From Larus michahellis (lineage: Eukaryota > Chordata > Aves > Charadriiformes > Laridae): DNA of 64,000 nt. Both the position numbers and the translations under genes were made by a program. The stretch's first letter is position 1; every line of letters starts with the position of its first letter. The DNA lies in the NCBI RefSeq assembly GCF_964199755.1, contig NC_133907.1, forward strand, positions 3,973,001-4,037,000, written 5' to 3'. The notes beneath the pieces are model-generated. The model was not told the DNA's origin and did no database searches. It worked only from the letters and a program-made list of their open reading frames with translations. Below, piece by piece: positions 1-64,000 of this stretch.

Positions 1-8
1 AGGAAGGG

Positions 9-345
9 ATGGGAAGGATGGGCGCTGAAGGGGTGGGAGGAAGATGGAGGGATGGGAGAAACGGAGCGGTGGGAGAAACGGAGAGGTGGGGGAGAGATGG
101 AGGGATGGGAAGATGGAAGGATGGATGGAAGGCAGAGGTCGGAGGCAGACAGCAGGGGGGAAGATGGGTGGGAGGAAGGTGGAGGTATAAAAGATGGAGA
201 GACAGGAGATATAGAAGAGATGTAGGGATGGAAGATGACGGCACGAGAAAGATATGGAAAGATGGGGAGAAGGAGAGATTGGAGATAGAGGGATAGGAGG
301 AAGATGGAGGCATAGAGGGAGATGGAAGAAAGGGCTTTTTGGAAG
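9..345. repeat. purine-rich minisatellite-like tract
   Basis: Almost pure G/A on the + strand, built from degenerate units of the type GGGATGGGA, GGAAGATGGAGG and GAGATGGAAG. Unit length varies, so it is a decayed GA/GGAT minisatellite and not a clean microsatellite. It reads open in several frames only because pyrimidine-poor sequence lacks stops; the translation is low-complexity R/G/W/D and is not a gene. It may extend beyond the left edge of the window. Confidence 0.8.
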
Positions 346-460
346 AGAGGGGAATTTATGGAAATCCTGGTCCAGGGGAGTGGCGTAGATGGAGGCCAAG
401 TGGGGCTTGGACCCCCTTGGATCCCCCTTGTCAGCCTGGGGGTGAAGGGACAGGGCTGGA

Positions 461-505
461 GTGGGACAGGAGCCCAGGGCCGGCGTGGGACAGGAGCCCA
501 GGGCC
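461..505. repeat. two-copy tandem repeat, period 24
   Basis: A 21-base unit beginning GTGGGACAGGAG occurs at 461-481 and again at 485-505, separated by three bases. It is a small local duplication in non-coding sequence. Confidence 0.75.
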
Positions 506-3500
506 ACCAAGTACCACAGCCCTTTCTCTATCCCTAGCGAGGCCAGTGGTGCAAAAGGGCTGTTTTCCCACACGTGCTGGGAGGAGAGGGGTCCCTGCAC
601 GGCACTCGGGGCAAACACATCCCAGGGCAAAGCCTCGCAGGCACCAACCCACATTTCTGCCTCAGTGGAAAAGCGTTAGCCCAGGAGCAAACAGCAAAGC
701 AAGGGACAAGGAGAGCAAAACAGATTTCTGCACCTGCAGCGCGTATATTTGCTGCTCAGGAATCTGTGGTTTATTAAAAACACCTCATTTAAGGGGAGAT
801 GGGGTTCGAGTCCCAGGAGGACAAGGAAACCACAAGTAATTTCCTTTGGTAATACCACGACATTTTCTTTGCATAAAAGAAATATAACCATGTAGTGGTC
901 AGAATACTTATACCTGTGTCAACTGTGAAATTACAAGGCTAATGCAAAATTTTCTGTGTCCCAAAGACAAATATAGGTCAAAGAAAAGCTAATTTTGAAT
1001 TAAACTACAGTCCAGGCCATTTCTAGGGCCCAGACCATCCTTCCAGTGAACGTAACAGCTAAATCAAGTATTCTTAGGTACTCTCATGAAGGTACTCTTA
1101 CCTTCGCAGTCTAAGGGTTAAAAACTGACACATCATGTAGACTAAAATGCTACTAACCTCACATTAAGGCTTAAAGAGAGACTTTATTTTTTTCATGAAT
1201 GTTATAATTCACTGGTACTTTCTTAGAAACATGATAGGAAAGATATCTTTTATGCAGCATTCCTTGCGTGACCTAAAATCCCTGAGTGCCAGGAAAAATA
1301 AACCTCCAAGAGGAAGACCGTAACCCAGCATTTAAAGGGATTGACCCAGCCTTGCTTTAGGGTAGGAGCAGTAGCGTTACCCTGGGTCTGGGATGTGCTG
1401 GGGATGGACATTAGGTGCGATAATGCCTAGGAGGGGTGGGTATATAAATCCCTTATTCTTCCTATCCGTATTTTAGGGCTTTGCCAAAAAAATAATCTCC
1501 CCTTTTTATACAAGGGCTGCAGGCAGCCTGGAAGCTAATGAAGCCTTCGTGGAGACGGAGTAAATCCCAGGTCCTGCTGGGGCCAAGGCAGTGCCTGACG
1601 GAGCTCTCCTCTCTCCATTCCTTCTCCAGTAAAGAGAATTTGGATTTTCATCCCTTTTCCCAGGCAGGGAAGAGAAATGGGCAGTGCACTGTGCTTTACT
1701 TCTGCAACAAAATGAAGCGTGCCGGGCCATCGGACTATAAATAGTAGGAGACACGAGTAGAAGGGAGGGCTGGGGGACCTGGCTAATCCTGGCTGGGTTA
1801 AGCCACCTTACGCCCAGCCTCCGAGAAGCTTAAAGCCACAGCTCTGTGCCCAGGTCTGGCCGGTGCCTGGAAAAAAGGGGTTCACCAAACATGTGTGGTT
1901 CCTGTGGACCATCATGCCCAATTAGAACTATTTTCGCTCCTGGAAAATAGTGGCAACCTGTCCTGAAACGTTCAGCTACGTAAAATAAAAGAGACCTGAG
2001 CAGCCAAAATCCGGGGGCGGCTGAAGTTTAGCACCTCGTCTCCATCCATCTGGCTTCAGATTCAGGTCCCAGCTGAAAAAATTCCTGTACATCCTATTTA
2101 GGCGTGATTCCGCCACCCCAAAAATCACCACCAAATGATTTGGGGTCACTCAAGAAAACAGAAGCCACCCTGAAGGGACAGGCAGGCTGCACACATGCGT
2201 GGCAGGTACCTCTCACCCCTTTCACCATCACCTCCACCCCACCCAGCCCCCGGGTTAGGATCTGATGCTTTAAGCTGTGCTAAAATTCCCATTCGTCCAG
2301 CCATAATAATTGTGATTATTTTTTTTTTCCCAAAGAGGCCCTGCACGGTGTGACCGGGAGAGTGAATAATCCGCAGTGCCGGTAATTTGTATGTATCTGG
2401 GATGCAAACACCCCAGGCTGCCTGCCTGGATTTGCCTTCACGCTGGGGGTGTTTCCTCCCGTGAGCAACGCGTTCAGCTAACTGAGCGCTTGGGGTTTTG
2501 TCTCTGTAAAATGCATCAGGTCTCCTTTGAAGGCGGGGGTTTGGGCAGAGCATCCAGCAGCCATGAGGGATGTCTGCCCAGATGTCGTCCCAGAAGCCCT
2601 GCCCTCGCCGGGGAAAAGCCAGGGCTGGAGACAGGAATGACTACAAATTGCTATTTCCTTCCTTCTTCACGGGCAAAGCAATAGAGGTATTTTCCCTGAA
2701 AAGCAGAAATGCAGCGTCTTATGCTGGTCTCATGCAATAGCCATCGGAAAAGCAGATCAGAGGCGTGTAGGGCAGCAGTTGTCCTCCACAAAGGAGTTGT
2801 CCTTCCATAAAGGGCAGCTTTATGGATGGGGTGAACGCTCTTAGGTTTCCTTCTTCCCATGCTCAGGCTTCCAGCTCCTTCCACACCAGTTTTGGAGGCT
2901 TTGCAGAGACTTTGCACCCAGATGTTTTGGCATTTGCTGTCTGCTAGAAGCGGACAAGCTCAAAACACCAAGACCCGGGCCATCCTCTCCTCGTCTACAC
3001 AGCATGCATTCCATGGCAAACCTGAGTGCCAGTGCCGGAGCACGTAAAACGGGTATTCTCAATTCAGTTAAACCCCAGCTTAACTGGGGTTAAGATGCGA
3101 TGGGATTCCCCGCTGCATCTCCCAGAGGTTTCTAGAGCATGTTTACATGAGGTTGGCTTTGAGGTCAACCTTTCCAGGCCTCTGTGTTGACGTGTCATGC
3201 CTCTCTCCGTGTGTTTGCCTGGCAGCAATCACGGCCCAAGGCACCAAACAGGAGAAGATTTCATTAAATTAAAGGTTTTTCAGCTCACGCTCGTGCTGTA
3301 GACCTGGAGAAGGGAGATGAAGACAGAAATGATGGGACAGAAAAGCAGGGGAGGGAGGGGAAGGGGAGTATTTTGAGGTCCTGCACTCAGCACATGCTGC
3401 TGATACCTTTAAATCGGAGCCAGAGGTTTAAAAATAAACTTTGGAAGCGATAACAAGACGCCCAAGCCCTCCAGCCAGCCGGCCAGCTGGGGATGGTGTC

Positions 3501-6500
3501 TGGTGTCACCCCTGCTGGGACAGCAGCATGCCTTGTGCAGGGTGGGCTTGCACCCAAGGACCCACCGTCCTGCTCACACCTTTGGGACCTGCCCCCCGGG
3601 GTTTCGGTGTAGCCACAGCCATGGGGTGCCCAAGGCGATCCGAGGTAGCAATTCTGAAGGGACAATGGCCTTTAAAATTGTCCCCATCCATCCTGGGCAT
3701 GGTGGTAGCACGTGGGTCCAGGCATGCTGTGGAGATGCTCCTCCAGAATCCCCTTTTCCGCCAAACGGCTGAGTTCTGGGGTCAAGACTGGGAAATCCCT
3801 CCACCCGAGGGCAGCCGTGCCCTGGCACTGGTGTTTGTAGGTATTTACCCCTAAAACTCAGCTCTGCCATGGAAAGCCTCCGGAGTCGTGGGTGCTGAGG
3901 CATCTTCCACATCGGCTCCCGGTGCCCACGTTCACCTGGGAGCCCAGCACAACAGCTTCTCATCTTAAACACTTTTTAATAACAGCCAGCCATCATGCGG
4001 TCATGGAGCGAAACTCCTCCCCCAGCGGTAACTCAACAGCCTTAATAACTCTCCGTCCTTTATTAAAATGCCGCGTACGAGCGGCGGATGTTGCTAAGGC
4101 TGCACATTTGGACCGGGAAGGAACGCAGGGCTGTCCCCAGGGTGCCAGGCGCCGGGGCCATCGGGGCAGCTGGGGGAGATGGGGCCACCCCCGGCTGCGT
4201 TACCTGACCCCCCCCGTCAGTGCCAACTTAAGCTGTGAATCCTGTTGCAACGATGCAGGGGAGCAAAATCTCTGCGTGTGGCACAAATCCCCGATGAGCT
4301 GGGAGCCCCGCGCAGCCCGGGGACCCGTCTGCCACCTTTCACCCTCCGGCCGGGCTCGGCGGGAGCCGGTACGGAGATCAGCCTGGCAGGCTGGCCTGAT
4401 TTCTAATCCCTTTCCTTAAGAAACCACAACACACACGTAACCCTGTACCTCTATCTCCCCAGCAAGCAGCTCGCAGGCTTCTTGGCCCAAATTCAGCCAG
4501 GTTGAGAGAGCGGTGGTGGTCTCAGAGATAAAATGATTGGAAACTCATCCCTAGGGATGCAGCTCCTCCTGCATCTGACGTTGCTCCCTCATCCCACCTC
4601 TCCAAGCTCAGCAGCACCCCAGGGGTTACAAGACACCCTTGGGTGCACATCCCCAGGTCAAAGGCAGCAGCTCCTCACCTAAACTCGGATTTCCTTGGAA
4701 GAGTTTAACTCCTGCACAGCTCCTCACCCTCCAAACTGTCATTTTAATGTCACTGCTCTATTTCTTCCAGTTCTCCGAGATGCCGCTGGCAGGGAAGAGG
4801 ATGCGGAGGATAAAACTGCTCAGTCTGAGCTGTTGTCCATCTGGGAAGCAGCCAGGATGAACATTTCCATGCTCTGAAATCATTTTTAGCACCAGGTGAG
4901 GAGAAAAACACCACCTCAAATGCATCTCATTAGGGACACCCTGACATTTCCGACACCTGGATGTAGCATCTGCGGGGGCTGCGAGAAGCTGATCCTGTAA
5001 ATCTCCCCGTGTGCCGAGGAGGGGACAGACCCTGATCTAGGTCAAGCCCAGGTGAGATAAGACACCTCTTCCCTCTGGTTTAGTGCTGTTTGCAGGATGC
5101 TGGGTTGCTCCTGGACCACACTGGTTTTACAGCAAAGGCGACCAGTGCCGTATCAAGCTACAAGAGCTTGATGTGTTTGTTTTGGCAGCCGTGCGCATCT
5201 CCGAGTTAGGAAAAGCCTGCACTAATCCTGGGGATGGCTTTTCTTATTAAACCACGGCCACTGAGCTGAAAGAGCCCTGCCTGCCTGTATCTTCTGATCG
5301 CTTTAGTCAAAGGGCTGCTAATGGAGATACCTGGCTAACAGCATAAGCTTCGGGTGCATTCAGAGGGAAAAATAAGGGGAACTTAATGAGAAAATTCATT
5401 GCTGAACCAACCCCATCAAAGCCCAAGGATTTATATTAGCGTGGAATCTGTTTGCATATGATGGCAGTGAAATCTCCCTCACTCCCACGATGGAGATGCT
5501 GCTCTAAGAGTTTTCTGTAGAGAGATGGATCCTGCTCAGCGCCGCTGCTGGTTTCTGCAGGGTGATTTTCCGGTTTTCCCAAAGGAACAGATGGGCCAAA
5601 AGTCAGGAACTCGTGGGACCAAGTTCACCTAAAGCCTCTGGCTTACAACAAGCAGTGGTCATCTCTCTTCACTGCTCTTTCCAGATTGGAGATGTTCCTT
5701 TTGCATAGGCAAATCAGGCAGTTTGTGGCTTTCTGCCTCATTCTCTCCACAATGTGTGTATTTGCAGATCAGACTCAAAATTCTGGGGGGCGCTGATGCC
5801 CATTCCCCGAGCCTTTTGGGAAATCAGCCTTGGATGCCCGCACCCCTTGGCACAAACTGGAGGTGAGGAGAGCAGCGCTGCTCCCGGCGCTGCGGGGACA
5901 GTGGTGTGTGCCCCGATCCGACTTTGGCTTGTTCTCCTGCCAAGGTGGCACAGACTCCTGCCTGCGTCGAGCCATGGCGCGACCATGGGTTTGAGCTCGC
6001 AAACGCTCTTCCTCTGACCTCTGTGCGGCTGCAAAGGGCAGAGAGGAGCTGGTGGCCCCCGTGTAGCGTCTGGGGTGAACATTTTGGCTATTTTTTATCC
6101 ATAGGTGGCAGCAGCTGCCTGCACAGGACGGACGCTGCCCGGATCCCAAACCCGGCACGGAGCAGCGCAGCCGGGAAAACGCAGCGCAGGAGGAGGAAGA
6201 GGAGGAGGAGGAGGAGGGCAGAGGCTGAGCACAGGTCGCACCTGCTCCCTCCTCACCATCAGGCGGTCCTCAGTAGGGGGAGAATTAAGCAAAACCCCCA
6301 GCGGAGCAGGATCAGGCCCTGCAGCGCTATAGCGAGCTCCAATCTGCAGTTCTGCCGTGCCGGTGGTGGGAATTGCTCCGGCGCAGGGTGGTGGGGAAGG
6401 GGCTGCTGGGCAGCTTTCTCACCGTTCACCGAATTCCTGAAGCCACTGGGATGTCGCATCCCCAGAGGGAATCTGGCAGCAGCATTAAGCCTCATTGGTG

Positions 6501-6725
6501 GGGCGCTGGGGCGCCCCAGCGTTAGCTGAGACCCAGCTGCGATGTCCCCCAAGTGCTGGCAGAGCCCAGAGGCAGCAGCTCCTTTGGTTCCGCAGCCTTT
6601 GCTGGTGGCCAAATGTTTCTGCCACGTATGAAATGTGACAAGAAAGGCTATTTCCCAACGGCGCACACAACCAGCAGATAACAAAAGCTGGTTGTAACAT
6701 GGAGGCCGGAGAGCCAGATTTAATT

Positions 6726-6747
6726 AAAAAAAAAAAAAAAAAAAAAA
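6726..6747. repeat. poly(A) run
   Basis: About 22 consecutive A after TTAATT. No retroposed body is recognisable on its left side, so it is listed only as a homopolymer. Confidence 0.8.
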
Positions 6748-7894
6748 GGAAAACATGGAAACTTTGCTCAAAAGCAAACTGTAAGGAGAGTTGCACTCAA
6801 CTCAGAGGCTCTAATTAGAGGAAAATCAAAGAGAAAAATCTATCCAAATCTTGTCATCTGCTTCCTTTTAAAATAATTGATTCCTGATCAATACAAAGCA
6901 AATTTATCTTCCTCTTCTCAACACACCCAGGACAGGCTTTATCCTGGGAAACCAGGCTGGATGCTCCATCAGTCCGCCCCAGCTGCTCCGTCCCACTGCT
7001 GCTGCTCCCGCTGCATCATTAAGGTGAAACGGATTTGGCTTTGGGGTGAAGAGCAGAGCAGGAAGGTTTTGTTGGAGACTGTAATTCATCCGCCCGAGGA
7101 GACCGATCCCCCCTGGACCCACGAAGCCCCGATTCATCCCCCGCTGCCATGGGTGCAGCCCCGGTGCCATGGGTGAGCCCCGGTGCTATCTGCTGTGTGA
7201 GCTGATCCTTTAAAGAGCAGCCCCAAGCGCGGGTGTAAGCGGCGTCGCTGCGCAAAGGGACTAGGAAGTGTTTGTTCGTCTCTGCTCTATCATTAATTAA
7301 AGCAATTAGCCCACTCAGACTCAGTGGGGTACAAAGCCATCCTGTACCCGCTGGGGAGAATATACTCCATTATAAAATATAATCTCTCTATCAATATACT
7401 TTTGTTGCTCTGGAGATTATTAGAGTGATTTAGGGTACAGGGTTACATCTCTCAGGAAGGATTTGAGGAGGAACCAGAGAAACGACACAGCTTCACTAAA
7501 ATAAAAGTGACTTTTCAGATCTGAAGCACCCAAATTTTAGCCTTTCTGTCTTTCCCGTCTGGGACAGAAAAACCTCCTGAGCTCACTCCCTGGGGCTTTT
7601 TGTGCTTTGCAGCCAGCAAGGCTGGCCTGGGGGTCCCCAGGACCCCGAAATTATACCACGGATCAAACCTAATCCTGAGGCTCAAAAGCAAAGCTGGATG
7701 CTGGGCATGAAAACAACCGCGTGGCAGTTTAAACTGCCCGTCGGTATTTGTGTATTCAAAGTCCATCGCAGCCTTTAGCCAACTCCTGCCCTGGAAAGAG
7801 CTGAGTCGGCACCACCCACAGGGAAACTGAGGCACGGCTGGGGCAACTTGGTCCCAAGTTGGATCACGCATGCTCCTGTGTTGGTCCTTAAACC

Positions 7895-7961
7895 ACTGGG
7901 GTAAATAAAACAATTAATTGTTTTTATTTGAGGTTTATTAACCTCTGGGGTAAATAAACAA
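7895..7961. repeat. short direct repeat with AT hairpin
   Basis: CTGGGGTAAATAAA occurs at about 7895 and again at about 7945. Between the copies lies the self-complementary AACAATTAATTGTT. It is a small AT-rich structure in the intergenic flank with no known role. Confidence 0.55.
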
Positions 7962-8955
7962 TTTATTTACAGCCTTGTGGTGCCAAGGCTTTCCCCGAAG
8001 CTGACCCGGCCGATTTCCTGGGAGCATCCACATGGGCTGTGCATGAGGGAAGGCGCCCGTCCCAGTGGTGATGGCTGGAGTATTGCCCGGTGCCATGGGA
8101 CAGGTGGGGGGAACTGGGGACATGGGTCACCCAGGGTGTCCCCATGCGGGGGCGGGGGCTGAGGAACACAGCCTCAAGGGCAGCTCGGCCCTTTTGCAGC
8201 CTCACGAGCTGCGTGGGGAGATCAATGTCCTCCTGGAACGACCCGGCGCTGCCTCTCCTGGAGCTGGCGCGTAAGGGGTGACTCCAGTTTAATAACAAAA
8301 ATCACAGAGTGGGGCAGGAATGAACCCCATTGCACCAAGAGCTTGTGCCAGAACCACCCCAGGCTGGGATACGAGCTCCCTCCTGTCTTTGGCCTAAAAT
8401 GGCCTAAAATGCCTAAAGCATCGCCCCCCAAAAACGTTGTTTCCTGCAGCTGCACTCAAACTGCAACAATTTTATTGCAAACCCTGAGCGTGCCGGCCTG
8501 CAGCTCTGCCCGGAAGTATTACTGAATTTGGGAGAGAGAATAAATAAACAGCTTTAGCTATAGCAAATATCAGGCTGCCTTTGTGGAGATACTGCGAGGC
8601 TCTGAGTGTTTTGACACCTAAAAGCGGGTTCACTTTGTGTTTTCAGCCGCATTTTCACTCCATGCAGAAAGCAATTTTCTGTAGTTTTGTAGATTCGGCA
8701 CTGCCTTGGCTCTTAGGACTCGTACCCTGCAATACCAGTGGTTTATATACCACCATCCATATAGTACGTTATACCGGCACGCAAATACTGAGTCATATTT
8801 GGGTGTGGGTTGCAGTTAGGCATTGCTGCAGGCTTTTTCCTCTAAAATAAAGTTTTTTTCTCCCAAATTAATGCAGCCCAGCCAGCTCAGAATCCCTCCA
8901 AACACATATTTATCTATCTATTCATTTATACTCTAATTTTGAAGCCCCCCCCCCC

Positions 8956-8997
8956 CGCCCCGGGTACGGCTGATCCCGCCCCGGGTACGGCTGATCC
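8956..8997. repeat. 21-base GC-rich tandem duplication in promoter
   Basis: Two adjacent copies of a 21-base unit containing CGGGTACGGCTGATCC. Each carries a CCCGCCCCGGG core, so the duplication doubles a potential GC-box site about 170 bases upstream of the TATA-like element. Confidence 0.8.
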
Positions 8998-9130
8998 CGC
9001 CCGGCCGGTGCTCGGCGCTGCGGACCCGCTGCCCGCGGAGGCCCCGCCCCCCGCGGGGGGAAGGGGCGTGTCTTGCCGCGCCCCCACATCCCAATTGGCG
9101 GAGATGTCGTGGGGGCGTGGCCAGAGGGGA

Positions 9131-9138
9131 TATAACGG
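9131..9138 (+). promoter_or_regulatory. PPDPF: TATA-like element
   Basis: TATAACGG, preceded by GGGGA, lies about 40 bases downstream of a CCAAT box and at a suitable distance from the presumed start of exon 1. It is a weak TATA match inside a CpG-rich promoter, so its use is uncertain. Confidence 0.5.
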
Positions 9139-9159
9139 CGGGGCGGGGGGCGGAGCCGG

Positions 9160-9279
9160 CAGCACCGCGGCTCAGGCCGTGCGGTGCGGAGCGGACGCAG
9201 ACGCTGCGTTCCCCGGGCGGCGCCGCCGCCGCCCCGCTGCCCTAGTGCCCGCCCGCCGGACCCCGCCGCCCAGGCCCAG
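9160..9279 (+). other. PPDPF: PPDPF non-coding exon 1
   Basis: This GC-rich leader ends in CCCAG followed by GTGAGC, a near-consensus donor at 9280. The next acceptor that fits is CTTGCAG at 10446-10452, so intron 1 is about 1.2 kb. The start is estimated from the TATA-like element. There is no ATG in frame with the PPDPF coding start, in keeping with a non-coding first exon in the family. Confidence 0.65.
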
Positions 9280-10488
9280 GTGAGCTGCGACCGGGTGTCG
9301 GGGAAGGGGGGTGTAACGGGGCAGCCTGTATCAATTTGAGGAGTGTGTGGGGGTTGCTTTGGAAAGGGTCAGCTGCAAGGCTGCACCCAGTTAGGGTGAA
9401 ACTTCTGGGAGAGGGCTCCGTGCCTCAGTTTCCCCACCAAGGGCTACTGTATTAACGGGGCCGTGGGCGCGTGGAGGGCGTTCTGTAGCAGGACACCCAA
9501 CAAGTGGGCACATCGTTAGGCCAGGGAAGGCCTCATCAGGAGCTGGGGAGGAGCTGGACAGCCGGGGGATGGTGGTAGGGGGGGTCCCGGGGCGCTGGGT
9601 GCCTCCCCCCGCACTCAGCTCACAGCCCGGGTCGGTGCTTTTGCTGTTCATCGGGATGGCGGGGAGGGCTCGGCGTCCTCCTGCAGGCCCAGGGAACAGC
9701 GGCTTGTGCTGGCAAGTGGCACCTTTGGCTGTCTGGGCCTTCTTGGAGTTTGCTTGAAGAAAGGGGGGGGGTCAGACCGTGGGGTGTGGGAAGAGTCAGC
9801 GTCTTAGCCGGAGGGGGCGGGGGGTGCTTTGTACCAGGAGGAGAAAAATACTTTTCAAGTTCAGAATTGGGCATGCTGGGGCCAGGGAGAGGGATTTTCT
9901 CGCCCGGAGAAGAGGATGGAGGGGAGGGGGATGCGTTGTGCAGGGCTGGGAGTTTTGCCCCCCAGCTTGGGGGGTGGTGGAGGCGATGCTGGGGACAGGC
10001 TGGGGCTGGAACCCCTCGCACAAAACCCCTCCTCGGTGTGTGCCCCGAGCTGAACGCTCCTTTGCTACTTATGCAATCTCTGCTGGGGATGTCGTAACTC
10101 CCCGGCGTGGGTACGGCGAAGGGAACAGCATTTCTGCAAGAAAGCAAAAAAACCGGTGTGGGAAAGGCGCTGTGCAGACTTGCCAGGCCTCTGCTCCCTG
10201 TGATCTTGCGAGCAGTTGTTTTCGAGGGAATTATTTTGGCTCAGCTCTGCAGCTGCGGGTTTGAACCATGTGTAGCACCACGAGCACTGACCCCTGTAGC
10301 CAGTGCGATGCCGCTGGTGGGATCACAAATCGCTCGGAAAAATCACATTTAAAGCATTTAAACTCATGTGTGGGTACAGGTCAGGCCCTGGGTGGGTGGG
10401 GGCTGCGCTGAGGCCCCCCTGCAATGACGGCTGCCCCCTTTTTTGCTTGCAGGTTTTTAGATCTGCACAAGAACCGAGATCGAGAACC

Positions 10489-12006
10489 ATGGCATCCATC
10501 CCATCCAGCGGCTCGCTCATGGCGACGCACAACTACCACAGAAGTAAGGGCGTGCGCCGGGGGCTGGGGGGGGCTCGGGGAGGTGGGAAATGGGCAGGAT
10601 GCCCTGCCAGGCTTGAGGGGACGTGGCTCCGACAGAGGTGACACTCAGGTTTAAGAGCCCAAGGAGAGCCGGCAGGCTCCTTGCTGAGAAAGGAGGGCAG
10701 CCAGCAGCCGTCCCCTCCTGCTGCTCGGACCCTCCCGGGGACTACCACAGCCCCTGCCCAGTTTGTACCAGTTGGAGATGGGTCTTGCAGACTCCTTCAC
10801 TTGTTAAGGTGAGGGGAGGTGATGGCTTCGAATGCATCTTGCACTGTTGCTGGTGGAAATGAGCTGCAAAGCCAGTCTGGGCAATGGTAGCTACCGGTAG
10901 CTCTCCAGGGGAGAGGCTTTCTGGTTTAATGGATTGCCTAAACCAGAGGGAATTACAGTATTCCCCTTGAGGTGGAACTAGGAGCAGGCTTGTAGCAGCT
11001 GGACTAAAATTGCATGGATTATATGCAGGAATCTGCATCTTCTTGGCCTCAAGTCATCTGCAAAGGCGTCCCAAGTGTTGCATACAGATGCAAAACCATT
11101 AAATAATGTCCTTGGGATTGCAAGTCTTTTCCTGCAGAGGGGTTCAGGTGCTTTTCTGCAGCCTGCTCTTGGCCAGCTCGTAACCTCGCCAGTGTATTTC
11201 CTTCCCAGTGGTTTTTATTGACTTGGCACTAAAGCTGGGCGAGTACTGGAAGGAGGTAGTGACGAGACTGAGCCGTGTCGCCCCAGGGACGGCCACATCA
11301 AGACCGTGCTCTGCTTTTCATGGCACGACCAAGGGTCAGGGGTGGCTCTGATGGCCACGATTTCTCCACAGGGCGCCTGAGCTCCACATCCAGCAACAGC
11401 TCCTGCGGCAGCTCGGAGTACTCTGGGGAGGTCATCCCCCACCCCCCGGGTAAGTGCGACCTGTCCCAGCTCAGGGGATTCTTCTGCCAGCCCCTCCAGT
11501 GCAAGTCTTACTGGAGGTGACCCGGCCTCTCCTGTGGGATGAGACTGGGGTGGCAGCAGGGCTGCCTGGGTTGCGCTGACATGGACCTTCCTTGGCATGT
11601 GCTGTTCCCCCCAGGTCTGCCCAAGTCCGACCCCGGCCACTGGTGGGCCAGCTTCTTCTTTGGGAAGACGACTCACCCGGCCATGACAACCGTGTCGGAG
11701 TCCCCGGAGAGGTGAGTGCTTTCCTAGGAGGAGGTGATGCAGGGGAGTGCCATTACAGCACAGTGGGGGACATCCCTCAAGGTGCATCCTGACCCAAGGG
11801 TCCCTTCATGCCCAGGGGCACCCCCTCCTTTGCTCAAAAATAAATGCAGGGCGACAACGCAATGGCCTGACCCTTCCTCTGCTCTCTCTTGCAGCCTGGG
11901 AGCGCTGCGGGTGACAGCAGGACCGATGGCGTGTGGCTTGGTGCCGGCCCCAGGAGCGGGACGGCGGCGCCATGCCAGTGAGCCCAGCTCCGGGCCCTCA
12001 GCATGA
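10489..12006 (+). CDS. PPDPF: pancreatic progenitor cell differentiation and proliferation factor
   Basis: Four coding exons: 10489-10543, 11372-11449, 11615-11711 and 11895-12006. All are bounded by GT-AG sites and all phases agree, giving 113 residues against 114 in human. The ATG lies in AACCATGG, a strong Kozak context. The protein starts MASIPSSGSLMATHNYHRR. It has a Ser-rich stretch, then the family hallmark PKSDPGHWWASFFFGK in exon 4, the TTVSESPE motif, and a short basic Ser-rich tail ending GPSA. PPDPF (exdpf in fish) is a small, largely disordered vertebrate protein linked to exocrine pancreas development and cell proliferation; its molecular activity is not settled. In human the next genes are PTK6 and SRMS on the opposite strand. 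Here SRMS follows directly. No frameshift is seen. Confidence 0.95.
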
Positions 12007-12272
12007 GCGGGTGGGCGGCTGCTCCCCACACCGGCGGGCACAGCCCCTTCCCCCCCCTCACCCCGTAGAGTAGGCAGGCTGCTCCAAGGCAAAGGTGATA
12101 AAAAAAAAAAAAAGGTGATAAAAAAAGCACAGCAAACCCCCTTGATGATTCCCACACCAGCCTTTTTACTCTTTTCTTAATGCAACTACGCCCTTTCTGC
12201 GCAGACTCGGTAACACGTTTTATTTACCTTGTACTTGTACAATGGCAACTAATAAAGTCGAGCAGCCTTTTA
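12007..12272 (+). other. PPDPF: PPDPF 3-prime UTR with poly(A) signal
   Basis: The UTR follows the TGA at 12004-12006. It includes a local duplication of GGTGATAAAAAA at about 12095-12127 and a canonical AATAAA at 12251-12256. A U-rich to GU-rich stretch follows near 12280. Cleavage is expected 15-20 bases after the signal. Confidence 0.8.
12251..12256 (+). terminator. PPDPF: poly(A) signal of PPDPF
   Basis: Canonical AATAAA about 245 bases after the stop codon, followed by GT-rich sequence. It is the only canonical hexamer close downstream of the gene on this strand. Confidence 0.8.
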
Positions 12273-14604
12273 AAACCCTGAGGGTTGTTCTTCATCCGGG
12301 GAGGGAGGCGGAGCGGCGCTGCGGATGTCGGTGGGGACGGATGGGGACACGGCACAGTGTCCCACCGCAGCATTTCCCGCAGGGTCTGGTAGCGCCGGCT
12401 GGCACGGTGGTGGTGGTGCCAGTGACTCACTGGTGCGTGTGTGTTTTGCATGTGAGCAAGATCCGGACGGGCTGCCGTGATGCTGCAGATGCCTCCCCCC
12501 ACCTTTTCCTCCTCCCTTGGCTGCACAGCCTGTCCCTGCTGGCGCTGAACTCGTTTTCCACCCCAAGCACAAAGCCCTGCCCTGCTCCCATGCCTTGCGG
12601 GGGTAGGAGTGAGCGCCTGGGTCTGGTCAGGGCTGGGGGAAGGATTTGGGTGCAGAGTCAGCCCTCCATAACCAAGGGAGAAATAAGGCTTGCTCAGGGC
12701 TCGCGTTTTGTGGGTCTGATGTCAGGATGGAGCTCAGGGGGTGCAATGGGCTGGGCAGTCCTGGCACCCAGCTGGCCCATGTGCTGTGCTGCCCTGAGCG
12801 GTGTTTTGGCTGATGTTTGCCTTGAATTAGTCAGCTTGGCTGTTTGACCCTTCTCCGATCAGCCTGAGAGCTGGGGCGTGCTCTTCCTAAAGCACCGAGA
12901 AAACAAGAGCCTGCAGGTGCCAGCGTGCGAGGGGGCAAGGTCCCTGTTCCTCCTGTTCTTGCTGGAGGCAAACAAAACCCTGGCAGGGCTCGATTTAAAG
13001 GTGCCAAATCTTCCTGCTCTGCTCTGAGCCCCAGCAGTGGGTACGGGACAGTCCCTGTGTGCACCAGGTGTTCAATGGCAGCCGGGGGCTGTGGGACCCC
13101 TGAGCGGTGACTTTGTACCCCCCTTTGTACTGTGCGGGCAGGGGCGAAGGGCAGAGCCGGGTTCAGGGAGCAGCTGGCGGGGGGGAGGTGGCTGCTCCGC
13201 TTTTCATCCGTGCCGGAGGGGCATCCAGGGTCGCTTCCAGCCCTGCTCCTTGGTTCTTGTAGGGGAAAGTGTTGTGTAAGCTTTTCCTTGAGCTCTGCAT
13301 CTCCGGGCAGCGCTCCTTGTCCTCAGGGTCTGTGTCCCCTCTGTCCCTAGGAGGGGCCGGGGCAGCACTGGGACCTCCACTCCCCCTGCGGAAGCGTTGC
13401 ATCCAAAGGGAATGGCTGGGGGGGTGGTTCACCAAGGTCGTCAGCAGCCTTGTGTGGACACTTTGGACCCCGGAGGCTGCCAGCGCCCTTGGGGTCACCT
13501 CCATGTCCACGTCAGCACGTCACCCCACGGCTGATATGACGTGACTTCCAGCGGGGCAGCAAACTGCTGGGGGATAGGGGGAGGCGTTGTGCCTACAAGC
13601 GGATGGCTGTGTATCACAGGAGGCACGTGGCAGCCTCTAAAGTTTGCAAAACACAGAAAAATCAAGCAAAAAAAAAAAAAAAAAAAAATTCCTGTCTGAG
13701 GAAGGCAAGACGGGGCGTGCTGTCTGGCTGGTGAGCTGGGAAGGGTGGCTGCGGGACTGGCTCGTACCAGCAAGCGTTGCCCCGGGGTCTTCCCATGTCC
13801 CGGCAACCCCCTTTGGCTGCTGATTGCCCCCGGGGATGCCTCGGGGGAGCAGCAGGGTCTCATCAGCTGCTGGTTCCCAGCCGAAGCCCCGTGTTTTGGA
13901 GAGAGAAATATTTTTTCCAAGCCCGCAAGCAGATTAAAGTGTAGACGCACAAAGGTAAAGTCAATATTGCTGTGTTTGCTTGTTGGTCTCGTGACTGCAG
14001 AGGGTCAAACCCAGCGACTGTCCCCAGGAACCCTTGGGGGGGGGCGGGCTGTGGCACAGCAAAGGCACCAATCCTGCGTCCCTGGTTTTCAGGTGGGTGT
14101 TTTCCCTGGCCTGACCCAGCTCTGGCCGCCTGCCGCGATGCCCCCAGCACTTCGGTGCTCCTCCATGCCTGTTTCGGACACTACGTGAAGGTTCCCACGT
14201 TGCTGCCGGGCAAGTCGGAGTTACAGCCGTGACCGCAGCATCAGTGAGTGGCTGCCCTGATGCCAGCGGCTCCCTATCCAGCGGAGCAAAACTGCCTGAA
14301 AAAGCCCTGCTGAATTAAAGGGGATTTTTCTGAACGTCTGTAAAGTTTCACAAACTCAGGCTCCTGCTCTGCTGGAGGTGAAAAAGACCAGGGAGAGCCT
14401 GATACCCGCCACCAGACTGAGTTCCCAGGCAGCTTCATGGCATTGCTGGGAGCCAAGACCTCGGCATCGCCTTGATCGCGTGGGGTGCCTGGTGCTTTTG
14501 GGGCCTTTTTGCCCCTTGGCAGCACTCAGACATGTTAAAATGCACCTGACAGCCAAGCATGTTTATTTTAGTGCTGTTTCCATCCCCACTGCGGTGCGGG
14601 GGAG

Positions 14605-14884
14605 GTGGGGGGGGGTCGGTCTCTTTTCCCAAGTAACAAGTGATAGGATGAGAGAAAACCGCCCGAAGTTGCACCAGGGGAGGTTTAGATTTGATATTAG
14701 GAAAAATTTCTCCGCCAAAAGGGTTGTCGCGCATTGGAACGGGCTGTCCAGGGAAGCGGCTGGAGGGATTTAAAAAGACGCGTAGATGTGGCGCTGAGGG
14801 ACATGGGTTAGGGGTGGACTTGGCAGTGTTGGGTTAACTCAAGGATCTTACGGGTCTTTTCCAGCCTGAACGATTCTATGATTC
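14605..14884 (+). mobile_element. CR1 LINE 3-prime fragment
   Basis: It matches the 3-prime end of avian CR1 as I recall it. The landmarks are GGTCTCTTTTCCCAAGTAAC, a GCACCAGGGGAGGTTTAG block, TTAGGAAAAATTTCT, a GGGCTGTCCAGGGAAG block, and the terminal CGATTCTATGATTC tail that defines the sense strand. It is 5-prime truncated, as is usual for CR1, and has no coding capacity. Confidence 0.92.
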
Positions 14885-16336
14885 CAGCTGATTTCCCCTG
14901 TCTCGGGTCATCGTGCTGCCCGGCTGTGGTGGGATATCAGGGATTCATTGGGCAGCAGAAGCGAGACAAACAAAGGGGCTTTTTATATACCATACCCCTC
15001 CCTAAACATCCCCCCCTGCCAGGCTTGCTCTCGGAGGGGCAAGCACTCGTCTCCCATGGCACCAAACCCCCCCGGGGACAGACATTCCCCCCCCTTCTGC
15101 TCCCCAGCTGCCTCCTGCCTCCGTGGTTTGACTGTTGATTAACTCACATCTTTGGGCAAAAAAACCAGCCGGTGCTTTCCGCTCGCCCTCGTCCCTTGCA
15201 GCGTCCCTCGTGCCACCCCGCCGCCTCCGAGGAGCCCTCGCAGCAGCCCCGCCGTGAGAAATATTTCCTTTTCCTTGCCTGCCTCTTGCTGCTTGGGGAA
15301 TTTTGATTTATTTATTTATTATGTTTTTTTTTCCCTCCAGCAGCTTTGCTTCCCCCTCACCCATCAAAAGCCAGGGTGGGACCTTAAAAATAGCAGCAAG
15401 CTCAAATGCGTCGCGTTGGCCCGACACTGTTTTCAAATGCCACTCGGTCAAATTGAACGCACGAATGGGGAACGTGCCAGGCTGAAACCAGAGCAGGCGA
15501 ATGCCTTCGACAACACATGTTTGCAATGCCCCCCTCGGAGGGGTTCGGAAAGCAGTGGGGACCCTTTGCCTTTGGGGAATGGATTTTGGGAAGAGCCCGG
15601 TCCCTGTAGCGGGGTCGATTCTGGGCGGGGGGGGAGCTGGGTGCCCTGCCCAGGCTGAGATTCTGGAAGACGATGAGAAAATCTGGACTCCCCCCACCAA
15701 CTCTGTCTACTTTTAGACGGTGAGTAATGACTCAGAGAAATGCCAAACCCCAGCAGACCGTGCGGGAGGGCAAACCCAAGCAGCGGATCGGCTTTTAATG
15801 GAGTTGTGGAGGAGGAAGGAAAAGCTGCCGTGGGCAGCGCCGGCTTGGCCCCTGTCCCCATGTCCCCCCCCGCTCCACACCACCCATCATAAACCCGTGG
15901 TTCGTGGCCACGCACGTGACGCCCGCGGCCCTGCCAGCCCCACTGGCTTCCGCAGGGACCCCGCGGCTCCCCACGCCAGCCCCGGCCACCCCACGCACAC
16001 CCCGCTCCTCCTGCTTCGTTTTCAGCTCCATCTGGTGGCAGCCAGACCTGCAAATTTAATATCTCGCTGCACCACGTGTGTCCCAGCGCTTCGGTGACGG
16101 TCAATAAACCCATCGCCCGCCGGCCGCGGCTTCGGGCTTCAGTTTCTCATGGGAGGGGACCTGGGCTGTGCGCACGTGTGCTCAGCGCGCAGGTGTTTGA
16201 TCAGGCTGCAAAATGCTTTGCAAGGTGAGGGTTTCCTCTTGCAACCGCGTCCAAACGCCGCAGCAAACCCAACCTTTTTTTAGCTTTTTCCAGCTGCGAA
16301 CGGTCTAATGCGGAGCTGCCGCCTTTCCCGGGGCAC

Positions 16337-16378
16337 GGCCGCAGCTCCCGAGGGCTCGGCCGCAGCTCCCGAGGGCTC
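16337..16378. repeat. 21-base GC-rich tandem duplication
   Basis: Two adjacent copies of a unit beginning GGCCGCAGCTCCCGAGG, with a third, partial copy implied by the following CTCGGCAGC. It lies in intergenic, CpG-containing sequence. Confidence 0.7.
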
Positions 16379-16572
16379 GGCAGCCCCTCACCCTTGCTCC
16401 GGCGTCAGAGGAAGCGTGGCCGGATCCGAATTTATCACGCACCTAAACCGCATTCCCGCATCCCCTTTGCAGGCCCCTCGCGCACGGAGACTTGCCCAAT
16501 TAACAGCCCGACTCGTTTCTGCCGTTCCGCCCAGCGCGGGGGCGGCTCAGGCGTGGAGCGTGTTGCATAAAC

Positions 16573-16578
16573 TTTATT
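16573..16578 (-). terminator. possible distal poly(A) signal, minus strand
   Basis: TTTATT on the + strand reads AATAAA on the - strand. It could end a longer SRMS transcript with a 3-prime UTR of about 1.2 kb. The nearer signal at 17385 is the simpler choice. Confidence 0.3.
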
Positions 16579-17384
16579 AACGTGATACATTCCAGCTCTG
16601 CCGTTGCTCCAGTCCTACCGCTCCCCCCCATCTCCTGCAAACAGGCCCCGTGGGCTTGTCGGGAGGAAGCCTAAACCCCAGCAGTCCCGGCTGCGGGAGG
16701 TGGGCTGTCACCCCCCCCCCGCAGGGCGTTCTCCCCACCACCAGTGCGCCGAGCGCATCGGTGCTCAAGCAGCCCCAGGCAGGCTGCCCGCCCCGGCCTC
16801 CCGCTCTGGCACTGCTCCCGGGGACGCTTTTCACCGAGTCCTTCCACTGCCGCCAAGGACAGCCCGGCCTCCCAGAGCGTGCATGGGGGGACAAAAGGTC
16901 CCCCAAGGTCCCTCTGCGATGCCGTACCCCGGTGTAGGGCAAGGAGCTGGGGAGCGGTGGCAGCATCTCCTGGCTTTGCACCATGGGTGCGATGAAGAGC
17001 AAAGCAGCTTTTTACCAAGTGCTGCCTGCACCTGGGCTAAGCAGGTGTTAAATATTTGAAGCCAGACATCCATTTTTCTTGGAATAACCACACGATGGTG
17101 AGGAAGGCAACGAGCCAGAGCGGAGCAGCCCCGGCAGGAGATGCCTGTGCAGGGTCCTCGGGGCAAGCAGGGCTGCTGCCTGGGAAAGGGGTGGCAGAGG
17201 CACACAGTTTAATGCACACCTGCATGAACAGAGACCAAATAGACACAAAAAAGGTTATATCTGCGGTTGCAAGAGCGGGACTGGTCGCAAACCATTGCTT
17301 CCTGGGCAGGGAGGGGAGCAGCGTGGCGAGGGCCGAGGGTCCAGCGATGCCCCGCAAGGACTCACGTGGCTGGATGCACACACA

Positions 17385-17390
17385 TTTATT
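17385..17390 (-). terminator. SRMS: poly(A) signal of SRMS
   Basis: TTTATT on the + strand, within CACATTTATTGATAAATAC, reads AATAAA on the - strand. It lies about 395 bases after the SRMS stop codon and is the first canonical hexamer downstream of it. Confidence 0.65.
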
Positions 17391-17784
17391 GATAAATACA
17401 CCGGACACACGCTACAAGAAAAATCAAGTGGAGCCACAACTCAACACAAACTACAAACCTTCACGTCGGCGTGGGGAGCGGCAGGGACCTCCCACCCTAC
17501 TGGCTGAATGAAGATGTAAACTCTGGGTGATGCCTTCGCTGCCACGGGGCTTTTCCAGACTGCTGCACTGCCAAGCGCTGGCACCGAGTTCTCCCCAACT
17601 CATTGCTTTCTCCTTTGTCCACCTCCCTGCATCCTGAGCGAGAGGGGACACGGGCTGTTTTTTGGGGTGGGTTGTGCTTTTCTTGGAGCCCTGCCAGACG
17701 GCAAACCAAACCAGGAGGAAGGAGCCGCTTGGCAAGAGCTGGCCTGGAGAGGCTCGTGCAGGAAGGATGGTGGGAAGGGGTCCC

Positions 17785-25615
<7,831 letters not shown>

Positions 25616-27812
25616 CCCCGGTGGATGCGGTGGATGCGGTGGTCTATGCCACCACGCTCCTCGAGGCCGGAGGAAGGGGCAATCCCGGGCTCATGCCGCC
25701 GGCCGGGCGGCTCATGCCGCCGTCCCGCGTCCCTCGCGAGCGTCTGGGCGCTCGCCGGCCCTTCCCGGCGAACTTCCTATTTCTGAAAGTGAAACTGGTT
25801 GGTCTGGTGGGACCAGTCTGTCTGCAGGTGGGATGAGTCTGCAGGCGGGAGTCCCACGCTCAGACCCGCGGGCACATCTGGGAGACGGGCACAGCTGGAG
25901 CCAGGCTCGCTGCTCTCGAAGAAGGAGAACGGCGCTTCCCTTTTTTTTTTTAATTATTATTTTAAAGCGCGCTCTCCTGCTTCTTACAGGAGCACCGGTA
26001 AACACAGCTCTCTGTTCTTCAAGCAGCTCTTGTGACAAGTGGCTGACTCCAGTTAATAGTCTTGATCTCACTTGTGTGGGAGGGTATTTTCTTTTTTTTT
26101 TCCATAGGAAAATAATTGCATCCACACATGTGTGAGAGTTAAAACAGAGTTAAGGAAACGACCTTAGAAGAGATCTGAAGCGGTTTGTATATTTGCTGGG
26201 TGGATATTGCGGGGTTTATAAACACAAGATCCTTTTTCCTTTCGGTCTGCAGTGACCTCCCAGGGTCACCCCACTACAGCATTTGCCTCCTCCCACAAGT
26301 TCCCCATTGCAGAGGATCTCTAGGGAATCCACTTCCCAGATCCACCAGGACCTGGCGCTGGCTCAGCCTCCAGCACAGACGGATCCCCCTCAGCATCGGG
26401 AGGTCCTCGTCTGGGGCAGGGTCTGGACCAGCCCCGGGTGCCTGCGTGGCCCCCGGAGCCGAGCCCCGGCACAAACCCCCGGCTCCTGCTGCCGTCAGCA
26501 CCCCACGCTCCTCCCAGCGTGGTCACACTCGGACGCAGACACGCTACAACCCCCCCCCACCAAACCCCAGCGTCCACAGGGATCAGCCAAAGGAGGGAGA
26601 TTTCCACTTTGCATCTTGCATGGGCACTTTAAGCCGCCTGAAGATCGCGGCTCCCAACGGAGAAACCCCAACGCCAGCCCCCGCCTGGGTTTTGTCATTT
26701 AACTGTTCCATTTAATTAGTGGGAGTTTTGCGCCTGGCAGCTCTGCTCCTGGCCTTGGGCCCATTATTTCGATCCTCCTCTGCTTGCAATTGGTCCGGGT
26801 AGCTCATTTTGGGTGGGCAGCGGGGTTTTGAAAGAGGCGGCTTAAAAAAATAAATTATAGAAAATTAATGGTAGGGGTCTAGGCTGCAGGCTGCGATGGT
26901 ATGGCGTGTGAAGAACAGACTGGAGCCGTCCCTGGGTCAACGGCTCTGGGCTTGCCGTGTCCTGGATGTCCCATGACGCCCAAAAAAGCTGGATTTCAAT
27001 ATTTGTGTTTGAGGGTCTTTCCTCACCCAGGGCAGAGGGCAGGAGCACGCAGCGCTCCGTGAACGTGCCCTGTGCACTGCTGCAGGTGGGAACTAGGAAA
27101 AAAGGGAGTCTTTAATCAAATAATTTGCTCCCTACTTACCAAAGTAACACCCGAATACATCGGTAATCCTCCCAACATCTCGCCCCACCAGCCCAGCGCG
27201 CTGCCTTGCTCTTGCTCTGCCTGGCACGCGGGGATGTGTAATTTCTCTGGATGTTTTTCCGAATTCCACACAGGGAGGGGAGGAGAGGACGGAACGCAGA
27301 AGGGTCTGCAACCCGTGGGGAAGGGACATCCCCCTCTGCTGTCCTTCTGCCGTGCTTCTGGCACGTCTGCACCTCCCGTCACGCTCCATCAGGAGGAAAA
27401 TGGGCTGCTCGGTTATGCATTTGGAGATTATCTGATTAGATCGAGCACCCAACGTTTATGCCTTACTGTTTTGAATGGGGCCTTGGTAAACTTGTGGTTT
27501 GCAGAAGGAGACTGGAGAGGGATTTACCTTTATTGACCTTCGCCAGATTAGATTCTCTAGTGGTACAAGCGATAGACAAGTGCAGCTGATTTGTAACACG
27601 CAAGGCTTGGGATCTTGATTTGCACCTAAATGAAAGAGTACTTCAAAATGACAAACACCCCTGAGGACTAAATACTGCCTCTGAGCTGAACTTCCCAGAC
27701 ATGCATAACACACACTCATCCCTGCAAACCCGTGTCTGCACAGGACACGCACACACAGCTCCGGGTCCCACGCCAGGAAACAGCTGATAAATCACAACCT
27801 TTTTCTAGTATC

Positions 27813-27841
27813 TTTTTTTTTATTTTATTTTATTTTATTTT
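27813..27841. repeat. ATTTT simple repeat
   Basis: A run of T followed by about five TATTT/ATTTT units. Confidence 0.85.
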
Positions 27842-27905
27842 CCTATTAAGTTCCAGGAGCATCCCTGCTGCTTTGAATCCCTTTGGTACTATAAAACACC
27901 TAAAA

Positions 27906-27909
<4 letters not shown>

Positions 27910-27930
<21 letters not shown>
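27910..27930. repeat. poly(A) run
   Basis: About 21 consecutive A, followed by GAAGAAGAG. There is no recognisable retroposon body to the left. Confidence 0.85.
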
Positions 27931-27936
<6 letters not shown>

Positions 27937-28843
27937 GAGAAAAAGCACATTTATAAAAGTTTCTGGTCCTTGCAGCGTGGGAAGGAAGGTGGGAGGACGC
28001 AGGAAAAGTGAGAAAGAGAAGGAAGGCACAGATATCTGGTGGATCAAGTATTTTCTCATTAGTCCCTGTCACCAGCTTAACAAGGATGTGTTAAAAACCA
28101 ATCCGTCCACAGATTTGGGGCTGTGGTGGATGCACAGGGACTTTAGTTCTAGCACCACTAAAAAGCACCTTCAACGAGCACCAAAACCAGGAGAGGTGTT
28201 GGGTAGAGCCGGTTACATAGTCCTGGTTTGGTTGCAGAGCACCTGGGAGCAATAAACACAAACAGCACTTTGCATTCACCCCTGTGTCTAATACTGCACA
28301 TCGTGTTCTCCCGGACTAATTGACAGAAACCAGCAGCTCCCCTCCACTAACGAGAGCGCCCATTACGGCTAATGATTTGAGGTTCTGTTCCAGGTCCTGT
28401 TACGTTTACAGTCAAAAGACATCTTACGGCAAAGAGACTTTTGGGGCGGGGGGGAAAAAAAAAAGGAAGAGAAACATAAATCAAATTAATCCCCCAAAGG
28501 GGTAGAAAGTTGGAGAATGTCGAGGAAAATGTTTTTTTGAGCACTGGGCACGTAACGGCAGGTCACTCGCAGGGTCACGTAACCGAGGATGCGCCACCGG
28601 TCACCCAACGCCCGGCAAAGCACAGCGGCCGATCTGGGCACGGCCGTGTCTGGCATCCCGTCCCCAAGCGCCCAAACAGCCGGGAGACTCCCCCGAGCCG
28701 TGGGTTCACCTCGGCGCTGCTGCCAGGGAGGGCCAGCCCAGCCCAAACGCTGCTTGCCGGGGCCCTGAGGGTCCTCTTCCTCTTCCTGTTGGCCTGAGAA
28801 GATGGCTGGGAGGTTGTTTTGGGTTTCATATTTATTTATTATA

Positions 28844-28858
28844 TTTTTTTTTTTTTTT
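28844..28858. repeat. poly(T) run
   Basis: About 15 consecutive T after TATTTATTTATTATA. Non-coding. Confidence 0.85.
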
Positions 28859-29724
28859 CAGATTTCTCCAGATGCTTCCTGGTACCACAGGGCATTTGAG
28901 AAAGGCTTTGCCTCTGAACGCGTTGTTTCAGTTGGGTGCCCGTGGGACATTTCGGACAAGGGGTGGTGGACGGTGACAGCACTGTGTGGGAAGAGGAGCA
29001 GAGCAGAACAGTGGCACTAAAGCAGCTTCAGTTGTTCTCCATTTCCTGGGGACCAAGGAAGAAAGCGGCATCTCGGCAGAGTGCTGGGTCTCTCCCCATC
29101 CCTAGAGGTGAATGGTCCAGGGGCTGAGGGGCTCATGGACCGTCAGTGCAGAGGGTTCAATACAGGCAGAAGTAGGGTCGTCCTGGGACAGGCAGCGGTA
29201 CAGGAGGTGTGAGAGGAGGCAGAGCATCGTGGGGTCTGGTGGCCGCTGTTTCCGTGGGAGTGGGTTGGGACTGGCTGGTGGAGAGCGGGAGCGCAGGTCA
29301 CAGGGCACCTGAAACGGCACAGGAAAGCGGAAAATCTCTACGGGAGGGAGCCGGCGGCAGAACGAGCTGTTTGAACAGTGCCTGGCAGGTCTGGGGCATG
29401 CAGGACTCCAGCACCAAAACAGCAACAGCCCTTTAAAAACACAGAAATACTTTTCAGGCACCCTGTAAAGCCCGCAGCGCTCTGCAGGGATCTGCAAATG
29501 ACGACGAGGAAAAGCCAACTCGTGCGTCACACTGCGATTTACGTCAAATTTCTAAAGGGGAATCACTGTTCAACTGGAAAATCTATACGGACCAACACAC
29601 CAGATCAGAGGAAAACAGCGTGGCCAGCCTACAGGCTTCCCCTTCTGCTTTCTGCTGAGATTATCAGCACAGACCAGCCTTTGCTTGCCCTCTCCTGTAA
29701 TCTAACTGCCAGAGGATGCTCCTT

Positions 29725-29928
29725 CTAGTACAGACTGCCTGGCAGAGCAACGCTTCTGCATAACTCTTCTGCTCCGGTCCCTGCAGTAATCATCTGCAAC
29801 ACGTAAAACCCATCAAACACCTCCTCCAGACTGGCAGGTGCCAGCGCGTTGTTCATCCTCTCTTTCAAGGCTGCAGGGATCTCCACGGAAAGCGGGCTAA
29901 GGAAGCTCAGCCCGTGCTCTCCGTGCCC
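29725..29928 (-). other. unexplained open stretch, possible terminal exon
   Basis: On the - strand a possible acceptor, TGTGTTTAG, is followed by 67 open codons ending in TAG at 29725-29727. The translation has normal protein composition, for example PLSVEIPAALKERMNNALAP and VFDGFYVLQMITAG. I do not recognise it. It lies about 750 bases downstream of the peroxidasin-like stop. A chance open run of this length is not rare, so it may be nothing. It could also be the last exon of an alternative peroxidasin transcript or of another gene. Confidence 0.25.
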
Positions 29929-30329
29929 CTAAACACAGGGCACTGCAGGTCTGGCAGCTTTCTGCCACAGCTCCTGCCACCGCCGAGCAGCAGCGGCAGT
30001 CCCCAGGTGCTGACAGTGACTTTAAATGTGCTCTTGAACATCCTCAACTGCCTCGTCTGGAGCCGAGCAAACAGAGGACCGGTGCTTTCAGAGAGGTGCA
30101 CGGTGACTCAGTTATTGAGGGGGAAATCTCTGTCAATATGTAGGCAAATGACGGATTGCTCCATCTGCCCAGATGCCCTTGTTACCCTGAGGAGGAACCA
30201 GTCCATCTACTCCATCACTGCGCTCTGTGATATCTCTCCCCACAAAGGTCCTTTGCAGGCTGTTGGATTTGGGCTTGGGACATTAAGTGTTGCTAGAAGA
30301 AACCTACCCAGAGTCCCAGGAGAACAGGC

Positions 30330-30560
30330 CTGAGAGACCTCGCCCAGTCCACCTAGTCCATCCTATACTTATGTCTTTCCCCATCTTTGCCGAACCTGTT
30401 CTTGAAAGACCTCCAGGAATGGATACGCCACAACGTCCCCAGACAACCCATTCCAGTGAGTCACTAATCATTACTGGTAGGAATGAGTGTCTAACCTGCT
30501 GCATTTAAGCCTATTACCTCTTGTCCCATTCATCACCGGATTGCTCCATTCCTTCCTGCA
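30330..30560 (-). mobile_element. old CR1-like remnant, antisense
   Basis: On the + strand it reads CCACCTAGTCCATCC, then GACCTCCAGGAATGG, CCCAGACAACCCATTCCAG, and GCATTTAAGCCTATTACCTC followed by TTGTCCC. This is the order of a diverged CR1-type 3-prime region in reverse complement. No octamer tail remains. It lies just downstream of the peroxidasin-like stop codon. Confidence 0.6.
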
Positions 30561-30672
30561 ACAGTCTCTCTGCTCAGGTGTCCCACCGCAGGCTCGGCAG
30601 CACGACGCTGATCCACCTCTTGGACCCCAGCCCAGAACAAGCACACTGACCTTATATGAACAGGCAACACGG

Positions 30673-31673
30673 TCATCTTTTTCTCCATTTGTCTCCAGTC
30701 TTCTTCCCCTGCCCGTGCGCGCTGGTGTTCCTGTGGTGCCACCTCAGCTGGCTCTCTAGTGTATTCACCTGGTGGGGACGAGAAAGCAGCAGCACTAAGA
30801 AGAGTCCGCACTGTTGCACAGATAATCTCTAACCTGTCCCAAATACAAGAAGAAAACACCAGCTCAAGTTACCTTCACTGAGGCTCAAAGTTGCATTTTA
30901 CCCTCCAGTTGTAGAGGTCTGAGCTCACAGAGCTCACCTTCATCTCTCCCCTCCCTACTCTACCTCTTCTCTACCTGCCGCTAGTTCCCTCCGCTCAGAT
31001 GGTTGTTCTTGGCTCTGGAGGGCACAGAAGTCGCAGAGGCTGCCCGTAGCGAACAGCTAAATCCTGCTCCTGGGGTGACTCCATGGAAGACAAAGTTTTA
31101 CCTGTTTCCGTAGGGAAGCAACTGTCTTCTCCAGTTCCGCCACAAGGGACTCGAGATTCTCTCTGGAGGAAGGGCTTGAAGAAGGCGCCTCATTTCTGGG
31201 GCGAGGGATAAGAAGTGAAAGGGATTATGCAAACGGCAGCTCGCTGCATGAAAGAATCATTTTGCCTTCTCCAGTATCAGCCTCCAAGTGAGCATCAAAC
31301 AGAAGGCCCCAACACCCAGATTCACCTGCCAAGAGATGCCAACTGAACAGCCACCCAGCCTAGATATTTAAATACCAGAGTCGGGCTCTGCACTAAAGTG
31401 TTGGAGGACTTTGACTGAGCTCAGCATCTACCTACTGAAACACTCCTGACCTCCAGACCTCTGCAGAATGCCCATTTCAAAGGCCTGAATGGACTGAGTT
31501 ACTAAAAACTTCTCTTATGCTTCATCAAATGGAAGTAAAAGAAGCGGAGATACTACACCTGGGGAAGGCAGGCTTATGCTTGGCAGGGTTTTCTTCTGGG
31601 TAGCTGAAGCCAGGAGACCTTTTGCTTCGGAACCGCTGAGAAAGAGCCCCGAATTGCCCACGCGTCTGGCAGT
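30673..31673 (-). CDS. PXDN-like: peroxidasin-like exons: furin site, coiled coil, early stop
   Basis: Exon 31559-31673 starts [24 protein letters not shown] sits where PXDN has its proprotein-convertase site (RGRR). Exon 31102-31195 encodes the heptad-like [20 protein letters not shown], matching the trimerising helix of PXDN. Exon 30673-30768 continues VNTLESQL, reaches DKWRK, and stops at TGA (30673-30675). In PXDN the equivalent KWKK is followed by the roughly 60-residue VWC domain, which is absent here. The early stop follows a run of five A (30678-30682 on the + strand as T), so a one-base indel or a sequencing error is possible. Confidence 0.85.
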
Positions 31674-34600
31674 CTTGGGAAGGAAGGGAAAGTCTGCAGT
31701 GATCACTCGTGTTTAAAGCAGAAGCGTGTGGATTGAAGGCAGGGCAAGGCAGCGCTGCCCTCCTTCACCACCCACCCTTGACACATCTCACGCCGGAGGG
31801 GAGGAGGCAACAAAGGTGTGTAACAGGGCATGCCTCACGCATGGATTCCCATGTCTCAGCTGGACATCTGTAGCCAGAATATAGCACAAAGGGACAATCT
31901 ATGGTTTAACAGCAGAGTTTTAGACTCCAGACTGAATCTGTGAAGTGACACGTGGTGGGGATCACCATGCCTACGTCCTGCTGCAGTCTCAACAGCACAA
32001 GCTATTGGCTGCTGCCAGAGACAGACGCCCTCAGCCAGGTGGACCTTTGCACAGACTCAATGAAGCTAACAGGCTTCTTCGAGAGGTGGCTGATGCCCTG
32101 TGCCTGTCAGTGTTTAAGAGCTGTATGGACAATGCCTTTAAAAATTTGCTTTAACTTTTGGTCAGCCCTGGAGCGGTCGGGCAGTTGGACTCCTGCACGC
32201 ATCCCTTTGCTGGTTCTCATGGTGTACCATGAAACCAGCTCCTGGTATTTCCTATAAGCTGGTGGCATGTGATGGATGCCACCCAGAGCCATCCCCACGT
32301 CAGTCGGTGGTGGAGCAGCCTCCTTCCTTACCCTCACAACAGTCCTGCCACAATCGGAGGTCCACCGCGGGAATCTCTTCACAGCCGACCATGCCCTGTG
32401 GGTACGATGCCACCCGGAAGACATCTCTCTGGAGCTGCTGGATGTGGTCACTGTTGTCACAGATGACACGAGCAAGGGATGTCTGTCGGATCTGAGTCAG
32501 CTGCGCCGGCGTGAAGACTCCGGGATTCTCATACCAAAATCTGCAGTGGGTTGTAATCACAGCGTGACTCAGGAGTAGGAGAGGAGGACGGGGAGTGAAG
32601 CTGGGAGGAGGAGAAGAGTTCCCCTACGTCTGTGTGGCAGCACCCACACCCCTCAAAAGGAGCTTTTATTCTGGTGTCAGGCAAACACAGACTGCCCTTT
32701 TCCAAACCCATGAATCCCCATGAGCTGCTGGCCGGAGCTGCAAGGTGCCACCACCTGAAGGTAGAGGCCCTGGCAGGGGAATCCCGGGGCTCGCACAGCT
32801 CTGCTGTAGCAGGTTGGGACACGGGTGATCAATGTTCCTGCCCCAAGCACATCAACAGGCAAAGACGTGTCTTATTCACACAAGCAGCAAATAGGAATTA
32901 GAAGGAAGGTCCTGCAGACAATTTCTAGCATTTTCGGGAGACATTGGGCACATCCTCAATGGCGCCCGGAGTCCTGCAGTGAAGTGAGAATCATTAAATC
33001 AGGAAAAGACACATTGACGGCAACTGTGGCAAGTCCTTCTGCCAATGCGCTGGGCAGAGGAGACCCTTCCTCATATCGTAAGACAAGAAATAATAAAAAA
33101 TTACAGGTTTTCTTTCTCCCAGTAGGGAGCAAATCCCCCCAATCAGAATACTAAAGACGTTGGGTTGACTCCAATGATAATACCTATCTCCATCCCTCAG
33201 CCTTCTGAACTGCGTGGTTAACAGGCACATCAGTGTTGGTCCAACTCTGGTACCAGGAACAAGATCCTCCACCATCAGTGCTGGAAACAGGTCAATGTTT
33301 TTAGTAGTTCCATATAAACTGCAGGATAGAAGATAATAATAAAAAAAAAAACAACTTAAAAGACTACCGAAGAGAGGAGATAAAATAAGTCTGATAACAT
33401 CATAGGAATTTGTATGGAAGGAACTCATCTGGACAATATTTATAATGGTCTTATCTAAAAGACAATGGGATAAAGGCCTGCCTTGGAAAGAGGCAGCCAG
33501 TGCAGATAGGATGCTGTTCAGTCTCACTGGAAAATAGCTCCAAGGCTCAATCTGCTCCCAAACTACACCACAGCGGTGCCTGATGACATTCCACTCAGAA
33601 CCAGACTGATCACTTGGAGAGACCTCATTTGTCTTACCCCGTTCTTAAACCACAGCTATTACCCTTTCTTAACATCTGTGGGTAGCAATATCTGGGAAGG
33701 TTATTTGATGGGTGTCCCGGGAGGAGCAGAAACTTCTCACTGACTGATCTCCAGTCATTTTGATGCTTCCAAGTCCAAGCTACAGTACCTCCTGAGCTTT
33801 TCCCTGATCTCCAAGTTCTTTATCTCATTTCTGAGGTCCTCAAACTCCTGTGCAGACGAGAGGTTGCAGAAGACCCTGAAGTCATTGTAAGGTGGGATGC
33901 CATGGTCTCGCCCTCTCTGGATGTTGATAGCGGCCAAGTCCAACGAGACAGAGTGTGCCATGGAGAAGAGTTTCTCTGTCAGCTCCATGTTGAGGAGTTC
34001 AGAGGGGATCCGCATTTTCCCAGGAACCCCAAACAGCCCACGGAGGAGGGGGTCGATCCCACCCTCCTGTGTGATCCTGAAAGGGGAGAAGAAGGCTTTG
34101 TGCAGGGGGATGTGGCCTTGGCGGATGGGCTGGAAGGTTTCATTCAGCCGATACAGGATGGGGTTGATCAAGGTGTGCCCAAAGCGGAAGGCAGCAGTGG
34201 CAAAGGCGTTGAGAATCCCCGCATTGATGTTGGGGTTGTAGCCTTTGTACTCACCCAGCATCTTCATCCCAGCTTCCCCAAGGACCTTGGGGAGCCACTG
34301 GGCATAGGTGATGTGCTGCATCTGGGCACCCACAATCTTCCGTGCCTCATGATACAGGAGGTCTCCATCCCAGTGGGGATTGAGGGCCGACAGCTCCGTG
34401 GCAATGCGGTTGTGCTCCCTGAACCAAAGCGTGTGCATGGCTGTGAGACCCAGCTGCTCGTTGGCACGGTGGTCTCCTGCCAGGAAGCACGGCACGGGGC
34501 TCTCGTTCTCATCTCTCATGCACTCAGTGGGTGGCCCTACAGCAAAGGGAAGGAGATGCTTCCCCGAGCTCGGCACAACTTGCCCTTGCTTCAGCAGCCC

Positions 34601-37600
34601 GTTTTGGCTGCTCAGATCCCGCAGCTCCTGCGACTCCTGCTCTGTGCTGCCGTAAACATTGGAGGCATCGATGTAAGATGTCAAGTGGTTGATCTGCTCC
34701 CTGGCATATACGGAGTTCATCAGCAGGGAGGTCATCCCGCTGCCGCACACGGGACTCGAGCGGACAAAGAACATGCAGCGCCCATTCCTCACGCGGGGGT
34801 CGTTAGCAGGGACCATGACGGAGAAGCAAGGCGGGTCGTTGCTGCACACCTGGCTGCAGGGTGCTCCATCTGAGAAGCGGGACATGCTAATGGCTGCCAC
34901 CGTCTGGTCCATGTCGTGGTCCAGAAACTGGCCCCACTGCATGAGCATGTGCGTGAATTGGTCATCGGGGGTGATGGTCTCAGTCCCGACCATGGCGGTG
35001 GAGACGAGGCGGGGTAGAGGAAGGGGCAGGTCCCTGGCATCTTCTGCCAAGGAAAATCCCCGGGGGAGGTTAAATCCATTCTGGTAGGCGGGTTTGAGGA
35101 GCCTCTGGAAGGCTGTGAGAGACGCACCCCACATCGGGTGCTGGAGGTTGTTGCAAGACCCATCGTGGGTCCTGTACTTCTTGTGGAAGCAGATATCGGA
35201 GCAGTTCGGCGTGCGGCGGTGGGCAGAGCAGCCCGACAGGTTGGCAATCATGTTCAGGTAGTGAGGGGACACCAAGTCGTTGTAGCGATAGCCTGCCAAG
35301 GAAAAGGCAAAGCACCAGGTCAGACCACGGCCGCTGTAGTCACCCGGTTCCTACCACCCCGTTCAGGGCTCTGTGTGAAACCCGCTGCCGGGACTGTCAG
35401 GGTGGACAAGGGAAGGCCAGGTGCCTGATTGTGGTGTTGCTATGGAATTTATGGAATAAATGACGCATGGCATCGCCAACAGGCCCACAGAGAAGAAAAG
35501 AAGGGGAAAAGAGTTTAGTACAAACTGCACAGAGGTGGAAACCAGAAATGTTGTGACTTGCAGACCAAACTGTGGGGATGGTCTTGATCTGTTGGTCTCT
35601 TGGTCTCGGGTTTATTTTACATCTGGGTTATTACTGCCGCCTCGAGCACCATTGACCATCCAAACCCTACGTGACGAGCAGCAGGGAAACCGTGGGTGAC
35701 TGCCAGGGCGACACGCCATGCGAAAGCGCTGAATAATGCCGCACTGTGCAGATGCTGACAGAGCAACGAGGAGGAGAGGCTGGCCGTCCGACCAGCCCAG
35801 GCGAGGCCGGCAGCCCGGAGAGAGACTCCTCGCAGCCTGGAATACATCCAGGCAGGCAAAAATATTCACGGGCCCCAAATGTACATGCCTGCTACACGAT
35901 GACTCACACGTATAGGTGGAAACACGGAGTGCACAGGAATGTCTGTCGTATATAAAGGAAATCTCAGCTAGCAAGCTTTGGAGTCCAGCTGCTGGATGCT
36001 TGGCCCTCACTAGGTGGTTTTGGTGTTGCATTGCTTTGTTGCTTGCTATCCTGCCTCGATAAAAGGAAGCTGAGTGCCTGGAACCCATGTGAGTTTGTAG
36101 CTAAGAGGTCAAAGTAGCACAAAGACAGAGGAGAAAGTCAGGAGTGATATTCCCTTTCCCCTGTTACAGCACCCAAATACTCCAGAGTTTTCAGTATTAT
36201 TCCCATTGCCAGTTGGAGGGCAGGAAGCATCCCTGACCACGATGCTGAGGGACTGAACCCCAGATCCACAAAGGTACCCCTTTGTGAGTTAGATGGTTAA
36301 ATATTTTTAAAGATTAGGGCTTTCACAGCCAGTCAAGTAATCTTTAGCAAAACGGGGAACCGAACCACTTTGCTGAGTACCGCGTAACCTCTGGCCCAGC
36401 CCTCAGGCTGGTATGAAACCCATGAGACGGAAGAGAGCATTGCAACCCAGACAGCACGTTTCTAGACATACCCCAAACTGCGCTTTTTAAACTTCCTGGA
36501 TATTTACACATGGTGTTTTAATTTGATCCTACGCACAAAGTTAAGAAGGGGAATGGAATCTCTCCTACCTGTGACATTCATATCCACGATCAGACCCTGT
36601 TGCACGTGTTCCTGAATCAGCTGCAAGGTCCTTTCAAAGATCTCACCCGCCCTGGCTGTTTCAAGGGTGTAGGGGTCCCGGGGGTAACGGAAAAGGGCCA
36701 GCAAGTCATTGGGCGTCTTGGGGCGTCTGTTTCAAGGAGTTAGAAGTGATGCGGGAACGTTAACATAAATCGACTCTGTTCAGGGCAACGAGACTCTACA
36801 GGCAGCGAGAGCCAGGCTCTGAGCCTGGGCTGGTCCTCGACCCCCAAAACCAGAGCATAAGACCAACGGGGCTTGCCGGCATATCGCAGATGGTTAAAGA
36901 AAGGGTATTCTTCCTCAGGAAAACACACGTATTTAATTTCCTCAGCCTCTCTGTTTTCTTCTGCTATAGTAATTTATTTTTCACTTTTCAACAGCTGAAA
37001 CCCAGAGGTTTTAGGCTTAATACAAACTGTCTTCCTTTTCAATAAAAACATATATTGGGGTGGAAGAGGGGGGAATTACCATTCACTCGGGAAGTCATTT
37101 TTCATCGAGGAAATGATTAGAATTATTATATTATTATTTCTGTTCACCCTACACAAAGTCAGTTGCATTTATAAAACGACTACGCTGATTGTTTTCTTTT
37201 CTATGCGCTGTCTCTGGAGCCAGCTCCAGCTGACAAAACGTACATTGCAGATACAAGTGACATAAGAGGCGATATCTGTGTATCGGATTTCTCCAGAATC
37301 CCAAATGCCTGTTATGAAGCTCTATCACACCCTCACATCTACGTGGTGCAGCTTCAACCTCCGATACCCCAAACAATACTGTAGCTTTCATTTGCGGATT
37401 GTCAACGATAAAATGAGACATGAGAAAGCTTCGTTGTCTCTTTTTTTTTTAATCCCTTTTCTGCTTCAAGTCTCAGGTCACAGCGTTTCACGCACTTACT
37501 TGCTAAACAGCTCGGTGCGCGTTGAATTGATGGCGTGGTCCACGCTGCTGATGGCTTCCCGTATCGACGTGGCTACAAACGTGTCACCGCTCCGACCCAC

Positions 37601-40600
37601 ATCCGTGGCTTTCCAAAGCAGAAAGAAAGAACAAAAAAATTATAAATTTACTTTGATATTAATTTGCCTTCCAAGCTCAAAAGCATCTGTGTACAAGCCT
37701 ACGAATAACTCCACGGCAGGTCAAACTCCGTTTCCATTTGCAACATAAACATCAGTGATTTATTTTATTTTTTTTTTAAATAGATATTCTGAAGAAGAAA
37801 TCAGCTGCCTGAAAAAGAAGGTGACGTTTTCCGGAGATGGCTATGGCATACATATTCAGAGTTTGCTCCTGTACAGCTTTGCAAATAAATGCCTGCTTTG
37901 GTTGGTGGTTAAACTGGAAAAAGAAGATGTAAAAAATCACAGCGGGTTAACCCAAAACAATGTATTTCCTTCCCACGAAAGAAACTTTGAAAATTCATGA
38001 CATTGATTTGAACTTATTGCTCATACAATAATTTTCCATTTGTGGAACACTTCTAATTCAGTTCAACTTTAGCATTAGCACATCAGATACATCGTTTTAA
38101 AACAAAAAAGAAAGCTTCTGTTTGAATATCTTCAGAAGGAAACACACAAATTCTTAAAAATTGCTACAGAATGCATTTTTTAAGCCAGGGCCTTTGTCCC
38201 AGCTGAACAAACCAGCTCCCGTATGGCTACCGGCGTTTGCAATAGCCAGCTGGAAAATGAGCTACCAATCAAGAATAAATCACAGAAATTACCTTAGGAA
38301 TAATTTCAAACAACGAAGACATTTCAATTATTCTCAGCTCCTCGCATACAATTCCTGTACAAAAAAATGACTCTAAATTCACCTAACAAGCTACTCACTA
38401 TTCACGCTGGTTATTCCTGCGTGCTTGAGGAATAGCCCTCCACTTAAATTTTTAACCTTATTGCTTGCCTTTGATTTTTTTCCTGTGTCGGTTCGTCCTT
38501 ACCCTTTAAGAAGGACAATTTCCACTCTCGACCTCTGGTTTGAGTAGAAGAGGAGCGCTACGCCTCTGCATTCATCACAGCTCCCCTAACGCACGGAGCG
38601 GTAGCTTGAAATCGAGCGACTCATTTCCCACCCCCAAGGGACCCAGCGAACATTTAAAACCCCGTATTTGCAGCGACAACGTTGTTCTCCTCCTCCCTCC
38701 CCCGGCGTGCGAGGGTACAGTTAGACGGTGACTTGTGAGCGTGTTGGCACATCTTAATAAGTTTCTCCCTCCCAGCAGAGGCAGTAACTACACGCATGCC
38801 GACAGCTTGGCGTGCAGGAGGTGGTTTAAGACACCACCTTTGGCTTTACAGGGAGAAACTCAAGAAGAACGTGGCCAGCAGGTGGAGGGAGGTCATCCTC
38901 CCCCTCTGCCCTGCCCTGGGGAGGCCACATCTGGAGCACTGGGCCCAGCTCTGGGCTCCCCAGTTCCAGAAGGACAGGGAACTGCTGGAGAAGGGACAGC
39001 AAAGGGCTGCCAAGATGGTGAGGGGACTGGAACACCTCTCTTATGAAGAAAGGCTGAGGGATTTGGGTCTCTTCAATCTGGAAAAAAGACGGCTGAGGAG
39101 GGATCTTATCAACACTTAAAAATACTGAAAGGGGGGGTGTCAGGAGGATGGGGCCAGGCTCTTCTCAGTGGTGCCCGGCGACAGGACAAGAGGTAACGGG
39201 CACAAACTTGACCATGGGAAGTTCCATCCCAACACGAGGAGGAACTTCTTTGCTGTGAGGGTGGCAGAGCCCTGGCACAGGCTGCCCCGAGAGGTGGTGG
39301 AGTCTCCGTCTCTGGAGACATCCCAACCCCGCCTGGACGCGTTCCTGTGCCACCTGCTCTGGGTGACCCTGCTCTGGCAGGGGGTTGGAGGAGATGATCT
39401 CCAGAGGTCCCTTCCGACCCTGTGATTCTATGATTCTATGAAACTGCAGCTCAGCCGAGAGAACAGCGAGGACCAGTTGGGAGGTGCATGGGCTACACAA
39501 CTCATCAACGCCCGCGAGGGACCAGGCTGCAAAGAAGCTAAAGAAATAAGAGAGTTGTCCGTTCCAAGTGTAGGCATCATCACAGCTATAGGCCCTCCTT
39601 ACAGGAGAGCAGGAAGGAGACTCAGGAGGAGCACAGGAGATGATACCCTACCGGTGATGGTGAGCTGCATAGCGCTGGAGGTGAAGCCAAAAGGGTTTCT
39701 TGCTATGCACTCGTATCTGCCCTGGTCAGCCACGCCGAGGTCTTGAATGGAGAGGGTCCCGTCTTGGCTTATGTGGAACTTGCCACTCTCTGTGATCTGG
39801 ATACCCTCCTGTTGCACCATCAAAAGACAGAAAACGTGTCAGGGTACGGAAAGCTTCCCACCATCCCAGCCTTCAGCCTGTTCAGCAAACCCGCAGGCAG
39901 ATGCGATGAACTAATGTGTCCACCAGATGTTAGCATTGCTCTTTCCAGAGAAACCAGAAAGGCATCCGAGGACATCTGCTCCTGCCCGAACCCCCTGCGA
40001 GGAGGTCCTTGGCTCAGCTCCTTCACCCTGGTCCACCTCCAGGCACTCACTGCGGGGCACAGACACCCCACGCCTTTCTCCGAACTTCTTACAGATGGGC
40101 TGGCTGGAGCGCGCCCTGTGCCCTGATGTTGTCATAGAAGTTCCATGGCACATAAAAGAGGCTAAATGTCTTCAGTTTTGGGACAACCTGAAACCAACAG
40201 AGTTTTGTTGGCCTTGAACTGCAGGTACCAGCTTTTGCTGGCTCTGGGCAGGATCGTGATCAAAGTGCTGCGAGCAGCAGCACACTCAAACCCGACCTCT
40301 CAATTGGGCTGGTGGCAGAAGTGGCTTCAGGTTTCACTTTTTTATTCTCCTGTTCCTTAACATCTTCCTGCTGCCCTGCCCCCATCTAATGTTTACTGTG
40401 CTGCCCTGCCAGGCTCTTTTCTTCTGCTCCCGATGTTGGTTGGAGCCCAAGGCAAGCTGCAAGGTCACCTCCCACGAGACCCTCTGCGGGGTAACTGAGG
40501 CTCCAGCATTTTCCCCCAATTTGTTCTGTGCCTGACCGTGCTCGCAGGCAGGGCAGGTCCCAGGGAAGGTCCCAGGTATTGTACTACGGCACAGCAGGAA

Positions 40601-43600
40601 AATGTCTAAAGAGCTTCATCTAATGAATTCTTGAAAAGAGCAGTGAGGCTGCAGATCGTGGCCTTGCCCCATCAAAGCTGGAGCCAACCATCATCCTCCA
40701 GTTCCACATATGGGAACGCTGGAAATAAGGACCAACTACTCAGGAAAAAAAAAAAATTTACATTTTTTTCCAGGAATAGTCAATCAAGCGTTTCTAATAT
40801 CCTGGACAGCCACTGGCTTCAAGTTACTCGTTTGGAAGAAAGAACAAGAGAAAACAGGAATGTGCATTGCAAGGCTTCGAGCCTGAGAAAGAGCAACATT
40901 CTTTCAGATCATTAAAAAACCCAAATCAGTGGAAATGTTGGTCCTTAAATTTTCATCAAACACAATTTCTTCCATGTGTATTGCACGAAGGGATTTAACT
41001 AGTTGAGCCGGGAGAGGTGTTTAACGCGAGAGTTGTCTAAAGTCCCCAGGGAGGAGCCATCCTGCTTCCCGGTGACAGTTGAGTACTCGATTCACCTCTT
41101 ACCTTGACCCAGGTTATGGTGGGCCGCGGATCTCCTTGGGCAGCGCAGGTAATCGTGACGTCCTGGCCTGTCTCTGCCACCACGTCTTGGGGGGGATGAA
41201 GGAACACGGGTATCACTGTGCAACACGGGGAGGGGGGGAAAGTCACAAGTGCAAGAAATGCATCAAGGAAAAGAGAGAAATCGGCGTGCAAAACATCTCA
41301 GCACGGGGACACCAGAGCTGCTGGGGCTCCTCCTGCCGCTGCAAGGGCTCTTCAAAGGGTGTCAAGTTCACCCGTGCTCTCTGTCTCTCCACCAAGTCCT
41401 GTGTAATTTACGGTCATTATTTTCTGCTCCTGTGTGTCTCTACTTGGGGCAATCACATAGGAATGTGCTGGGTTCTCTGTCATTTAAAATCTTTAATTCA
41501 AAGGCTTTCTAGAAAAGATGCTGTAGCTGAAACAGGGATCGTGAACCGATCCAGCAGGAGGCTCTCCAGCAAGCGTTAGTCAGGTTACCTGAAATAACTA
41601 TATTGATCCTGCTGTGAAAGATTCAACTAAACTATTCTGTGAATTCTGTGCTTGAAGCATCACTAATTTCGCGTTTCTAGCTAGTTTCCTTCCCTCCAGT
41701 TTACCGCTAGTAAAACTCCGCCATGTTTGCGAACGAGCAGGGACGTTTGCTTGTTCAGAACGATTATTTATATGGAAGCGAAAAAGAAAATTAAAATATG
41801 AAAGCATTCCTGTGTAACTTGTATTTTACAGAGGCTTGACTTTAGAATACCCAAATTTAGGTTGAACCTATGACCTGGTAGCTAATGTTTAAGACAAATG
41901 TATCCAGAGCCAGAGTTAAATCTTCCTGAGAAGGAAACGTTTTGTTTTGCAGAATATTTCCTTTAAAAAAGAACGTTACAATTCATTCTGTAGGAAAGCC
42001 AAAATTTAAAAATAGCAAAAGCAAGATTACTAAGAATTTAGTACAATTTTTTGTAAAGCCTCTGACGAAAATCCTTTTCTTTTCCTTTACCGAACTAATT
42101 TTCTTAATAACAACTCCCAAACTCATTAAAGGGACGCATTTTTCACTCAAACTGGCCAGGTATCAGGGCTCACCTGATGGGCTTTAAAGGCCGTTTCTGA
42201 TCACAGAAGCCCAGGTGCTTATTCGTGCAGATGCCAACCGATACCATCCCCTTCCCTGGCCACACCAGAGGAGTTTCCCTCCCACGGTTATACTTTTTCC
42301 AGACTACCAGATACGTTTCCACGGAAAACTGAAGCGGCTTCTTCCAATTTACAAATCTTGGCACTCTGGAAACCTCTTTAAAGTTTCCCACCAACTGATG
42401 GAGCTCTCGTGGCTTGACGTCTTCTCCCAGGGAAATGCAAAAGCCCATCCCATAGGAACCAGGGCGAGTCCCTGCCTTGTCAGACAGTCTGTTATTTACC
42501 GTAACGTTAAATTAATGACACACATTCGCCAGCCCTAATTCCCCACAGCCTCACCAGCGTACCTCGTGGGGTCACCGACAGCTGTACCGGCAGGGTCCTC
42601 ACTCCGATGGCGCTGATGGCATGGCATTCGTACTGCCCTTGGTCATGCAAAGCAACCCTCATCACCCGCAGGGTACCCGTGGAGAGGACGCTGTGCCTCC
42701 GGTCATTCGGCAGTGGCCCACCTGGTCAAACAAGCAGCGTGATTTGTTAATTGTCAGTGAGATTTCTCTTCCCGTCCCTGGAGGTATCTGTGAGAGTTCA
42801 AAATTTCATTTCCTTCCCAACATGACATCAGCCACCCTGAAATACCATCTTCGTCTTGCTAAGTGAGGAACAGGACAGATGCTGCTCTTCCCACACCCAG
42901 GATCATGACTGAGTTGTCTAAGTAACTGGAAAGGAGCTGGTACCCTTTTTCTTTCCTCGTAAGCCTTTTCTTAGTGCAAATCGCAGATTTACTGACACCT
43001 GATGGAGAGAGAATCTGTGTTCAATTACCCAAACATCTAGCATTGTCTTTTTTAATTTGGTATTTCCATTTCCTTTGGTTTGGAAACTGCGTTGTTTCAA
43101 TATTTCCTCTATGTAAGGAGAAAAGTTCAAAATTAAACTGCTTTACCAAACCCAAACAAAATTATTAGAACTTCTCCGTTTAGTGATTTTTTTTTTTTTT
43201 TTAATATTCCATTTTTCCTCCAAATAAGGGCTCTATTTATTCATCCCAAATACCAAAAGGAATCTGAGTCCTCCCCACGCTGTCAAAAGTGGCTTTGAGA
43301 ATGAGCCATGCTCCATCACTTCTCCTCTTGTTCTGCTCTTAGCATGCCCTCTGTGGAAGCACTGAAAGCCTGGTTGATCTTTGGATTGCTGCGGGACCCA
43401 GCAAACCTGGTTACAAAGCAGTTATTAACCTTACTTCTTGTCACTGTGCTCTTTCCACATCTCTAAGAGATACTTTCTGTAATCTGGGCAGCGGAGGCAA
43501 ACAGGTTAAAGGAGATGGAGAACACGCTGGTGGAGGAGAATTTCAGCTGGACCTTCTTAACTCCGCGTCAGGGCTATTGCTGTGGAAGCTGGAAAACAAT

Positions 43601-46600
43601 AGCCATGAATTCTCCGCAGCACTAAACCATTAATTATGGCTTGTGAAGCATAAGGAAAAGCTGGAGGGCCAAGCGTTATTGGCTTCTGTCCCAGAAAGTG
43701 CTGGATGGGATCAGTCCAGTGAAGCCAGCGCTAACAATCATCCGAGACTTTAAAAGTTCACCACCACCTGTTGGCCCAAAGTGGTTTTTCCTAAGCTAAA
43801 AGGAACCTCAGAGGTGTGTCAGTGGTGAACGGAGCTCTCCCGCAATGCACTCCCCAAGAGCAGCAAATCAATGACAATGACGGAGAGCTGGTACATGGCC
43901 ATACCCACCGCCTTGGGAGTGTCCAGACCCTGCCTTTTCAAAGGAGGTAGGAAGCCACCGCAGGAGGAAGCTTGAGGCTTTCCGTGGGTTTCATGCTGAT
44001 GAAAAACAGCACACTCCTTCCTTCTGACATGATGACTTAGTGTGTTAAAGACCTAAGAGGCTCCTTCCTCAGTGCTTAGCATCATCCTTGGTGATCTACG
44101 ACATACCTCCTAGTGTGACTAGGTCTGTGCTGACCACCATCTGTCCTGTGCCACCACTGCAAGTCATCGCCCTGGACCAGCAGCTTGTCTGTCCTCACCC
44201 GCACCCCGTGGATGGTAGCACAGAAAAGAAAGAAAGCCTGAGTCAAGTGAGGCCATACCTGCCCTCGTCCAGGCAATGACAGGTGGAGGGTGACCCTCAG
44301 CAGAGCAGGGGAAATCCACACTTTGTCCCTCAGTCACTGTCTGATCAGTGGGGATGAGGAGAAACCTGGGAGAATCTGGAGGGGAAAGCAATGACTGAGC
44401 AGCAGCAAAGACCCAGGCAACAAGCTCGGGTTAATTCTTAGTTCATGGGGACAGAACCAGCCACAGGGCTTAAATACAGCACTTTATCCCAGAAATTTCA
44501 TCAGCCTGAGACTCCTCACCTTGCACTATGATCCTTGCTGTCGCCTGGATGGATCCCTCGGTGTTGCTGGCATTGCAGTTGTACTGTCCTTGGTCCGAGA
44601 AGGTGACGTTCTGAATGAAGAGTCCTCCAGAGCTGGTGATAGTGAAACGGGAATCCTGCGGTAAAGGAGAGCCTGTGCCAAGGGTCCAACTGATGCGAGG
44701 GTGGGGGTGCCCAGAGACCCCACACTCCAAGGTGACGCTTTCCCCAATCAGCACTTCAGTGTTCTGCGGCTGGATCACAAAAGTGGGCTTGGCTGCAAGG
44801 AAACAAGTGCTTCAGAAACCAGAAGCCCTACTGCCTCCTCAGCTGTGGGCAGAAATTGCTTGGACTCCTCATGCAGCCCAGCTAGCGGCCACCCGGCTCT
44901 TCCCTGACCTCCAAATCCTTCATGTGAGAACTCCCCCAGTGCTGCTACTTCCTACCACGTCCCCAAGCTGGTCACTTAGTGCTGGAGCACCCCCAGTACC
45001 TGTGTCCCCTTCACCCTTGATACCTCTGTCACGCAGAATTCATCCCAGCCTCCAAACTCTCTCCCCAGCCCCAAATTACCTTCAATCTCTAAACCCCCAG
45101 TTTCCCACTCCCATGAAGGAACCCCCTAAAGCTCAGACCACACTACACCGTTACCCACTCTCTTCCCAACCCGAGATGCGCCTACAAGAGGTGCACAAGA
45201 CTCAATTACATGGGGTGCCAAAATAGCGCAGAACGACTTCTTGTGTCTTGACCTCCCCAGCTATGTTCTTGGCCATGCACTGGTAGACGCCTTTGTCCGA
45301 CTCCTTGGTATTCTGGATCATCAAGGTACCGTCTTGCAACAGGTTCAGGCGACTGTCATCTTTCATGTCAATCTCGTTACTGAAAAACAACCACAAACAA
45401 GCAAAATACAAAAGGAGTAAAGACTGGTGGTGGTCTTCCCCCGCGCTGCTGGGGGAGCGGTGGGGCTTTGCGTGCATTGCAGTAGGTTGGTGTTCCTTGG
45501 AGCTATTCTGAGACTTCATGAAATTTATAGCAAGAGTTATGATTTACAGCACTGAGCTCCGGCTCCAGCTCCGGTTTACTCCCTGGGTGAGCTACTTTTC
45601 CTCTCACCACTAATGACATAAAACATTTACAGCCCATCGGGAGAGCATACTGTTCCCATGCAACAGCATCATTGCCATTGTCAGGGCATCTAGGCCCAGA
45701 AAGCTTGTTCTCATTATTTACTAAGTGCAAATATAATAATGAATTAATACTGTTATTGTGTGCAGACGTTTCTATTCGAAAGGGCTCAAAGGCCTCAGGG
45801 GGGCAAAAAGCTCTGAGTAAGTCACTGTGGGACCCCAACACAGCTTGGACTCCAACCCAACCCGAGAGCTGTGAAATATCTTCTTTCTTTCTACAATGAC
45901 CTGCGACTCCTGGATCCCAGCCCGCGGCAGAAGGTCCCACTGCTGCATCCCATTTGTCCCAGCACGAAGGAATCTTGGATGGCTGCAGATGATTGAAGAG
46001 GGAGAAGGGACCTCTCTCCCCCTAGGACAAAGGCTGAATCCACTATGCAAACTAATATGCTTGCTGGGCATTTATTTAATTCCCCTGATGTCTCCTCACT
46101 CTAGTCATATCTCGTTTGTGGAACATTTATTATCATTACCCCTCTTACAATGCTATTTTTGGGAGCCTGCCAGCATTTCCCTAACAAAACCTTCCTTCCA
46201 GGGGACTTAACTCAGCCATAAACTTTTGCTCTGTGCTGAAACTCTGCCTGGTGGGGAGTTAGCTGAAGAAGCATACATCGATCATTTTTATTAATAACCG
46301 AGCCCTATTCAGGCTCCCACAGACAAGAAGCTCGTAAAGCAGCAAAGTTACTTCACTTCCACAGTGGGCAACTGCTTGAGCACAGAATATTTTATTGTGC
46401 AGCATTTCCCAGAAACAATTTAGCATCTAGCGTAGCCATGTATTTTGTCAGCGTTGCTGTATAGAATGATAATCCATACGCTGCTTTGCAAGGTCTGTCT
46501 TTCAGCGGAGCACAGTGATTTTTCCCTTTGAAAAAAAGCCATTCTCCCGGCCTGCTAGGCCTTCAGTGAGAAAAACCTAGAGACTAGCAGCATTTCAGCA

Positions 46601-49600
46601 GTTAATAAATGGCAAGCGCGGTGGCTTAGAGCAACATGAAATACTAATTTTATTATTATTATTTTTTTTCTGATCAAAAGACAATTGCTTTCAGCCTGCA
46701 GAGCATGTTTCTGGGAAAGTTATAAGCTCTTGGAATCCATTACAAATGCAGACGAAACATTTCGAATGCAGATGAAAATGCCACTTGGATTATGTGGTCA
46801 CCAGAGAATGGTATTAAAAGGAAGGTAAATACAATCCATGGAATATCCATTTCTTTTTTTTTTTTTTTTTTTACGTTGCGTGAAACAGCTTTTGTAATTA
46901 CAGGCAGTCACTGAGGAGCTCGGTGCTTGAAAACCTTTGCCACCCCAGGGCTCATTGTGCGCGACTTACTTGTTGTGCAGCCAAATAATTGCAGGCTTTG
47001 GGTTGCCTTCTGCCCTGCAGGTGAAATAAACTGTGTTTCCCAAGAGGACGTCGACGTCGTGGGGTTCGGAGGTTATGCGAGGTCTCTCTGCAAAAGACCG
47101 TTTTAACACAACCCAGTCTAGAGCGGCACAAAACCACTTCCAGCCCAACCGGAGCTTCGTGGGCAACGCAACCCCCGTCCTGCAGCCCCCGCGCAAGCAG
47201 GCACCAACGGAGCCCTCAGCACAATGGCACCCACTCGGAGCCACACAAGATTTCTCACCAACATCAGCAAAAATGACATCAGGGAGGGAAGAGCATCATT
47301 CATCTGAGCCCGCTAAAAGCCCTGGAGAATTGAAGAGGCTGTTCCTACTGCCAGTGCTGCCCCTCTGCTCCACCCTGGTGAGACCCCACCTGGAGTGCCG
47401 TGTCCAGCTCTGGAGTCCCCAGCACAAGGACATGGACCTGTTGGAACGGGTCCAGAGGAGGGACATGAAGATGATCACGGGGCTGGAGCCCCTGTGCTAC
47501 GAAGACAGGATGAGACAGTTGGGGGGTTCAGCCTGGAGAAGAGAAGGCTCCGGGGAGACCTCAGAGCCCCTTCCAGTCCCTAAAGGGGCTCCAGGAAAGC
47601 TGGGGAGGGACTCTGGATCAGGGAGGGGAGCCATAGGATGAGGGGGGATGGCTTTAAACTGAAAGAGCAGAAATTCAGATTAGATATCAGGAAGAAATTC
47701 TTTGCTGTGAGGGTGGTGAGCCCCTGGCCCAGGTTGCCCAGAGAAGCTGTGGCTGCCCCATCCCTGGAGGGGTTCAAGGCCAGGTTGGACGGGGCTTGGA
47801 GCAACCTGGTCTGGTGGGAGGTGTCCCTGCCCAGGGCAGGGGGTGGCACTGGATGATCTTTAAGCTCCCTTCAACCCAAACCATTCTGTGATTCTGTGTC
47901 GGGCAGTGGATCAGCTCCCCGCTCAGCCCCAGGCAGCACTGGGACAAAACAGACCTGGCTGTGCGCTGGCTCACTAGAGCTGCCCCAAGACTTGATCCCT
48001 GGCTCCCCCAAAACAAACGAAGAAGTCAGTGGCATCCTCACTTGGGTTGTTTTTCTGCCCCTGGCAGCCTGCGGCTCTCAGCAACTGCCTTCTCCATCTG
48101 AAAACAGCGCCAGCTCTCTGCAAATCACACCATTTCTCTTTCGGCAGGATTTCATTCATTACGTCCCTAATTCATCAGCCGATCCCTATTCAGCCAAGCC
48201 TTTCACTACGTGCTTCACTTTTAAGATGTACTCAAGCACTAAACAAGTTAAACATTTAAAGGATGTGTGAAAATGGGAAGGAATTTATGTACGTGATCTG
48301 GAGCGCTTGATCTTGGTTCTGCAGAATACTTACCCGTCTAACAATCTGTACGCTCACCAGTAATCCAGTAAAACCAGCTGGATTATTCATAAGACTAAAT
48401 GAGGACCTGCCACTTTCTCCAGTGGAGGGTCTGTGCCCTTACTCCTTAGATCTCAAGTTAATGGCTTGGCAACTTGTCCCCAGTGGCAACGCCAGTGCGG
48501 GACCAAACCCACCACAGCCCCGTGGTACAAAACGCTGATCCAGCGCAGATTTGCTCCGCTGTCCCACATCTGCTAAAATGCGGTGGGTTAACTCGATGCC
48601 AGCAGGCCTCGTACCGACTCAGATATCAGCTGCCTGCATCGTTAGAGCTTTACGCTGAATTATGCATCGTTTGTCTTCTCCAGCTGGCACAATACCAGCG
48701 TAAAAGCCTAATGCCAGCAAAATCTTCCCACCAGGTGCTCTGGCTAATTTGACTGACATCCCACTGTGCGCCCGTGCCTCAACCAGAACAAATTTACATT
48801 AACGGCTGTACCGTGGCAGCGGGTATGTGCTGGGGACACCTCGTCGTGTGGCACATCCACTTGCAGCGGATCCCACTCCATGTGTCCCCAGCTGCTTTCT
48901 CTAGACCCTTCCTATTCCCACCCCCCCCAGCCCTGAGGTTATGGACCCATTTGTGCCAATTCAACTCTTTGCATGGCTGTGCCCTAAATTAAGCTATGAA
49001 ATGGTCAAAATTTTTTTAAAAAATAAGATCATAGGGGAAAAGTAGAATTCAAGGGAGGGTTCTTCAAAATCCAACTGATCTCACACATCTGGCTCACAGC
49101 ACAGCCATGACGGGCATATCCAGGAGGGATGCTGGGAGCTGGCCCGGGGGACTGGGAACATCTCACACTGACTCTACCAGCAGTGAAGCATCAGGGAACC
49201 GCAGCCTGCTGATGCCCGCGCTTAGAAGTCGAAGTTTTATCTTCTTCTACATGAAATATTTAACTTTGGGATTTTTCAGAACAAAACCTTTCATTTCAAA
49301 ATGGCGTTTTTCAGTGAGAAATTATCTAAATGGAAAGACTAACTGCTTAACAAAGGCAATACATTGCCACAGCCAAACAAAGCATTCGGCTACGGATCTA
49401 CTAAGAGTTTGCTTAGGCTTTCAGTTGTGTTTCCAGCCTCCCCTTCTGTTCAGCCCAATATGGGACATTTCTTCTAGTTGCTGGTTTAACCACTGGCCCC
49501 AGTAGGTCCTTTACTGGTCCTACTCTACCTAAAAACCAAGACAACACCTGCCAGCCGAAACAGAGCTGCTGCCAACCCCCACGCGACTTTCTCCGCGTTA

Positions 49601-52600
49601 TCCTGATAACTCGCATGACCCCGCTGGGACTTTCCCATTTCAGCAGTAAAAGGATGGAGAAAGCAGGATGCCAGGGCAGGGAAGAGGGAGGGAAAGGGGT
49701 GGAGGAAGCGATTCCCAGACCAGAGCCCAGCTCCACGGGCTGAGGGTGGCCGGTGGAGGGCTTTGACCTCGCTCACCGCAGTTAAATTCCTGGGCCGTCA
49801 AGGTGACGATGGAGCGCCCGTGCAGCTCCCGCGGCGCCTCGCAGGTGGCGGCCGTCTGGATGCTGCCCTGCTCGGCGTATTTCCTCAGCAGCTCAGCCAG
49901 CCACATCAAGTCGCAGTCGCAAAGCAAGGCGTTGGAGTCCAGCCGCCTGCAAGACCGAGGAAAAGGCAGGTCATTTCCCAGCCTCTGGCAGCTGCCTCCT
50001 TCTCCGGGACACGGCGGGGGAACAGTCCTCCAGAGCGAAGGATCACCTGGCTGTGCCTCCCCGCGTTGCGTTATATCCCAAGTGAAAATTTGAGATATTT
50101 CATTCCCACAATGTTTAAATAGGATGCTTAACCGAGTCAGAAGGATTTTGTTGAAAAACTATCATCTCCCATCAGCCGTTCCAGTTTCAAACGAAAATTA
50201 TTCTTTCAAACTCTATTATGCAATTTGGGCTTAATTTGAGGCACAGAGACACACTGAAATATTGGTATTTCCCCCAGGATGGAGATTTCAGCCTCTACTG
50301 AATTCTGTAAGAGCAGCAGACAACACCACCTCTGTCAGAGCTTTCTATGCTCTTTTACTCTCAGCTCAAAAAAATTCCCCCTTGATTTTAGCGTGCATCG
50401 GATCACCCTCTGCCTGTGCCCAGCTGCCAGAGGCTGGAGCATTCCTGCACAACTATAAGAACTTTTATTACTGCAACGTCGCCCTGAGCCATGCCGAATG
50501 GCGCACTGGTGACCTCCCTGCGCGCCCGTGCTCTTCCCTCCCCTGACCTCATCCCCCTGCACAGTGCTATGCACAAGGACAAATAAAGATTACAGGGGGA
50601 TTAGTCGATGCCCCCTTCCCCACTGGCAGTTTTACAGGAGATGGGTCAGGGCCATTGGAATAAAAAACATGGAAGAAAGGTCTAACGTTTCCAGGGACAA
50701 ACATTTGAGAATGTGAGATTTCACACAAAGCCCCGACGGAGCATTTCATAGACACCCCACCTTTTTCTCTGACATGTACAGGCAACATTTCACAAGTTAT
50801 TCCCTCTTAAAGAGAAGTGAGGAATTTTACCTGCTTGCAGAAATCACGGAGGGCTGCAGTGAGAAACGCATTATTTTCTCGTAGTTCAAAATCATGGCAG
50901 AACACCAAAATTCTGTAATTTTTGCTTTTTTCCCCAACACACGTCATAGAACTTACTTCCAGGGATCATAAAAGACAAACAAAGCAAAGTTCGGGGGGGT
51001 TTAAGCAAGCAAAAAGTAAGCTGAAAAGACAGCCAGGTTATGTGGGAATAATACACCGAGGCATTTCTTCATGGGATAAGAATCATGCACCTCGGCACCC
51101 CTCTGAGTATTTTCAATCTCTAGAAAAAAAAGCCTTTTCTTTTACGACTATGACTTTTCCTTCCCTGTTAGATACTGATCTGAAGACACGACCGAGGTCA
51201 CATCTGTGACTTGGACTTCCTACACTTTTGAAGGATGTTTTATGGGTTCAAGCTGTGTAGGACAGCAGAGGGTTGTGAGGACTTTCCAGGAACGTTCATT
51301 CCTGTGGTATTTTTGGGCTGTAAGAAGATTATAGTTAGATTATAATTAGACGCTACCATGAAGAAACCACTAACTGGTTAAATGAGCTCTCACGTCCAAT
51401 CAAAACTGTTTTATAAACTTCGCAGCGGCCTTAGAAGTGCAACAACCGAAAGCTTTGCCAACCAGGCGCATTTTTGCTCAGGTCCAGGCCATCTGATCAA
51501 AGATAAACAACTGCTCTTTGCAGGCAATGTTTTTTACTTACAGCCGTTTGAGGGATTCCAGTTGAGAGAATGTCCCTGGATGAATCCTGGAAATCTTGTT
51601 GTTGTGCAAGAATCTGCAGCGGGAGAACCCATGCCAAAACATTATTCAGTATTTGCACTACGCGGATGGTAACATCCCGGGTCAAAACTCAGTTTAAATA
51701 CAAAGTCTGCTCATCAAAACGGAGCTTGCTTTTTAAATTTACTGTGGTTGTTTCCACGAGCTATAGGGATTTCATCCATTTGCAACTGCAATGCAATACA
51801 CCAAAGCGGAGAGCGGGTGTGGACTGGAAACAGTGACTCAGAAACGTGATGTAACAGGTTTAAACTGGAACCTTAAAATTAATCTGCTTCATGCTCTGCA
51901 AAGGGAGGAGAAAGGGCACGAAATCCCCCCAGACTGGACCCACCCTGTGTTTTCTGCGCCTGGGTCAGCTCCAGTTTAGAGGGGACCTTTTCTTTTCACC
52001 CCTGCAGAAGAGACGGCAGTTTTACAAGGGCAGGCACTGAAGTAAGGCTCCAGCAGAAGACACTAGACTAAACGTAGTCATTAACCCAAATCCATGAGTA
52101 GATCTAATTCAGACAACAACAGCCTAAGCTGGGCTTATCTCCGAAAAAGGTGAAGCAAATTCTCACTTCCAGAGTCTCAGCGCACAGGTGAGACTCCCCA
52201 GTTCTTAGAAAAAAAAAACCGCTGATTGCCCTAAAATGCATCAATGGGGACGAAGATGGGATAATTAACTCTCCATTCCCATAACAGAGGGGGAAATTTT
52301 GTCACATCAGTTACATCTAAAACTCGTAAGAGACCATTGACAAAAGATAGGAAGCAATTTTAGTAGATGGTGGAACAGGAGAGAAACGCAGAAGCAGCAC
52401 AGCTTGCGTGCAAATGTCTGCACACACACGTGTACGCGTGAGTTCCGCCTAGCTGGATGCTGACAAACCTTCCCCTAAAATTTAAATCCAGAATTTTTGT
52501 TGGATCAAATACAGAGACTGAGATCAGCCACGGCGTGCAGATCCAGGGCTGAATTTTCCTAATGGTGTTTGGATCCCATGATTTTCTTTTCCCGTCATGT

Positions 52601-55600
52601 ATGGACGTAAGGCACATTCCCATGCAGCACCAAAGGGTCTGTTGGTTTCACCATGGAGTGGGAAACATCACGAGAACTTTCGTCCTAGTGGCTACATTAC
52701 TATTAGAAGCAATTCTGGGGAGCATGCGCCGCAGGACTTTGTTTCCTAACTGCTTTCAAGAAGAACGCGTGTTTTTCGTGTTAGATTTTCTTCTGACTTT
52801 ATTCCTTTTCCACCCCCTTTTTTTCGTACGCCCTGCCCAACACTGACTAATGTTGACCTTATGGTCAGAGTAAAATTTCAATTGGCTTGGCCAACTGTAG
52901 GGCTTTCTGCAGATTTACCCCTACTTAGGTGGAAACATGAATATAGCACAAGACGGGAAATTCCCTTCATACTCTCAGTAACCCTTCTACTTGGCAAGTA
53001 CATAAAATCTCCTTCTTCAAGGAAGCTTCTTTTTGCATTTCCCTCCATTTTGAAGATCACACTTCATGCTACCAAAACGGTTAGATAAAAACAAAGGGAT
53101 TTTTCCCCTTCTCCTCACCCCCTTACTCCCAAGAAAGGTCCCATCTTTACTTACAGCCTTTCAAGTTTCGGCAGGTCACTAAAAGTCTCCAGCTCCAGAC
53201 TTTCCAGGTTGTTGAAATGCAGGTAGCTGCCGCACAGAAAATCACAGAGGGCAGGGTTACAGATTGCAATTTAAAAGCTAGAAGATCGTTTTGGACCAAT
53301 CCCCCCAACACCCACCCACTGGTCACCACACTTCTCAGGGCAGATGGGGAGAAGCCAGCGTTCACTTTAGCATCTCCACTTTCCACGTGCAAACGCAGTA
53401 GCCAATGCTGTTTTTTCCCTATTCTGCCAATTATTTGCTCTTTCTATTAATAAATTAAAACACACAAAGAAAGAAGGACAGATTTGATCTTCCCTGAAGC
53501 CCAAGACCACCACCATCGCTGTGAATTGCCTGTTGCACTGTTAAGGGATGCCCATGGAGATGCAGTAGCAGCTGCTCCCATCTGAGTACCGTACGGGATC
53601 CTCTAGTGCCTTGGCATTCCCCAACACATCCCTGGATCATCAGGGAGGAAGAAAGGAAGGAACAGCCTTACTACAAGGCACTTGTTCCCAGCCTTGGAAT
53701 TGCAATTTTCTGAGTGGGATCATGAGTTTCCTGAGAGTTCATTTGTAGAAAAAGGCCCTGAATAACCTGTTCCTGTTTGTTGCTGGAGGTTGGACTGGAG
53801 ACACCCAAAGGTCTCTTCCAGCCTGCGTTTGTCTGGGATTGTAGCAGGGGCTCCCAGCACGTGCATCCCCCCAGCACGGGCAGAAACGGCTGCCACTGGG
53901 CTATTCTCTTTCTGCGGAGGGAAGGCGGAATCTCCAAAGACAGAGACGGTGCAGTCCCTGGTGCAGTCAGCTGGAACACTTGGATCCAAATGGCACATTA
54001 ATGCGAACAGCCCACTTCTTGCTAATACAGGTTAATATTTTTAGTTCCATTGAAATCTCAAGCGTGACCTGCTATTCCAGAGGCCTGGGAGACCTTCTGC
54101 ACTGCCCCGGGTCACCCCTTGCCTTCAGCAACGGAGACCTGGGGTCTGCAGAGCGACACACCGCGACACCTGAGACTCCCTGTTCCCATTCACTGGCACA
54201 ACCGACACATTCCTGACCTTTACGTGCACTTCAGCACGGTTTCAAAGTTGCCTAAACTCTTCTCCCTTATTTCACACAGGCATAAATTTCACAGCAGACG
54301 CTGATTAATCACGGATCTACAAATACTCATTCTGCTATTGTAGCTGAGTGCATTGAGAAATAATTGCCTAAGCCGCCACATGGCTGTTTGATTTGTAATG
54401 GAAGGATTCATGATAAATGGTCCGCTATCAAGAGCGCAAACCGAGAGATGGTGACTCAGATTCTGCAGCGGAGGGCAACAGCGGGGAGAGATGTACGCGC
54501 TTTAATAAGTCTCAGATGTCTCCTGTCATTGCTTTGGACCTGGAGGAAAGCATCTGATACCGTCCATCAATCGGGTTCTACTTTTTCTTGAAAAGCTGGC
54601 TTGTGGGGTACAGAAAACGGGGTAGGATTTGAGCAAAGCTAATTCTTTTGGAACCATGCCTGCCCGGGATTGAAAACAGATGGGACTTTCAGCGGGTTGT
54701 TTGTTGGTTTTGTGGGTTTGTTGTTTTTTTTTTTCCTTTTATTCGTGACATCAAGTCTGGAACGCTTATTGTTAAAGTATCACTCTGGCCAGCATCATCT
54801 CCTCTCTAAGCATAGCTGAGCCGGTATCTCCTTCCTATTTCTCTCCCAGGCATCCTTGCTGAGCCGGCTGATGAAAAACCATCTTGTATCCACGGCTGGT
54901 AGCACACCTATTATTGAGCTTGCCTAAAACTTCCCGTTAGACTCTGTCCGCTTGTGCTGCAGCCTAGAGAACAAGCTGAAGCCTGTCCCTTTTACAGCAA
55001 AATCCTCAGTTACGTTCCAGCCCTATAAACACTGTCATTTGGCACAATCCATGAATTAGAACGGTTTCACCTTTGGTCCCAGTTCTCCAGTGATGCAAAT
55101 AATTCCTATACTTCAAACATCCATGCTCACACTCTCGCCATATGTACACACGTATTTACACACATGCACATAATATATCATGAGCCCGGCATGAAAAATC
55201 CAATCCCAGTTTATCAAGACGCTTTAGAAGAGTCAGACCTCAGTCTTCCCATCTCGCCTTGAGCACGGAGCACAGAGTCAAACCCCAAAACGTCTTTGAA
55301 TAAACAGCACAGATTTACCATACACAGAAGGGGAGCAAATAAGGACTGCCAGAGTGTCACCGTGATGGGCTCCAGCTGCCGGGAAAACATGGGAGGCTCC
55401 TTTCATCCCAGAGTGCCAGGCAGCTTGGAGGGAAGGTCATTACTTTGGTTTTTTGGGTCCATCATCTTCCCTCCATTGCAGTTTCCAGATGCTTTACAGC
55501 ACGCGAGCACCACCATCACTCCCCCACAAATACCCCGCAGCCCCAGCTCTCAGCTCGCACTTCATCCATTTGTTTTCGGCAAGGGTTTGGGTAACAGAGA

Positions 55601-56464
55601 AACTCGACCAGCTCCCTCTGTTCAAGCAAAGGGCCAGATCCTACTGGCTGCTCCAGGAGTCCCAGCAGACACAAACACAGCAGGCCAGCTGCCTTCTGCT
55701 TCAAGCCATCCTACAGACCCCTATCTCCTCCCATCGTAAGGTCCTTGGATGTGAAGGGAATCAGAAGCACAGCTGGGCTCTTCCTATGCTCCAGAGGTTT
55801 AGAGTCAGGAGCAAAATTATGGGACGTCAGTAGGAAGAGACCCCAGCATTAACTAACCAAGATCAGTACTGGGACCAGCTGTTTTCAAATGAAGCCAGTG
55901 TAGTCTTGCAAAGCCGGATGATGAAAGAGAAGAAGCCTCATCCTACTCCTTGCTAAGTGTCTGGTACTCTCCACTACTGGAACCGCAGCGCTTGGGTTAG
56001 AGGAGCCAATAATCAGCTCTCATGCACACCACACTCAGTGACAAACAAGGCTTGTTTGTACTTACAGCTGTTCCAGAGAACGGAGCCCGTTGAAGGCATG
56101 TTGCTGGATGCTCTGAATTTCATTTTTATAAAGGTAGCTTTCAAAAGGAGAGAAAAAAACCCCAACATTAGGCTAACTGATCAGCAGTTGTGTTTTAAAG
56201 AGACACAGGAAAACAGCTGTGAACCTCAACCCAGAGCAGAGCTTGCTGACTGGATTCAAGGGCAACGTTTTATAGCTGTGACATGAACATCCAGGAATTC
56301 TGAGCACCAAAAATACATCCTTGACCAGCAAACGTTAAAAGTGGCTTGTTAAATTTCAAAGAGGTTAAGAAATTACTGAGCTATCAACTCACAGGTATTT
56401 CAGGTTCTCCAGATCTTCAAAGGATCTTCTCACAATTTGTTTTATTTGATTATTGTTCAGCAGC
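30673..56464 (-). CDS. PXDN-like: peroxidasin-like gene, 5-prime partial
   Basis: Twenty exons in a continuous, phase-matched frame (1327 residues): 56393-56464, 56066-56137, 53155-53226, 51542-51613, 49777-49946, 46970-47087, 45210-45379, 44520-44792, 44259-44375, 42563-42721, 41103-41215, 39652-39808, 37500-37608, 36569-36726, 33789-35292, 33184-33318, 32332-32540, 31559-31673, 31102-31195, 30673-30768. The order is LRRs, LRRCT, four Ig domains, linker, haem peroxidase, furin site, coiled coil: the peroxidasin layout. Peroxidasins are secreted matrix enzymes that make hypobromous acid and form sulfilimine cross-links in collagen IV. Catalytic and haem residues are intact. The signal peptide, LRRNT and first LRR are not found, and the C-terminal VWC is missing. 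Several segments ([34 protein letters not shown]) fit PXDNL better than PXDN as I remember them. Family is certain; paralogue is not. Confidence 0.93.
31955..32195 (+). mobile_element. CR1 LINE fragment in peroxidasin-like intron
   Basis: It contains the CR1-type 3-prime blocks GAGAGGTGGCTGATGCCCTG, CTGTCAGTGTTTAAGAG and CTTTAACTTTTGGTCAGCCC, then GGTCGGGCAGTTGGACT. The octamer tail is lost. It belongs to an older CR1 subfamily than the copies at 21.8 and 38.9 kb. Sense is +, opposite to the gene. Confidence 0.8.
32332..35292 (-). CDS. PXDN-like: peroxidasin-like exons: haem peroxidase domain
   Basis: One 1504-base exon (33789-35292) plus 33184-33318 and 32332-32540. The distal pocket is [11 protein letters not shown], with the haem-linking Asp and the distal His. 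[12 protein letters not shown] gives the catalytic Arg and the second haem-linking Glu. [10 protein letters not shown] gives the proximal His. The cysteine framework ([41 protein letters not shown]) is complete. The domain ends [11 protein letters not shown]. By residue content it should be an active animal haem peroxidase, unlike human PXDNL, where the distal region is changed. A long plus-strand open frame across this exon is a mirror of the coding strand. Confidence 0.96.
36569..37608 (-). CDS. PXDN-like: peroxidasin-like exons: linker before peroxidase domain
   Basis: Exon 37500-37608 encodes [20 protein letters not shown] and STRTELFS. Exon 36569-36726 encodes [20 protein letters not shown] and a [19 protein letters not shown] helix. 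Both are strongly conserved in peroxidasins and form the non-catalytic helical segment leading into the peroxidase domain. Confidence 0.94.
38850..39440 (+). mobile_element. CR1 LINE fragment in peroxidasin-like intron
   Basis: Long CR1 3-prime segment with these landmarks: TGGAGGGAGGTCATCCTCCC, GGCCACATCTGGAGCACTGG, GAGAAGGGACAGCAAAGGGC, TATGAAGAAAGGCTGAGGG, GAGGAACTTCTTTGCTGTGA and the tail TGATTCTATGATTCTATG. It ends about 210 bases from the Ig4 exon. The sense strand is +, antisense to the host gene. No intact reverse transcriptase is present. Confidence 0.95.
39652..41215 (-). CDS. PXDN-like: peroxidasin-like exons: Ig domain 4
   Basis: Exons 41103-41215 ([33 protein letters not shown]) and 39652-39808 ([25 protein letters not shown]). 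The ESGKFHIS stretch is a PXDN hallmark. The exon starts in phase 0 after GCAACAG and ends in phase 1 before GTAGGG. Confidence 0.93.
42563..44375 (-). CDS. PXDN-like: peroxidasin-like exons: Ig domain 3
   Basis: Exons 44259-44375 ([23 protein letters not shown]) and 42563-42721 ([26 protein letters not shown]). Both Ig cysteines and the core Trp are kept. The intron of about 1.5 kb includes AT-rich sequence and a poly(T) run near 43187-43202. Confidence 0.93.
44520..44792 (-). CDS. PXDN-like: peroxidasin-like exon: Ig domain 2
   Basis: A single 273-base exon for a whole Ig domain, starting [17 protein letters not shown]. The cysteines are in VTLECGVSG and GQYNCNASN, and the tryptophan is in ISWTLG. 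The donor is CAAG|GTGAGG. Confidence 0.94.
45210..47087 (-). CDS. PXDN-like: peroxidasin-like exons: Ig domain 1
   Basis: Exons 46970-47087 and 45210-45379. The first begins [14 protein letters not shown] and has the B-strand cysteine in VYFTCRAEG. The second has the F-strand cysteine in [11 protein letters not shown] and ends LRYFGTP. Both are near-identical to PXDN at these points. The intron between them holds a long T run at 46854-46872. Confidence 0.94.
46854..46872. repeat. poly(T) run
   Basis: About 19 consecutive T, roughly 100 bases from the Ig1 exon on the downstream side. On the transcribed strand it is poly(A), so it is not the polypyrimidine tract of that exon. Confidence 0.85.
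47330..47900 (+). mobile_element. CR1 LINE fragment in peroxidasin-like intron
   Basis: CR1 landmarks: GGTGAGACCCCACCTGGAGT, GACCTGTTGGAACGGGTCCA, GAGGAGGGACATGAAGATGA, AGATATCAGGAAGAAATTC, GGTTGCCCAGAGAAGCTGTG, and the tail CATTCTGTGATTCTGTGTC. Sense is +. It lies about 250 bases upstream of the Ig1 exon on the host gene. Confidence 0.95.
49777..49946 (-). CDS. PXDN-like: peroxidasin-like exon: LRR C-terminal cap
   Basis: A 170-base exon encoding [20 protein letters not shown], then the capping cysteines in ATCEAP and EFNCG. The four-cysteine LRRCT pattern (CDC, C, C) is complete. The donor is CTGCG|GTGAGC. It joins the Ig block in phase 1. Confidence 0.95.
51542..56464 (-). CDS. PXDN-like: peroxidasin-like exons: four leucine-rich repeats
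   Basis: Exons 56393-56464, 56066-56137, 53155-53226 and 51542-51613 are each exactly 72 bases, one 24-residue LRR per exon. All start after one base of a Leu codon and end in CT, so they are interchangeable modules. Peptides include [30 protein letters not shown] and [10 protein letters not shown], each followed by the F..L..L..L half. They match consecutive PXDN repeats. An upstream LRR and the LRRNT should precede 56464. Confidence 0.93.
53775..53850 (+). mobile_element. possible short CR1 3-prime remnant
   Basis: GGAGGTTGGACTGGAGAC followed by CCAAAGGTCTCTTCCAGCCTG resembles the last 60 or so bases of CR1 before the octamer tail. The tail is degraded to GTCTGGGATTGT. It is short, so the call is tentative. 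Confidence 0.5.
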
Positions 56465-59400
56465 CTGTTCAAATCAAGAAAGAAAAACACAACCAGTGAA
56501 TTCAGCGCACGTGAGACTTGTGGCATTTCTGTTCCTGGAGGCCCATTGAAAAATCCTGAGCCCGCGTCTCACACAGTTTAAGACTGGAATGGGTTAGCAG
56601 ATCAAAGCTTAGGTACTCGCACCAGCTAAGTCAACGAGAAGGTTTCTTGCCCAGAGGTGCCAAGTGCTTCCAATGCGTACAATGTTCAAAGACTTTTCTT
56701 TACCTTTTGCCACAGTAGTTTTCAGCCAAAGTTATAACTTCGGCCGGGAAAGGGTGAAGGGAAGTGAGAAAAGTTATAACTTTGGCCAGGAAAGATGAGG
56801 GGAAGGGAGACAGGCAGAAGGAAGTGGATGGGACGGAGAAATTAAATCACTGCTCTTGTACAAGCGCAACAGGTTTTGAAGGTGCAGGGTTGTGTTCAAC
56901 AACGTGTGAGCAGGAACACGCAGAGACAGTTTTTAAGAGCACAAATGCAGTTTAAAATACCAGTTCACAGTGGAGTTACAGGAGTTATAAAATGTTCTGA
57001 TCAGTTTGTATACAAATACGTACAAATTAAAAAGAAATAAATACAGATCTGACTCGTGAGGGTATTCAGAGACAGCCTCTTTCGATCTAGAGAGAGCCTT
57101 GGGCCAGATTTTAGTACAAAACCTATGGACAACATCACACTGGCAAGCAATCTCCGACTTGTATGTGCAGTTGCCATGACTGGGCATGCAAACGCTGGCC
57201 GGTGCCAACGACCAGAAACACAGCTCAACCTTCTCATAACCACGCTGCGTGCAACAGCGGCCACCACGCAGCTGAATGGCTACAAAAACCTCCTCTGCAA
57301 CCGCTGCCAAGCCCAACACTGAGAAAACTAAATAAATCACTTACAAATAGCTCTTCATAATAGACGACGTTTAACTGTTCATCGTGGCTGCCTGACCACA
57401 CTCCTGTGGGTCTTTCACCGTGGTACCCCACTGATGGTCGTACCTGGCAAACCTCACTGCGGCCGCGGAGCTGGTGGAGCTTACAGCCCAATAGCTCAGA
57501 GCAGGGATTTCACTGTCGACACTTAGTTTTAAAATTCCTACATGGAGATATGGATGGAGAGGAGAGCTGCGACCGTGTACTGCAAAGATTTCTTTTTCTA
57601 GGGTTGTAGGAAAAACTGCTCTTCCCTCTGCAAGCAGCCAGACCTTACAATGGTGGGTCAAATTCAACACCTGCGTTGCACCTGCATTTTCTATTTTACA
57701 AGCTCCTTTTTGTGATATCCATGCTCCTCAGAAACGATCTGCCAGCAGACAGCAGGTGAGGAGACAGTTCCGCACTTTCCCAGCAGTAAAGCCCAATCTT
57801 CTGTCCCATTTTGCTGGAGAAACTAGGGTGGGCAGGGCATCAGCCAGCCTCTGGCACTGCAAGAAAAGGTCCCTTCCTGGCAAGAACACTTCGTGGAGGT
57901 AAAGGACGGAGATAAAACACAAAGAGATGGGGAAAAATGGAAGAAAATGTGTGGGAAAAGAAGATGAAAATAAAATCAAATGCCTCAGGGATGCAAAGAT
58001 AAAGGTGCCGGAAATATATTATGGCAGCTTCACACATTACCACCAGGCAACTGAGTCACACCACCTTTCCACCACCTTGTTCTCAGGCAGAGTATTACAT
58101 TAAGGGTCCAAAAAGCACATAAGAAACTTGAGTGCAAAGAAACCTTTGGAAATCAGAACAGTAAGGGTTTGTTAAAAATCTCGCTACCTTTGATTTGACC
58201 GTCCTCTGTTGACCAGCTACCCTGCCACCACGGATGTGGTGCCACATCTGCGCGTTGCCAGGGATGCGGACAAGCAGCCCGAAGAGGTTAAGGCAGAAAG
58301 TTGCTGGAAAGTTTCTGCACAGCTGGAAGCAATGGCTCAATACACACGGCTGAGGTTAAACAGCCCGATTTCACTCATAAGGATGCAAAAATGATGTCAA
58401 GTCCTTGGAACACACGATCCTGCTTTGACAGCCAGATATGCTGAGTGGAAATACAGCCCCCGAACACCAACCCAAAGGTTTATTTGAGGATTGAACACCC
58501 AAGGACTGGAAATAACTGCTTGAGAGCGGCGCGGGAGAGGGCTTTTGTCTATTTACCCACAGGACAAAGACAACACAGGCACCGACCGTGCGCGCTTCCT
58601 TCCCTGCCCTCTGCCAGCGCGCTTTCATCTGCAGCCAGGGGAGGACGAAGGCAGCTTGTTCTCTGTTATCTGATCCTTGGCTCTACTTCTGAGGATGCCA
58701 GATGCACTGACAGACGGGTGCCAGCTCCCATGTCCTTCCCACGGACGCAAGCACCCTGCCATGCAACCGCCATCCGCCGCCTGTTTCACAGGGGGCACGA
58801 GACGACGACCAGGTCCTGGAGGCAGGGTCACACCAACGGCACCACGACGGCCTGTACTCCTTCACTCACCCTTTGTCTTTAATGCAATGAGTTCGGACCA
58901 GGACTGAAGTCCAGGGGGGATTTCAAATTGCAACATGTTGCCTGACTGCGTTTTGGTGCTATTTAAAAGCATTAACCTAGTCCGTTTTTTTGTCTTGGCT
59001 GTTTAGGACAGTTCAAGGGGATGTAATCAGTGATCCAAGCCAAAGAAGACAAATTCTGGAAGTTCAGATGGCATGCAGTACACAGGCCTCTTATCTCATC
59101 GTCTGACACTTAAAAATTTGTTCGTTGCCCGATTAAAGGTTAAAAAGCGTATGGAAGAAGCCATCTCTGTTTCCTGTCTCAGGATTCCCCATTGTAATAG
59201 GAGGATATGTTCTGGAAAAAACTCAAAAGTGAGATAATTTATGAAGTCCATCATAGCCCACATATTCCAAAATGCTGCTTTCAGAGAAATCCATAGACAA
59301 GACAGCGCATCTGGCTCCTAGAAAGACTTTAAATGGCTTGAGCACAGCTGTCTGCTCTCGACTCCTGTGCAATTCGCCCACAGGCAGAGAAATATGTGAA

Positions 59401-62400
59401 ATCCTGGCATGACCTGGATATTGATCCCAGCTGCAATCAATAGCAAACCGCCCAAATTCCTGCTAACGTTAAAGAGGACTGAATGCTAGGATCTACTGCT
59501 AACCAGATCTGCTGGGAACGCATGCTCTGGCAGACAGAAGCTGGAAAGATCATTATTGATGCGTGTCTTAACTCTACCCTTTAGCAAAACAAGCTAAATT
59601 AAAAGTATCAGAAGTACGTTTCTCAGAGCTTATCAAAAGATGGCAGAATAGTGTGGCATTCCCCTTCGTGCCAGCTGGTGAACTGGGCTCCAAATGAGGA
59701 GGTGGACTCAATCGTACAGGTTTTCTTCCTGAAAAATTCTTCTGAGATCTAAAGCACCATGAGATCTGGCCCAGATTCACTAAGATTCACTAACATTTTA
59801 CATTCAGTTTCCTTTAGGTTTTATGTCCTGAGCACCCCTCCCTTCTCCTCCCCCACCCTCTCCCCGGGTTGCCAAGCACAGGCTTAAGTTGCATTAAATG
59901 AGTCGTTTTCTGTTTTGAAGAATGTATTAAATGATGTGACAGTACAGAATTCAGCCTCAAAATGTGTACTCTTTCCTCTTTTCATTTGACAAACCACATG
60001 CTACAGTCGTTGTGACATAACAGCTATTTTTTTCTTCCCACCATTAATAGGAATCATCACGTAGTGTATTTAAAGGGGGAGAAAAAGTGAGTTTAATGTT
60101 CAGCCATGCATTCTCCCTTGTTGACAGAAGGATCTGGAATAGCCATTTCCCATATTTGAAGGGGAAACTTTTATTCTGAGATCCAAGCAGGCTCCGACAT
60201 CCCCTCCTTGCTGGCAGGAACATGTTCTCTCAAGAGCTACTAGAGGGTTCAAGACAGAGCCTCCACATTACTCCTGTCATTCACCCTGAAACCCTTTACA
60301 AGCAGCATCTAAAGGAGAGCTGCAGTGCTCACCAGAAGTGCCTTTTGCTCTCAACTAAGTAGAAAGAGAAATATGACGTGAGCAGGCCATTGAAAGGGCA
60401 AAGGAACAAGCAGAAGCACATATCACGGTGTGGTCTCCACAGAGTCCCTACTCTCTAGGATGCCCTTGCCACAGGCAGAACAAAATACATACCGGGGAAG
60501 TTAAGAATTAGTGCTTTGGTCCCAGGGCGGGACATTTCTACAGACAATGCTGGAGAGACTCAAGTAGCAACAACCATCTGGTCGCGATGGCCTTGGTTTG
60601 AAAATACAGCAATCGACCAGTTGGGTCAACATGGCTGGGTGCTGACCTCCTGCGGGAACACGTAAGGGGACAGTCATGCAGGGGTGTCGTCATCCATCCC
60701 CACCCGAAGATGACCTAAAGGAGCAAAAACTGGAAAGCAAGGAGACGCTACGCCTTGCCATGGGCTCGCAATGTGTTTGCTGCCTTCCCCAGTCCACCAC
60801 CTGCTGTGAGCTAACGTTGGGGTAAGCACGGCTGGCGCTGGCAAACTCAAGCCAAACATCTGTTGAGGAGCTGCGGGTATTTTGTGCGTGGCATACAAGA
60901 GGGTCTTCCCCTCCTTCTCTCTGCTACCCTTTTTTTTTTTTTTTTACCGAGGGGACATATTAATGGTTTAAAAATGCACAAAGGACATCCTGACACCAAC
61001 ATCTGCATGGGAACTAAGAGCAAATAGGAAGGGATGAGGAAACCTTCAACCCTAAGACCTTTAGGCAAGAGGACTTCTCCAATGCACACAACATTGCAGA
61101 AAGCCAACGAGCAAGCTCCCAGCGGTGCGGCATTTAGGACAATCGCTTATTACCTGTGGGACCAGGAATCCCCAGCCAGAAAAATAAAATGAGTGTATCT
61201 ATCTCTTCCACAAACAGACAGGGCTCCTGTTTTTAATTTTAAAGCAGTGCTCTGTAATTTATCAAATCTCCCACACCAGGGAGAGAAGAGAGGAGAGCCA
61301 GGGGATGGTTTGAGCTGTCAAAAAAGCCCCACTGGACGTTCACGGCAGGCTCCAATTCTGTCAGTCTGACAGTCCACCTCCCCGCATCCCACGCAGGCTA
61401 CAAAGGTTTCCTTATCAGGGTGGTTTATAAACTGTCAAACTTGGACATACTACAGCCATCCTGCCCCTAAAGGAGGTGCAGAACAGAAGCTTCACCAGAA
61501 TCTGCTGCCCTTCCTCTGCCAGGCCAAAGCACTGTTGGAAAAGGCTGTTTATTTGCTTAAGGAATATTAATTTAAGTGCCATGGCAGAAAGCTGCAAGCT
61601 CAGAGCTCTGCATATGGAACCTGAGCTATTCTGTCCTCCAAACCTCTTGCTTCAAATATGCTGGCCAAACTTTCCCGGCAAGTCTCTCTGGGATTTTAAA
61701 GGATTTATTCTCTTTATCGCTTGAAAACCTATATGAATCCTCAGGCAAAAGTTTATCATCTAAGAAACATCAGCAGATTCTTCAGCTCTTATCAGTTTTG
61801 ATGTGGGAATTGGACAAACCAAAGTTCCTGGAGAACTAAATTTGCTTTAGGAGTGCGAGGTCTGACGTTCTTTCATTCAGTTATCAAGCTCCTCATCCGT
61901 GGGAGTTACCTACTACGAGTGTGAGAATAACCGATTTTTCCAGTTTGCTGGCCAAACCTGGAAATACAACCCAGCGTAAGAAGTACTATGTGAACGGAAA
62001 GGTTTCCTTTGCAAAACCAGTCAATTTTCAGAATTCAAATATAAAAATGCAGTATTTTGTTAGAGCGGTGTTTCACCTAGTCCAGTATTCCAGCTCTGAT
62101 GGACTAACATCACAGGACGGTGTTTAGGGAACGCAGGACAGCCTGTCCACCATCTGTGCAAAACACACTCCTCTTACTGCCTCGGCATCCATGATCACGA
62201 GGTTAGGGATGTTAGGGGGTAAATTCCTGCCTATTCCCTTTAGTATGGACTTTCATGGACTCGCTGTCCTTCAGGTCCCTGTCCAGGAGGGTACGGAGAC
62301 AGAAAGCAAAAAGAATTGGACAAATTCATGGAGCGTGAGCAGGTATCATGTACAGGTTCTCCACCTCAGCCAGGCTGCGTATCTATATCTAGCTTTAAGC

Positions 62401-64000
62401 AGAGTGGCAGGAGGCAGAAAGAAAGAAGCAGAAGTTCTTGCAGATGTCAGGGAACTGCCCAGACCGCGGCGCTGGCAGGGCAGGAACTGGGAGCTCTTAC
62501 AAAGCTCCGCAGGTTGGGTGGAGCGCCTCTCCAAGTGAAGGCTTGCCAGCATCCTGAGATTCCCCAGGGTTCGGCTGAAACTAGCCTGGCGGTCCTGCCG
62601 AGCTGCCTGCCAAACATCTGTCTGCATCACACAGAGATGACATAATTTGGAACGGTTTGTTTTCTCGACTCAGGAGAGCTTCAGGGGTGGAAGAGCAGGT
62701 CTGGAGATCACGATGCCTCAGCAGAGCTTTGTGATAAGGTAAAACCCTACGGACTCACGTTCTGTTTTCTCCCTAGATATCTTGGTCACATTTATCACCC
62801 CATCTCAAATGACAGAAATCCATCCAAAGTATCCTTTCTCTCTATTATTTTTGGTAATTAAGTACCACATGGTGCTGTTTGAGAGACTAACACGGGCTGT
62901 TCTTGTGCTCTGGATGAACAGCATCATCGGCAGTAAAGTTTTCCACCACTCTGCTAGTTGACCACCTTGTCCTATGAGCAGGAGCCTGGGCCATGAGCAG
63001 GGTACTTTGAAGCCTCCTGCAGTCATGGTTTGGCCAATCAGTCCCACACACGCGGTGGAACAATCTTTAGCAAATGTTGATTTTTAAAAGATAGCTATTG
63101 AGCAGGTCTCGATGATAAAGTCCTGCTGTATTCCCACTCTTTCTACAACTTCTTACAATTGACCGAAGGCCTTATTGCCCAGGTCTTCTTTACAGGATCA
63201 GGGACTTCAGATCTCTCAAGGTCAGACACAAAACCTGGACTCTCTCTTGCCGTTTGGGATCATTAATGTACAAACCCCAAAAATACGAACGCCTAGCATG
63301 CAGCGTAGGTTCCCAAGCAAGTCGGTTTGCCTCGCAGAGAGATTTGAGCTTGGACCTGGAAATCTTACAGCTGTTAGCGCCATGTTACAGCTCGGATAAT
63401 CAGATCTGAGTCTCAACAAGCCAATTACATCCAGCATAGTGCTGCGCCGACACGGCTTCTGTTCCTGATTTGGGAGCTGGTTTGTTTTCAGCTCCTTGGC
63501 TACACGGTGCAGATGTACTCGTGTCTATCTTCAAAGCCTCAGCCTTACAGCGGCAAGAAGCAGCAAAGGCTCCCACTGTTTCCTTTGAGCAGAGTGAGAA
63601 ACTCGTTAGCAGAGGAGTGCATTACACCGACGTGAGCACGCCTGCTCGGGCTGGGATGCAAGACTGAAGGAACTGCGTTCCACTCCCATTCCTACCTGCA
63701 GCAGGATAAATGTAGGCATTTGTTCCAGGGCAAGGCTTAGGAACAAGACTGCATTTGGAAGGATGCGCTCTCACTTCGGTCAAAGTCATGTTGAGCAACT
63801 GATGTGATTTACGCGTTTGAGACGGTCATAGACTAGAAGAAAATTTTAACACATCCCTCCGCTATCTTGATCCCAGGCCAGCTCGTTTTCATAGGCTGCT
63901 CTAAAGCCACACTTGCGGAAACATCCTCAGGCAGCGGCAGTATGCATCAGGATTTTTAATTATTTTTTTTAAAAAGACAGGTTAATTGCCAAAATGAAAG
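56465..64000. other. intron or 5-prime flank of peroxidasin-like gene, no exon recognised
   Basis: I looked on the - strand for a 72-base LRR exon ending in CT|GT, for the LRRNT cysteine pattern, and for a signal peptide. No convincing match appeared. The stretch holds a good isolated donor near 57350 (GAGCTATTT|GTAAGT) with an open frame upstream that has no LRR pattern, a poly(T) run near 60931-60947 and otherwise unique sequence. PXDN has very long first introns, so the 5-prime exons may lie beyond the right edge. Confidence 0.5.
56731..56814. repeat. 42-base tandem duplication upstream of first found LRR exon
   Basis: GTTATAACTTCGGCCGGGAA at 56731 is repeated at 56773 as GTTATAACTTTGGCCAGGAA. 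Both copies continue into an AAG/GGGAAG-rich half. A few differences between copies suggest an old event. Confidence 0.8.

Follow-up and report, generated by a model that had tools for sequence, protein, structure and literature searches.

A probable third vertebrate peroxidasin gene in the gull Larus michahellis, with a decayed peroxidasin at the PXDNL site

A peroxidasin gene was identified on the minus strand of contig C16 of Larus michahellis, at positions 30673-56464 of the window (the whole stretch of 64,000 nucleotides analyzed here), by tblastn, open reading frames and Pfam. We consider it very probable that this gene represents a third peroxidasin of vertebrates, namely the copy on the 20q13.33-type arm (chicken chromosome 20) left by the early vertebrate genome duplications. 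In the proposed model, PXDN would lie on the 2p25-type arm of a four-way paralogon, PXDNL on the 8q11-type arm and the window gene on the 20q13.33-type arm; mammals would have retained PXDN and PXDNL, and this bird genome PXDN and the third gene, with its PXDNL decaying in place. Synteny at three sites, together with a wrecked peroxidasin on contig C2 that leans to PXDNL, argues that the window gene is not PXDN and most likely not a PXDNL that moved. One genome was examined; the date of the duplication and a presence of the gene in birds at large are predictions of the model.

The model of the window gene comprises 22 exons, all in phase, with an open frame of 1406 amino acids whose first stop is the TGA at 30675-30673, the lower limit given in the sequence-only reading. 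Splice sites were picked at GT and AG adjoining homologous segments, so GT-AG borders are uninformative both here and in our model of PXDN on contig C3; phase consistency, by contrast, was not built into the window-gene model, and the phases of the C3 model were fitted to match it. All exons are on the minus strand. Exon 1 (C16:4047723-4047560; signal-peptide-like start and LRR N-cap) and exon 2 (C16:4037278-4037207; first LRR) lie past window position 64000 and were obtained from an upstream search and the model. LRRs 2 to 5 follow in exon 3 (56393-56464; tblastn, splice sites and phase) and in exons 4 (56066-56137), 5 (53155-53226) and 6 (51542-51613), these three from tblastn and the model. 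With Pfam in addition, exon 7 (49777-49946) was assigned to the LRR C-terminal cap (Pfam LRRCT slightly under the cut-off), exons 8 (46970-47087) and 9 (45210-45379) to the first and second halves of Ig 1, exon 10 (44520-44792) to Ig 2, exons 11 (44259-44375) and 12 (42563-42721) to the halves of Ig 3, and exons 13 (41103-41215) and 14 (39652-39808) to those of Ig 4. A linker N-terminal to the peroxidase domain occupies exons 15 (37500-37608) and 16 (36569-36726; both tblastn and model). The main peroxidase exon, exon 17 (33789-35292; homology, model and Pfam), has 1504 bp, the length of exon 17 in the C3 PXDN model, and the domain continues in exon 18 (33184-33318) and ends in exon 19 (32332-32540). 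Exon 20 (31559-31673) carries a furin-type RSKR/S site where PXDN has Arg1336, according to residue comparison, and exon 21 (31102-31195) a coiled-coil-like segment; exons 18 to 21 come from tblastn and the model, and exon 22 (30651-30768), in which the frame closes, from the model.

The protein thus runs from a hydrophobic start, MLLKPAALPGFLCFLLLPSFSCS, signal-peptide-like as judged by eye, through five LRR exons and four Ig domains to a haem peroxidase domain. Pfam returned An_peroxidase at 2.5e-202, four I-set stretches and LRRs, and the peroxidase domain matched the MPO chain 5mfa at E 9.2e-130. LRR, Ig and animal haem peroxidase domains in one protein place it in the peroxidasin family (subfamily 2). 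The haem peroxidase domain is common to MPO, LPO and EPO, which are not known to have LRR or Ig domains. The sequence-only reading had announced a full peroxidasin architecture on the minus strand; the gene is indeed present at 30673-56464, with exons 1 and 2 outside the window and the VWC module not intact.

This C-terminal VWC module is decayed in the window gene. VWC-like sequence 3' of the TGA lies in another frame, with cysteines lost, and all of the PXDN VWC-region cysteines (10/10) are missing from the open frame, which lacks the module described for vertebrates. The last VWC exon was not found in 24000-30900 with three probes, whose best scores (18, 20 and 24) were no better than those of 15 mononucleotide shuffles (9-30); for comparison, bird PXDN scored 120 on human PXDNL and 68 on the C2 wreck. 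In PXDN, the VWC module is part of the C-terminal fragment that furin cleaves off, so the product of the window gene may resemble processed PXDN.

All seven active-site positions compared (distal Gln, His and Arg, the Asp and Glu haem esters, proximal His and Asn) are kept in the window gene, including Gln823, Asp826 and the Asn421-equivalent, which in human PXDNL are replaced by Trp, Glu and Ile. In contrast to human PXDNL, these residues suggest that the product is a live peroxidase, and domain content points most likely to a secreted, matrix-bound haem peroxidase, which would be held in the matrix by its LRR and Ig domains. PXDN oxidizes bromide, leading to collagen IV crosslinks; with its haem-ester, distal and proximal residues kept, the window-gene peroxidase domain may oxidize bromide as well. 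Both this substrate and furin cleavage are predictions for the window-gene protein. It seems unlikely that the protein instead serves as a matrix scaffold without catalytic activity, as human PXDNL does, or that the gene is in early decay. The broken VWC exon, a last exon not found in 24000-30900 and a fast-diverging C-terminal segment (nonsynonymous difference 0.44) would fit such a state, but 1406 codons are open across 22 exons, the three residues altered in human PXDNL are intact, and nonsynonymous change is low outside that segment; the window gene differs from bird PXDN by 0.19 nonsynonymous against a saturated 0.87 synonymous. As for the VWC module, it has been described for vertebrates and is absent in invertebrate clades 1, 2 and 4 (PMC3533774), so it does not define the peroxidasin family.

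The relationship of the window gene to the known peroxidasins was examined with human and fly comparator sequences that are not database records; the human ones agree with the literature in length, in four residues, in two cleavage sites and in the size of both fragments. The window gene was 70.8% identical to bird PXDN, 70.0% to human PXDN and 61.9% to human PXDNL, whereas bird and human PXDN were 87.2% identical to each other. A recent duplicate of PXDN was ruled out on this basis (71% against 87%). With PXDN, the window gene shares the five LRR exons with caps, four Ig domains, peroxidase domain, exon structure, catalytic residues and furin-type site, as well as two cysteines that we take to form the trimer bridge; it differs from the PXDN of the same genome in sequence, in locus and in being without the VWC module. 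With PXDNL it shares the architecture. Of the columns with one shared residue in bird and human PXDN, 72 unite the window gene with PXDNL against PXDN, 197 unite it with PXDN against PXDNL, and 89 unite PXDNL and PXDN against it. The earlier impression was that several segments look closer to PXDNL than to PXDN; overall, the gene is closer to PXDN. The peroxidase tree that had been recommended was built in a small form, with five or six rows, in part from the comparators that are not database records. Grouping of the window gene with bird PXDN alone, as expected of a PXDN ortholog, was rejected (p 2e-6); a sister position to PXDNL received 52/43, with PXDNL represented by one human sequence whose branch is the longest among the vertebrate branches, and the two other arrangements were not rejected (p 0.44 and 0.41).

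Within the window, ORFs and Pfam revealed SH3 and kinase ORFs of a tyrosine kinase that we take to be SRMS (17785-25690, minus strand), which fits the earlier placement of the peroxidasin about 5 kb upstream of SRMS; the ORF list also gave exons at 10300-11520 on the plus strand, presumably of PPDPF. A PCMTD2-type gene and a MYT1-type cluster adjoin the window gene on C16, and TCEA- and SOX17/18-type genes lie about 0.4 Mb beyond this neighborhood. Because these genes share C16 with the window gene, a misassembly, which the sequence-only reading had raised as a join of unrelated regions, was judged unlikely: 20q13.33-type genes flank both sides, the contig measures 17.7 Mb, and the window contains no N.

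The whole genome, one genome only, was searched for peroxidasins and neighbor families; contigs are matched to chicken chromosomes by gene content, a correspondence that we assume. At all three sites (3/3: PXDN on C3, the window gene on C16 and the wreck on C2), the peroxidasin locus lies beside a MYT1-family cluster, with the pairs in one order and on the same strand, all minus. PCMTD-type genes lie between peroxidasin and cluster on C16 and C2; over 107 amino acids the C2 gene shares 96% identity with the human PCMTD1 sequence used for comparison, and the C16 gene reaches 89% over 109 amino acids and 44-76% in another three segments. TCEA-type TFIIS_M matches were found on C2, C16 and C23, and SOX17/18-family matches on C2, C16 and C3. 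The chance of all three loci falling within 300 kb of MYT1-family clusters was estimated at 2e-9, a figure given little weight, being a post hoc calculation under uniform placement. A paralogon of chicken chromosomes 2, 3, 20 and 23 with the MYT1 family has been published, and 27 families were analyzed on it (PMC2865548). All three peroxidasins map to arms of this published paralogon and have common neighbors in a single order, as expected of a 2R trio. That the window gene arose from a later block duplication of PXDN or PXDNL, after the two early genome duplications and before the bird/mammal split, is highly improbable: the protein tree gives no date for the split, but MYT1-family and peroxidasin pairs on three arms keep one order and strand, further families (TCEA kind, SOX17/18) track the same chromosomes, and the analysis of the 27 families also counts against it.

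The sequence-only reading had suggested looking in the same genome for PXDN and for a PXDNL next to PCMTD1. A separate PXDN without stops in exons 2-23 was found on C3 (its row begins at exon 2, exon 1 being outside the stretch used, and the edges of exons 11, 20, 21 and 23 are uncertain). The 8q11-type site on C2, next to PCMTD1 and a cluster of the ST18 type, holds nothing of a peroxidasin but a wreck: nine of 23 exons have left traces, which run collinearly along 85 kb of one strand, seven of the nine at E 0.007 or better, and the 588-bp peroxidase match contains six stops. The alignment of the wreck left out the exon-15 remnant, an overlapping out-of-frame stretch and the tail of the exon-19 remnant, giving 431 columns for the tree and 394 for identity counts. 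The wreck leans to human PXDNL, which it joined in the best tree at 86/86, short of the star that the tool awards; its grouping with bird PXDN alone was rejected (p 0.0017), as was that with the PXDN pair (p 0.042). Identities over the 394 columns were about equal (PXDNL 204, bird PXDN 200, window gene 197, human PXDN 191).

The wreck also bears on whether the window gene could be PXDNL itself, relocated in birds, which we regard as extremely improbable. Such a move would agree with the bird members in the peroxidasin 2/PXDNL branch of the 2012 tree (PMC3533774), with the 72 columns shared with PXDNL, and with a clade of wreck and window gene, which was not rejected (p 0.12). However, a decayed multi-exon peroxidasin still stands beside PCMTD1 and the ST18-type cluster, largely contradicting this alternative, and 16 of its columns match PXDNL alone, against five for the window gene and five for PXDN. 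The window gene, for its part, lies not beside PCMTD1 and ST18, as a PXDNL ortholog would, but beside its own PCMTD2- and MYT1-type neighbors in the same order. The proposal of a 20q13.33-side ohnolog of PXDNL is therefore supported by synteny on C16, C2 and C3, by PXDN on C3 and by the wreck at the PCMTD1 site.

No announcement of a third vertebrate peroxidasin was found among the papers listed, at the level of titles and abstract openings, and term searches of PMC12954441 and PMC6338464 gave no match. Vertebrate peroxidasins have been split into two branches with bird members in each, without mention of a third class in the available part of that work (PMC3533774). Four peroxidasin entries existed for Anolis in 2012, and one or more of GgaPxd02, MgaPxd02 and TguPxd02 (Soudi et al., 2012) may be the window gene in other birds. 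Basement-membrane collagen IV owes its sulfilimine crosslinks to peroxidasin, and what mammalian PXDNL does is described as practically unknown (PMC8533639). A third, apparently active gene and a dead copy at the PXDNL site in the same genome suggest that the two-branch picture is an oversimplification and that data filed under bird 'PXDNL' may belong to a different gene. More tentatively, and with somewhat less than even confidence, we propose that most bird, perhaps other non-mammal, 'PXDNL' is the third ohnolog and acts, without VWC, as a second active crosslinker of collagen, that sauropsids and mammals lost opposite copies, and that mammals fell from two working peroxidasins to one. If so, inferences between bird and mammalian PXDNL would compare different genes. 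The window gene would add the peroxidasin family to a well-studied duplicated region and offer a natural case of matrix crosslinking by two enzymes, and a peroxidasin without the VWC module would test the purpose of that module.

The peroxidasin gene that the sequence-only reading had placed at 30673-56464 on the minus strand was borne out by the peroxidase match, the ordered exons and the Pfam domains. Its longest exon (33789-35292) encodes an animal haem peroxidase (E 9.2e-130 against a solved myeloperoxidase chain), and exons were found in order along the minus strand using human PXDN and PXDNL sequences as probes. Two 5' exons lie outside the window, in the adjoining stretch of the same genome, and the joined model has 22 exons and 1406 aa, from the ATG at C16:4047723 (C16 is the contig of the window) to the TGA at window 30675-30673. 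The 21 introns were placed at GT/AG sites flanking homologous segments, phases are consistent at all junctions and the reading frame is without stops; in Pfam the protein matched the peroxidase domain at 2.5e-202, along with LRRs and four I-set stretches. ORF fragments resembling CR1 LINE remnants occur in introns and spacers at about 21430-22290, 38850-39650 and 47030-47870. The human sequences used, which are not database records, agree with published landmarks (lengths, residues and cleavage-site tails): lengths of 1479 for PXDN and 1463 for PXDNL (PMC3533774), Gln823, Asp826 and the 143-residue tail past the cleavage site for PXDN, and Trp808, Glu811, Arg1319 and the 144-residue tail for PXDNL (PMC8533639).

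A peroxidase profile search of the whole genome (1.4055 Gb, 616 contigs, with the window at C16:3973001-4037000) gave 31 exon-level matches. They comprised the window gene, a second peroxidasin and TPO-like exons on contig C3, and two sets of MPO/LPO type on C11. Matches on C12, C13 and C19 were weaker, and the one on C2 was broken by six stops in 588 bp. The C11 sets (C11:12630646-12662746) are on opposite strands, with about 22 kb between them. The suspicion of a third vertebrate peroxidasin was thereby upheld within the same genome, which carries a separate PXDN-type gene on C3 and a decayed peroxidasin at the PCMTD1-side site on C2. Identity of the window gene was 70.8% of 1349 residues with bird PXDN (the C3 gene), 70.0% of 1403 with human PXDN and 61.9% of 1386 with human PXDNL, and 87.2% of 1401 were identical between bird and human PXDN. 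The tree joined bird and human PXDN (100/100), and a clade of the window gene and bird PXDN alone was rejected (p 2e-6). The order of branching among the window gene, PXDNL and PXDN was left open (52/43, with p 0.44 and 0.41 for the two alternatives), the pattern expected after two early duplications in quick succession. On the basis of one genome and of human comparators checked against published landmarks, the window gene is very probably the third ohnolog of PXDN and PXDNL, a VWC-less and likely matrix-bound haem peroxidase.

In human, PXDN adjoins MYT1L, and PXDNL adjoins PCMTD1 and ST18. MYT1-family zinc fingers cluster at three sites: C3:111.255-111.359 Mb, C2:125.592-125.626 Mb and C16:4.082-4.107 Mb. 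Each cluster lies upstream of one of the peroxidasins, and clusters and peroxidasins alike are on the minus strand; only two of the 21 MYT1-family matches lie elsewhere (C16:16.3 Mb and C23). PCMT-type genes stand between peroxidasin and MYT1-type cluster on both C2 and C16, and the other two PCMT-family places are distant (C3:60.7 Mb and C4). Against human PCMTD1, the C2 gene showed 96% identity over 107 aa and the C16 gene 89% over 109 aa, with 44-76% in three further segments, a pattern that should be expected of PCMTD2. Three of the eight TFIIS_M profile matches, of equal span on C2, C16:4.42 Mb and C23, were taken for putative TCEA genes. SOX17/18-family matches numbered one on C16, three on C2 and one on C3. 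Those on C2 (C2:126643442-126661296) are in tandem, about 9 kb apart with identical scores, reflecting local triplication or an assembly effect. Human PTK6 sits between PPDPF and SRMS; here, the interval from the PPDPF-like exons to the SRMS-type gene (window 12000-17785) showed no second tyrosine kinase. Contigs C2, C3, C16 and C23 presumably correspond to chicken chromosomes 2, 3, 20 and 23; together with genome size and CR1-like repeats, this likeness points to a bird. A 2010 study placed the chicken opioid receptors in a paralogon that spans chromosomes 2, 3, 20 and 23 and analysed 27 neighbouring families there, including MYT1; its main text contains neither 'PXDN' nor 'peroxidas' (PMC2865548).

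The decayed C2 copy retains remnants of 9 of 23 exons over 85 kb (106 kb examined), seven at E 0.007 or better and two weak (0.23 and 0.32); as they are collinear and on one strand, the copy is in place and unprocessed. Its identities, of 394, were 204 with human PXDNL, 200 with bird PXDN, 197 with the window gene and 191 with human PXDN, and overall identity does not separate the three genes. Column patterns with a single partner numbered 16 for PXDNL, 5 for the window gene and 5 for PXDN; paired patterns numbered 12 for the window gene with PXDNL, 18 for the window gene with PXDN against PXDNL, and 11 for PXDNL with PXDN against the window gene. In the best tree (431 columns) it grouped with human PXDNL at 86/86, short of the support that the tool marks with a star. 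Placement with bird PXDN alone was rejected (p 0.0017) and with the PXDN pair weakly rejected (p 0.042); neither placement with the window gene (p 0.12) nor a clade of the decayed copy, window gene and PXDNL (p 0.44) was rejected. We regard the C2 copy as PXDNL, mainly from its place. That the window gene is itself a PXDNL that moved is highly improbable; this judgement and the strength given to the third-ohnolog reading both allow for the fact that position says more than sequence about the kinship of the C2 copy.

A 2012 study of 106 peroxidasins split those of vertebrates into Pxd1 and Pxd2, birds being present in both branches; its entries include GgaPxd02 (1338 aa), MgaPxd02, MgaPxd03 and TguPxd02, plus four from Anolis (PMC3533774). 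Gln91 and Asp94 (LPO numbering) are described there as absent from Pxd2 (PMC3533774). The window gene, which bird Pxd2 may represent, keeps both equivalents, and a bird Pxd2 with both would therefore be an exception. A figure legend in a preprint on a 39-species selection data set mentions 3'-end trouble in the bird 'PXDNL' alignment (PMC11601313); if that gene is the window gene, our guess is that its decayed VWC may be the cause. Among the titles and abstract starts listed in the literature search, none announced a third peroxidasin of vertebrates. The gene itself may well already be in databases, but third-ohnolog status, together with a decayed copy where PXDNL would lie in one and the same genome, was not met in the literature searched.

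Exon 22 of the window gene is 118 bp, equal to its counterpart in the same-genome PXDN model, and its frame stops at the expected start of the VWC module; past the stop, the sequence runs on in a different frame with altered cysteine codons. The last (VWC) exon was sought downstream and not found. The PXDN cysteines missing are ten of the VWC region and one in the signal peptide, all others being kept. The furin-type site RSKR|S is retained. The VWC of PXDN sits in the furin-released fragment; therefore, VWC loss need not abolish activity.

All seven catalytic places are kept: Asp and Glu of the haem esters, Gln, His and Arg on the distal side, and on the proximal side His with its Asn partner. 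In contrast, three of them are Trp, Glu and Ile in human PXDNL, which lacked peroxidase activity when expressed in cells (PMC8533639; PMC3533774). Nonsynonymous difference from same-genome PXDN was 0.19 overall, falling to 0.14 in the peroxidase domain and rising to 0.44 in the C-terminal segment, and synonymous difference was 0.87, which is saturated. Two further cysteines are kept, which we take to be the trimer bridge of PXDN. From its sequence, we infer that the window gene encodes a working, secreted haem peroxidase of peroxidasin type, which probably makes hypobromous acid and crosslinks collagen IV. Human MYT1 adjoins PCMTD2 at the end of 20q, and what once stood on the far side of PCMTD2 would be visible in this genome.
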